This document shows, one piece after another, positions 1 through 64,000 of a stretch of 64,000 bases of DNA. The position numbers and the translations under genes are program-made. Below the pieces are notes generated by a model. It was given only the letters and a program-made list of their open reading frames with translations, made no database searches and had not been told where the DNA came from. This DNA comes from Tetradesmus obliquus (Eukaryota; Chlorophyta; Chlorophyceae; Sphaeropleales; Scenedesmaceae). The stretch is from NCBI GenBank assembly GCA_030272155.1, contig CP126193.1, positions 2,170,001 through 2,234,000 on the forward strand. Reading direction: 5' to 3'. Position 1 is the stretch's first letter. Every line of letters starts with the position of its first letter.

Positions 1-90
1 GCATACAGGCAGTTGCTTGAAAGGCATGCCGGGGTGTCCTGCTGTGCTGAGAGCAAACCAGGCCCCCTGAAAGTACCTCACCGAGCTTGC

Positions 91-152
91 TGTTGCACTG
101 CCTGGCGCAGCGTGCTACAGCGGCAAGCCCTTCAAGCCTGAAAGCCTGAGAG

Positions 153-196
<44 letters not shown>

Positions 197-240
197 ACTG
201 CCTGGCGCAGCGTGCTATGGCAAGCCCTTCAAGCCTGAAA
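91..240 (+). repeat. Two tandem copies of an acceptor plus exon start
   Basis: Positions 91-135 and 191-235 are near-identical: TGCACTGCCTGGCGCAGCGT, then the beginning of the first lectin-gene exon. They are separated by a CTG run (154-195). The upstream copy breaks off after about 14 codons and lacks the rest of the module. This is the first example in the window of duplicated exon edges. Confidence 0.8.
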
Positions 241-3200
241 GGATGAACAGCAGCAGCTGCTCCAACAGCACCTACACAGCTGCCGGCAGCACTGTCACCT
301 ACCACCTGGCTGGCACAGTGTGCACTGGGCTGTGCCTGAATGCTGCTCGCAGCCTGACCAGCGCCTGTGTTGATGGCGCTTGGAAGATGCTGGATGGCAT
401 CTGCCAGCTGGCGCCTGCAGGTAGGCTGACTGTCCTCTGCAGCGTTCCATGATAAAGTAATTAGCAGATGTCCAGCAATTGATGGCTGACATTTCCAGTC
501 ACACACTCAACAGTGAGCTTCAGTTGGCAAGGCTGCATGAGGCGGCTGCTGCGGGGCCGAAACGTGTTGTTTGTGCCACCTGGAAGAGCACTCAGTACAC
601 CAGCGCAACACCTGGCGTTGATGCTATGGCGTTGATGATATAGCTTGATGGGTGACATAATCATGGTGATGATGATGACCAGCACACCACCTGGCAGCGC
701 AAGCGTAACATCTGTATCTTTGCCCCAAGCACCAGGTCGCTGCCTGCTTGCCTCACTCCCTGTGCAGCGTGCTACAGCTCCCCTTTCGCTGATGATCCAG
801 CAGCAGAGCGCGGCAACATAACCATCACATCAGGTGGCAAGCTCATACAGCAGGGGCCCTGGGCAAGGGGCACTGTTGCCACATCAGTGTGTGAGGGTGT
901 CAGCCCAGCGCGTGCAGTAGCCAGCAGATGCCGCCGCGGGAGGTGGACTGTGAATGCAACCTGCTCAGGAGGTGAGCGGCTGAAAGATGGCAGGGCGGTG
1001 GCTGAGGCTTGTGACATGTTACATGTTCTACAGCATCCCTGGCTCAGAGCAGCGTGCACGGATTGAGGAAGGGGTTCATCTGTGTGCAAGGCCAGAGCGC
1101 CAGCTGGTAACACGCTTGAGTGCTTGCTCCCAGCGAAAGATTGCTGAAAGCGCCGCAGTGGCTTAGTACACCAGGCCCTACATGCTGCTCGCATATTGGA
1201 CCTGTTGCTGTTCGGCAAGCGAGCTGCTTGTGTTGTTCTGCTGCCCTGCAGCGTGCATGGCATTGCCAAAGCCAGAAGAGGCACTGCTCATTGCCTGCGA
1301 TCAGCCCGCCCCATACCCAAATGGAACACGCTGCAGCGCCAGCTGCACAGGGGTTGCCCCAGCAAAGAACATCACGGCCTCCTGCAACAGCAGCAAGTGG
1401 GAGTTTGACATGCCATGCCGTGCGCAGCCAACATCAAGTGAGCGCGGCTGCACCACAGCTGCACGGCAGCTGATCTGCTGCTGCTGTGACAGCAATAGCG
1501 TCCATAATTCAGTGCTGCTGCTCGCCTCAAACATGTTTACCTGTGCAGCGGCCTGGGTCATGTTTTATGTTATGAGAGAGGATAGTTACATGTGGGTCCT
1601 GGCACCATCTTGGCCCTGTGCCGTTTACGTCCGCGCACCCCCCCCCCCCCCCCCCCCCCCATATGTGACATAACCACGCCCCGGCACGAACGTGCCAAAA
1701 CGCGCCGACACGTTGTGGCACATAAGCTCCGCAGGTATGAGCCACAACAGGTTATGGCTGGCAGCATTGGCATCTCGTTGCAAGCGGGTGCCAGAGCTGC
1801 CTGCCCACAGCTGATTAGCTGCTGTTGTGACAGCAGCAGCGGCCGTGCATGCAGTGCTGACGCTTGCCTCGGACAGCGGCCTAGGGCTTAGTGCATGTTG
1901 GGGCTGGTGTCACTGGCACCTGCTTGCAAGCGGGCGCCAGAGCTGCCAGCTCACAACCAGAAACATTTGGCAGTCCCTTCCTTGAGGGCCCACGATAGTC
2001 GACTACCAGAGTCTGCAGCTAGCAGCTGCAACATGCTGCTGTTGTTGTGCGCTGCTGCTGCTGCTGCAGCTTGCAGCGACCTGCCAGGCCCGTACATTGG
2101 CTGGCTTACCTGCAGCAAGCCCTCCAAGAGGCAGAGCAGCTCCAGCAAACACGAGTTCAAGGACGGCACAACCTGCTCAGGAGTGTGCTTGGGCTCAAGT
2201 GCCGGCAACATGACAGCCAGTTGCGTTGGAGGGGCTTGGCGCATGGATGGCGCATGCAGCGCAGCGACCGCACCAGGTAGGCGTGCTGAGTCCGGCGATC
2301 CATGCATCCGGTGTGCAGAAACTGAGTCATTCCTGGATGTCTTGAACTCTTTGGGCTTCGTTTACCCGCAAAGTGCTCGGGCCACACACTGCGCTGACAC
2401 ATGAGGTTTTAAAACCAACTGAGCCCCGTTCGCTGACAGCTCATCACACCCTGCTTTCTCCTGCAGGGCTAGCGTGTGCCAACCCGCCTGCAGCTGACAT
2501 CATCGCGTCCTCCTGGAGGAACTGCTCCACTGGTGTCAGTCCAAGCGGCTCCTACTGCATCGGCAGCTGCACTTCGGGCGTTGGAGCTTTGGTCGCTGTG
2601 TGTGGCAACGGGACGTATACGCTGACTGGAAGCTGCGGCAGCGGCGGTGGGTTTGATGACAGACATGCCTCGCAGTTTCCTGCAACCAGAATAAAGCTTG
2701 CTGCATGTCCAGCAAGCGTGTTCCTATCGTTGTACTGTGGTGCAACGTACATGTACATAGCTGTGCATGTAGTTGCAGATGAGCCAAGCTCCAGCACTGT
2801 ACACGTCAGACTGGCTTTCCTACTCGCCCCTGAGGGCTGTCTACTGCGCTGTTGTGTGCTGCTGCTGTTGCTCTGCAGGTGTCCCCGTGACCTGCCCCAG
2901 CCAGCTGCTGACAGACAAGCCAGGCTTTGCCTGGCAGGACTTCTGCACCACCGGCAGCAGGACAGCTGGACAGGTGAGTGCTGCTGTTGATGGTGACGGT
3001 GGTTGTTGTGCTGCTGCTGCTGCTGCTGTTCTCTCGCTCTTTCTTTGTCACTCTCTTCCTGTCTGCAATTCTTTCCGTCTCTCCTTTTTCTTCTCTCTGG
3101 CCTCTTTTCTCTCTGCACAACAAGCAACCTGACGTTTGCAGTGTGTGCGCTGCAGGTGTGCAGGGGCAGCTGCAAGGACGGCTACCAAGCTGCGGGGGAC

Positions 3201-6200
3201 GTGTATGCAGTCTGCAACGGCAATGGCGTGTTTGACATCATCGGCGACTGCATCGGCACCAGTGAGTTGCAGAGTGCAGCTAGTGATGCGCGGTGCACCT
3301 ACAGCGCCCACGATCGCGGAACAGCCGCTCTCTTTTGCTGCTGTGGCTGGCGAGCCTGGGGCCTGTTTGCTCACACCGTGCCGTGCGACACCAGCAAATC
3401 ATTCACAAACTTTAGACTGCATTTTGGCTAACATGCTCATGCCATGCTGCGTATCTGGCTTGCCGCGCAGAGTGCCGCAACCCGCCAGACTCTGCCTCAG
3501 GAAGCATCTCCTGGCCAGGCTGCTCCGCTTTCAACAGCACCACAGACAGCGGCGAGCGCTGCACCGGCTCCTGCAGCAACGGCTTCTTGGGCGGCGTTGT
3601 GGCGGAGTGCAGGAACGGCGTGTTTACTACCATCGGCAGCTGCAGCGGTGAGCAAGCATGCAGAAGTTTGCGCATGTTGTAATTGAGGCGTGTATAAATC
3701 ACACATGATTTAGTACACACGCTGCGGGTATCTCGATCTCGTTGACCAAGGGATCTGCTGCCACCCCCATGCCCTCACTTCGCCTTAAAGTCAAAACATG
3801 CTCTGCATTCGCCTTTCTCGCTCCTCAGCCTAAAACATACAGAAGCATGTAAGCTTTGCCTTCGTTACCTGCAGGCCCCGTCACTTGCCCAAACCCGCCA
3901 ACCACAACCCCAGGCGTCCTGTGGTCGTGCAGTGGTGCCAGCGGCAGCGTCGGCCAAGTGTGCAGCGGCACCTGTGCAACAGGCTACACTCAGGCCGGCA
4001 GCATCAGCGCCACCTGCGGCAGGCTTGGTGCATACCAAGTGACTGGGTCATGCAGCCCCAACCGTAAGTGCTGTACCCCCGGACGCTGCTGCTCGACTGT
4101 GTTTGTGTGTGCGGCATGATTTGCCGCGTCTCTCTTGCTGCTGTCTTGGCCTGTGGCCTTGGCCCAAAGTTGCAGAGCCAATGCAGCAGTACTAGTGTGC
4201 TGGGTTTGAGACACCATTGGACCCGCCGTCCGAGCTGTATCTGGGTGTGGTGCTGCCTTGCTGCATGCAGCGTGCACCAACCCTCCAAACAACGATGCAA
4301 CGCTCAACTGGGGAGCCTGTGCCACCGCTGGCACCACTACAAGCAGCAGCACCTCTTGTGTGGGAAGTTGTGTGAGTGGCTACATCGGCTCAAAGGTTGC
4401 TCGCTGCGAGCTGGGCTTTTGGTCCATTGTCGGCAACACCTGCACAGGTATGCAACAGCAGCTAGCTGCCACGGCACAGCTTTGCAATTTCTGTCGAGGT
4501 TACAGTGACTCTGGCAATGCAAGGCAGCAAAAAGTTCTCTTGCCACGTATCAGGCAGGTGGTTGCTGCATCTGCACGCTGTGTCTGCTGCATGACAGGTC
4601 AAACAGTGTGCGGCAAAGCATGGCATTTAAGCACACACCGCAGGGGCTTTGCATGAAGTCAGCATGTGTATTGTGTGCCGCGCGTGCAGTACTGCATGGG
4701 CATCAAGTGTGTCGCATGTGTGCTGCATGTGCACCACATGTTATGCCAGGCTGCTGTTGGTGTGCTGATGTCTGGCGACATGCAAATGCTTGTCTTGTGT
4801 TGCCAACACAGGCCTCTCAGCAGGACTGCAACTGATTTAAGTGGATTCATGATCACTTGCCTGACGTCTGTGCTGCTGCTGCTGCTGCTGCTGCCGCCGC
4901 CGCCGCCGCTGTGTTCTACTGTATCTGCAGGGCCTGTCACCTGCCGCAACCCTCCCCTCAACCAGCAAGGCTACCAGTGGAGCAGCAACTGCCTGACTGG
5001 CACTGTCAGCCCTGGCACCACCTGCACTGCCACTTGCAGCAGCGGCTTCCCTCTATTTGGAGCTGCAATCTCGGCCAGATGTGACGAAGCTGGGGTGTAC
5101 CAAATCACGGGCGGCACCTGCTTCGGGAATTGTGAGTTGCTGCAGACATGCCTGTGAAGACCCAGCCAGCAGCTGCAGCAGATTGTGCCGCTGTGCTGCC
5201 GGTTAGCAGGTTCGAGGTTGCAGCACATTGAGAGAGGATAGTTACATGTGGGTCCTGGCACCATCTTGGATGGAATATGAGCCACAACATTGGTGTGTTT
5301 GCAAAGAACCGCTCAACATACGTCTACACGTGTTGCTGGCAGTCGTTAGCAACCTGCAGCTTCAGCTGACTATGCATGGAACTTGAGCCAATGGTGCATG
5401 TGCTTGCATGCTGCTGCAGCGTACCTGCCTGTCTTGCAGCTGTCCCCCGTTTGTTGTGCTGCTTGCAGCCTGTGTGTTTGTCAACAGGGTGGCTGGCTAC
5501 GACTACTCAACCTGTAGCAATGCTTCATGTGCCTGTGACACAGAGGTTGTGAGGTGCTACTAACAGTTTGATGTCTATGTTGCTGCTTGCATCGTGTGTC
5601 CCGCCGCCGAACAGGGTGGCTGGCTACGAGTGCTCAACCTGTAGCAATGCTTCATGTGCCTGTGACACAGAGGTTGTTACGTGATACTAACAGTTTGGTG
5701 TCTATGTTGCTGCTTGCAGCGTGTGTCCCGCCGCCGAACAGGGTGGCTGGCTACAACTGGGCTGCCTGCACCGCTGTCGCATATGGCAGCGGATCATCAT
5801 GCAGCGGCAGCTGCACCAATCCCTTCACAGGGTCGAGCATCTCAGCAAGCTGCTCAGGGGGGCAGTGGAGCGTGCTTGGCAGCTGCAGTGAGTTGCCGTG
5901 TTTTGTTTTTGGCTGGACTCCAGTGTGCCTGCGTGTGTGGTTAGGTTATGTATGCTTGCTTGACCTGCATGCTTTGTGCTGGTGCTGTACAGTTTGCAGG
6001 CGTTGGAGTAGCTAGGATTGTGGCTGCAAACATGGTCATCATGCTGCGGCTGCCGTACCTTACACTGCTGCAAACGCTGCTGCAAAAGCTTTTGCATTGC
6101 ATTTTGCATTTTGCTTAAGCATCCATTTTGGCACTGACCGCCAGCTGCTGCATCATGCATATACACATGTGGCTTTTCACGTTGCACACAACCTCTGCTG

Positions 6201-9200
6201 CCCTTTCGACTTCAATTGTTGACCTGTTACCCTTGTGCACCTGCTGCAGCTAGCACAGCTCCCACAGTCAACGCTGTGGCAGCATCAACAGACGAGGAAA
6301 CACCTGTTGACATTGATCTGGCAGCCAGCGTGTCCGATCCAGATTCAGGAGACAGCCTCGTGCTGTCCATCCAAACCCTGCCCATCAACGGCGCACTCAC
6401 TCAACGCCTCACACAGACAGGCACCATGTGGCAATACACACCTAACTCCGACTTTGCTGGCACAGATACGTTTGTGTACAAGGCCACAGACAGGTCTGGG
6501 GCATCCAACACCGCCACTGTCACTGTGACGGTCAGGCAAGGTTGGTTGTATGGCTGTAGCTGCCTATATAGGGAGCTGCTGGGGACAGCATGGTGTGCTG
6601 TGGTTGCCAGGGGACTTGTGTTGCGCATTTGACTGAGGCAAGCGCTGTACTGCAGCAGAGGAAGAACTGTGCTGAAATGTTCACAGCCTGTAGGATGACA
6701 TGAGCAATTGGTTAGTTGTGCGTGTACTATATTGAACAGTGCTGTTCACTGTGCATGCACGAGTACTCATATACATCACAATGTGCAGCTGCGCATCCTA
6801 CCAACATGCAGCTCTCGACTAAGTACTGTTCATCGCGCTGCTGCTGCCGCTGCTGCGGCTTCCAGTGAATGACCCTCCTACAGCCAGAGACATGACAATT
6901 TCAGTAAGGGAAGGCGAGCCACTGGACATCAATCTGCTGGCTAGCGTGTCGGATCCTGATGCTGGAGACACTCTGACCATCAGCATCACGAGACACCCCA
7001 CAAACGGCCAACTAACACAGCTGCCAAGTCCAGTCGGCACGTGGCGTTACACACCGCCTGCGATCTTCACTGGGGCTCAAGTTTTTGACTTCAAGGTCAC
7101 AGACGGCGCTTTAAGATTTGCCACGGCAACCGCAACGCTCGACATCAAAGGTGGGTGCCTGTTGGATGTTGCTCTACAGCTTGGTGTTGCTCCACTCATG
7201 CAGCAGTACAGCAGCTGCAGCTCATGGTGCCACAAATGACCTGAATTATTTGAACAAGCTGCCACCGCCACCGTCGCTGCTGCTGCTGCTGCTTGTACTG
7301 ATGCTGCATCGCTTGTTCTCAGCAAACGGTGCGCCCATCATCGCCAACCCAGCAGTAGTCACCACCAACCAGGGCCTGCCACTCCTGATTGACCTCCTGG
7401 CTGGAGCGAGTGACCCTGAAAAGGACCCCATCTCTGTCAGCGTCATCACCTCTGGGCCTACCCTTGGTTCTCTAGACCAGCAGGCGTCTGGCAAGTGGCT
7501 CTACACTCCATCCAACGATGGGACGGGGAGCGACTCGTTTAATTATTACGTGGCAGATGACAGGGGCGCGCGGTCTGCCCCTGTTACTGCCGTTGTGACT
7601 ATCAAGTAGGTTGCTGGATTCTGGTGCTTCTGCAAGAGCACAATTTTTAGGCTGGCTTTAGGGCGAATCTGTGCAACCCACATGCTGCGCAAACCTGCCA
7701 AGCACCCCCCACCAGACTTGCGGATTGTGCAGCGTCACGCATTGTCTTGGTCAATCGTTTACCCTTGAGTTGCTGTTGAGGCTGAAATGCCCGGCAGCAC
7801 CAGCACTCCATAGCACCTCGCATAACGCGCAGTGTGGTTTGCTTGACAGCATCACACTGCAAATTGCAGCAAATCTGCCCAGACGCCACCACTGCAACGC
7901 AGAGCCTGAGCCAGCTGTGCTGCTTCACCTATGAGCAATGCTGGTCTGCCGCACCATTGTGTGCTGTTCTGTGCAGGGCGTTTACAACCGCAAGTTACAG
8001 CCCTTTTTGTGCCACCACCGGCCTCACACGTCAAGGTGATGGGTACATTGATAACTGCGAGATGGTCATGGCTGCAGGCTACGGCAAGACAGCATCCTTT
8101 TTCAGGTGAGAGAGGCGAAGTACCTACCGCTGATGTAGCAGCTGCAGCGCTTCCCGCGGCTTTGGAGCAACATCCAGCCCAGAAGTACCATCTGATTGCA
8201 CATGCGGTTACTGTGGCAATTTGTATCTGCTGAAGAAGGCATATGCAAGCAATGATCGAGCACGGCATTGCTGATGTGCCAGGGGCCCTTTGCTGGAAGC
8301 AGCACTCAGCTGACATGACGACCTGATGTACACATGCTTCACCGGCCATTTCAAGTGATATCAAACACAAAGTGTTGATTGCGCCTGTTTGTCTGTGCAG
8401 GGATCAGACCATTGACGTATCGTCTGGGTTCAGAGCCTCCTTCGGCTTCAAAATCACTAACGCAGGCGCAGGTTGCGGAGGGGACGGCATCGTCTTCATC
8501 TTGCAGGTGTGGCAATTGCTGCATGGCTGTGTGACAGCATGCCAGCAGAGTCCAGCATAATGTTGCAAACATTGTTGATGCTGTTGTGTATATGCGTCAC
8601 CTTTACAGTGTGACAAAACGGCTGCAGCTGTCGAAGGCAGTGACCGCGTGACTGCATGGCAGTCTTGTTTAGCCTGTACAGGCTGCACAGTGATGTTGCA
8701 GGTCACAGGCATGCACCACGTCGCTGCTTTCAGCTGCAAACATTCGTTTCATCCGCTGTGTGGCAGGAAGCGCTTACACACCCTGCTCATCATACTTTTG
8801 TGGAACCTTGGACACACCACATGCATTTGATGAAGCATGTGTTTGTCTTCAACACCTTTTAGATGGCGCCCAGGTACATACCTATCTCTCTAAGCCTTTG
8901 AACCTGCTATGTACCAGGCAACCGGGCCAACAGCGCTAGGGTGGGGAGGGGGTAACCTGGGCTACATGACTCAGAACTTCGGCGACCCTTTCATCCAGAA
9001 CAAAGTGGTGAGCAGTCACACTCTACACCCCAACAACCGCAAACTGCAGCTGATCTTGACCCCTATTATGTGCATCTGTGCATGCTCCACCCAACAACCA
9101 TATATACATTGGTTGCAGCTGAGTCAGCGTTTGGTGGCAGCGAATGTTTGCCTGCCGGATGAAGTTGACTGGATTTTTATACTTCAATAGCAGCTGTGGC

Positions 9201-10735
9201 TAGCTCAGCAATAGGAGGAAAAGCTGTTGCTCTTTTTTTTAAATGTAGGGGACGAGATAGGTGAGGTGCTATATTTTGGAAAAAAATGCTTGTAGATCTG
9301 CTGTAGTGCATCGCACACGCAACCCTTAGAAGCACACATGCAACGTGGAAATTTATCTTTTTCCTCAGCACTGCGCCGCAAGACATGCATGGCTGTCAGT
9401 TGCAGGCCACCACAGTCACAACTGCAGTGGCAGAACAGTTGCAGGGTGCAGCCTGAAAAGTACGCGGGTCCCTGCCACGAGCAACCACGTGCACTTTTCA
9501 GCAAAGTTTATTGGTGTGTGTGCTATGCTAGGTGGGAGTGGAGATCGACACAGTCCGGAATTCAGAATTTGGCGACTCTCTTGCGCCGGCGGTGCAGGTG
9601 GGCTAAGCGTGACAAACCTATACCGGCACAGTCCTGTGCATTGGCATACTTCTACAGGATGGCCACATGGCTGGGCCTAGTAAACCCGTGCCACGCTACA
9701 ATTGTAGACGCCAACTAATGCTGAGTATCTACAACATAACCGTAGGCCAGACCTTCTTAGCATATGGCCATTACTCACCTCTTTGCGCAGCGCTTACATA
9801 TCATGACAATGATCTTTGTGAAGTTCATCATTATTTGTAATAGTTATGTTGCTGTGATAACCTTTCAAGGGCCAAACAATCCATGCTGCTAAATGCAGGT
9901 GACTGTGAGCTTCAACGAGCAGAGCAGGTGTAATATCGCCAATCCTATTGGCTCCTCACCAAAATACGTCTGGGTGGTAAGCGCCATTGAGCAGCCTGCC
10001 AAATAGAAAAATTATAGTATAAATGTCACACACAAAATAACATAACACAACATAGCGTAACAAATCTCCAGCGGCAACTGCAGTGCTTGCAAGCACTGTC
10101 GAGCACGGTGTGCTGCGCATGCATGCACAGTACATACATATGTCTGTGTGCCAACCTCGCTGCAAGGGCTCCACATCTTTTGCAGTGCCGGCCACGCATG
10201 CTTTTCAGCAAATGCGCGTGACTCCCCATTGCGTCAACCATGCTGGCAAGGCCTGTCAAACCTGCACATTGACCGCCCTGTGATCATCTGCAAATGCTGG
10301 CGATTTGCGCAGGATTACGCTGCAGCAGTGCTGAGCATCTACTATTCCACCACGACGGTGAAGCCAGGCCTCCCCTGCACATCGCTGCTCCTAGACCTCA
10401 CCGCCTACTTTGGCACTTCTGCCCTCTATGTGGGCTTCTCTTCAAGCACAGGTATGTACAGCAATCTTAACAGTGGTCATGTAAAGCCCACAGCACACAG
10501 CATTCCCCTCACATGCACACATGCACAGCACTGCAGGTATGCTGCGGCATGCATCCTGGACGTAAACAGCTCTGGCACAACACATTGCGCTGTTTGCAGT
10601 GCCACGGATTGGCTGCAGGACCTGCAGGTCATGTGGCTGAGGATGAGCTGCTGCTGCTGCTGCTGCTGCCTCCTTGAACCCGCAGGGGCTTGTTACAACA
10701 ACCACTTGATCACGGGTTTCCAGATGCTCTTTTGA
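211..10735 (+). CDS. Modular CCP/sushi - cadherin-like - legume-lectin protein, 3' part (5' end outside window)
   Basis: Exons read as 211-420, 768-971, 1252-1437, 2070-2276, 2467-2646, 2879-2973, 3156-3261, 3471-3647, 3875-4063, 4271-4447, 4931-5131, 5720-5887, 6250-6540, 6866-7150, 7323-7605, 7977-8105, 8401-8506, 8918-9007, 9532-9597, 9899-9976, 10313-10451, 10686-10735; about 1,205 residues in the window, all phases compatible. The first twelve exons carry eleven Cys-rich modules (CxNPP...W..C...C..GY...C..G.W...GSC), each normally one phase 1-1 exon, as in CCP/sushi modules but with an extra Cys pair. Three phase-1 exons follow with DIDLAASVSDPDSGD-type motifs and a YTP...G.DTF.Y...D pattern typical of cadherin-like/Big_9/VCBS modules. 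The C-terminus is an L-type lectin (GDGIVFILQ, GPTALGWGGGNLGYM, VEIDTVRNSEFGD, ALYVGFSSSTG). This suggests a secreted or surface carbohydrate-binding adhesion protein; the signal peptide lies outside the window. The stretch 9598-9898 is uncertain (see findings). Confidence 0.8.
1574..1755. repeat. Dispersed intronic repeat, copy 1 (with a C23 run inside)
   Basis: Forty bases at 1574-1613 are identical to 5230-5269, and the motif TATGAGCCACAAC recurs at the far edge of both copies (about 1737 and 5277). Copy 1 has about 120 bp between these shared blocks, including an uninterrupted C run at 1638-1660; copy 2 lacks it. Both sit in introns of the lectin gene. It may be a short nonautonomous element or an old intron duplication; no coding capacity or clear terminal repeats are visible. 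Confidence 0.6.
5230..5292. repeat. Dispersed intronic repeat, copy 2 (internally deleted)
   Basis: Shares the 40-bp block and the TATGAGCCACAAC edge with 1574-1755 but lacks the middle part with the C run. It lies in the intron downstream of the exon ending at 5131. Confidence 0.6.
5460..5760 (+). repeat. 127-bp tandem repeat carrying an intron end and exon start (3 copies)
   Basis: The motif AGGGTGGCTGGCTAC occurs at 5486, 5613 and 5740, a spacing of exactly 127. The third copy is the real start of the last CCP exon (acceptor TTGCAG ending at 5719). In the second copy the matching acceptor reads TTGCAT, so it is lost; the first copy diverges in the same place. These look like relic exon starts left in the intron. 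Confidence 0.9.
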
Positions 10736-11869
10736 GCCTCATAATGAGCCAGCACACCACAGTTGCTGGCAACCGAGCAATGTTTGGGGCGTGCGATGAG
10801 TCAGTTACAGCGTGCATGCATGTATAGGGGCAGCAGTATGCACACTGCAGTGTGGCGCTGGGTTGTGAAGATTTGCAGGGGACACTGTTGGCTGTCGACT
10901 GTTTCAGGTGTGTGTTTGGCAGAGCTGTGGCTGTTGCAACACTCTTGCACCTGATGTGTGGACTGTGAGGCAATGCAGATGAAGAGCTGTTGGCTGCGCT
11001 GCCTTCAGCCTGGCGTCATTTGCAGTTCCAGGATCAGTGTGATGGCTAAGGGCACGGCATGTTTGTGTCCATGTGCTTTCTGGGCAACACTTTGTCTTCA
11101 TTTGAAGAAGAAGGTTCAACCTTCAAGTTGCAACGTTCACTGTGGAGTGGCTGTGAGCAGCCATTGCTTGCGGACTCAACAGCTAATGCATGCAGCTTCG
11201 AGCCACTAGAACATTTGCCGGCATTTTGCCCTGTGTACACTGGAGATATAAAGCGCATTGCGCACGCGCGCGCTGCCACAGACTGCAGCCTGTTCAGCAT
11301 ATGCTTCATAGCTATGTGTGTGACGGAATACAGGGCAGCAGCAGGTTGCCGCCAGTTCTCTGGCAAAGTCATCACGGGGCTTGCCGTGCTTCATTGGTGA
11401 CGTGATGGTGATGATTCTGCTGCATGGCGGCTTTGCTATGACTTGATGATACGATGGTTGCTCCCAATTGGGTGATCAACAGGCAATCAGCGTCATGAGG
11501 ATGGTGATGGTCAGGCGTTTGATTGTCCCTGCTTCAAAGCAGGGATGTGATCTGCAGCATGCATGAAAATGTGATCTGCCGCGTGCGTGAAGATGTGATC
11601 TGGCGCATCCTGATCATCCTGAGCAGATCTGTTGCATGCGTGCAGATTGTGCTCAGAGTCAACTGGCTGGTATACACACAGAATAGCTTGTTCTAAACGC
11701 ATGTTGGACTCATTGCTGGATGATGTTGTGCAGGAATTAACCACTCAGAAACCACAGTGCATACCTTGTAGGTGGTGAGCTGTATCATTGTACGCGTCAG
11801 TTGAGGCAGTGAGCTACAGCTGTATAGCTAGCCCAAGGCTGTTTGTCACGCAGACAAACGGGCAGGCAG

Positions 11870-12946
11870 GCTGGAGGATTACTTTGGGCATTGTGGCGAC
11901 CTGGGGGCTGGCTGTGATTGGGTCACCTGGGCTGTTTGGGAACCACGCACACTGTCTGTGCAAACTTGAGAGAAGGGCGCATTTTCATTGGGTGCAAAGT
12001 GTGGTGCAATCTTCTGCTGGGTGGTGCAGTTGCTGGCTTGGAGGCAGCTGTGCAGCTGCTGGTGGCCATGGCATGCTGGTGGCGGTGCATGCTACGTGGT
12101 GGGCTGGCTGCTGCTGCTATTATCACTAGGAAAACTGCTGCATGTTTCGTCTGCTGAGGCTCTTTGCATGTTGGATTATGGCTACTGGTGATCAGCACAT
12201 TGTGTGATACTTCTTTGGGTGTGTGCCTCTGCACTGCAACACTTGCTCCCCCTGTTATGGTACAGCATCAGAGGATCACATTGGCGACCTGGGGTGCTGG
12301 CTGGTTGGGTCATCTGGGCTGATTGGAAAACATGCACACTGTGTGTGCAAACTTGTGCATAAAAGAAGCGCGAGGCATCATTGGATGCACACTGTTGTAC
12401 AACCTACTGCTGGGTGGTGCAGCGGCTGGCCTGGCAGGAAGCTGTGCAGCTGCCGGAGGCCATGCCATGCTTGTGGTGGTGCATGCTGCATGGTGGGCTG
12501 GCTGCCATTATTGTCAGAAGAACTGCTGCATGTTACCACCTGCTGGAGCTCTTTGCATGTTGGATTGTGGCTAAAGGTTATTGGGACATGGTGTGGTACT
12601 TCTTTTGGTGTGTGCCTCTGCACTGCAAAACTTTTCCCCCTGTTACTGTACAGCATCAGAGGATCACATTGGGCATTGTGGCGACCTGGGGTGCTGGCTG
12701 GTTGGGTCATCTGGGCTGATTGGAAAACATGCACACTGTGTGTGCAAACTTGTGCATAAAAGAAGCGCGAGGCATCATTGGATGCACACTGTTGTACAAC
12801 CTACTGCTGGGTGGTGCAGCGGCTGGCCTGGCAGGAAGCTGTGCAGCTGCCGGAGGCCATGCCATGCTTGTGGTGGTGCATGCTGCATGGTGGGCTGGCT
12901 GCTGCTGCTATTATTATTGGAAAGACTGCTGCATGTTACCGGGGGT
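11870..12946. repeat. Tandem repeat, about 390-bp unit, three copies
   Basis: The block beginning GGCGACCTGGGG occurs at 11895, 12283 and 12680 (spacing 388 and 397). Copies 2 and 3 are essentially identical for about 230 bp, while copy 1 is clearly diverged, so the last duplication is recent. Upstream flanks (around 12203 and 12590) are also shared, showing that the unit is the whole repeat. One plus frame of copies 2 and 3 is open but looks like low-complexity Ala/Gly/Cys sequence; I do not call it coding. Confidence 0.85.
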
Positions 12947-12948
12947 TT

Positions 12949-12992
12949 GAGTACTAGCGCGAGTACCGCACTGGCAGTGCAGCGAGTACTCA
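12949..12992. other. Imperfect inverted repeat (hairpin)
   Basis: GAGTACT at the left pairs with AGTACTC at the right, and an inner GCACTG/CAGTGC pair surrounds a single G. It lies just after the third copy of the 390-bp repeat. Function unknown. Confidence 0.5.
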
Positions 12993-14631
12993 GCCAGTAC
13001 GCAGCCTGAGCATCAGGCCTGGCCAGCTGGGCCAGCCAGACTGTGCCACAGGCGGCTATTCCAGCGAGTTTCATACAGGCACTGAGTCCTGATTCATGTG
13101 TTACATGTTGGGCAGCCCTGCTGTTGGGTGTCTAACATCGCAAATTTGCGCGCCGCTCGTGAATGTGGCACAGCGATGCACAACCTTTTTATGGGCGCCG
13201 CAGCGGCATTCAGCCCTGGCCAGCAGGCAGGCACCGGTTGCTGGGTGGTCGCGTGCACTGCTGCCAGTGACTGGTGGCTGAGCTTGCTGCACGCCAGGCT
13301 GTTGGCGCGTACAGCATGCTGCCGCTGCGGCTGTTGCTGTGCATGCTTTTAGGCACTAACAACGCATGTTGCAGTTTACCCAATATTAGTTGCGGGTTTC
13401 AACAGCAGCCTTCCGCCAGCACGGAGTACGGCTCAGGCGCTTGGGGTTGCTGCATTTGTGGTTCTGAATTGTTGGCTTTGGTCTTATGTCATACGCTTGC
13501 AAGCGTCAATTGACTGCCATGCATATGTGGTGTGCATGCGCTTTTGCGTGCGTGTGTGCGTGCATGTGCCCTGCATGGCGGCTACTCGTTTTGTGCAGCA
13601 CAACCTCACTGCATTTTATAGGTTGACGAGGTGTTGGGCGGTGGCCGCAGTTTACGGTGTGTGGCATACGCATGTACAACTGCCCTGATGCCGGCAGCAG
13701 AAGCACTTGTTCCTTTCTGGTTACTCCCGTCAGAAGCATCTGGCATACCATAGCAAATCCACCCTCCTGCGAGATACCCCCCTCCCTGTACCAGACTGTG
13801 ATGTGCTCGTGTGGCATGATGTTGGCTGAGGCGTGAAACAACATGCATTGCAAGGAAACATTCAGACAGCTTTGCGACAGTGTGCAGCTGTTCAGGGCCT
13901 GCTGCTCTGCACCTTCTATGTATGCATTGTACCGTACAATACCGGCGGTTCTGGAGGCTGTCAACCAGTCTGGTGGAGCCTGTGATAGTATGGCAGCATG
14001 GGTCTTGCTGCAGTTGCCGCACAGCGGTCGAATTGACGGCAGGTTGTTGTATGTAGCAGTGCTTGTACAGCTGACCATCTCAGCGAGCGACAATGGCCAT
14101 CGTGGAGGGCACTGCAGCGCGTACGGCTGCGCTGTGTCAGCAGCTATGTAACGTGCTATCTCACCACACTTCACAGACGTCGATGCCCGTGGTGAGCACA
14201 AGCTCATGCTGTGGTTGGGCCAGCGACTGGCACTCTGGGGTGCTCGTGCATGCCTGGCAGGGTTGACATGCCAGCTAAGCTTGTGTGCACGCACACAAGG
14301 CATGCCTTCCCCCGCTATACGACAACACTTCACAATGAAGCACGTGCCTTGTCATGAAATGAGAAGTCATTGACGGCGGGTGTGCAGGGCGCTGGTCGGC
14401 ATGCAGGCCTGCAAGTGACAGGGGTCCTCCCAGGAGCTCAGTCTAGATCACTGCGAGCTGCAATGACTGCAGCGAATGCAGCACTACGTGAGTATGCTGT
14501 ACTTACGTAAGTGTTTTGCGAAGAATCGGCATCCCGGCATCAAGCCAACATGGGCCCAGGAGGTGGAGAAAACGCGTGTCAGCAGCAATTACCAAGAAGG
14601 TAATGTACACCAAATGGCTTGCACAGCAGAC

Positions 14632-14706
14632 TACCACGGCGCAGTGGTTAGCGCGCACTGCTGCTAGCAGCGCTGCAAGCGGCGCTGCAACTTGAACTCT
14701 GGACCA
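14632..14706 (+). other. tRNA-like A-box segment (possible SINE or tRNA relic)
   Basis: GGCGCAGTGGTTAGCGCG matches a eukaryotic tRNA A box with its D-loop, and TTGAACTC about 45 bases on is a weak B-box match. Acceptor-stem pairing and a standard anticodon loop are not evident, so this is not called a functional tRNA. It could be a tRNA-derived SINE head or a degenerate tRNA. Confidence 0.25.
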
Positions 14707-15009
14707 GCCCGACGCTGCAGCCACACAGAGCCTGCTTGCTTGCACAGCACACACCTAGACAGGAGCTGAAGTGACCTTGCACCATTCAAAGTGATGTGCC
14801 ATGTCTCTCTTGTGATTGCCAGCGGATGAAACCTTGCGAACTTCTACACAGCTATGGAAGTTCAGAGGGTAACGGTCGGTCACATGGAGCCGCGCCACGG
14901 TGCTGATCAGCACTTGGCTGGTCATGCATTGAGCTTCATGAAAATTCAAATAAGATGCCATTGAAACGTCAGCAGTATTAACAGTACCGTCGCACGCTTC
15001 TCGGTGATA

Positions 15010-15136
15010 ATGGGCAAGGGGATTCAGGAGCGAGCAGAGCAGCAACAAAGGCTGTTCCATACGCTTTCCACCCGCATAGACGTCTGTGAAGCGCGGCACG
15101 GCAGCCTGCCATCACCGGACGATGCGCAGAATTCTC

Positions 15137-15179
<43 letters not shown>

Positions 15180-18100
15180 TGATGAAGACATATCTGACGA
15201 TGCCTTTTTCAGGCAAGTGCATCTGTGCGCGCTGACGCCACATTTAAATATGCTGATATCCCACAGCATGCATCCTTCACTGCGCTTGCGCACAGCCACA
15301 GCAGCAGCGAGAGCAGCAGCGCACTGCTAGCAGGAGTAAGCCGCATGACAAGCAGCAGCTCGTGCTGCAGGGACTCGGAGGTACCCCACCCCAGGGCACT
15401 GCTGGTTGATACACTCTGGCCCCTCACACATGAGACAGAGACCGCTTCAAGCGACCTTGTGCCTCATGCTGCGCCAAAAGCAAAGGTAGGTACTACCTAC
15501 TAGTAGTACTACTAGCAGTACTTGCTCAAGCGGAGGTAGCGCCATCACCATCTGGTGGCCAAGCATCTACCACAGTGAAGCAATGGTGCTTGCTGACGAG
15601 CGCAGCAGATGATACTTATGGCAGCTGCGCTGGCGGCAGTCGTGTTGCGAATTGCGGCAGCCTGCTGCCTGCACTCCTTGCAGCAGTAGACCACACCAGC
15701 TGCTGCGGTTGCTCTCGCACGCAGCATGCTGCTCCCCAACGCAAAGCTATTATGTTGTTATTTCTCCTGCCTTATCTGCAGGAGCTGTACGGCATCCTGC
15801 TGCAGGGCCTGCCACGGCCACCCTGGTACATGATCAGCCCTGATGGCAGCTTCAGGTGGGCAGGTGCCCAGCCAGCAGCAGCAGCAGCAACAGCAGCAGC
15901 TGCAGCAGACCCAGCAGTGCTGATAGCATTGGTGGCTGTGGAGGTGGCAGCAGCAGCAGCAGCAGGGCTGCGTGCTGCTTGAGGTGGAGCTTTAGTATGT
16001 GGTGCATGCATGCTGATGCCTTAAAGTTGGCTTGCATGCCCTATCTGCCTGCAAGGCGTTGTTGCGCGCACCTGTGTCAGCAACACGCGACCCGCAGCCA
16101 ATGCTGTTCTCATATGCGCCGCTGCTGGTGCTGCTGCTGCTGCTGCAGGATGCTGTGGGACTTCCTGCTGGTGAGCAGCACACATGCGCGTGCACACAAC
16201 GTTGTACTTGCTGCTGTAAAGGCAGAACATCCCTTATGGAAAGGTGCCAGAGCATTTGGGCTGAGTATCTGCGTGTTTGTTTGCCTCTCAGAGAAGCACA
16301 CCAGCCCACTGCACAGTATAAGCATACTATGGCACCAGCATAGCAACAGCCTACGACACAGTGAACCTTGTCTTTGCAATCACTGCCCAAACAAGAGCAA
16401 TCATCACATCAAATATCAATGCTCAAGCACGCGCATTGCTCTGCGTCTGAGCCTGATCCCTTGCCAGGCTGTATTCAGCCTAGCGCTGGTGCTGCGCACA
16501 CAAGCAGCGGGCCAGCTTTGCAACACATCATGCCACATACTCACTGCAGCTCCTGCCTTGTCATGCCTCCATCACATATCTCTGCCAGGCCGTGTTCAGC
16601 ATTGCGCTGGTGCTGTACGTGCCTGCGCTCATCGCCTTCTACAGCGCCGCCACGGAGTGCGTGTTTGCAGCGGGCCACCAGCCCATCTCTGAGCGTGACC
16701 CGCTGGCTCCTCCGCAGCCGCCGCGCTCAGTGCGCTTCATGACGGTCACCAACATGGCTTTCCTGGTGAGGCACCATTGTCTCCATTTGCCGATTGATGT
16801 TGTTGCAATGAGGGGTCTATGTGTGTGTGGATGTGGATGTATGTGTGGATGTGTACGGATCAAGGCTCAACACATACGACATCAAAGGTGGCAAACTGTA
16901 CGAGGTGGGCCACCAGCCTATCTCTGAGCGCGACCCGCTGGCTCCTCCGCAGCCGCCGCGCTCGGTGCGCTTCATGACGGTCACCAACATGGCTTTCCTG
17001 GCGAGGCACCACTTTGTTCTTCTATGGCACTGTGATGCTGTTGGTAAGGTTTAGTTTTGGTTGTGGATATGGATGTGTAGGGTTTTGTTAAAATACCGTG
17101 CAGAAGAGCAAGATTGACATTGTGATGCGACATGCGTCGACTCACATGCCACATGATCGTGTCTCATCTATTGCATTTGCATTTGGCAGGACAGCAGGCT
17201 GGTGCCCACATGCTGTTCAAAGGTGGGGCTGCCAGCAGCTGCGCATCTGCTTCCTGAACTCATTTATATGCCCACCCCAAATGTGACTGTCCCACTGCTG
17301 CCTCTGCTTTGTGAATGCACACTATGCTGCTGCTCCTTTTCTGCTCCTGCTACAGCACTACGCAGCTGGACATCATCCTCAACTTCCCAACAGGCGTCGG
17401 CTCGACGCAGACATCTGCATGATTGAGTACTGCTACAGCCCCACACCCTCATCACTACGTTGCTGTCCTACTGCTGCCTCTACTGCTTAAGAGAATGCTA
17501 CAAACCGCAGCTCGGTGTCGTCATCAACTTTCCAGTGCTGCGCATTCGCTCTGTTTCTACTTATTTACTGCCTTCACACTGTGCCGCCGCCCCCTTGCCG
17601 CTCCTGTTCTTGCCTGAAATCGCAGCTGGACATCATCTTTAACTTCCTGACGGGCGTGCGGCGCCTCAACCACGACACAGGCATGATTGAGTACTGCTAC
17701 AGCATGAGGGCCGTGGCCTGGGCCTACTGCCGCAGCTGGCTGCTGCTAGATGTGCTGTCTGCACTGCCGGTGGAATGCATGGTGGTGCTGGGCATGGGGG
17801 GACACAACTACAACCTGGGGCACCTCAACAGGTAGGCAGATGTTGTTGTAAGTCACACTTGCTTGTATGCTTTTGTCACACTTTTTAGTCGGCGGTTGTC
17901 ACATCTTAGTGCATGGTGGTGCTGGGCATGGGGGTGCACAACTACAGCCTGGGGCATTTGAACAGGTGAGTCGGCATGTCACAATCTTTGCGCACAGTCG
18001 TTACAGAATTTTTTGGCAGATGTCACACTTTTGTGTGCGGTGGTGCTGGGCATCGGCAGGCACAACTACAACCTGGGGCACCTCAACAGGTGGGTGTGTG

Positions 18101-18301
18101 CCAGGTCACACTTTGTGTTAAATGCACTGGTCACGCCTTGGTGTTTGGCAGAGCCCTGGGCGCTTTGGCTTCTTCAAAAAATGGGTTCGTGTTCCTTCTT
18201 CTTGGCAGCCACCAGCTGGTGCAGCAACACATGAGCCTCATGAAGACATCTTTGTGACACGAAGCACGGATGTGCATGTGCTGTTTATTATACTGGTGCT
18301 A

Positions 18302-18342
<41 letters not shown>

Positions 18343-19455
18343 CTGCTCAAGGTGTTTGGGCTGCGGCGCAGAGCACATGGAGACCCCTTCAGGATCATCA
18401 ACAGGTGAATGCTTCTGCGTGTGCTGCGTCTACAGCAGCGCGACACAGCGTACTGCAAATCCCTGCAGAGTATAGCATATCATAGGCAGGCGTAGGGTGC
18501 TGGGAGGTTGATATGATTACACCTGACTGCGTCATGGCAGTGTTGGTAGGTACATCAGCTGTTCGCAGGTGCAAGTAGCAGCTGTCTCCCTGGGCAGGAC
18601 GGTAAGCGCAACGTGCCAGCACTCCCTCCCATCTCGCCTTGCCCCTGCTGCTGCTGCTGCTGCTGCTTCTGCATCCCTGCTGCCCAGGCTGCCGTGTGTG
18701 CGGCGCAACTTCAACTACTCGATGCGGCTGGTGCTGCTGGCCTCGAGCCTGCTGCTGGTGGGGCTGCACTACTTTGCATGCGCGCTGTGGCTGGCGCTGC
18801 GGGTGCAGGTGCGGGTCTGTGCCTGGTATTAGGATGTTGACTAAAGCTGATCATGGCTGTGCGGTTGGTGCAGGTGCGGCAGCGCAGCATTTCACCTGCC
18901 TGGTTGATCCAACCGTTATCGAGGCACGCTAGTACTTGGGAACACAGCGCACACGCACGTATAGTACAGATATGTTTGATACCCACGGACTGCTGCTGCG
19001 CCTGCAAAGCTTCCCTGAGGGCACCTGGCCTGTGGCGATGCATCTGTTGGAGGTGGATGCGTTTGAAGGCATAGCACAACACAAACATCATCATGTCTTA
19101 TGGTTGCGTCTGCTGCAGGGCTTTCCTGAGGGCACGTGGCCTGTGGCGCTGCACCTGGTGGAGGTGGATGCCGGCCAGGCGGTGAATGTGTACCAGGCCT
19201 GGACCTGGAGCGTGTTCGCAGTCACCTCCGCCATGATCGGTGCGTGAAGATCTTTGCAGCGTGAAATCGCAGCAGTGATTGGTGTGGCAGTCGCATTACA
19301 GCATCAAGCAGCGTGATGAGATTGTGGTGCAGCTGCAGGGGCGCTGCCAGGCATACAGCTGCTGCTGTCTACAACCGGGCTGGTGGTCGAAGCGCTGCTG
19401 TGTTCAGGTGTTGATGTGACTCTTTTGCTGCTGCTGCTGCCGCTGCTGCCGCTGC

Positions 19456-19503
<48 letters not shown>

Positions 19504-22500
19504 AGGCCTGGGCTACGGCTCCTTCCCCCCGCTGACCTTCCCCGAGGCTGTGCTGTGGATCCTAGAGATGATCTTCATGGCAGGGTGAGAGGGCATGCAA
19601 GAAAACAAACCGCTGCACACCGCAGTGTCTACCAGTTTTGAAACCGGCAGCAATCATCGCTTTGGTAGTAACTCATCTGTCTTCTGCATCCAACTGCACT
19701 GTGGCATGTCTGCTGCCCGCTGCAGGGGCTTTGCCACAGTGAACGGCTTCATCTTCTCAGCCATCCGCCATTGGCTGTCCTGTTTTCTCATCTGTACTGC
19801 TTGGTGACATCCTGTGGCGTGTGCTCTGCGCTGCTGCAGAGGCTTTGCGACTGTGAACGGCTTCATCTTCTCAGCCATCCTGGAGAGCCTGGCCACACGG
19901 GCGCGCTACAAGGCCAAGATGGTGCAGGTATAACTGATGCTGGGTCAGCACCAGCACCACAAGTGCCAGCACCACCAGTCAAACACCATAGAGTATGTTA
20001 CCTGGTTACTGCAGCGCTGCTGCGATGATTGCAGCGTAGCAGATTTACTTGTCATTCTGCCTGCCGCCAGAGGGAGCTGGTGCAGCTGCACCCAAACATT
20101 GTGCGTGATGACCAGCAGTATGGCGCTGCCTTACATGAATTTCCCCACACCACACCACTGCCCCCCGCACGTGCAGCACGAGGTGGAGCGGCGCCGGCTG
20201 CCCGAGGCGCTGGCGTTGTGTGTGCTGATCAGGTGCTTGCTAGGTCCACCATTTGCATTATGACACCAGTACCCATTGTCACACCCGCAGGTGCAGCACG
20301 AGGTGGATCTGCGGCAGCTGCCGCAGGCGCTGCGCCTGCGCGTGGTACTGGTCTTCTGCTTGGTTGGCTTATCAGTAGTGTGATGACACCTGTAACACAT
20401 GATTTATCCTGCAGGTGCAGCACGAGGTGGAGCGGCGGCAGCTGCCGCAGGCTCTGGGCCTGGTACAGATCCTCTGCTCGGTTGGCGCACCAGTGTTGTT
20501 ATGACTCTGTGACCCATTGTCACACTCACAGGTTCAGCACGAGGTGGAGCGGCGCCAGCTGCCGCAGGCGCTGGGCCTGCGCGTGGTACAGGTCTTCTGC
20601 TTGGTTGGCTTGTCAGTAGTGTGATGACACCTGTAACACATGCTTCACCCTGCAGGTGCAGCACGAGGTGGAGCGGCGCCAGCTGCCGGAGGCGCTGGGC
20701 CTGCGCGTTGTACAGGTCTTCTGCTTGGTTGGCTTGTCAGTAGTGTGATGACACCTGTAACACATGATTTATCCTGCAGGTTCAGCACGAGGTGGAGCGG
20801 CGGCAGCTGCCGCAGGCGCTGGGCCTGGTACACATCCTCTGCTTGGTTGACGCACCAATGCTGTTACGACTCTGTATCCCATTGTCAATCTCGCAGGTTC
20901 AGCACGAGGTGGAGCGGCGGCAGCTGCCGCAGGCGCTGGGCCTGCGCGTGATACAGGTTGCTTCTGCTTCATTGGCTTATAAGTAGCGTGATGACACCTG
21001 TAACACATGCTTCATCCTGCAGGTTCAGCACGAGGTGGAGCGGCGGCAGCTGCCGCAGGCGCTGGGCCTGCGCGTGGTACAGGTCTTCTGCTTGGTTCGC
21101 TTATCAGTAGTGTGATGACACCTGTAACACACGCTTCACCCTGCAGGTTCAGCACGAGGTGGAGCGGCGCCAGCTGCCGCAGGCGCTGGGCCTGCGCGTG
21201 GTACAGGTCTTCTGCTTGGTTGGCTTGTCAGTAGTGTGATGACACCTGTAACACATGCTTTGTCCTGCAGGTCCAGCACGAGGTTGAGCGGCGCCAGCTG
21301 CCGCAGGCGCTGGGCCTGCGCGTGGTGCGCTTCTTCCAGCTGAAGCACCGCGACAAGAGCATGCAGGACAGCGGCGAGTTCATGGGCCAGCTGGCGCCAG
21401 GCCTGAGGCTGCAGGTACGGCACAGCCGGGTGTTCTTAGTGCCAGCGATTAGGATCTTCTGCCTGTTTTGAGTGCAGAGATCATGGGCCAGCTGGCAGGA
21501 CAGCGGCGAGTTCATGGGCCAGCTGGCACCAGGCCTGAGGCTGCAGGTGCGTGAGAGGGTCATTGTTTAGCTAATAGATTGGTGTCAATGGCGGAGTTCT
21601 GGCTGGCTGTTGTGAGCACGGAGGTCATGGGGCAGCTGGCGCCCGGCCTACGGCTGCAGGTGCGGCTCCGTTACATGTGGTTGAGGTGACAGCCAGTTGG
21701 TTTGGCTGGCTGTTGTGAGCACGGAGATTATGGGCCAGCTGGCGCCAGGCCTGAGGCTGCAGGTGCGGCTCCGTTACATGTGGTGGAGGTGACAGCCAAT
21801 TAGTTTAGTTGGCTGTTGTGAGCACGGGGGTCATCGGCCAGCTGGCGCCAGGCCTGCGGCTTCAGGTGCGTGGGAGGATCATAGCACAGCTGATAGAATG
21901 GTGACAATGGCGGAGTTTTGGCTGGCTGTTGTGAGCACGGAGGTCATGGGCCAGCTGGCGCCCGGCCTGAGGCTGCAGGTAAGGCTCCGTTACATGTGGT
22001 TGAGGTGACAGCCAATTAGTTTGGCTGGCTGATGTGAGCGCATACATCATGGGCCAGCTGGCGCCAGGCCTGCGGCTTCAGGTGCGTGGGAGGATCATAG
22101 CACAGCTGATAGAATGGTGACAATGGCGGAGTTTTGGCTGGCTGTTGTGAGCACGGAGGTCATGGGCCAGCTGGCACCCGGCCTGAGGCTGCAGGTGGGG
22201 CACAGCCGGTGTACTTGGTGGCAGCGAGTAGGATCTTCTGCCTGTTCTGAATGCAGAGATCATGGGCCAGCTGGCACCCGGCCTGAGGCTGCAGGTGCGG
22301 CTCCGCTGTCCTTGTTGCCAGGGGGTGCGAAGCCCGATTGGCTGGCCATACACAGCAGTCTATGCTGCTGAATTACGCGTGTTTGGGCTGACAATGGCTG
22401 AGGTTTGGCTGGCTGTTGATACTATGGGCCTACGGCTGCAGGTGCAGCAGCGGAACAAAAGGCAAGCAGTTATATCATAGTCGGAGCTGAGCTATATCTG

Positions 22501-25500
22501 GCTTTGCTGGCAACTGCTTATAAGCAGCTAATATTAGCTAATGTAAGCTGGCGCCAGGCCAGACGCTGCCAGAGGAACGTAGCCAAACATGTTTGGTGAC
22601 AGCAACGAAGTGCAACGGACTGCTGTGAGTGCAGAGATCATGGGGCAGCTGGCGCCTGGCCCGAAGCTGCAGGAATGTTACTGACGTTGTTACTTTTCTG
22701 CTTGTGCTGCCAGGTGGCGCTATCCACTGTGGGTGGGCTGCTATCTAAGCTGGCAGTGCTGCGTGACACGCCGCAGCTGCTGCAACGCACAGCGCTGCTG
22801 GTGGAGCACCAGGTGGCACCAGAAGGTATGTCACTCGCTGGGCACGATTGCAAGTGCTTGATCTTGCAACTGCTGTAACCAGTGTAACCAGTGTAACTAG
22901 TGTCAGTGATGTAACCAGCACAGCGCTGCTGGTGGAGCACCAGGTGGCACCAGAAGGTATGTCACTCGCCGGGCACGATTGCAGCTGCTTGATCTTGTAA
23001 CTAGTGTAACCAGTGTAACTAGTGTCAGCGATGCAACCAGCACAGCGCTGCTGGTGGAGCACCAGGTGGCACCAGAAGGTATGTCACTCGCTAGGCACGA
23101 TTGCAGCTGCTTGATCTTGTAACTGCTGTAACCCGTGTAACTAGTGTCAGTGATGTAACCAGCACAGCGCTGCTGGTGGAGCACCAAGTGGCACCAGAAG
23201 GTATGTCACTCGCCGGGCACGATTGCAGCTGCTTGATCTTGTAACTAGTGTAACCAGTGTAACTAGTGTCAGTGGTGTAACCAGCGCAGCGCTGCTGGTG
23301 GAGCACCAGTGGAGCACCAGGGGAGCACCAGTGGAGCACTAGTGGAGCACTAGCACCAGTGGAGCATTATTGTCAGTGGTGTAACCAGCGCAGCGCTGCT
23401 GGTGGAGCACCAGGTGGCACCAGAAGGTATGTCACTCGCCGGGCAAGATTGCAGTTGTGTGTACGAGTTGCTTGATCTTGTAACTGCTGTAACCCGTGTA
23501 ACTAGTGTCAGTGATATAACCAGCACAGCACGGCTGGTGGAGCGCCAGGTGGCACCAGAAGGTGGGTCTTGAACACGGGGTACCTTCCACACTACTGCCA
23601 CCTGTATACCTTGTCGCACCAGTTTGCCTGGTGTAAACCTGTGTAAGTAGTAGGTCATGGTCCCCAACAGAAACCATTGCACGGCCCCTCAGGCCAATTG
23701 CCGTTCTGTAAAAAAAACTGTTCCGCTCACAACCTCATTGCTTGTGCCGCATGTCCCGTGCACCGCAGGCCAGCTCATCACCATCCCTGGCACGCCGCAC
23801 CGGCTGCTGTACTTCCTCGCACGCGGTTACGCTGACCTGTACATGGGTGACACCCTCATCGACACACTCGTGGCGGGTGACACCTTTGGTGAAGCGGTAC
23901 GTCTCTGGTCTTGCCGACAGATGTATTGCTCTTGTTGCCCCATGTCGATGCACGGCCCGTGACGAAACGCTGAGACACGCCTCTCGCAGAACGGCGGCAG
24001 CACGTGACCCTGCTGCTGCTGATGTACCTCTTGAAATGCGTATGCATGTAGGTAGGTAGGTGCGCACCTACCCGCATCCGCACCTACCCGCATTCACACC
24101 TACCCGCATCTGCACCTACCCGCATCCGCACCTACCTGCATCCGCACCTACCCGCATCTGCACCTACCCGCATCCGCACCTACCCGCATCCGCACCTACC
24201 CGCATCCGCACCTGCCCGCATCCGCACCTACCCGCATCAGCACCTACTTGCATCCGCACCTACCCGCATCCGCACCTGCCCGCATCTGCACCACCCACAT
24301 CCGCACCTACCCGCATCCGCACCTACCCGCATTCCGCATCTGCACGTACCCGCTTCCGCACCTACCCGCACCCGCGCCTATCCGCATCCGCGCCTATCCG
24401 CATCCGCACCTACCCGCATCCGCACCTACCCGCATTCACACCTACCCGCATCTGCACCTACCCGCATCCGCACCTACCTGCATCCGCACCTACCCGCATC
24501 TGCACCTACCCGCATCCGCACCTACCCGCATCCGCACCTACCCGCATCCGCACCTGCCCGCATCCGCACCTACCCGCATCAGCACCTACTTGCATCCGCA
24601 CCTACCCGCATCCGCACCTGCCCGCATCTGCACCACCCACATCCGCACCTACCCGCATCCGCACCTACCCGCATTCCGCATCTGCACGTACCCGCTTCCG
24701 CACCTACCCGCACCCGCGCCTACCCGCACCCGCGCCTATCCGCATCCGCACCTACCCGCATCCGCACCTACCCGCATTCACACCTACCCGCATCTGCACC
24801 TACCCGCATCTGCACCTACCCGCATCCGCGCCTATCCGCATCCGCACCTACCCGCATCCGCACCTACCCGCATCTGCACCCACCCACATCCGCACCTACC
24901 CGCATCCCGCATCTGCACCTATCCGCATCCGCGCCTATCCGCATCCGCACCTACCCGCATTCGCACCTACCCGCATTCACACCTACCCGCATTCACACCT
25001 ACCCGCATCCACCTACCCGCATCCGCACCTACCCGCATCTGCACCTACCCGCATCTGCACCTACCCGCATCCACACCTACCCGCACCCGCACCTACCCGC
25101 ATCCACACCTACCCGCATCCACACCTACCCGCATCCACACCCACCCGCATCCACACCCACCCGCATCCGCACCTACCCGCATCCGCACCTACCCGCATCC
25201 ACACCTACCCGCATCCACACCTACCCGCATCCACATACACCGTCCACTCACACCCTCCCGCACCTCGTCCATCCCCCTGCAGGCGCTGCTGCCTGTACCG
25301 CCCCCGGGCGAGCTGCCGCCGCGCCTGGGCGGGCTGTGGCGCTCCACCAACAGCTTCAGCGCGCGCTTCTGGCCCACGCTGTTCAGCGTGCGCGCGCTGA
25401 GCAACTGCAGCCTGGTGGTGCTGGACGCTGACAAGTTTGGGGAGCTGCTTGAAGAGTATGATTGGGTGAGCGCATTGTGTAATGCATTATAGTGTAAGCA

Positions 25501-26014
25501 GCGGCAGCTGCAGCCTGGTGGTGGTTGATTATGACAAGTTTGTGGAGATGCTGCATGAGTATGATTGGGTGAATGTGCAGTGAGCGCAGCAGCAGGAGCA
25601 GCAGCTGCAACAGCAGCAACTGCAGCCTGGTGGTGCTTGATGCGGACAAGTTCGGGGAGCTGCTGGAAGAGTATGACTGGGTGAGCACGGCGTGCTGCGT
25701 CCTGTAGTGTAATATTGTGTTTGAAGCAGCAGGGGCGGCAGCTGCAGCAGCAGCATCAACTGCAGCCTGGTGGTGCTGGATGCTGACAAGTATGGCGAGC
25801 TATTGGAGGAATATGATTGGGTGAGAGGGCAGTGAACATGTTCAGCAGCAGCAGCAGCAGCAACTGGATATGGACAAGTTTGCAAAGCTGCTGGAGGAGT
25901 ATGACTGGGTGAGTGTATAGAGTGCTTGCATTCAGAGGCATGCACGCAGTCTAGGGACATATCCCAGTCTTGAGCGTGCAGTGAGCGCAGCAGCAGCAGC
26001 AACAGCAGCAGCAA

Positions 26015-26064
<50 letters not shown>

Positions 26065-26649
26065 GCAACAGCGGCAGCGGCGGCGGCGGCGGCGGCAGCC
26101 TGGTTGTGCTTGGTGCCGACAAGTTTGCCGGGCTGCTGAAGCAGTACAACTGGGTGAGCAGCAGAGGCGGCTGGCGTGGTGCAGCCCTGGCAACTGGTGC
26201 ACATGAGACGATGCATGAGAGCAATGCCGCACTTACTTGCAGCGTCACCAAGCAGCACACTGTTGGTCTGCAATGCTCAATTTGCAATGCTCAACCTGAC
26301 GGCAATCGCACACACATGACTGCCGCAGGCGCAGCAGCGGCTGCAGGAGATTGGCCGGCACTACGCAGAAACCCTGGATGCGCTGCCGCTGCTGGAGCAG
26401 CTGTGGAAGGCTGCCGCCACCTTTGACCTTCTCAAGAGCCCCTCAGCACTGATGCTGGCCAGCAGTGATGCCCGAGCTGTGAAGGCGACGCAGCACTTTT
26501 CTGGGCGGCAGGCGTTGCTGCGCAAGCGGGGGTTGTTGGATCGGCCGGGGTGGTGGAAGGAGAAGAAGGAAGCAGCAGGCGATGATTCGGAAGGGAAGTC
26601 TGGCGGTAAGGCGGGTGGTAGGTCTGGCAGCAACCTGGCTCGGCCATGA
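15010..26649 (+). CDS. Voltage-gated cation channel, HCN/CNG/KCNH-like, with C-linker and cyclic-nucleotide-binding-like domain
   Basis: Sixteen exons, all in phase, give 743 residues: 15010-15212, 15296-15485, 15782-15855, 16149-16170, 16589-16765, 17626-17831, 18342-18404, 18688-18808, 19119-19239, 19506-19584, 19840-19927, 21271-21414, 22714-22825, 23769-23896, 25283-25465, 26329-26649. The N-terminus is poly-Gln-rich, then PPWYMISPDGSFR, the segment found before S1 in this superfamily. S1-S3 lie around residues 155-275, a short S4 (LLKVFGLRRR) and S5 (LLLVGLHYFACALW) follow. The pore reads TSAMIGLGYGSFPP, a GYG filter suggesting K+ preference. The C-linker (VQHEVERRQLPQALGLRVV) leads to a cyclic-nucleotide-binding fold with FGEAALLP and FSVRALSNCSLVVLD. 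The phosphate-binding Arg of the usual RTA motif appears to be Pro (PTLFSVRA), so ligand binding is doubtful. The first intron has a GC donor (AG|GCAAGT). The start is the first ATG of the open first exon. Confidence 0.85.
15486..15515. other. Two perfect palindromes on a 5' splice site
   Basis: GTAGGTACTACCTAC (15486-15500) is a perfect 7+1+7 inverted repeat that begins with the donor GTAGGT of channel exon 2. CTAGTAGTACTACTAG (15500-15515) is a perfect 16-bp palindrome directly after it. In RNA the donor would be paired inside a hairpin. Confidence 0.8.
16465..17010 (+). repeat. Partial copies of the channel S1 exon around the real exon
   Basis: The real exon is 16589-16765. Upstream at about 16467-16510 is a copy of its start with an intact CCAG acceptor that soon diverges. 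Downstream at 16903-17002 is a copy of its end, nearly identical, whose donor has changed from GTGAGG to GCGAGG. Confidence 0.8.
17355..18095 (+). repeat. Partial copies of the channel S2-S3 exon on both sides
   Basis: The real exon is 17626-17831. Diverged copies of its start lie at about 17357-17440 and 17512-17545. Copies of its end (GTGGTGCTGGGCATG... CTCAACAG) lie at 17912-17967 and 18040-18090, both followed by good donors (GTGAGT and GTGGGT). The 3' copies could act as alternative donors only if joined to a suitable acceptor. Confidence 0.75.
18995..19070 (+). repeat. Diverged copy of the channel S5-pore exon start
   Basis: TTCCCTGAGGGCACCTGGCC and the following bases up to GAGGTGGATGCG repeat the beginning of the real exon (19119-19239), but the acceptor is degraded and the copy ends after about 60 bases. 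A similar fragment of the next exon, with an intact GCAG acceptor, lies at 19725-19770 ahead of the real one at 19840. Confidence 0.75.
20171..21330 (+). repeat. Ten tandem copies of the channel C-linker exon (about 117-126 bp unit)
   Basis: Copies of GTGCAGCACGAGGTGGAGCG (with small changes) start at 20171, 20291, 20415, 20532, 20656, 20780, 20897, 21023, 21147 and 21271. The last is the 5' part of the long functional exon (21271-21414). In several others (20532, 20656, 21023, 21147) the unit is a 60-nt phase 0-0 exon flanked by CAG before it and GTCTTC after it, coding VQHEVERRQLPQALGLRVVQ. Copies at 20415 and 20780 have lost the donor GT and copy 20171 lacks the acceptor AG. Confidence 0.92.
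21370..22680 (+). repeat. Eleven tandem copies of the exon end coding MGQLAPGLRLQ
   Basis: The segment CATGGGCCAGCTGGCGCCAG...CTGCAG ends at 21414 (real exon), 21546, 21659, 21762, 21865, 21978, 22081, 22194, 22294, 22441 and 22672. Spacing is mostly 100-113 bp. Ten are followed by GT; the last is followed by GA. Between them is a shared spacer with GGCTGGCTGTTGTGAGCACG. Pairs alternate between two spacer types (103 and 113 bp), which points to growth of a dimer unit. Confidence 0.9.
22785..23570 (+). repeat. Seven tandem copies of the exon end coding LLVEHQVAPEG
   Basis: Copies of GCGCTGCTGGTGGAGCACCA...CCAGAAG end before GT at 22825 (real exon), 22956, 23078, 23200, 23426 and 23561; a truncated copy lies near 23287-23310. 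The unit is about 122 bp. Each copy from the second on is preceded by AACCAG, a possible acceptor, so several copies look like complete short exons of about 36 nt. Confidence 0.9.
24060..25240. repeat. 16-bp minisatellite with a 342-bp higher-order period
   Basis: The unit CGCACCTACCCGCATC is repeated for about 1.18 kb (roughly 70 units with variants) in the intron before channel exon 15. Marker variants recur at a spacing of 342: CATTCACACC at 24091, 24433 and 24775, and ATTCCGCATCTGCACG at 24331 and 24673. A whole block was therefore duplicated after the variants arose. The array is free of stops over long stretches in more than one plus-strand frame. Confidence 0.95.
25405..26154 (+). repeat. 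Six tandem copies of the exon end coding DADKFGELLEEYDW
   Basis: Copies end before GTGA at 25465 (real exon), 25568, 25680, 25820, 25908 and 26153. They code variants such as VVLDADKFGELLEEYDW, VVLDADKYGELLEEYDW and VVLGADKFAGLLKQYNW, so the protein pattern persisted while the DNA drifted. A long AGC/AAC run (25985-26070) separates the last two. Confidence 0.9.
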
Positions 26650-29582
26650 GTAACAGTGGGGTTTGGGGTGACTATGGCATGTGGTTGTGATCAAACGGAT
26701 GAGTTGCTCTACAACGCATGCAGTTCTAGAAACGATATTCACTGATCAGTGATGGTGGTGGTTTTGGCATGTGGCCAAACGGATGGGTTGCTTTGATGGT
26801 GGTGGGCTTGAGTGAGAAAGCCATGGTTGGGGTCACGGTTTTGGGGTGCTGTTTGGGCAGGCAGTTCCTCTTTTTGAGAGCGGCATGTATGGTTTGCATA
26901 CCAGCACGGTTGAACAGGCTGGATGCAAAAACATGCAGTTGCATTGTCCGCCTTTACATGACACCGATGACTGATGAACATCTGGTTTATGTGCGCACCA
27001 AAGCTGTACACTGTGCAGGCGCACTCTCTGCAGTACTGGTGGTTTCCCTGCAGAGTCAGTTCAGTTGAAATGGGGCAGGATGCTGCAGCCTGCACATGCA
27101 GGCAGTTGGCACTGCGACCTGCAGATATAACACCCAGTGCATCCAATCTCGGATCGGCGGCTCCTTGTTTTCGTTGATAGAAGGTGCATGTCTTGGTGTT
27201 TTTGCCTGCTTGAAAGCAGGACCTGCTTTCCTGGTGGTGGTGGTGGATTGTGGTGCAGTACTGCAAGGTAGGCTCGGGTGACCTTGTGTTGTGTCACCAG
27301 CTGGCGTGGTAGGCTTATATGATCTTGTGCAAAGTGATCTTGCGCAATTGAAGCTGAAGCCATTTTTTGACAGACTGAGAAGTGGAAGCCACTTTTTGAG
27401 GACGGGAGGATGCACTGCCTCATCAGTAGGATTGTTGGCTGTGTTTGGCGGCAGCCTGGTGTTGTTGTATGGTTCAGTCGTTCAGCCTTACAGCAGTTTC
27501 TATGGCCTGAATGTGAATGTCATGGTGATGACCCAGCCCTACAGCCCTGACATCTGCAATGCAGGGCGGGTGGTTTTGAGGTCCTATTTCTTGTCTGCTG
27601 TTTCGTCTGGTGTCTCCAGCGATGATGGGGTGACATATTGCTTTCCCCGATGAGCTTTTTGTTGCCATGGCTCATGATTGGGGTCAACGTTCTCAATCGT
27701 AGGTTGATTGCCATGCAACTTCAGTGGAGTATGTAGAGAGATTACGTCATGCCCAGAGACATTAAAGCAAACGCCCTGTCAGCGCAGCTTGCCGCGACTA
27801 GGTGGGACACAGGCATGTAAAATTACGAATTCTAGACAAATGTGCCTGCCTACAGGGAGTCCAGAGAGTACAGGGAGTCCAGCCAGCAGTGCTGGCAGTT
27901 GTCCACGAGATATTTTGGCTCCGAATCAGCAGTGGCGTTACAGGTGGCACCCATGGCCAGGATCTGGGGTGTGGGCTTTGATTGCCGCCCACAACCGCGT
28001 CGGCCTCAGGCACACCTGAACACAGTCGAGGGCCATTATATCAGCTAATACACGTGTATATAGAGGGTTATTACGTGCATGCAGGTCAATCATTTCAGGT
28101 GGTGACATGATACATTTTGTAACACGCTGCTGTTGACAACGCCCTGGCCAGCTGCTTAGGCGCCGCATTTCAACACTGCGGCTCACGTGCCAACAGCTAT
28201 GGTGTTCACCAGTCATGATCACCACTCATGACTAACAACTTGCTGGCATGACGTCATAACACCAGATTGCAACACAATCTGCCTGTGACGGCTGCTGCAG
28301 ACAATCAGTCTCCGGCAGTGACAGCATGATGCGGTCAGCCCCGCCCAAATAGATACGCACATCAGTATATACTGCATTTGACAGAAGCCGCTGCACTTAA
28401 AGTGGTAACAAGCGCACACATCCGCATCGGGAGGGGAGGACGCTGTGGAGACGCCTGCAAAAATGGTTGTGAGCTGTACATGTCCTGCCACGCTCGCCAG
28501 CCACTGGCCAGCTGCTGCTGCCAGCAAGCTGCTGCCTCCTGCTGATGCACGCCCACAAAAAAACCAATCCAGCAGCGCCAGAGACTCCAACTGCAACTCT
28601 GTAAGCTTCAGGTGCGCAGCTGTGCATTACCAGCATCCTTCAGGGTCCTGGCTTTGTCCAGAATTCGTTGTTTAACTTCACTCAGCTAGAAGATCCAGCT
28701 GCGATGACACCTGGGTAGCCTCCGCAGATGCTCTGCAGTGCCTGGCAAGCAGTAGCAAGCAGACAAAGACAACAGCAGATCAACGACTTGTCACAACACA
28801 AGGTTGTACACAACAGGAAACGAAGCAACAGGCAAACACCTGTACTGCGAAGCACAACAGCAACTGGCGAGCTGGTCGGCCGCGCCAAGCTGAGCCGCTG
28901 AAATTAGCTCCTAACAGGACGCTTAGCTCCCGCCTAGCTTGCATTAACTCTTACAGCAATAGAATGTTGTGCCAGGTCTGCGGGTGTGCTGCTGCTGTCC
29001 CACACGCCCCGCTGCTCGCCTATGGCACACTGCGCCTGATTGGCTGGTCAGACAACAGCTGGCTCACTCTACGCCACCACCGCCAACAGCAGCCGCCACA
29101 GCAGCAGCACATGCCGCTACAGCAGCAGCTGCTGCCGGCGGCGCCAGCGGCTGACGTGCATGCAGTTGCCTGCAGCACTGTTTGCCGAGCCGGCTGGTCA
29201 CACCACCCCGCTGCCTGTGTTCGCGACAGAGGGACTCGGCATGGCGGTTGCAGCACCCCTTTCACGCATCCTCACGCAACACAGTGTTCACTTACGCTCA
29301 CACACAAGAACCCATCCAGCAGACACATACTCCACGGCACTGCCAAACAGGAGGTGAACATGTGCCTGCACCTACCTGCAGGAAAGCACCTGAGACACAC
29401 ACACAGAGCCAGCGACAACCTAGTTGTCTGGTGTTGTTGATGTAGTCAACACCACTACCCACAACACACACACACCCCTACAACCCCCCCTGACTACAAA
29501 GCCTTAGGCTACACGGCCATTGCAAATGGCACCTACCTGCAAGATTGCTTCAAAACAGCCACAGCCGCCAAGGGCGTGCCAC
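26650..29582. other. Convergent intergenic stretch, no convincing gene
   Basis: Between the stops of the channel (+) and cyclophilin-SYF2 (-). Candidate polyadenylation signals are TGTAA at 27816 (+) and TTACA at 28951 (TGTAA on the minus strand). The plus frame at 27301-27653 contains a hydrophobic stretch (VGLLAVFGGSLVLLYGSVV) after KPFFDRLRSGSHF, but has no upstream ATG and no clear partner exon; it could be a lone or relic exon. A diverged direct repeat occurs at about 26655-26710 and 26755-26795. Confidence 0.4.
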
Positions 29583-32500
29583 CTAGTTGTCTGGCAGCGC
29601 TGTGCCGCGCTCCAGGTTGGCCTTGATCTCCGCGGTGTGCTGGCCAAAGGCCCTCGCAATCTTCTTGTTGAAGTGCGCATTGCGGGAGTTGATGTAGTCA
29701 ACGTCGTCATCAGCACGGGCGGCGCGGCGGCGGCTGAAGGCTGCGCGCTGCGCCTGCTTGGCGTTGAGCTCGGCCACCATGGCGTCCACAGCTTCAGGAG
29801 CCACCTGCGGCAGCAGCAGCAGCAGTGAGTGTATCAATAAACTAGCGATTGTAAGGCACTCTGCCACACAGAGAGCAGGGAGCGCAGCTTGCCAGCTAGG
29901 TAGCGGTGGCGAGCAGCAGCCCTCTGTCCTGCCAGCAGCTTCCTTGTGTATGCCACATTACGTATGAGTGGAAGATGTTGCTAGACAGGCATTGATAGCA
30001 TCTCGTGCTGCTCAACATGCAGCAGCTTCCCAACACCAGAGGCGCATCAACGCAGTGCATCGACGAAGGCAGAAGGGCTCAAGACTGTGTCTCTTAACAT
30101 GCGGCGCCGCGCTGCAAACAGCCGCCCGAGGCTGCCTGCTACACACGCGCACGCGCAGCAGCAGGCATCCCCAGCAACTGCCGGGCAACGCCGTTCAGTT
30201 ATATGCTCTTGATACCTTGGTCATCACAGCCCTCAAACACACCAGCCAATGCAATGCGTCAACCACACGCTGCCAATGTTTCCGAAACACCAATGCTGCT
30301 TCCCCAGCCATCTCAGCAACCAACAGTTGTATCAGAAGCAGCTGGCTGGCGCCTGTCGTACAACGCAGCACACCGGTTGCAGCTTCCCTAGCCAACAATG
30401 TAACACCCGAACCTTGAGCCCTGAATGCACCTGGTGCCCCTCCCCATACTCCATTGTAGTCCAGCGCCAGCACCCTGTCTGGCTGCTTTCATTGCAGACA
30501 CTCAACCCCTGAACCCACACTCAAACAAACTCAAAACCCCAATCACCCTGAAGCCCCACGTGGTGCCCCTTGCCATACTCCATGGGGTCCAGCGCCAGTG
30601 CCCGGTCTGGCGCTGCTTCCTTAGCAGACACTGAACCCCTGAAACCCTGGTCAAACACACTAAACGCTCAAACCCTACCACCACAAAACCCCACCTGATG
30701 GCCCTTGCCGTACTCCATGGGGTCCAGCGCCAGTGCCCTGTCTGGCGCTGCTGCCTTTGCTGCCTCGTATGCTGCCAGATCTGGCGCGATCTTATCTGCG
30801 CGCCGCTCGTACGCCAGGTGCGTGGCGCGCTGCGTGAACACCTCCTGCCCTACAAGGTTGGGCTTCTTCTCCTGTAGCAATAGTGCGCATAGCAAGTGAG
30901 GTGTTTGTGGCTGGCTATGCAAGAGTCTAGCATGCAGTGTGTGTGGCGCGCTGCTAAAACCTCCTGCCCCACCAGGTGCTTCTTCTCCTGCAGCATTACT
31001 GTGCAAGGCAACCAGAGTGTTTGTGGGTAAGAACGAGGCAGCCAAGCAGCCTAACACACAGTGCGCGTGAAGATGTCTGAGCCACCAGGTTGACGATCTT
31101 CTCCTGCAGCCGTTGCGTGTGTTTATTAAGCGAGTGGGAAACAGCCTCAGCATCCACTGCAGAGCTCTGGTTGCACGCGCAGCAGAAAGGTACCAATGCT
31201 TTGACGTGCAGTGTGGCAAGCTCCCATCCATGCCAACAATACATATGCGTGTGCGCCAAGCCTGTTCCAACAGCATGTAGACCTTTGCTCAACTGCACAG
31301 GTGCAACGCCAAACTGCATGCACTCCAACACGCTCTGCACGGCTGCCTCCAGCCGCACCCAAACACCCACCAACACACACAACAAACCATAGAGCCTAAC
31401 AGCAGCACAGCAGCAGCCGCACCTTCTTCTTGGCCTTGGCCTCCGCCACCTCTGCACTCTCCAGCCGGTGCGCCTGCTCAGGGGTCAGCCCCAGCCGCGC
31501 TAGCTCCTCCGCTCGCTTCTTCTGCTTCTCCTCGTGCCACTTCTTACGGCCGTCGCCCTCCTCACCCTTCTCCGCAGCCTGCAACATGCATCATGGAGTG
31601 GCAACAAGATGCATAAATGATAAGCGTTGATGAAGACTTTGCACTGAGACAGGAAAGCAGCAAGTGGCTGGAGGCGGCCGTCGCCCTCCTCGCCCTTCTC
31701 GACAGCCTGCGGGACGAGTTAGGCGGGACAGATCATGTGATGTGCAATGTGCGGAACACGTGTAGAAGCAGATGCATCCGCTGCTCCTCGTGCCACTTCT
31801 TGCGGCTGTCACCATCCTCGCCCTTCGCGGCAGCCTGCGGGTTCAAATCTGTGCACCAAGAGTGAGAACACAACACGCTGGCTGCTGCACCGTGCCACAG
31901 CGCAGTGCCCCACCACCGACAGGCACCGACAGCACTCCCGGCAACCCCGCAAGTGCATGGTCATACACAAACATATGGAAACACTCAGCTGCCATCAGTC
32001 TACGCCGCGCCTGCCACACATCACCCGGCTGCCAGCCGCACTCCAAGTGCCTGCTGCTGCTGCTCACCCGTTGCCGCTTGCGCTCCGCGATGATGGCGTT
32101 CTCATTCGCCTTGCGCGCCTGCTGCATCTTCTGCTTCAGCTCGTACAGCTTCCGCTGCCGCGCATTCATGCCAGCATATGGATCGCCACCCCCTTCCTCA
32201 CCATCCGCATCTGCATCTGCTGCTGCTGCTTCTTGTTCATCCTCAGCAGCATCTGCTGCTGCTGCTGCTGCTGCTGCACCCCGGCCGCTGCCAGACGGTG
32301 CTTGCTGCTGCTGCTCGCCATCACTATCTGCTGCTGCTGCCGGCCTAGCCTGCTGCTTCTGCTGCTGCTCCTGCTGCCGCAGCGCTGCCAGCCGCGCGCG
32401 TGCTTCTTGTGTTGTGTCTATGGCTGTGCCCAGCGGGTCTGACCGCAGCTGCGCTGCCTCTGCTGCCTTCTCTGCCTTGATGCGCGTGAGCTCCTCGAGC

Positions 32501-33993
32501 CTGCTGGCTAGCTGCAGCAAGCAGCAAAGCCAGCAGCAGAGCCAGCAAGCAGACACAGGGAAGAATGCAGGCAGAGGGAGGCAGTGGAATTAAAGACTGT
32601 AGTGCTTGCAGATGCAGGCCGAACGGTACTGAAACGTGCTGCAAGAATGGTTGCAATGCGTACACTGACCAGGCGGCAGGCAAGCACGCAACGCAACGTG
32701 CGCCGCGGCGACGACAATGCTGCTGCAGCAACGGCACAGCCACTTCGACTGCACGGCTACAAACATGGGTGATGCAATGTGTGCACCGTCGTTCAAGGCA
32801 CACAACACAGCTGCTTCTTGCTCCCAGCGCTGCTGCCTGCTGCCGGTGTCCAGCGCACCTGCCCGCAGTCTGCGATCATTACGCGTGTACGCGTCTTGCC
32901 TGACTGGCTGCCCATGGCCTCCACACGCTTCACCACAGCCATGCCCTCAGTCACGCGCCCAAACACCACTGCGGCAGCAGCAGCAGGTGAGGGAGAAAAT
33001 CAGAAGAGCAGCAGCATGCCAGGCAGGTCATGCAGGTGCGGGAAGAGCAGCTGCAGGCAGTACCAGCTGCAGGGGAATGGATGATGGATGCAGGGTGCAT
33101 GCCCTTAACATACCAGACAGTTGCCAGCAGCCCGGCTGCTGGCTGACGGTAGCTGAAACACGCATTGCATCAGGGTGCAAGAGCAGTCAGCATACATGCT
33201 GCTGCGGGCGCCGGCAAGCCGCTGCTGCTGCTGCTGCTGCTCACCGTGCTTGCCGTCCAGCCATGGGCAGGCCACTGTGCAGAGGAAGAACTGGCTGCCG
33301 TTGGTGTGGGGCCCTGCGTTGGCCATGCTGAGGATGCCTGGCACGTCGTGCTTGAGTGTGAAGTTCTCGTCTGCAAAGCTGGGGCCATATATGCTCTCAC
33401 CTGTGTGTGCACAGTATGTTGGAACGCAGGCAGCAGCAAAACATCAGGGTGAGCGCACACAGCTTCTGGCAGCACGATGTTGCATGCAGTGTAAGAAGAA
33501 TGGAAGGCATGCAAGCAACCACCAGCAAGCGAGATGCGCTCATGCCTTCTGCCCCTATGTCTGCCTGCTGCTGCTGCTCTGTCCTCAGGTGCATAGCGTG
33601 TTGGCTGCTGACTGGACGACTATCAGGGTTTGTAGGCACATCACCCATGCGCAGCTCTCATCTGTAACGACTACGCTGCTCCTGCCCTGTGATGTTCCCA
33701 GCAGGGCAGTCTGCTGCTGCTGCTGCTGCTGCACAACCCTGCCCACCTCCTGTGCCGTTGCCTTTTGTGGTATCACCGCCCTGACACATAAACTCAGGGA
33801 TCACTCTGTGAAACGGCGAGCCTTTGAAGTGCAGGGGCTTGCCGGATCGGCCCATGCCCCGCTCGCCCGTGCACAGGCACCGAAAGTTTTCCGCAGTCTT
33901 GGGCGCGACATCTGCCCGCAGCTCCATCACTATGCGTCCCGCATCTTCTCCTCCTATGCTTATGTCGAAGAAGACTCGCGGATTGTCCCCCAT
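29583..33993 (-). CDS. SYF2: Cyclophilin-type peptidyl-prolyl isomerase fused to splicing factor SYF2
   Basis: Seven minus-strand exons, all in phase, give 503 residues: 33993-33747, 33400-33245, 32968-32859, 32511-32068, 31578-31423, 30871-30695, 29804-29583. Residues 1-171 form a complete cyclophilin: [39 protein letters not shown] (catalytic Arg present), GSQFFLC, and a WLDGKH loop where the CsA-contact Trp sits. The cyclophilin ends IADCGQ, and the next base is a donor, not a stop. The following exon starts [15 protein letters not shown], poly-Gln/Ala linker, [14 protein letters not shown], and runs to the diagnostic SYF2 end ([36 protein letters not shown]). SYF2 is a component of the catalytic spliceosome (NineTeen-related complex); several cyclophilins also sit in spliceosomes. 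A separate SYF2 start was sought at 32512-32858 and not found. Two genes mis-joined remain possible without transcript data. Confidence 0.8.
30425..31845 (-). repeat. Three sets of tandem exon-edge copies in the SYF2 part
   Basis: (a) The exon end coding [10 protein letters not shown], real donor at 30695, has copies at about 30555-30620 and 30427-30485. (b) The exon start coding [11 protein letters not shown], real acceptor at 30872, has copies with intact CTGCAG acceptors at about 30965-30993 and 31075-31110. (c) The exon start coding [14 protein letters not shown], real acceptor at 31579, has copies at about 31675-31710 and 31783-31836, both preceded by CGCAG. Unit sizes are about 110-135 bp. 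Confidence 0.85.
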
Positions 33994-34492
33994 AGCAGAA
34001 GGTTGCTTGTATGTGCAGGGTCTGAGCAGGTGCAAGCTAGTACAGAGATGCACGACACTGCCAACGGCTTCAACCCAGTAACCAATGGGACCGAGTGCAA
34101 ATGTGTTGCATCAAAACAGTCCTCAGCAACCTAACGCTGGGCTGGGTTGGCCTGCACCCACATGCGTAACGTCATGACAGTTCTCAACACACTGAACCCT
34201 TGCTGATGCATGTTTACCATCAAGAGGCTGCCAACAGCACACGCGGTGGTCAACTCAACACACGCACACGAAAATGCAATGTTCCAAGCAGCCTCACGAA
34301 CCAAAGTAAGTGCTGTGCTGTGCAGGTGCCAGCAGCATGGCTTGCCCAGCACACCAGCTGGCCCGGCTGTGAAAAGCCAGTTTCACGCATGGAAAATGCA
34401 ACAAAACGGCGGTGCAATTGCGAACATCCACTGTGTGTGACAGCTACACAGCCTTCCTGCAAGGCTAAGATCGCCCCTTCCTTTCCAAAGTC
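33994..34492 (-). promoter_or_regulatory. Upstream region of cyclophilin-SYF2
   Basis: The 499 bp between the stop of the OPR-like gene and the cyclophilin ATG hold no supported exon. The region must contain the 3' end of the former and the promoter of the latter; no TATA box or other known element is clear. Confidence 0.35.
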
Positions 34493-35503
34493 CTAAAACT
34501 CGCGCTTCAGCGTGCCAGGAGGCTTCATCTTCCGCTCCCGCCAGCCCTGCTTCCCTGGCCCAGCAGGCCCCCTGCCACCCCCCATACCCCCACCCTGCTG
34601 CTTCCGCTGCTTCTTCGCTTTATCCGCCTCATTCTGCCGGCGCCGCTGCTCGTTCTTCGCTGTTATAACAGCCCTGTGCCGCGCGAGCCGCTCCAGCTGC
34701 CGCTGCCGCTCCTGCTGCCGCTTCAAACGCCCCGGCACACTGCCTAGCATCTGCTGCATGCGGGCCTCAGGCACAACCTCCAGCTGTGCATACACATCTC
34801 GAATGAGTGCTAAGCCCTCCAGAGGGAAAGCCCTGCCCAGGCGAAGCACTGCTGCTGCATGCCAGCGCCACCACTCCACGCCCGGCTTGCAGTCAAACAC
34901 ACCACACACCTCAGCGGCCTGCAGGGCGGCGGTCAAACGACGGGAAAACAGCAGGTCAAAAACCGAGCACAGCAAACATTAGATATCCCAACAAACATCA
35001 CCCTGCGGTCACTGTGTGTATGAAGTGTGCTGGCAACGCATGAGTATCCTGGCAGCAGCTCATGCCCAGCCGAAGCAGCTGGCGCAACTGTCTTACTAGC
35101 GCTGCAAGGGCCACATCGCACCTGTGTCAGCTGCTCCGCAGTGAGCTCGGCCAGGTGCTCCTGCAGCGGCTGCAGCAGCTGCAGCAGCAGCGCCTTGTGG
35201 CGTGCCCCAAAGGCAGGCGGCTGCTGCAGCAGGTCTGACACCAGCAGCAGCAGCTGCGGCGTGCTGGCAGCGTCGTAGGCACTCCTGCACAGAGGCATAT
35301 AGGCGACACCAACCACACGGCGATGAGTTGTGAGTAACAATTGCAGCAGCAGGGCCAGCACGCGGCTGAAGACCAGCAGTTGCGTTGATGGTGTTGTCGA
35401 CTCAATGGCAGAGCACGCAGGCATACAGCAAGCACGTACAGCCCCGATCGCCGCAACTGTTGGCGATAGACACCTCACACAAAGCTGCCAGCTGTGCAAC
35501 AGC

Positions 35504-35572
<69 letters not shown>

Positions 35573-35675
35573 CACCTGTGGTACGCCTCCAGCATGCCAG
35601 CCAGCCACAGCGGGTGAGCAGGCCGCTGCAGCGCCAGCAGCACCACACACACGTCACACAGCAGCCCGGCCGTCA

Positions 35676-35721
<46 letters not shown>

Positions 35722-35834
35722 GGCTTCCTGCTGTGCATCTTCCTGATGCATTAGCTCCTCTGCACCTCCAAACACTCCACTGTAGTCAAGGCTGCCACTG
35801 CCGTTTATTACGCTGCTGCCGCTGCCGTTTATGC

Positions 35835-35870
<36 letters not shown>

Positions 35871-36080
35871 CGTTCAGCAGATCTCCTTCAAAGGCATCCG
35901 CATCAGCACGTACTGCTGCTGTTGCTGCTGTGCTTCCAGAAAGTGATGCAGCCAGGGAGATGGCGGCACACCTGTTTGAGGCAGCTTCCAGCCAGGCCTG
36001 CCACCACGACTCGTCAGGCTGCAGGGCCTGACAGGCCTGGCTGCTGCCCTCAGGCTGGTCCTGACAGCCTGACGCCTCAC

Positions 36081-36121
<41 letters not shown>

Positions 36122-36447
36122 GCTTGCAGTGCTGCCGCCTCACCCTTCTGCTGCTGCTGCTGCTGCTGGAGAGGGTCTGTGGATTGTTCCTGAAAGCATG
36201 CAAAGGCAGTCAGGCCCTGCAGCAGCAGTACCAGCTCACGCAAAGTCGCCGTGGCGAAGCGCCGGCGCGCTGCTGTTGCTGCAGCCGCCAGCAGAGTGCG
36301 GCTAGGCTGCAGGGAGAGCTGCGCTGCTGCTGTGAGTAGGGTGTGCAGCTGTGCTGCTGTCATGCTGGGGAGGTGGGGCTGGCTGGCTGCTAGCAGAGGC
36401 TGCAGCTGGCTGGGCTGGATGTGGGGCCCGGGGTACCTGCAGGTGTG

Positions 36448-36494
<47 letters not shown>

Positions 36495-37137
36495 GTGAGG
36501 CGTGGTGCTACCACAGCGAGCTGCGCCTGAGGCCACCTTCAATCAGGGCCAGAGGACAACAAGGGCATGAGCACACCTCGATGAATGCATCAGTGGTATG
36601 CTGCCAGTTTGTCGCACATCTGGGAAGCTTGCCACCAGACTACCACATGCATACAATGGCAGCCTGGAGGGGCACCGCACTAGGATCTCTTCGCGACGCA
36701 AGGCTGCACCGAACAAGAGCACACAAAGTTACTAGCACTCACAGAGACAGTGCGTCCAGCAGCACAGCCAGCACACCACCAAAGGCACTGCCAGAGCTGC
36801 CAGCCCCTTCCCCAGCAGCAGCAGCAGCAGCAGCAGCAGCCTGCTCCTCTTGTAGCCTCAGCAGAGCTGCTGCCACAAAATCAGACAGCCAAGAAGACCT
36901 CAGTGGGTGGCCAAGTGCTGCACAGGCTGCCAGCACTGCAGAGAGCTGACTCAGGCTGCAGCCTGGCACGTCAATGCATGCAACAAGTGCTGCTACAGCA
37001 GCAGGTGTGGTGCTGCCAAGGCGGCCGCTGCTGTACAGCACAGCTAGGCTCTGCAGGAGAGCTGCTATGTCTGTATCGGTGCTGCTGCTGCTGCTGCTGG
37101 CGGTGCTGCTGTCGCTGCCTTGTCCACCGGTACCAGA

Positions 37138-37186
<49 letters not shown>

Positions 37187-38424
37187 GTTGGCTGATTCAC
37201 CAGCTGCTGAAGCAGCAGTGATGACAGTTGTGGCAGGAGCTCATCACGTTTTAGCACAGCTGCACCACTGCTGCTGCTGCTGCCACCAGTAGTGGCTGCT
37301 GCTCTGCTGCTGCCGTTGCCAGCGATGTTGAGCACCACCACTGCTGGCCGCAATGCATCATCTTCAACGTCATTGCTGCTGCCACTGCTGCTGCTGCTGC
37401 TGCTGCTGCTTCGCTGCACAAGGTCTGCCAGTGCAGCTGCCAGTGTAGACAGATGTGACAGCTGCAGCCAGGGACCTGCTGCAGTCAGCGTGGCTGCCAG
37501 TGGGCCCCAGTGGCGGGCTGAGCCCGGCTGCTGCTCCAGCAATGCTGCTGCAGGCTGCATCTGCTGCGCCTGCTGCTGCTGCTGCTGCTGCTGTGGTTGC
37601 TGGCCTGCCTGCTGCAACTGCTCTTGCACATGCTGCTGCTGCTGCTGCTCAGCCCAAGCTGCCGCCACTTGCCAGGCATGCAGCGCCTGCAGTAAGGCAA
37701 AGATGCAGGTGGAAAGAAGGCGAGCATTCATGCTGAGCAGTGCACATGTGGCATGAGTTTGATCATGGCAACAGGCATAGGTAAAGGCTGCACAAAGACG
37801 GACGCATGCACTGCTGACTTCAAGAAGTGGCATCGAAGGCAATATGCACAACTCATATGTGTCGCCTATGTGTCGCCTCAAGAGGCGAAACCACTGTGGT
37901 TTTTATATGCAAGGCGTGCACAACCCACAACACCTGTTGACATCTGTTACAATATGTAAAATTCCAGTGCGCCAGAATGCGGCTGGCCTCACCTGCTGCT
38001 GCGCCAGCACCACCTGGGGGTCTGCTGCGCCCCAGGCAGCCCCCAGCCGTGGCAGGAAGCCGGGGAGGGACATGCCTGCCAGACGGGCACTGGTGCGCGG
38101 CACCAACACCTGCTGCTGCTGCTGCTGCTGCTGTTCGTCCGCAGTGTTGTTGATTGTGCTGTTGAGTGCTGCTGGCCTCTGCTGCTGTTGCTGCAGTGTG
38201 CTGCTGCTTTGCAGCCAGTCTGGGTCCAGGCTTAGCAGCACATGCGGCACTACATCAGGAGGGCCAAGCTGCTGCTGCTGCTGCTGGGTTGCTGTGATTG
38301 CTGCGCCTGCCTTCTTCTTGGCTGTTGCATGTGTGGCTGCTGCTACTGCGCGCAGCTGCGGCGGCCATTGCCGCATTGCAGGGCACTTGCTGCCTGCTGA
38401 TGCGCACACTTGCCGTGGCCGCAT
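34493..38424 (-). CDS. Poly-Gln helical-repeat protein, OPR/FASTK-like
   Basis: Five exons in phase give 941 residues: 38424-37993, 37686-36743, 36436-35576, 35284-35122, 34918-34493. Repeated helical hairpins are visible, for example LSQLSAVLAACAALGHPL..SW, AAQLHTLLTAAAQLSLQP and STPQLLLLVSDLLQQPPAFG, resembling octotricopeptide (PPPEW-type) or FAST-kinase-like repeats, which in green algae mostly bind organelle RNAs. They are broken up by long poly-Gln, poly-Ser and poly-Ala runs from CAG codons. The C-terminus is very basic (residues about 870-941, rich in KR and ending PPGTLKREF), which would suit nucleic-acid contact. The first exon may include an organelle targeting signal (MRPRQVCASAGSKCPAM...). 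The start is the first in-frame ATG; an upstream exon is possible. The family assignment is an inference from pattern only. Confidence 0.55.
35500..35571. repeat. Long AGC run inside an intron
   Basis: An almost pure AGC (CTG on the minus strand) run of about 70 bp sits immediately after the donor at 35575-35574 of the OPR-like gene. Unlike the neighbouring runs it is intronic, although it would read as poly-Ala if the intron were kept. Confidence 0.85.
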
Positions 38425-39017
38425 GGTGCTATGCAGCACCTACAAGTTGCAACAGCAGTGCGGTTCGCGTGTGAATGCAGCATGCACAAACACTGAGCAT
38501 ACACGCATGCCATGTGTACGTCACAGCTGGGCGGTGTCTAAGAGAAACCCCACCTGATGTGCGTTACTTGGACACGTGAACGGCATCTTTAAAGTATATT
38601 ATACTGTTTACTTGAACATCGGTCCAATCGCTGCAGGCCTCCACGTGCACCAGTGTGGTGCTCTGCTGCTGCTGCTGGTGCTGCTACTGCTGCTCCTAGT
38701 GCAGCAGCTGTTGCTGCGATATGAACCAAGTTAAGTGTTATGGTCGCCAAAGTAAATGATTTTGTTACTACCTGCAGCAACATCCCCGTAGTTTGCAATG
38801 ACGGAAAGAACCGTTGTCTGTGACACACGATGCCTACCCTACTTCGCAGAAGCAGCAAGCATTGCTATATTTAGCACAGTCACATTTACACTGTTATAAT
38901 ACCGTTCTAGAATTGTGATTGTACTGAGAACTGCCAGGCACTACACTCAGGAGCTCAGACACTGTTCTCTCAGCACAGCACTTTGCCCCTGCTAAACCTT
39001 GCTTCTGGCCCGTCTGC
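38425..39017. promoter_or_regulatory. Divergent promoter region between the OPR-like and mTERF-like genes
   Basis: 593 bp between two opposite start codons. A minus-strand frame of 90 codons at 38589-38858 has no recognisable domain. AT-rich patches such as AAAGTATATTATAC (38590-38604) could serve as core promoter, but nothing is decisive. Confidence 0.4.
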
Positions 39018-40413
39018 ATGCATCTGATAACCCGATCAGCACCAACTTGCAGCTGTGGCAGCAGGCATCGAGCTTTCACTGGCATCAGCCAAGCTGCCAG
39101 TTTGCGCCAGCACCAGCAGTGTCACCAGCTCCACAGATGCATCAGCAGCAGCGCTAGCAGCAGGCCTGAGGACTTCGGGTTCGATGATAGAACCCGCAAA
39201 GGCATCGAGGAGGCAGTGGAGGTGCTGACAGAGGCACAGGAGCTGGCGCAGCAGCAGACACTGGCAGAGCTGATGGGCTCCTGTGAGTGCTGCTGCTGCT
39301 GCTGCTGCTGCTGTTGCAGTGTGCGCACATGATGACGGTGTTGACGACGAAGTGTGTGACACCTTTGATGCTTGTTCAGGATAGGCTGTTGCTAAGAAAG
39401 GTTTTCCCAGGTGGGCTGTTGCCAGCAACTCAGGTTAACCCTTGCCATCACTGCCATGCTGCCATGCTGTCCGCTGATGCAACCTGCAGGGCAGGCAGAC
39501 AACAGCAGCAGCAGCAGCAGCAGCGGCAGCGATACAGCTGCAGCATCAGCAGCAGCGCAGCCATCTTCAACAGATGCCCTGCAAGCCTTCTGCAAGCCAT
39601 CTTCAACAGATGCCCTGCAAGCCTTCCTAATAGAGCAGGGCCTCTCGCAGCCTCAAGCAGGCCAGCTGCTCAAGGCGCTAACGTCGGACAGCAAGTATGC
39701 GGCATGCCTTAACACGCAGCGGCTCAATCAGAAGCTGGCTAGCTTGGGCAGGGTGCTGCCTGATGCAGCAGCAGCACAGCTGGTGCTGAGTGAGCCGGAG
39801 CTGCTGCTGACCAGCAGGTGGGTGGGAGTGAGAATTTCTGCCTGGCACAGTATACAATTGTCGACAGCTCCAGAAACCCGTGAAGCGGGAGGGTCTGCTG
39901 TTGCGGCTTGCAGGAAAGGCAAGGGTGCTAGCAAGTGACTCAGGTGTAGCAGTGGCTATTGAGCAGGACTGAACTTGTGGAGCTTTCAAGGGCGGCATGG
40001 GGTGTGGATGCAGTTGTGTATAACAGCTACAAGAAGGAATGATGGCTGCAAAACAGGGGCATGGAAGGCAGTGCTGCCTGATTCAGCAGCAGCAGCAGCA
40101 CAGCTGGTGCTGAGTGAGCCAGAGCTGCTGCTGGCCAGCAGGTGAAGGGGTTTTGGGGGAGGAGGGAGGGTGTGCTGCTGCGGCTCGTAGGTCGCATGGG
40201 GAAGAGTGCAAGCAAGGGGTGGAGATGCAGCAGCAGCTGCCACGACGGCGGGAGTGCGACGCAACACAGCATGTGGGGCCAATGTATCTGTTGCCAATGT
40301 ATGGTGATAGCATGTTGAACCCACAAGCCCAGCTGTGCCTCAGCCTGTGTGTACACGCTGTGCGCTGCAGCCATCAACCAGCTGCCTGCCTGCCTGCCTG
40401 CCTGCCTGGCTTG

Positions 40414-40445
<32 letters not shown>

Positions 40446-41881
40446 ACACTGCAGCAACCAGCTGGTCAGCAACCTGGTGTGCATGATCACAGCGCTGCCT
40501 GGGCGGGACGTGGTGGGCATGGTGCTGCGGGTGCCAAGGCTGCTGCTGGTGGACGACATGCCAGGTGAGGCTTGCAGATGTTGCAGAAACAAGCGGCATC
40601 AAAACACCATGTCGCTGTGCTTGTAAAATGCGGAGGCCTCAGGGTATCCTTGTACTGGCAGGCTCATTGTGGGTGTGGGGACTTGCACGAAGCTGCAGTA
40701 GTGGCAGGTGATCATAACACTGGTTGTCGGTGGTTGTCAAGTGCCATTGGCTCCACTTTTGCCTCTCTGCATGGGATGGGTGCCTTTTCATCTTTGCCTG
40801 ATACAAATGCCTCCAACATGCCAGCTGACTTTGCTATTTTTGCTGCCGCCTGTTGCTCTGCTGCTGCGCTTCCTGGTGTGTACTGCACCACCAGCGAGGC
40901 TGGAGCGCATAACCAAGAAGCTGATCGCTCTGCACCCATCTCATTCGCATACAGTGATAGCAGGTGCGCCAACAGCCTAGTGGTACTGAGGTTGGTGTGT
41001 GGTCGCAGCTTGATGCTGCTGCTCTGGTGGCTAGTGTTAAGACAGCGCCTTTACTTGCAAAGGCAGCGGAACTATGATCACTCCGCCACACTGGTGCAAA
41101 CTGCCAGCGGCTGTGTATTGCTTTGTGCATTGCTTGCATTCATCAGCCGCCTGCGTGCATCAGCCCAACAGCACGACGTACTTGGCCACATGCTATGCCA
41201 CATGCATGCATACGCCATAAAGGGAAGGCTCTTTCACATTACATGTGGTGCCATTGCCTCCTTTGCTGCCCCCGCAGGCATGAAGAGCACCCGCAGCTAT
41301 TGCTGCGCATGCGCTACTCTACCTTGGCCATCACAAAAACTGTGCTGCGTATGGTCCAACTTGTCTGTTGGCCTGCACGCATTCTAGAAGACAACCCGGT
41401 GCTGCTGCTGCGCATAGCCAGTCAATGCATGCCCCATTAGAACATCCATGCCACCTGCATTGCATCCTTGCCCTGCAGGCATCCTAGAAGAGAAGCCGGT
41501 GCTGCGGCTGCGCATGGACTACTACCTCAGTCTCCACAAATACACTGTGCTGCTTTGCCTTCTTCCGCGCAGGCATTCTGAAGGTGCTGCTGTTACGCAA
41601 GAACTATCACCTCAGCCGTAACATGATCTTTGCTGAAAGTGTGTTACGTTGCCTCACCACCTGCAGGCATCCTAGAAGAGAACCCGGTGCTGCTGCTGCG
41701 CATGGACTACTACCTAGGGGATGACATCATGCTGCTGGACCAGCTGCCCATGGAGATAGCCAACATGATGGTGCTCGGTGATGAATCAGGGCTGGGCCAC
41801 CTGTACAAGTACTGGAGGAACAAGCTGGGGGAGCCCTCGGGGGAGCAGGAGTGGCAGGAAGGGGGCAGCAGCGCCGCGTGA
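39018..41881 (+). CDS. mTERF-like organelle protein (short)
   Basis: Five exons in phase give 328 residues: 39018-39282, 39490-39817, 40455-40564, 40895-40963, 41667-41881. Residues 1-50 (MHLITRSAPTCSCGSRHRAF...) are basic and Ser/Cys/His-rich without acids, like an organelle transit peptide. The body has repeated helices with a PxLLL spacing (LVLSEPELLL, VLRVPRLLL, EENPVLLLR), the hallmark of mTERF repeats, which bind organelle DNA or RNA. It is short for the family, so some repeats may be lost or diverged. Exon 2 contains a direct repeat of about 27 bp (KPSSTDALQAF twice). A TGTAA at 42273 lies 392 bases after the stop. An alternative is another alpha-solenoid family. Confidence 0.6.
40074..40145 (+). 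repeat. Copy of mTERF-like exon 2 end
   Basis: CTGCCTGATTCAGCAGCAGC... GAGCTGCTGCTGGCCAGCAG repeats the end of the real exon (39759-39817), again followed by a donor (GTGAAG). Confidence 0.85.
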
Positions 41882-42200
41882 GAGTGAGTGAGGTGTTCAA
41901 TTGACTGGTGGTGCCTTGTGCCACAGAGTGTTGGGGCTGGGGCACCTGTACAAGTACTGGGCCGGCAAAGTAAAGCAGCCTGCTGGGGAGGGGCAGCCGC
42001 AGGAAGGGGCCCGGCAGCACTGTGTGAGAGTAAGTGAGGTGCTGAAACAACTGGTGGTGCCATGGTGCCACAGAGGGATGGTGCCACAGAGTGTTGGGCC
42101 TGAGGTGCTTGTTCAAGTATTAAAAGCCCAAGCTGGGGCAGCCACCAGGGGAGCAGGAGTGGCAGGAAGGGAACGGCAGCGCCGCGTAAGAGTCGTTTAC
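41270..42200 (+). repeat. Tandem copies of the mTERF-like last exon: five starts, three ends
   Basis: Starts resembling GCATCCTAGAAGAGAACCCG lie at 41278, about 41381, 41480, 41573 and 41667 (real), spacing about 95-105 bp; three of the upstream ones keep CAG acceptors. The end of the exon (GGGCTGGGGCACCTGTACAA to the stop) recurs at about 41933-42030 and, more diverged, 42093-42195, within the presumed 3' untranslated region. Confidence 0.85.
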
Positions 42201-42272
42201 AGTCTCTAGTAGTCAGGTTCAGTTGAGTGACTGGTGTGGTAGAGTGTGGATCGATATCTTGCTAGAAAAACG

Positions 42273-42277
42273 TGTAA
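42273..42277 (+). terminator. Candidate TGTAA polyadenylation signal of the mTERF-like gene
   Basis: TGTAA 392 bases after the stop. TGTAA is the usual signal in chlorophytes; no cleavage site can be confirmed from DNA. Confidence 0.4.
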
Positions 42278-42664
42278 TTGATTGACTGGTTGATTGGTTT
42301 AAGGTGCGGATTGTCGGTGGTTGGGGAGGAATTGTCAGCAGTGAGCTCTTATGCCTGGCATGTTGTGATGCAGAATGCAGCAGCGACCGCCGTGTGTGTT
42401 GCAGGCAGCGTGCAGAGAGCTGCTATCATTCAGATATCTGTGCTAAACCAGGCCTTCAAGTGCCTGGCGCATGCTACACCTGGCGGCTGGCGGGTGCGAG
42501 GCGACTGTGCACATGCTGAGCAACCGCAGCGCTGGCCAGCGCCGCTGCTCCTGAAATGATTTCAATGAGCTCATCAGATTAGATTGATTGTGACCTGAAG
42601 TGGTCCCGCCAAAGGCCACCACGGCAGGCCATGATGTCCAGTTGACTGTCGATACGCCCTGCAC

Positions 42665-42669
42665 TTACA
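42665..42669 (-). terminator. Candidate TGTAA polyadenylation signal of TTI1
   Basis: TTACA on the plus strand, 110 bases past the TTI1 stop in the direction of transcription. It leaves the convergent mTERF-like and TTI1 transcripts non-overlapping. Confidence 0.4.
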
Positions 42670-42778
42670 ACCACGCGCTGTACTGGCCGTATCTACGTGG
42701 ACGGTGGTCAACACATGTCTGAACGCATGCATGTGTCCAGCACTGAAGGACAAGCAAGCTGAAGTGCAATTGCCACCC

Positions 42779-44402
42779 TCATAGAGCCCTTGCAGACTGC
42801 AGCTCTAGCAGCTGCTGCTCTGCCCTAACATGCCACGCCACCGGCAGCTGCGCAACACGCGGCAGCAGCGCCGCCGCGCGCTTGCCACATGACACACCAT
42901 CGCTACTGCACAGCAGCCGCTGCATGCTGCTGGCCTCGCCTGCTGCATGTTTGGTGCTTGCACGTGGTAGCAGCTGCTGTAGCTTAGGCAAGGGCGGCGC
43001 TGCTGGCGTGTCTGGGGCCTGGCCTGCTGCTGTGCCTGCTGCAATCTCCCCACCCGCCTTGCACCTTACATCAGCTGCTGCTGCGCCTTCTCCTGCTGCT
43101 GGTGCTGCTGCTGACAGGGCTAGCAGCTGCTCTAGATCTTGGTAGCAGCTGCCCAAATCAAACAGCACCAGCCACACAGCATCTGCATCCACATGCCCTG
43201 CTGCCAGCAGCAGCTTTGCTGCAGCCTCCCGCAACGGCAGCACCCGACTGTCTGCTAGATATGGTGCAGCAAGCATGCATGTATCCCACAGCAGGGGCCC
43301 TTGCAGGGCAGGCGCTGCAGCAGCACTGCTGCAGATGCCTTGCAGGCATGCCAGTACTGCCACCTGCACACGCTGCAGCGTTGCAGGCGCTAGTGACTCA
43401 TCCTCCTGCAGCTGGCTACTGCTGCAGCTGTTGCTGCTTGTCAGGGCCTCATTCCAGTTGCTGCTGCTGCTGCTGCTCGTTGCAGCGGCTTCCAAGCTGC
43501 GTAGTGCTGTCTGCATGATGCCACCTTGCTGCTGCATGCTGCCTGAAGTACCGCCAAGCAGCTGCCGATCACTGCCAGGGCCCTGCCCAACTCCAAGCAG
43601 CGCAGCAGCAGACGCTGCACCGCCTGTCGTGGCTGCTGCTGCTGCAGCAGCAAGCGCGCTGGCCCCACCTTGTGGGCCCTGCTTTGCTAGCCGCATCAGC
43701 AGCGGCCAAGCCTCTTGTTTAAACCGCCTAGCCATAAACCTCCCTCCTGCAAGCCGCATCATGCTGCACATCAACGTGAGCCCCTGCTCCAGCAGTGCTA
43801 CGCTGCGCGTGTCCTGCAAGGCCGCAAGCAGCAGCGGCCAAGCAGCATGCACAGCAGGCAGCAGCTTCACAGGAGCAGGCCGAGCAGGCTTCATCGCAGC
43901 ATCTGGCTCACGAGCTAGCAGCTTTTCAAACAGCTTCTCTTCACTATCTAACGCCTCACTGGCTGCGGCTAGCGCATCGAGCGCTGCTGATAGCACGGAT
44001 GCGGCGAGCACAGCAGCGCGTAGGTTGCGCTGCAGCAGCAGCGGCGTTGCGGCTTCTGCTGCGGAGCTTGCCAGGCTGGCTGCACTGTATGCCCGCCGCC
44101 ACTGAAGATCAAGCTGCTCTAGCTGTAGCGCTGACAGCTGCAGCTTTAGCGTGTCTGGTAGCGGGGCTACACTGTCGAGGTTGGAGGATAAGCCTGCAGG
44201 AGCCCTGCCTGCGCTAGTTTGGCTCAAGCCAGCAGCAGCTGCTGCTGTGGCTTCCGCTGAGCTGCTCTGTTGCTGCCCATCTGCTGCTGTTGCGGCTGCT
44301 GCTGCTGCAGCACTGCCGTCTTTCTCTGCTGCCTGCCGATGCATGCGTCGCCTGAAGTATCGTGCTGCTGCTGAGTCCTCTGGAGTGCCAGCACGGCCAT
44401 CA

Positions 44403-44443
<41 letters not shown>

Positions 44444-45752
44444 ATCTTCTTCCAGATCACTGTCTTCCTCCGCCTTTTCAAACAGCCCTGCAGCTCGAGC
44501 AGCCTCAAGGCACTGCTGTGTCTGCTCCCGGAACGATGCTCGGCTGGCTGCAGCCTCTGCTGCTGCACCCGCTGCAACTGACTGCAGGATGTGCAGGAAA
44601 GGCAGCACGTAGCCAGGCTGCTGCTTGCGCGCAAGAATGGATAGGCCCTGCATGCAGTACAGCAACGGCACCAACGGCAGGGTGAGGCACATGTGCTGAG
44701 GTTGCACAGGGCAGTTGGTGTGCTGCTGCAGAGCCCATGCTGCAGGCATAACAGCAGCAGATCAACAGTTCTACCTAGTCATGCCGCCGAACTACTTTGC
44801 TGCTGCTTACATGTTCCGGCAGTCGCAAACACAGTCGGCAAAACTGCTGGTCAAAGCTGAGTCAAACATAACGCTCCCGACTCACGCTCAGGGCAGCCCT
44901 CAGTGGCTCCGCCAGCAGCGGCAGCAGCTGCGCAGCAACCCCCGCCTCCTGCAGCAGCGCAGCCAGCAGCTGCGGCGCACGAGGGTGCTGCTGCAAGCTG
45001 CGCAGCCGCTTGCACACCCCATCCACCACGTAATCTGCATTCTGACCGACCAGCTGCCCCAGCCCAAGGGGATAGCCGCAGTGCCTGCAGATGCTTGCGA
45101 GTGCTGTGCCTGCTGCAGCAGCAACCAGAGGGCAGGGGTCTGCGAGGCGCTCAAAGAGTGGCAGCAGCGCTCCTCGCAGCAGTTTGGTGTTGCTGCTGAA
45201 GCGGGTGCCTGCGCAGCGGGCGATGCTGCCGGTGCAGTCGATGAGGCAGCGCAGCAGCAGCGCATTTGCGCCTAGCACCTGCAGGGACAGGAGGAGGCAG
45301 CAGAGGGAGTCAGCGTCTTGGTGTTGTACTTTGTTATATGGAGCAGGCAGTGGCTTGCTAGAAGTTGTACCAGCTGGTGCAGGACATCAGCAGCAGTGCA
45401 GGTATGTCTGACACAACGTGTTATGCAAAATAAGACACACCGTAGGTGTCACCACATCGCAGCATGATTGAGCCGCACAACATCTCTGCAGGTGTCCATG
45501 GGCTTCAACGGGACCACAGCTGGCCAGACTATAATGAGCCTGCTTTGCTCACCTGAGCTGGCAGCTGCTGCCTGCTAGCTGGATCAGCAGCAACAGCAGC
45601 AGCAGCAGCAGCATCTGCTGCTGCCCCAGCCTGGCTGGTGGGCAAGCCCCACAGCCTGGGCTGTGTAGCAGCAGACAGCACCTGCAGCAGCACTGCCTCA
45701 AACCCGCTGTCACTCTGCAGCACCTGCTGCTGCTGCTGCAGATCGCCAGGTG

Positions 45753-45784
<32 letters not shown>

Positions 45785-46676
45785 ATGGGTGCCTGCCAGG
45801 CTTCAGATGCCCCGAACAAAACCTCAGTCAGCACCACTGCTGCAACAGCAGCCTGGCACTGCCACTCCCCGGCGGCTGGAGTAACACAACCCAGCCGCTT
45901 TGCGCCTGCTGGTGATGCTGGTGTTGAGCCGTGCTGCTGCTGCTTGTGGGGTGATGCTGCTGCTGCCAACTGCTCTAGCAGATCATCTACCAGCAGCTTC
46001 AGGGCGTTGCTGTCTCCTGCAACCACCAGCAGCACAGAGCTGCACGGTCAGGGCTGCTAGATTTGAAACACAGTAACAGTTGCCTTCGACACCAAGCACT
46101 TCCACTTGAGGTGGCTTGTCCAGGCAGTTGTTTTGCACTCCAACCGGCACACCAGGCGTCTCAAGGTGTCGGATACAGATGGTCAACCCTACAGCAGCAC
46201 CTCCTTCTTCTGACTTGACTTGCGCTCATCGCAGCGCACAACTTGCTCACAGTTTCTTTTACTTGAACTGGCACAGCAGGCACCTAACCACGGCGGATGC
46301 AAGCGATGGATCCTACAGCAGCACCTTGATCACCTGGATTGATAAAACCTATCGCAGCGCGCAATCAGCTCACAGGATCAAGAACTGATAAGACCTGCAC
46401 AATCAGCATCCTCCCCCACCTGTGCCTGCAGCAGGCTGCAGCTGTGCATCTGCCAGGCGTGCTGCTCTCCCCAGTGCCCTTGCCAGCCCTGCTGCAGCCT
46501 TGTAGCTGTCCAAGCTGCTCAGGTACTGCAGCGACAGCGGCATGCGCGGCAGCAGCGGATGCCCTGCTGCCGCCCTGAGCTTCGCAGTACCTGCTGCTGC
46601 TGCTGCTGCTGCTGTTGGTGAGGTACCAGCAGTGCCTGCAGGAATGTGTGAGGCTGCTGGCTGTTCACTGCTGCCG

Positions 46677-46711
<35 letters not shown>

Positions 46712-47995
46712 GACCTCCCCGCCTGCAAAACCGGCCTGTGCCCGCAGCAGCAGCGCCGCACTGCTGGGGTCCATTTGGAAGGTCTGCAGCAGTGCATTGC
46801 TGATGTGGCGCAGCGTGGATGGCTTGCTGAAGATGCTGGCAGACACCAGCGGTGGTGCTGCAGCAGCAGGGGTGATCAGAGAAGTGCAGCAGGCAGGCAG
46901 ATGTGAGAAAATGGCTTGCTGAAGATGCTGGCGGAGACCAGCGGTGGCCCTGCAGCAGCAGGGATGATCAGAGAAGTGCAGCAGGCAGCAGATGTGAGAA
47001 ATGGCTTGCTGAAGATGCTGGCGGAAACCAGGGGCAGTCCTGAAGCACCAAAGGCAGGCAGAATTGCGGCAGGCAGGCACATGTAGGGAAATCGAAATGT
47101 GAGAAATGGCTTGCTGAAGATGCTGGCGGACACCAGCAGTGGTCCTGCAGCAGCAGGCGTGCCGTCAGCCACATCATGTACACGTGAGACACAACCCAGG
47201 TGGCACAAGCAAGGTGATGCACCGAAGCAGCAGGCATGTCCAAGGTGTGGCACCAGGTGGGCAGCAGGTGAGGAGTTCTTTGGTTTACTGTTAATGCTGC
47301 TGTGAGTGATCATCGTGGTGCTTTTAATTGTTCAAGGTGGAAAACAATTGACACTGCAGATGCTTGCGCAGTTGGTGATGTACAGCACATGCAGCCCAAA
47401 CCAAAGACACGTCAGCACCACACCCGCTACAACAGCCCACCTGTGCACAGCACTGCAGCAGCAGCGCGCTTGGCAGCAGCAGCACCAGTCGCCTCCCCTC
47501 GCCTCACAGCAGCAGGCAGCTCCACATACAGCTGCACCAGCAGCTCGCCACCCAACACACTCCCAGCCAGCACACTACTGCTGCTGCTGCTGCTGCTGGT
47601 GGTTTTGTTGCTGTCTAGATCTAGCCGCATACCAGCAGCCATTGCAGCTGCCAAGCTATCTGCAAGGCCGTCAGCCGCAGCACTGCTGCTGCTGCTGCTG
47701 CCAGATGGCATGCCTTGCAGTGCTGCAACTGCCACCTGTGACACCTGCTGGTAGTCATCATTTGCTAGGGTTAGTAGTATCTCAATCAGCGCCTGCCTGC
47801 TGCTGCTCAGCGCCCTGCTGGCACCATCCAGCAGCTGAGCAGCAGAATCAGCAAGCGCTGCTCGCACAGCTGGCTGGGGATGGCTCAGCAGCCGCGGCAG
47901 CGTCATTGCTAGCAGCGCCTGCACCTTGCTGCTGCTGGCTGCTAGCCAGGCTGCATCCTGCTGCACTGTGAAGTCGGTAGCCGGGCCTGCAGAGC

Positions 47996-48027
<32 letters not shown>

Positions 48028-49338
48028 GGTGGCTTTGGAGTGAGGCTGCTGCTGCCGTTTGCTAGGTCTGATTGTGCGGAGCAGCTCACTTGCTGGCTGC
48101 TGCTGCTGCTGCTGCTGCTGGTAGCCTGTAGAGACAGCTGCTGCAGCAGTGCTAGGGCATCTGCTGGGCTGGACACATTGACGCTGCTGCTGATGCTGCT
48201 GCTTGCAAGTGCCAGCACCCCTTGGTTCTGCTGCTGCTGGGAATCTGGTATGTGCTGCACTGCTGCATCACCTAGTGTCATGATTACGGCTTGCGTCATC
48301 ACCTGCAGGATGAGGGCAGTGCTGCTGCTGCTGGAAGCTGCACCAGTGACAGGCACCCCTGCTGCTGGCGGCACTGCAGAGCGGCAAGACAGACCAGACA
48401 GATGCATCAACCATCACCACATTGGGTGTGCTGCACTGCACCAATGTTGGCAGAGCTAGACCGAATGAGTGCACTAAAAGCCGCAAAGTTGATGTACACT
48501 ATGTGCAGTACAGCGGCACTAGGCAACTGGCTCACAGCCAACAGCAGACACAAGCACGCTGCAGGATGCTGCAGAGTGTTGGTCAGGCACCACATCACAG
48601 AAAAAAAAACTCATGCAAATTAGCCGCTGCTGATGATCATATGCACGAGAGATCACCCACCTGCTACCAGCAGCTGCTTGGCCGGCCCACTAACTAAGCC
48701 AGGAAGGAAGAAGGACCACAATGTAGACAACTCAACAACATGCATCAATGCTAATCAACCAATCACTCACCTGCAGCCAGCGGCTGCTCAGCCGGCCCAC
48801 TGGCCAGCCCAGGCAGGCGAGGACCCACAAAGTAGACAAAAGCAGAAACACACTTTGCTGCTAACAGAAGATCACCCACCTGCAGCTAGCAGCTGCTTAG
48901 CCAGCCCAGAGGCCAGTTCAAGCAGGAACAAGGACAATGTAGAGACCTCAAAAACATGCATCAATGCTGCACAAATGTCTGCACTCCACCTGCAGTCAGC
49001 CGCTGTTTAGCCAGCCCAGAAGCCAGCCCTGGTAGGAAGGAGGAAGGACCATAGTGTGTCACAAATCCATTGGAAACACACATCGCTGCCTACGACAGAT
49101 CACCCACCTGCAGCCAGCAGCTGCTTAGCCAGCCCACTAGCCAGCCCTGGCAGGAAGAAGGCCAGCCGGGGCCCACCCCCCACAGCACCCACCACTGCCT
49201 GCAGCGCCAGCAGCGCAGCGTGCCGCAGCGCTTTGCTGCCCTTGCCTGCTGCCGCCACTTCCTGATCTGCTGCTGCCAGGCAGCTGCTGATGAGCATGCC
49301 TGACAGCGGCGCTGTGGAGGGCTGCTGCAGAACAGCCG

Positions 49339-49378
<40 letters not shown>

Positions 49379-50229
49379 AGTGTGGTGCTGTTTGGTGTTG
49401 CTGCCGAGGAGAGCGGAGATGATGCTGAACACCTTGAGCCGCATCTGCAGGCCAACAGCAGCAAAATAACAAAACACAACAGGCGTCAGCCATTCAATCA
49501 AGACACATGTAGGCGTATGGGCTGAATTGGGCTGCTGCCCAGCACAGTAGCCGACAGCTGACAGCCTGGACGATCTGCACAAGATTGCATCCTTGACCTG
49601 CCTCACATCACTTGCCGCAAGCATATGACATGATGCGACAGTAATGCAAGGCGCGCGCGGCTCATCAGTTGTAGCACCTACACTACCACCATCACAGGCT
49701 GTCAATCTCAACACCAAAATACAATTCAACGGCACCCCAAATCCCAAGAAGTCCTACACCTCCCCCTCACCTCCTCAGTTGCTGCGCCAGGTGGCAACGC
49801 CAGCAGCCGTGCTGCTGCCTGCAGCACTGGCAGCACCTGATCCTGCTCCAGACCCTGCACCCGCTGCAGCAGCGCCAGCACGCACTGCAGCGCAGCCTCT
49901 GCAGCGCGGTCGTTCTTCATAGCTGGCACTGTTACGGCTGCAGTCCGGCCGGTACCACTGCTGCTGCTGCTTGCCGGAGACCTGGCAGCTGCTGCTGACT
50001 CAAGCATGAACAGCAACGGGTACATTACATAATCAAAGCATGCCTTCAAGCCAACTGGTTCTGCTGCTGCGAGTGCAGCTGCGAGACTGTCGAGCGTCTG
50101 CTGCAGCTGCTGTGGCTGTGCTCGCAGGAACAGCAGCTGCGAGCACAGCGGCTTGAGTTGGCTGAACACGCGGGCCTTTGCCTCTGCTGCTGCTGGCCCA
50201 CCCAGCAGCTGCGCTATTGCTGCCTCCAT
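42779..50229 (-). CDS. TTI1: TTI1, HEAT-repeat subunit of the TTT (TELO2-TTI1-TTI2) complex
   Basis: Seven exons in phase give 1,630 residues: 50229-49771, 49444-49108, 48373-47441, 46857-46420, 46016-45553, 45278-44886, 44647-42779. The N-terminus LKACFDYVMYPLLFMLES matches the conserved TTI1 start (human: LQQYILFPLRF). The central LGQLVGQNADYVVDGVCKRL followed by HPRAPQLLAALL is the most diagnostic TTI1 motif, and the C-terminal part begins GYVLPFLHILQSV. TTI1 works with TELO2 and TTI2 as an HSP90 co-chaperone that stabilises PIKK kinases (TOR, ATM, ATR). The protein is longer than the human one (about 1,090 residues) mainly through Gln, Ser and Ala runs. The start is the first ATG; a TTG-initiated extension is unlikely. 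Confidence 0.88.
46815..47160 (-). repeat. Four tandem copies of a TTI1 exon start
   Basis: On the plus strand GGCTTGCTGAAGATGCTGGC recurs at 46821, 46914, 47005 and 47107. The copy at 46821 belongs to the real exon (acceptor at 46858). The others are diverged exon starts in the preceding intron that code variants of PPLVSASIFSKP. Unit about 91-102 bp. Confidence 0.9.
48650..49145 (-). repeat. Five tandem copies of a TTI1 exon end and donor
   Basis: The real exon end (coding LAKQLLAAG, donor at 49107) has copies beginning near 48655, 48768, 48880 and 48985, each with CACCTGC-type donor sequence (plus strand) and the following codons. Unit about 105-115 bp. Confidence 0.9.
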
Positions 50230-50421
50230 GCTAGTGTGAGGCTGTGCTGGCTGCTGAAATACGAACGGCTCCTCCACCAACAGTCCAGTCAGCTGCTGAC
50301 CAGGACGAATTCTGTGCAGACAGGGCTTGCAGCTGTGGCTGCTAAGAGATGGCTAGGTGGTGCCAAGTGTGCCTGTGCCAGTAGCACAATCTCCTATGGC
50401 CAGACGCGCTCACTGCTGGTG

Positions 50422-50437
50422 TTACAGTCCTGTTACA
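50422..50437 (-). terminator. Two TGTAA signals overlapping and following the TMEM234-like stop
   Basis: On the minus strand TGTAA covers the stop codon (50437-50433) and is repeated at 50426-50422. Only 203 bp separate this stop from the TTI1 ATG downstream, so a very short 3' untranslated region makes sense. Confidence 0.45.
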
Positions 50438-50792
50438 GGAGACACAGCAGCAGCCCTGCCCCAACCAGCATGCAGCCAGGCAGCAGGTACTGCAGCTTGT
50501 ACTGCTCTCCAAGGCACAGGTCAGCTACTGCGTTTGCTGCAATTGACACAGCGTTGGCGATCGGCACCGCCCTTGATATGTCAGCTGCGTTGGCTAGCAG
50601 CAGCACAAAGAGTGCAGATCCTGACTGGTTAATCAGCCAAGGCAGGATTAGTCCCAGCTGCAGCCAAGCCCAAAAGCCACAGCCAGGGTGCTGTCGTTGG
50701 TATTGCTCCACTTGCAAGGAGCCGCGTTTAATGAGTGGATTTGTACTGCCCCAGATCAGTCCCACCAGCAAGCTTGCAACTGCAGACCACAT
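50433..50792 (-). CDS. TMEM234-like small membrane protein (DMT superfamily)
   Basis: Uninterrupted frame of 119 residues from ATG at 50792. It has four predicted hydrophobic segments. LLVGLIWGSTNPLIKRGS matches the WGGTxPLLKR start of TMEM234/UPF0546, and NQSGSALFVLLLANAADISRAVPIANAV matches the family core (NQxGSLLYYLTLASTDLxLAVPxxNS). The function of the family is not established; membership of the drug/metabolite-transporter fold is known. The stop TAA lies inside a TGTAA. It is intronless, unlike most neighbours, as is the divergent TIC20 gene. Confidence 0.8.
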   Translation of the reverse strand: MWSAVASLLVGLIWGSTNPLIKRGSLQVEQYQRQHPGCGFWAWLQLGLILPWLINQSGSALFVLLLANAADISRAVPIANAVSIAANAVADLCLGEQYKLQYLLPGCMLVGAGLLLCLL

Positions 50793-51272
50793 GCACTAAG
50801 TCGCGTTGAGTCTGTGCTGTGTGTTTGTTCAACTTGGCTGCTTGCCCATGCAAGCTGATGGTCTGTCACTGGGAGACTTGTGCCTGCAGTGTGCTGCTGC
50901 TGCTGTTGCTACTGTTGGTACGTAATATGCACTGAACGAACAGCACAAGTCGCTTACACTTTAATCTGCAACTCAACGATAGCGCATGCGCATGCTTTTG
51001 CTGCTGCACCTGCAGCACTTGTGCAGGCTTGGTTGGGGCTCAGCAGGCAGTAACATACTTGTCACTGCAGTCACAAGCCACCGGCAGCTCCCGCTGTGGC
51101 TTTGAACGTAGCAACGTCTGTTTCTAGCTGCCAATGAGCGCGCTTATCTTTTGTCTGTGTTGATAGTGCCGATCCAGCTGGCGTACGCACCCCGCACACG
51201 CTGAAAACGCCTGCAGCGACGTGATCAGCACGTGTTTGGCACTGTATTACGTTATATCAACGTTTTACGCAG
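50793..51272. promoter_or_regulatory. Divergent promoter region, TMEM234-like and TIC20
   Basis: 480 bp between opposite start codons. An AT-rich stretch GTATTACGTTATATCAACGT at 51244-51263 sits about 10-30 bases before the TIC20 ATG. No other element recognised. Confidence 0.4.
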
Positions 51273-51962
51273 ATGGCAGCATTCATGCATGCAGGTCCGA
51301 GGGCCCTGATGAGCAGTACTGTCAGCAGCAGCAGGTCAGCTAGCACAGCTCGCCTGCTAGCTCCAAAGAGCTTCACTTCCGGCACCCCGCTGGCGTTCCG
51401 CAGCAAGGCATCATCAGCATCAACAACAGCAGCGAAGCAGCAGTCCAGGGCGCGCTGCGTTGCTGTTGCAGCGCGCTCTAGCAGGGGTGGAGGCAGCCCA
51501 GACATCCAGGAGAGGGTTTTGGCTGCAGTGCCATACCTGCTGCCCCTGCTGGACTCCTTTGGATATGGCCGCTTCCTGTTCTACCAGTACCCAGTCATCC
51601 GCAGTTTCATCTCTCCCCTGGCGCCGCTACTGGGCGTCTACAGCTCGGTGCCATTTGCGCCGCTGCTGTGCTTTTTCGCAGTGTACCTCGGCATTGTGCA
51701 GAACCAGCAGTGGTCAAGGTTTGTGAGGTTCAACGGCATGCAGGCAATGCTGCTGGACATTCTGCTGATCCTGCCGCGCCTGGCAGAGCAGGTCTTCAGC
51801 ACACCCACTGGCGGGTGGGGCCTGCAGGCATACATCACAGCGCAAAACACGATCTGGGTGTTCATTGCGGTGTGCGTGGTGTATGGTGTGGTGTCGTCTC
51901 TGCTGGGCCAGGCTGCGAGGATACCGCTGGTGGCGGACGCAGCTGAGCAGCAGGTGCGGTAG
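51273..51962 (+). CDS. TIC20: TIC20-family protein of the chloroplast inner envelope
   Basis: Single-exon gene, 229 residues. Residues 1-68 are rich in Ser, Ala, Arg and Thr with almost no acids (TVSSSRSASTARLLAPKSF, ending near RARCVAVAARSS), a typical chloroplast transit peptide. The mature part has four hydrophobic segments and the TIC20 signature FLFYQYPVIRSFISPLAPLL, then YLGIVQNQQWSRFVRFNGMQ followed by LDILLILP. TIC20 forms part of the protein-conducting TIC translocon; the divergent TIC20-II/IV/V-type members share these motifs, and I cannot tell which subgroup this is. Confidence 0.85.
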   Translation: MAAFMHAGPRALMSSTVSSSRSASTARLLAPKSFTSGTPLAFRSKASSASTTAAKQQSRARCVAVAARSSRGGGSPDIQERVLAAVPYLLPLLDSFGYGRFLFYQYPVIRSFISPLAPLLGVYSSVPFAPLLCFFAVYLGIVQNQQWSRFVRFNGMQAMLLDILLILPRLAEQVFSTPTGGWGLQAYITAQNTIWVFIAVCVVYGVVSSLLGQAARIPLVADAAEQQVR

Positions 51963-53670
51963 TGCAGCAGCAGCATCAGCGATGCTGCGGCGGCGGCGGT
52001 GCGGGCGGCGGTGGTGGCATTGGTTGTGCCGCCTGCGGCAGCAGCAGCAGCGGTGGTTGCAGTCAGGCGTTGTTACGGTGTCTGGTGGTTTTCTGGGCAG
52101 TTGCTGTGGCCCGGTGTAGCTCTTGTGTTTGGTACACACCTGTGTGTCTCTCAGGCGCAGCAAGCTGAACGCATCATGTGTGCTGTAGCTGTTATGTGTG
52201 ATGCATTTGAGCAGTTGAGCAGCTGGCAGGGCACGCTGGTGCTGAGCTGAGCTACGCTTGCACGTGCCTCACAATTCCGAGGCATTGACGCTGTTGTCAC
52301 ATTTTTGTCGCAGCTGTTGTTGTGTTCTGGGGCATGCAGGCTTCATCCTCATTTCTGTGTCACTGATCATGATCATGATTGAGTTGAGCTGGGCGCCAGC
52401 TGTCAAAGGGGCTGCTGCTAGCATGTTGTGCCTGCTGGGCGGACTGACTTTGGAGCGATGGGCAGCTGACAGTGTGCAGCGGCACAGGTTTTTGCCTTGG
52501 TGCTGTCCACGGCTATTCATGTTTTCATATGTCCATCAGGAGCGACTGGCTGTCTTGCCAGACCCAGCATATATATATCGTGGATCGTGTGACTTGTTGA
52601 TCTGTTGACTTACACCCGTGCTGTAAAACGTCGAATATCCATACAGCTGCTGTGCTGGCAGAGCTGGCTGAGTAGTGGCGGTGGCTGCAGCAGGCTTCCC
52701 TGCAGCGTCTGGCTGTCACTTGGTTGCTTGTTCACAAGCACTTCAAGTGCGATAAGTTATCGACGGTGTGGAGGGTCTCGAGACACCGTGACGCATGCGC
52801 AGTGTGCCGCACCACAGCCAGTGGCGTTGAGCGGCTATGATGGCTATCCAGCTACTGCCAGTAGCTGTTACAGTGTAACAGAACCTTGCGCAACATGTAG
52901 TCGTAGCATCGTGTTACAGTGGGCAGCAGTCACTACAACATTTGTGATCAGCGGCCTCTCTTGTGCAGTCAGCATCGCGCTGTTGATAGATGCAAAGACA
53001 CATGAACACACCAACACTACCGTATGCTCTGACAGTAGGGCTGCACCACAGATGCACCAAAGCCCACGACTGACCAGAAGTGGCTTTGCCTGGAGCCTGC
53101 AGAACTCAGGCTACCAATAGCTTGCAAGCAGCTGCAAGACAGGCGCCACACGCATGCTATGTCTTAAGCAGCCGCGTCTGCGCATTATCAACAGCAGCAG
53201 CAGAGCCACAACAGCAACATGGCTCGCCACAATGTGCCACACTGCAGTACGGCAGCCACGCCAGCACCTCAAACTGACCCACGATAATATCGACATCATG
53301 CAGAACAGACACTGCATCCGACATGCCCGAAAACCCAGCAACAGTGCTCAAGCGTGGAGGCGACACAAAACATGCTGTCGCCTACCACGCATCCGGCCAA
53401 CTTGTAAACTTCATCAGCATCGCCTCCGGCCCCTTCTTGGCTGGAACAGCAGCAGCAGCCATGCCTGCTGCACCTGCCACCAATCGTGCCCCTTCACAAA
53501 ATGCAGCCAGCACATGGTGAAACCTTTCCTGCAAGCCAAGGCCCAGCGCACGCCGCTCTCACAGCACGCAGGACCTGCCAACCTGCTCCCGCTTCGCCTG
53601 CTGCGGCAGCAGCCGCTCAGCCAGCTGTTGCAGCCACTCGGCTCCACATCAGCTGCGGCTGTCAGGCCGC

Positions 53671-53706
<36 letters not shown>

Positions 53707-53714
53707 GCTGCAGC
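51963..53714. other. Convergent 3' region of TIC20 and SmB
   Basis: No supported gene. First TGTAA after the TIC20 stop is at 52622. For SmB, TTACA (minus TGTAA) occurs at 52914, 52868 and 52610. An exact 7-bp inverted repeat CTGTTACAGTGTAACAG at 52865-52881 carries a TGTAA on each strand. The transcripts may therefore end close together or overlap. Confidence 0.4.
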
Positions 53715-54504
53715 TCACTGGGGCGGGGGACGCGCGCCAGGCATGCCTGGAGGGGGCATTCCTGGGGGAGGCATGCCGGGGCGCATCTGCAGCCATGATC
53801 AACAAGAGCAGTGAAGCAACAGAGCGAGTTACGCAATGCGGTGCAGGCAGGGTGTAGCACAGGGAGCGCGATAGCAAGTGCCATACAGTGAGCGGACTAT
53901 GCTGTGGCAGATCAGATGCTGCACAGTAGCTGGGGGGATGCAGGGAAGGCGTGCAGACAAGCGCGGAGCGAGGCTGCTGCTGACGCGTCGCTGCTGTGCA
54001 GTTGCCCTGTCTGTGATCGTTGTTCTGCGGCACATGTGTTGTGAGCAGGCAAAACAATCATGTGCATGGTGAGCTGGGCGTGACAGTCAACTCCAAGGTG
54101 AGCTACAGAACTGAATGTATACAGGATAAAAGTGAACATGTAAAGATTTGAAAATGCTGCAGGTGAATTGCTGCACTCACCCCTGGTGGCATCATGCCCA
54201 TGCCCGGAGGAGGCATCTGCAGCAACGCAGCACAAAGCACAACAGAGCAGCACAGCGCATGCATGAGCGACTCGTGCGGAGTTGCAGCATGGTGGCAACT
54301 TGCAGCTGAATCCAGTTCTGCGCTATATTGTCCATGTATAACACGCCGCAAGCTGGAGCGTGCATTGATGCAGTAAGGCGCGCGCTCACAGCGCCACGCC
54401 ACTGACGCAGCTTGACCAACCACAGCAGCACATGCACGTGTACAGCGCTGCAGTAGGCAGCTCCAAGCACTGTGCAGCGCAATGATGCTACCCGGCTTGT
54501 ACTG

Positions 54505-54548
<44 letters not shown>

Positions 54549-54928
54549 TCACCCCTGGGAAGCCAGGAGGAGGCATGCCAGGGGGCATACCCGGCCGCAT
54601 CTGCACAGCAGCAGCAGCAGCAGCAGGGGCACAAGCAGGCACGGGTCAGTCAAAGGTCGAGTCCGTATGTTTCAAACAAACTTGCAACTTGCAAGCAACA
54701 AGCAATGGCACGTGCAGCGATCGCAACAAGCATATCAATGCAAATGCAGACCAGTCTGCCGGCTGCAGGGTGAGCGCAAACATGATAATCTCTTATTTGT
54801 ATAGTTAATTTTCTGTTGATCTAGTATGTGTCACTCACCCCCGGGTGCATGCCCATGGGTGGCCCGCCTGGAGGGGGCATGCCGGGCCGCATGCCGGGGG
54901 GCATGCCCATGGGGGGAGGGCCTGCAGC

Positions 54929-54969
<41 letters not shown>

Positions 54970-56864
54970 GTTGGAAGTCAGCAGTGAGGTGTGAAGCTGG
55001 CATATTGGATCTGGACATGCCGCGCTCACTGCAATCCACATGCAAACATTTGATGCCTCAAACATCCATACGTAACGGTACACTTCGCTATCCTGCTTGC
55101 ATGCATCCAAATGCGACCATCGCTCTCTGTCAACATATGTGCGCCTGGCTGGCCCTCTACATACCTCCTGGAGGCCGCATGCCTGGCTGTGGCGGCATGC
55201 CTGCTGCTGGCGGCCCGCCGGGCGGCCGCATCATGGGCGGCGCCGTCACCTGGGGGCGGGGCGCCATCATGCCGGGGGCTGGCGCGCCCACGCCGCGCCC
55301 GGGGCCTGCAAGGCCCTGCGCAGCGACAGAAGCAACATGCAGGGGTTGGTTGTATTGTTGGAGGAGCAATGGTTATGTCATGGAATGAGTTGTGGTTGCG
55401 CTGGATGCTTGCTGACGCAGAGGTGGCATGTGTGCGGATGCAGCATGCGAGGTGTGACTGCACCAAAGGTGAAGATTGCGCGATCATGACGTGATCAAGA
55501 CGTGAGCGTGTAGTGGCGTGATGCAGCAGCAGGGTTAAGCGAAGATGATATTGACGCAGAACCGATGTGATGCGCCATAATGTTATGCAGCAGCAGTGTC
55601 TGCCGGCTCACCGCTGGGGCCTGGCCAGGCACGCCCACTGGCAGCCCCCTGCCTGCTGCTCTGCCCACGCCAGGGCCAGCCTGCGCAGCACGCAGCAGCA
55701 GAAACACACAAATATACACATGATTATACATGTACATGAAGAGTGTGTGTGGTATGACAGCAAGAGTGCTGCGATTGATGGCTGTCAGTGAGTTGTGCGG
55801 GTAGTGACAGGCCGGCTGGCCGTGGCCACACGACAAACACAGGCACTGTGATGTGCGACAAAGTTGATGTAACTTTGATGCAGCAAAGATGATGTTATGA
55901 CTGGTAAGCAGGAGAGCTGCTGGAAGCATCCATTGCCTGAAGCAGAGTCAGCAAGCAGGCAATTTCATGGTGCTTTTGCTTACGCTGCCACACACATGTC
56001 ACATCTTGCGGGCTAGCACCCCACTGGCAGCAAGCACACATAAAAGACAAGCAAGCGTGCAGCAAGCCTGAGGCCACTCACAGGTGCCACCTGCTGCTTT
56101 GCTGGCCGCGTCTCCTCTGCAGGGGGCGGCCCCTCAATGGTGAGCGAGATGATCTCGTCACCACGCAGCAGCAGCATGCCCAGCACGCGGCGCTCCTCAC
56201 GCTGCAGGGGCAGCAGGGGGACAGCAGGGGGACAGCAGGGGAACAGCAGGGCAACAGCAGCGGTACAGCAGGCCAACAGGGGAGGGCAGGTGAGGCAGCA
56301 TCAAGCAAAGTAAGCTGGGCACTAGGCTGATACAGGCAGTAAGGACGGGCTGCAGCTGTGCAGCTGGGGCACTGCAGTCAAGCCAACAGGAAGCACGACT
56401 GCTTGGCACAGTGCTGATCTAGAGAACGGCTGCTTGCCGATGGCGACACGGCAAGTCTAAAGCAGCTACAAGCTGTACAGCTTAGGCACAGGGCGACCGC
56501 TGCTGCTGTTGGCAGGTAACAAAGAATGCTGCTGGCACTGCTGCTGCTGCTGCTGCTGCTGCCAGGCTCGCACCTCATCTTCTGACTTGCCCTTCTTAGG
56601 CGGCAGCTTCCTGAACTCCTCCGAATCACCCAGCACAAGGTTCATGTGCCGATCATATGCCATGAATCTGCAGGAACAGCAAGAACAACATGAGGGAGGC
56701 TGATCCTTGTTGGCTATGTGACTGCTGCTGCTGGTACCTAGCAGGGCTCGCTGCAGCTCGATCGTGAGCACTTGCCTGCCGCATATTTGCCTGCCGTCTG
56801 TAAGTGTGACCCGCATGCGGTAGTTGACATACTGCAGCAGCTTCCCAGTCCGAGACAGCGACAT
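53715..56864 (-). CDS. SNRPB: Small nuclear ribonucleoprotein SmB/B'
   Basis: Nine exons in phase give 253 residues: 56864-56776, 56667-56574, 56201-56082, 55680-55612, 55315-55165, 54921-54839, 54600-54553, 54216-54181, 53786-53715. The Sm fold is complete: [18 protein letters not shown] (Sm1 start), [20 protein letters not shown], then [20 protein letters not shown] (Sm2). The [15 protein letters not shown] segment and the Pro/Gly/Met-rich tail ([23 protein letters not shown]) are characteristic of SmB. The protein is part of the heptameric Sm ring of U1, U2, U4 and U5 snRNPs. The first intron uses a GC donor (AG|GCAAGT at 56776/56775), needed to join GRQICGR to FMAYDRH. The tail is split over five small exons, four of which end in PG before GTGAGT or end in phase. 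Confidence 0.95.
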
Positions 56865-59373
56865 CTTGGGAGTGCTACTGCTGTTCACTCCAGTACAGGC
56901 CGAGGTGCCCCGGCTGACCCGGGATGCTTTGTGACGTCAGCTATATCAAGAAGTAAAGATCTACACGGCGTGTACAAGGATGGTCGTCGCAACACACTTC
57001 AAGTAGAGCACAAGACTGGCTGCTGAGCTCCAGGAAACCCAGTCCAGACGCTGGTGCTATCGAATACGCTTGATCACGAACCTATGGTGCTTCTCGCGTT
57101 CATAGTGCTTAGGCCTGGCGGATCAGGCACCCACTGTCACCGGAAGCCAGACAGCCAGGCATAACAGCAGCAACTCCCATTCAAGAGCTTGCCTTGGATT
57201 ATTGCAGCTGCTACGGCGGCCGTGTGCTTGTTTTTTCGGCTGTCTAACGCAATTCTATCGGATTGGGCATAAGTCTGGCGCTAATGCGGCTCGCCCAACT
57301 GCACTGCCTGTCATGGATACCCCTGGTCCAGGTCACCTGAGTCAAGACTGCTCAAGGCACCAGCAATGCAGTACATGCACCAGCTTCAGTCTCATAATAT
57401 AATTCACAGTGCCGAATATGGCTCAGGAGTCCTGAGCAGGCCTGCACCAGGTGCTGCAACCAGCGCTCCAGACACGCACGCAGTTGCTGTGGCAAGTGGC
57501 GCATCTGGCAGCCCCAGCAGCCGCCCGGCGTGGCTTGCAGCGTCAATTGTATGCTCAGTCATTTAGGGTGGCCCACCAACGATGCTGAGCACGATGCTCA
57601 ACTTGCGTCAGCGTGTGATTTGAGGCACAGCTGGACATGACCGACAAGCTCAGCGGCACTAGTGCCTGCTGCATACCACCCTGCACCTGCTGTCCTGCCA
57701 CCAGAAGATGCAGCGGTGGCATGCTGTTGTTGCTGGCGCACGTGCTCAGCAGCAGGTTGGAGCACAAGATGCTGCAGCAGCAGGCCTGCTCCTGGCCTGA
57801 AAGCGCCCTGGTGCACAAAGCCCTCAGGGGCTGCCTAAGGCTGCACAGCAGGCTGCTGCTCAGGCTGCTCCTCCCTTCCAAAGGAAGAATATTTTCACCA
57901 AAGCATGATGCAGCCCCTGGATTTTGCAAAACCGAAGCAAATGCAGCACTACGCACCTTCAAGCCTTGATGCGGGCTACGCAGGCAACACCTTGCCAGCG
58001 GCCCTGTGCTGCACGGCAGTGCGGCAGATGCAAGTTTCAGATGGCATATGTCGCTGGTGATGCTCTTCTGTGGCGCAGACATGCCTTAACCGACTGACTG
58101 CCCAGCCCATCGTGGCAGTGCCATGTCAGCCACTGGCACGAGTTGCAGGCAGCATGCCACCTCTTATCCACCTGCGGGCATCTGCCATACGTCGATTGGC
58201 AGGTGTGCCTGATCTAGTTGTAGGGCTGGTCATAAGTGGCTGATACAGTGTACAACAGTACAGAGTTTCCGCGCTGAACAGGTGGCTCAGCCTCGCGCCA
58301 TAGGTGTATACAGAGCCTGACTCTGGGCTGAACCTAGCGCTCCTGAGGATGAGGCTGGAACTCCATGCAATGGAGCTGCATAATCAACAGTTACCCTCGT
58401 TGTCAACGCAACAAGTCACAAGGCTCAGGTTGCATTCTGATGATCTTCCTGAGAACATCTGCTCAGCTGGTGCAGCAGCAGCTGGTGCTGCCAGTTCTAG
58501 GGGTGCTGCTGCTATCCTCTGTCAGGAAGCAGTATGGGCCTGCCCAGCAAACATCAGACGTTTCAGATGTTGGGCCGCTGACGTCCTTTGAACGATCCAG
58601 CATCCTTTGGAAAGCCAGAACCCTTCTCAGTCGATTGTTCAGTACATCCTCGCTTTCTGCGCCCAAGGTCGCCCCTTCGCCCTGAGATGATTCACATCTA
58701 CATTAGAAACATTTTCACTACAACTGCTTATGATATAAGCAGCACTATCGCAGCTTTGTTGTTGAGCAGTGCTCTCGCCATCTTGCTTAGGTGAGCGCAG
58801 AATCGGCTCAGTGCGCTGCAAAGTAAGCAATCCTTTTCTCATTTGCTGCATCCCTGTTGGTGGCACCGCAGCGGGACCCGCAGCTTGTGATTGCAGACTG
58901 CTGCCGCTTGGCCTCATGGCAGCCGCACAGAAGCACCTGCTATTGACACTTCTATGATTGTGCTGTTCCCGCTTGCTGTGATGTGAACGCTGCAGCCGGC
59001 TCTACAGTTCGTGGACCACCGCGAAGCGTGTGCAGGACCTTTCTGTCTGGCTGTTTGCTGGTGTGCCGTTGCGCGTTTATTAGGTGAGTTCGGCAGTGCT
59101 AAGTAGGCGGCAGTGGCAGCCTGGGGATTGTGGGCAACGGGAGCAGGCTGCACTCTGGCGTATTGGGATCGCTCGGCCGCTTACTTGCACTTTGTTAACG
59201 CTTTCCGTCTTTTCTGGTGCTCTGCATGCAGGAGGCTGCTTGCAGCTGGATTTCAGGGTGTGTACAGTCGCCCGATGCTCGCAAACTCCTGATCTTGCTG
59301 CAGCAGCCGTCGACCGCCTTCCAGCTTCTTTCCACAGCATTTCAGGGCGTTTTCCAGCGTCAGTGGGCGCGGC
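56865..59373. other. 2.5-kb divergent intergenic region, probable 5' leader of the Q-rich gene
   Basis: No supported protein gene between the SmB ATG and the Q-rich ATG. A minus frame of 175 codons (57555-58082) has no recognisable domain. A likely leader intron of the Q-rich gene runs from GTGAGT at 59083 to TGCATGCAG ending at 59231. Promoters of both genes must lie here. Confidence 0.4.
59083..59231 (+). other. Probable intron in the 5' leader of the Q-rich gene
   Basis: TTAG|GTGAGT at 59083 and CTCTGCATGCAG ending at 59231 form a consensus pair 140-290 bases before the ATG at 59374. Inference only. Confidence 0.3.
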
Positions 59374-62310
59374 ATGAATCCCTATGCCGGCCTGAACGGG
59401 CTGGGCGCCCAGAACCCAGCTGCCCGTCTGCTGCAGCAGCCCAATGCAGGGGGCATGCCTAATGGTTTGACCATCCAAGGCTCTCTGCCCATGGATGATA
59501 TGAAGGCCGTTTGGATGCAGAACCAGGCAGGACTGGTCAAGGCTGCCAATGCCGGCGTGCCCAACCTGGGCGGCATGAACCTGGGTGCTGCGGCAGCGGC
59601 ACAGCAGCAGCGTATGCAGCAGCTGCCTGGCGGGGGCATGCCTGGCTTGCAGCAGGTGGGCAATGGTGCTAGTGGGCTGGGAGGTATGCGCATGGATAAC
59701 CTGGCGGGAATGGCTGGCCTGGGTGGCCAGAACCAGCTGCAGGCCCTGCAGCTGCAGCAGCTGCAAGCGCAAGCTGCGCAGCAGCAGCAGCAACAGCAGG
59801 CAGCTCAGCAAGCGCAAGCCCAGATGGCAATCCACCAACAGCTGCAGCGCCAGCAGCAGCTGCAACAGCAGCAGCAGCTGGCTCAGCAGCAGGCGCAAGC
59901 ACAGATGGCGCTGCGCCAGCAGCAACAGCAGCTCCAGCAGCAGCAGCAGCTGCAGCAGCTTCAACAGCAGCAACTCCAGCAGCAGCTCCAGCAGCAGCAG
60001 CTGGCTAACGCAGGCCTGCAAGGCAATGCTGGCCTGATGCAGAGCAACTTGCAGTCTCTGATGAGCGGTGGTGGCGGACAGGGCAACCAGTTGCTGCTCA
60101 ATCAGGGTGCCAACGCCGCGGCAGTGGCGCAGCTCGCCAGCAACCAGCGCCAGGCGGAGCTGCTGGCAGCCAACCAGCTGCAGCAGCTGCAGAATGCTGG
60201 CGCGCAGGGCCTCACAGCTGCGCAGCAGCAGCTCCTGCAGCAACAGCTGCTGAAGCAGGCAGCGCAGCAGGGCGCGAGCCAGGGCCTGCAGTTTGGCAAT
60301 GTGCAGCAGTCTGCCCTGCTGCAGCAGCAGCTGCAGCAGGCCAATAATGCGGCACAGCTGCGCAACCTTGCGCAAATGAACGCTCAGCAGGACCTGGTGC
60401 GTCGCCAGCAGCAGGCACAGGCGATGCAGGCGCAGCAGCAGCAGGCGCAGCAAGCACAGCTGCTGCAGCTGCAGCGCCAGGCTGCCCAGCAGCAGCAGCT
60501 GCAGCAGTTGCAGCAGCAGCAGCAACTGCAAGCAGCGCAGCAGGCCCAGCAGCAGCAGCAGTCAGCCAACCAGCAGGCAATTAACGCAGCGGCAGCCATG
60601 GCGCTGCGTGCGAACGCAGCAGCAGGCACCAGTGAGCGCGACCAGCAGCTGCTGCGGCTTATGGCAGCAGCAGCCGGCAAGGCTGATACGGTCGGCACGC
60701 TGCCTGCGCAGCTGTCAACTGCCAGCACCACAGCAGCCCTGGCGCAGCGCCAGATGGTGGCTGGCATGAATGCACAGAAGGCGGCAGCCTTGCAGAGCCT
60801 GGCAGGCGGCATGCAGCAGGGCGGCCCCAGCAGCAGCGGCGCCCCCAATGCTGCGCTGTCTCAGGCGATGCTGAGCCAGCTGCTGGGCACCAACCGCCCC
60901 TTCGAGCCCAACCCTGCGCGCGTGGGCGTGATCGGCCAAGACCGCGGCAAGCAGCCATCCACTGACTTGGGTGCTGCTGGCGCTGGCCTGGCCCCCGGCG
61001 CATCCGCGCCCATGGCATCAGCCTCCAACTCGGCTCTGAGCAGCCTGGCAGGTGCAGTGAACATGGGGCTGGCGCCGCTTGCAGGAAACGGCGGCTCGGC
61101 AGGCCCCAGCCGCCAGATGACGCCTCCGCCGATCGGCAGCCCTGGCGCGCTGGCTGCCGCAGCTGCAGCTGCTGCTGCTGCCGCCGCGGGCGGGGTGGCT
61201 GGCGAGGCTGCGCCGGGTGCTGCTGGCGATGCGGCGTCTGTTGCTGCTGGCGGCTCGGGCGTGGTGCTGCTGCCTGAGACGGCGTCGGCCGAGAATGTGG
61301 AGAAGTTCCTGATGGCTGTCGGCAAGCGCTTTGCCAAGCTGGGCCTGACAATCGAGCAGGCCATGGAGTATAACATCCTGACTGGCCTCACCAAGGAGCA
61401 GCTGGCAGTGCTGTCTGCTGCGTCATCTGCCCCGGCAGCGGGCGATGAGGCTGGTGCTGCGGCAGGTGCAGCAGGCGCCAGCGCTGCGGCAGCAGGCCTT
61501 GGACTGGGCGACGCTGCCGGCCTGCTGCCTGCAGCGCTTGCAGGAGACATTGGAGAGGGCGCTGCAGGCCTGGGCGCAGGCGATGCAGGACTCGGGGGCA
61601 CTGCTGCAGCTGCGGCTGCTGCGGTGGCGGCAGTAGCGGCTGCAGCAGGCGTGCCCACAGCAGCGGCAGCAGCAGCAGCACTGGCAGCGCCTTTGGAGGA
61701 TGATGACGATGCTGACAAGGTGCTGGAGTCTCTTCTGGAGCCCGAGGAGAAGCCGGCTACTGCTGCTGACGTGCTGGATGAGACGACTGCTGCTGCGCTG
61801 CTGGCCATGGCTGCCGACGCCAACTTCAACGCGTTCACGTACGGCTTCTTTGGCGACACCGGCCCGGCTGCAAACTTGCCGACTGGCGGCGGCCTGGAGG
61901 ACCTGCTGGGTGAGCTGGAGCCTGAGGGTGAAACTACACTCGAGGGTGATGAGGCAGCGCTTGGGGGCTTGGGTGAGCCAGGCGGCATCTCTGACCTGTC
62001 GGAGCTTGCAGACTTTGAGCCGATCAATGCGGCGCAGCTGGCGTCCTGGGGCAGCATTGACACGGGTGCTGGCGAGAATGCTGCGCTGGCTGCTGCTGCG
62101 CTGCATGGGCTGGGTGCTGGCACTGCTGCTGCTGATGATGATGTGGCGGCGGCTGGCGTGAATGGTGTGGCTGCGGCGGAGGGTGCTGCGCAGGAGCAGC
62201 CGGCGGGCGCTGAGGGTGAGGTGGCTGCTGCTGCTGCTGGCCAGGCGTCTGCTGCTGCTGAGCTGACGGCTGACCTGAAGGGCCTGAGCCTGGGTGCTGG
62301 CTTTGAGTGA
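59374..62310 (+). CDS. Gln/Ala-rich protein of unknown function (possible transcription coactivator)
   Basis: A single uninterrupted frame of 978 residues, by far the longest in the window and the only intronless large gene. Residues about 1-130 are Gly/Asn/Met-rich (MNPYAGLNGLGAQN, MDDMKAVWMQNQ). Residues 130-430 are dominated by Gln with regular Leu (QLQQLQ), likely a coiled coil or prion-like region. Around residues 640-685 is a non-repetitive helical segment (ENVEKFLMAVGKRFAKLGLT, then EQAMEYNILTGLTKEQL). After an Ala/Gly linker, the last 200 residues are acidic (DDDDADKVLESLLEPEE, NAFTYGFFGDTG, GGLEDLLGELEPEGE). The Q-rich plus acidic layout resembles coactivators, but no known domain is recognised and this is only a suggestion. 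Four different Asp/Glu-Leu-rich short motifs in the tail could be binding sites. Confidence 0.75.
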   Translation: MNPYAGLNGLGAQNPAARLLQQPNAGGMPNGLTIQGSLPMDDMKAVWMQNQAGLVKAANAGVPNLGGMNLGAAAAAQQQRMQQLPGGGMPGLQQVGNGASGLGGMRMDNLAGMAGLGGQNQLQALQLQQLQAQAAQQQQQQQAAQQAQAQMAIHQQLQRQQQLQQQQQLAQQQAQAQMALRQQQQQLQQQQQLQQLQQQQLQQQLQQQQLANAGLQGNAGLMQSNLQSLMSGGGGQGNQLLLNQGANAAAVAQLASNQRQAELLAANQLQQLQNAGAQGLTAAQQQLLQQQLLKQAAQQGASQGLQFGNVQQSALLQQQLQQANNAAQLRNLAQMNAQQDLVRRQQQAQAMQAQQQQAQQAQLLQLQRQAAQQQQLQQLQQQQQLQAAQQAQQQQQSANQQAINAAAAMALRANAAAGTSERDQQLLRLMAAAAGKADTVGTLPAQLSTASTTAALAQRQMVAGMNAQKAAALQSLAGGMQQGGPSSSGAPNAALSQAMLSQLLGTNRPFEPNPARVGVIGQDRGKQPSTDLGAAGAGLAPGASAPMASASNSALSSLAGAVNMGLAPLAGNGGSAGPSRQMTPPPIGSPGALAAAAAAAAAAAAGGVAGEAAPGAAGDAASVAAGGSGVVLLPETASAENVEKFLMAVGKRFAKLGLTIEQAMEYNILTGLTKEQLAVLSAASSAPAAGDEAGAAAGAAGASAAAAGLGLGDAAGLLPAALAGDIGEGAAGLGAGDAGLGGTAAAAAAAVAAVAAAAGVPTAAAAAAALAAPLEDDDDADKVLESLLEPEEKPATAADVLDETTAAALLAMAADANFNAFTYGFFGDTGPAANLPTGGGLEDLLGELEPEGETTLEGDEAALGGLGEPGGISDLSELADFEPINAAQLASWGSIDTGAGENAALAAAALHGLGAGTAAADDDVAAAGVNGVAAAEGAAQEQPAGAEGEVAAAAAGQASAAAELTADLKGLSLGAGFE

Positions 62311-64000
62311 GGGCCGGGTGGACGGTGTAGCGCGTTTTGGGGCGTTGTGGGCTCATTGAAGGGTGCGTGTGCGTGCATTAGGTGTGTCTGAGTGAGCAGC
62401 CATGGCAGCTGCTATGTGAAGGCGCAGACACTGCTTGCATTGCCTGGGTTTGGGGTTGGGTGGGGTGATGCATTTGTTGACAATCAAGCTGCAGCAGCCG
62501 GCTCTTGCCGGTTGGTGCATCATTGCTGTTTGTTGTAGCAAAAGGCTTCCTCGTCGTCTTGGCTTCTTTGACCCTCACGACTCTCTGTGCATTCTGTGTG
62601 TTACGCTCTGTATGTGCATGCAGTTGCTGTCAGTGCTCTGTTGCATGTATTTTTGTGTAGGTGGCTGCTGCATCTCTTGGCAGTCTGTAGTAGTGTCTTC
62701 AGCCTCTGCTGTGATGTGGCAGTTGGTTTATGTGAGTGCCCTGCTGTCCGAGCAGTGTGTTGGCTGCTGTGTGTGTCAATTTTGTGCGGCTATCGGGCGC
62801 TGTGCACCAGCTGCATGGCATGGCATCAGGCCTGTTTTTTTCTCGCACAGCAGGCCAGGCATGCCGACAGCAGCTGTTGCACCATTGGTCGCATGGCATG
62901 CACCGCCAGCTATGGCTGCAGCAGGCAGTGCGCCCTGGTGTTATAGTATGGGTGATAGCAAGCATACTGAACAAGAGGGGTGGGCTTTATCTGCTTGTTC
63001 AATGGTTCAAGTGCGTGTTTTGCGTATACGACGGTCTGCTGTGGCGTGCTGTGTTGCACAGTAAGCTGCTTAGGCCCTGCACACATTCGGCAGTCAGCCT
63101 GCTACCTAGTAAGTGGCTCGCCGCCGCCCCCGCGCACAGTGCACATGTGCTGTGCTTGGCATGTATCAGCGCAGCAGTAGGGCGAGGCGCCACTGCTGTG
63201 GCGGTGCTTGGCCCTGCAGCTCACGGGGCGGCGGCTTGAGCAGATTGTGTTTTGTTATATAACAGCATCCTTTCCTTGGCAGCGGCTGCAGGGCTGACAC
63301 AGTGACTGTGCCCTGCTGCTGTTATGCTGCTGCTTGCTTCAAATCCATCTGGTGGTGGCACAGCTCATCCCTGGCAACTGCTTGCGCCATTTGCAAATGC
63401 ATCATATGGAAGTTGGAACCTCCAGCTGTTACCACGTTGCGTTTGTTATGCTGTGAGTGCAGCGGGTTTGGTTGCGGGCTGGCTGTCTGGTGGATGGTGC
63501 GTGTTCAGCAGTGGGTGTACGTGCTGGCACGCACGATGTTATGTTGCGACTGTTGGTGGACATGTCGAGCAGCGTGCCAGTTCTGCGCCTCGGTGCGCAT
63601 GCATGGAACTACGAATGGATGGACCAGCGTCGCTCAAGCACCTGTGAGTGTGTGCACATGCGTGCTGGCTGAGGGCTGTCGGCGTGACTAGCGCTGCGTA
63701 TGTGTGCTTGCAGATCAGAGCAGTTGACATCCCGTGCTGTATTCGTATCAGCAGGCTTTGTGTAGATTCTTGGCAGCAGCATCTTGCTTATTCGCTGCCT
63801 GCAAGATCCTGCCTGTCAAGGTGCAGTGCAGCTGTTGTGTCCTGCGCCATTGCCGTCATTGCTGCCAAGCAGTGTATCTTTGGCTTTCCTGATTGCACGC
63901 CTCTTGTCTGTCTCATTGCAGTGAGGGGCGTGAATGTAAAGGCGTGGTAAGTAATTGAGTGCAGGTGTAGTGTGACGCGCCTCCAGGCAAGTCAAACTTT
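62311..64000 (+). other. Downstream region of the Q-rich gene, probably a long 3' UTR
   Basis: The plus strand is T/G-rich and codes only Cys/Val-rich nonsense frames. The first TGTAA I find after the stop is at 63935-63939, which would give a 3' untranslated region of about 1.6 kb. No other gene supported. Confidence 0.4.

Follow-up and report, generated by a model that had tools for sequence, protein, structure and literature searches.

Tandem arrays straddling exon–intron junctions in genes of the green alga Tetradesmus obliquus

A 64-kb stretch of the Tetradesmus obliquus genome (hereafter the window; the genome of this alga is 104.66 Mb in 17 contigs) contains genes whose introns carry tandem copies of exon edges together with their splice sites, raising the question as to whether short duplications accumulate at exon–intron junctions in this alga, and whether they are aimed there. 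Local direct repeats in the window were found with TRF and self-BLASTN, and self-comparison of the 64 kb gives 20 clusters of them, the larger of which are also in the TRF list. A first-pass annotation of this DNA had described at least 15 junction-straddling arrays in five multi-exon genes; we count 17, with nine in an ion-channel gene, three in a cyclophilin-SYF2 gene, two each in TTI1 and an mTERF-like gene, and one in a lectin-like gene. The window also contains a TTI1 C-terminal domain, a Tic20 gene, and a bacterial-Ig/cadherin-like domain stretch, and no known structured RNA was found in it at Rfam gathering scores.

The reconstructed channel gene matches T. obliquus protein OEZ85_011652 (P0001) at 97% identity over the whole query, and its exons (12 placed) were fixed by aligning P0001 to the window. 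Copies are present at 9 of the 22 internal junctions of these exons, on the acceptor side of E2, E5, E7, and E8, and on the donor side of E1, E2, E8, E9, and E11, so that E2 and E8 have copies on both sides:

16672..17011, plus strand: E1 donor side (exon 16589-16765); copy 235 bp downstream, its donor broken (GTGAGG to GCGAGG)
17318..17703, plus strand: E2 acceptor side (exon 17626-17831); the real acceptor is preceded by a diverged copy at a distance of 257 bp
17776..18095, plus strand: E2 donor side; two exon-end copies with intact donors (GTGAGT, GTGGGT)
19002..19171, plus strand: E5 acceptor side; one copy with acceptor CTGCAA, 111 bp upstream
19699..19880, plus strand: E7 acceptor side; one copy with the CTGCAG acceptor intact, 113 bp upstream
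20163..21324, plus strand: E8 acceptor side (real exon 21271-21414); nine upstream copies of intron end plus exon start, with two diverged intron subtypes
21363..22676, plus strand: E8 donor side; nine downstream copies, with the intron subtypes as a mosaic
22781..23563, plus strand: E9 donor side; six downstream copies with a period of ~122 bp, of which an 11-bp repeat has scrambled one
25403..26165, plus strand: E11 donor side (exon 25283-25465); the exon end recurs downstream in about five diverged copies

In the P0001 alignment, the start of E8 (VQHEVERRQLPQALGL) occurs in ten copies including the real exon, the outermost being altered, and its end (MGQLAPGLRLQ) also in ten including the real exon, some of them altered. 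The end of E9 (ALLVEHQVAPEG) is present in six copies including the real exon, plus one that is scrambled, and the end of E11 (CSLVVLDADKFGELLEEYDW) in about six diverged copies including the real exon. The 11-bp repeat, GTGGAGCACCA, is expanded at 23298-23350 within one E9 decoy copy.

The cyclophilin-SYF2 gene matches OEZ85_011655 (P0007) at 87% identity over the whole query, and with its exons fixed by P0007, three junctions have copies and the exon at 30692-30874 is flanked by them on both sides. Two copied junctions in TTI1 are backed by a Scenedesmus protein (P0127), which marks the real exon ends; at each junction, all of the copies align to one single stretch of P0127. Junctions in the mTERF-like gene come from the gene finder described below, and a single open reading frame tried from this gene has no Pfam family. 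The arrays in these four genes are:

30428..30760, minus strand: cyclophilin-SYF2 donor side; two copies with a period of ~135 bp, adjoining exon 30692-30874
30818..31026, minus strand: cyclophilin-SYF2 acceptor side; copy 121 bp from exon 30692-30874
31521..31841, minus strand: cyclophilin-SYF2 acceptor side; the exon near 31423-31581 is preceded, in the minus-strand direction, by two copies
46819..47161, minus strand: TTI1 acceptor side; copies upstream of the real exon, which runs down from ~46857
48645..49164, minus strand: TTI1 donor side; the exon end near 49109 is followed downstream by four copies
41368..41715, plus strand: mTERF-like acceptor side, predicted by the gene finder only
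41789..42193, plus strand: mTERF-like donor side, predicted by the gene finder only; period 145 bp, an uncertain junction call in that the 'real' site is without GT
5457..5754, plus strand: lectin-like acceptor side; two copies at an offset of 124-127 bp precede the presumed real acceptor (5709), with the exon assigned by inspection only

The AG is gone in the middle copy of the lectin-like array (gcttgcat for gcttgcag). Another cyclophilin gene, on contig C14 (1117009-1117405), has two adjacent matches that overlap on the family profile (87-115 and 84-150), the pattern expected of a junction copy.

Outside the window, we sampled 25 loci of 10 kb each at regular spacing on eleven contigs, of which 24 were used; locus L011, which has long near-identical repeats, was excluded from the counts, and L014 contains some N. 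Self-matches at offsets of 40 to 600 bp number 160 in the window and 24 loci, as compared to three and two in two control sets, resampled block by block (1 kb) with order-2 composition. Arrays were collapsed in 151 steps, 123 of which have offsets of 90-149 bp (with multi-copy arrays counted several times), and these steps were reduced to 64 arrays by dropping those with an offset >200 bp or no surviving unit and by merging overlaps. With one value per array, the offset is 90-150 bp in 53 of the 64, with a median of 122.5 bp. Junction arrays are present in 10 of the 24 loci, whose predicted proteins appear mutually unrelated (TOR-like in L023, FKBP-like, VPS18-like, and malate-dehydrogenase-like, names assigned by reading). 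Junction-straddling tandem arrays extend beyond the window and look widespread in the genome.

Positions relative to genes were assigned with a gene finder of our own, on which the gene models rest except in three genes. It was trained with homolog-supported exons, using the protein-verified channel exons and shrunken splice-site matrices, and the version after one round was used; it was run on sequences with the arrays collapsed, which makes every array count a single time and prevents false junctions from arising in the copies. Of the 12 exons of the channel gene, it places 11 starts and 6 ends correctly, and it covers 1360 of the 1740 bases of exon, with the low score for exon ends arising because the collapse shifts donor ends. 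An array with an offset of up to 200 bp was labeled as a junction array if it touches a predicted junction within 8 bp. By these predicted junctions, the 64 arrays in the window and 24 loci comprise 41 junction, 10 intron-only, 10 intergenic, and 3 exonic arrays, and when the non-intergenic arrays are placed at random within genes, the mean number at junctions is 16.7 and the maximum is 28 in 2000 draws. Equal density of arrays in mid-intron or intergenic DNA had been set beforehand as a refutation of junction bias; outside the window, the density is not equal, in that 28 of 47 arrays lie at junctions, 8 are intron-only, another 8 intergenic, and 3 exonic, with 12.7 expected at junctions and a maximum of 22 in 2000 draws. 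Without the richest locus (L023), 20 of 35 are at junctions, against a null mean of 8.4 and a maximum of 18. A stricter label, in which the junction is at least 5 bp inside the unit, gives 23, 30, and 29 junction arrays of 64 with finder versions 0, 1, and 2, against null means of 12.5, 13.1, and 13.2 and maxima of 21, 21, and 23 of 300 draws.

The channel and cyclophilin-SYF2 genes, with exons verified by protein, have all 12 of their arrays on junctions; for units that are not entirely exonic, the expectation is about half (p = 3e-4 if the arrays are independent, with array limits set by hand and two offsets >200 bp). Self-comparison of these two genes revealed no intron-only array of the 90-150 bp class. 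The finder does mislabel some arrays, in that 5581-5708 and 23151-23273 were counted as intron-only and lie at the lectin-like acceptor (by eye) and at the E9 donor (by P0001), respectively.

The first-pass annotation had put the size of the units at about 90-140 bp; most offsets are indeed 90-150 bp, with the E1 donor (235 bp) and E2 acceptor (257 bp) copies of the channel gene lying outside. It had also reported arrays on both sides of exons, and junction pairs divide roughly equally between 20 acceptor-side and 17 donor-side. In these 37 pairs (those with <18 nt of exon were excluded from exon-part statistics), the exon part of the unit is 18-117 nt, where the largest value (E8) is an overestimate, since the E8 copies diverge from the real exon beyond ~55-60 nt. 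The exon part is 24-66 nt in 32 of 37 pairs, versus 44% in the null (KS p = 9e-6), and the intron part is <40 nt in 3 of 37, versus 31% in the null. Among the decoys, 16 of 20 acceptors and 17 of 17 donors have their splice dinucleotide, as do 19 of 20 acceptors and 14 of 17 donors taken as real, with the donor figures biased because the collapsed gene model took the decoy's donor. Two of the four decoy acceptors without AG resemble true losses (CTGCAC and CTGCAA) and the other two resemble mapping or model errors; that 4 of the 37 sites taken as real are without GT or AG counts against label quality. Units had been described as unlike each other in sequence; each of the three that were searched occurs only at its own locus in 104.7 Mb. 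An introner-like dispersed family is therefore excluded for those three, and a dispersed element is rejected as their source.

The exon and intron parts of the units differ markedly in divergence. Across 34 pairs, mean identity is 0.93 in the exon part and 0.61 in the whole intron part, with random 120-mers at 0.52. A neutral simulation, in which detection follows a similar rule, copies evolve neutrally, and the real exons are constrained, gives intron identities of 0.78-0.80, and pairs with exon identity of at least 0.9 and intron identity <0.62 make up 38% of those observed, versus 0.7-4% of those simulated; neutral decay alone is thus insufficient as the cause of matches ending at splice sites. 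The aligned intron alone, at 18% divergence, had seemed to fit neutral decay, a figure in which only the alignable intron is counted. Intron parts score z >3 in 13 of 34 pairs and z <1 in 9 of 34, and pairs with z <3 retain residual intron homology (Wilcoxon p = 1.3e-4); the intron parts were therefore co-duplicated in many pairs. This speaks against copying of the exon edge only as a general rule, with which 9 of the 34 pairs are compatible.

Within the exon parts, 42 copy pairs (some of them decoy–decoy, and one a TPR-like protein repeat) differ by 7.5, 7.7, and 17.6% at the three codon positions, with 114 nonsynonymous and 104 synonymous differences, roughly the pattern of an unconstrained copy paired with a constrained exon. 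Comparison of decoys with each other gives exon identities of 0.86-0.91 versus 0.59-0.70 for introns in three channel arrays, and 0.78 versus 0.55 in a fourth, and in the E8 donor array the intron subtypes are shuffled as a mosaic among near-constant exon copies. In our reading, this contrast and the shuffling reflect exchange or conversion that has its anchor in the exon edge, the alternative being constraint on the decoys; divergence between decoys of the E8 donor array is 0.107, 0.063, and 0.248 by codon position, and such a third-position excess could also stem from constraint on the copies. The earlier suggestion that preservation is often best in the copies next to the real exon holds as a trend only, with Spearman rho of -0.66, -0.37, -0.77, and -0.40 in four arrays (p = 0.054, 0.33, 0.076, and 0.6, respectively).

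The reading that we favor, at slightly better than even confidence, is one of recurrent short tandem duplication, tolerated where the spare junction falls in an intron, together with exon-anchored homogenization. Genes would undergo recurrent tandem duplication of ~90-150 bp segments, perhaps through a short template switch or patch repair, and a segment with some 25-65 bases of exon edge and ~50-110 bases of flanking intron would place a spare edge and splice site inside the intron. The real exon would remain whole, and the copy could be tolerated as an unused decoy that the spliceosome may skip. Once two copies are present, the array could grow by unequal exchange; exon edges would stay alike through exchange or conversion anchored there and through survival only of outcomes sparing the real exon, and the intron part of the unit would drift, such that junction arrays would be visible longer. 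Several observations count against this reading. Purging of exonic duplications is only weakly visible, with 3 exonic arrays (of 64, one of them a TPR-like protein repeat by reading) versus 6.5 expected; the 9 of 34 pairs without intron homology look as if the exon edge alone had been copied; and gene conversion tracts of ~45 bp are short by usual standards.

A plausible but somewhat less probable account, compatible with the favored one, is that duplication is uniform along genes and that junction arrays only persist or are recognized longer via their alike exon part. Because exon parts are better preserved than intron parts, junction arrays are recognizable longer, and the difference in identity (0.93 and 0.61) suggests that most junction pairs are older than the visibility limit of an intron-only pair. 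With automatic labels, the junction excess fades among the best-aligned arrays, the numbers being small: where the non-coding part has an identity of at least 0.75, there are 5 junction, 3 intron-only, 6 intergenic, and 0 exonic arrays (p = 0.11), and at 0.80 or above, 4, 2, 3, and 0, respectively (p = 0.12). Nonetheless, the excess persists at thresholds of 0.65 (17 junction, 7 intron-only, 8 intergenic, and 1 exonic; p = 4e-4) and 0.70 (11, 6, 8, and 1; p = 0.013), which argues against uniform duplication, as does the lack of intron-only arrays of this size class in the channel and cyclophilin-SYF2 genes. Alternatively, duplication could be directed to junctions, for example by breaks or nicks from co-transcriptional splicing, R-loops, or exon-positioned nucleosomes, with units centered on the splice site. 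We consider this unlikely, even though the ratio of junction to intron-only arrays outside the window (28:8, with 12.7:21.7 expected) points that way, and purging, which only removes junction arrays, is unable to produce a junction excess. The narrow range of exon parts fits directed duplication, but is also expected if units with short intron parts are purged. Simulated neutral decay lengthens visibility only 1.06-1.34x for exon parts of 15-60 nt, which under neutral decay would be too little for the junction excess; however, exon parts are kept alike beyond neutrality, and the true visibility may therefore be much longer, making the simulated correction too small. The equal unit size of arrays labeled intergenic and intron-only also speaks against direction, as does an excess that is not significant at non-coding identities of 0.75 or 0.80. 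The junction-biased duplication process originally proposed for this DNA stands with respect to the junction excess; its aim at junctions is possible but unproven, and the excess shrinks when the non-coding part must align.

That the copies are functional alternative or cassette exons under selection appears improbable. In its favor, several of the E8 acceptor copies keep the reading frame and combine a CTGCAG acceptor with a GT 60 nt further on, and some arrays have a third-position bias between decoys. Nonetheless, the nonsynonymous differences are as many as the synonymous ones (114 versus 104), the E9 donor copy (~38 nt) would shift the frame, and the copied motifs are present once, without repeats, in P0001, P0007, and P0127, all of them predicted proteins; P0005 (by name, a transcript assembly of a relative), which spans the channel gene up to E8, also has no repeats. 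The case for selection on the decoys as coding exons is weak. An origin of the arrays as assembly artifacts, for which we found no point in favor, is very unlikely, because the copies have diverged (exon 93%, intron 61%) and differ between loci, are often bounded at splice sites, differ from gene to gene, and are on several contigs.

To our knowledge, tandem duplication across splice junctions is known from single cases. In plants, short tandem duplications of tens to about a hundred bases arise from patch repair or adjacent nicks and resemble the algal units in size and tandem arrangement; we know of no tie of these to splice junctions or of their growth into arrays. The nearest precedent that we found is the potato RdRp gene, in which one tandem genomic duplicate across an intron–exon boundary made an intron (PMC4974935). 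That case concerns one gene and one event, detected as a new intron, whereas the alga has many genes with arrays of 2-10 copies on both donor and acceptor sides, and no sign of intron gain was seen in P0001, P0007, or P0127; in the alga, a potato-like event is recurrent, occurs on both junction types, and grows into arrays. The Rogers/Hellsten model of intron gain, as told in PMC4974935, likewise has intragenic tandem duplication supplying splice sites, but with an AGGT-bearing unit in an exon and splicing restoring the message, whereas most algal units straddle an existing junction and only 3 of 64 are exonic. Introner elements (PMC9860276) also have a wide effect on the introns of a genome, but insert alike copies into many genes, unlike the three algal units tested, each private to one locus. 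In the open-licence PMC literature listed by our searches, we recognized no report on this alga that describes arrays across splice junctions.

Scaled up from the 28 junction arrays found in 240 kb, the genome would contain ~12,000 (bootstrap 5,200-20,500), provided that the 24 loci represent it well and the arrays are labeled correctly. Events in such numbers, in the thousands, of varied age and on both junction sides, would offer a measure of how duplications succeed or fail in making introns, cassette exons, and decoy splice sites, and exon-edge copies in introns would be a natural test bed for gene-structure evolution; such a genome would also allow links of DNA damage and repair to splicing to be tested. 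Junction arrays may bear on the long introns of T. obliquus, whose mean intron is 462 bp; four further green algae have means of 230, 302, 284, and 270 bp (PMC5966456). A bolder proposal, which we regard as doubtful, is that duplication tied to splicing or transcription aims at exon–intron borders and has seeded some ten thousand exon-edge copies in introns, with exon-anchored exchange maintaining their match to the living exon; introns would then constitute a renewable store of spliceable exon ends.

Repeats of other kinds are also present. CAG/CTG tracts are very numerous throughout the window (1-64000), both coding and intronic, with poly-Q and poly-A in the proteins, and the CTG tracts are not of the junction-array kind. 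Neither is a 397-bp unit between the lectin-like and channel genes (11874-12940; 2.7 repeats), which is larger than the junction units, nor a 16-bp minisatellite, CGCACCTACCCGCATC, whose ~72 copies at 24063-25232 take up most of one channel intron and leave all three forward frames open for >440 codons. The excluded locus L011 has long repeats throughout (1-10000), such as one of 1.37 kb at 99.8% identity and an offset of 1473. Several occurrences of a short sequence, GAGAGAGGTCTGTTACAGGGGTGGGCAAGCTATCGCCCT, lie 3′ of the TOR-like exons at L023 (7600-9300), with two stretches 100% identical over 99 bp, and these repeats may be fragments of a mobile element.
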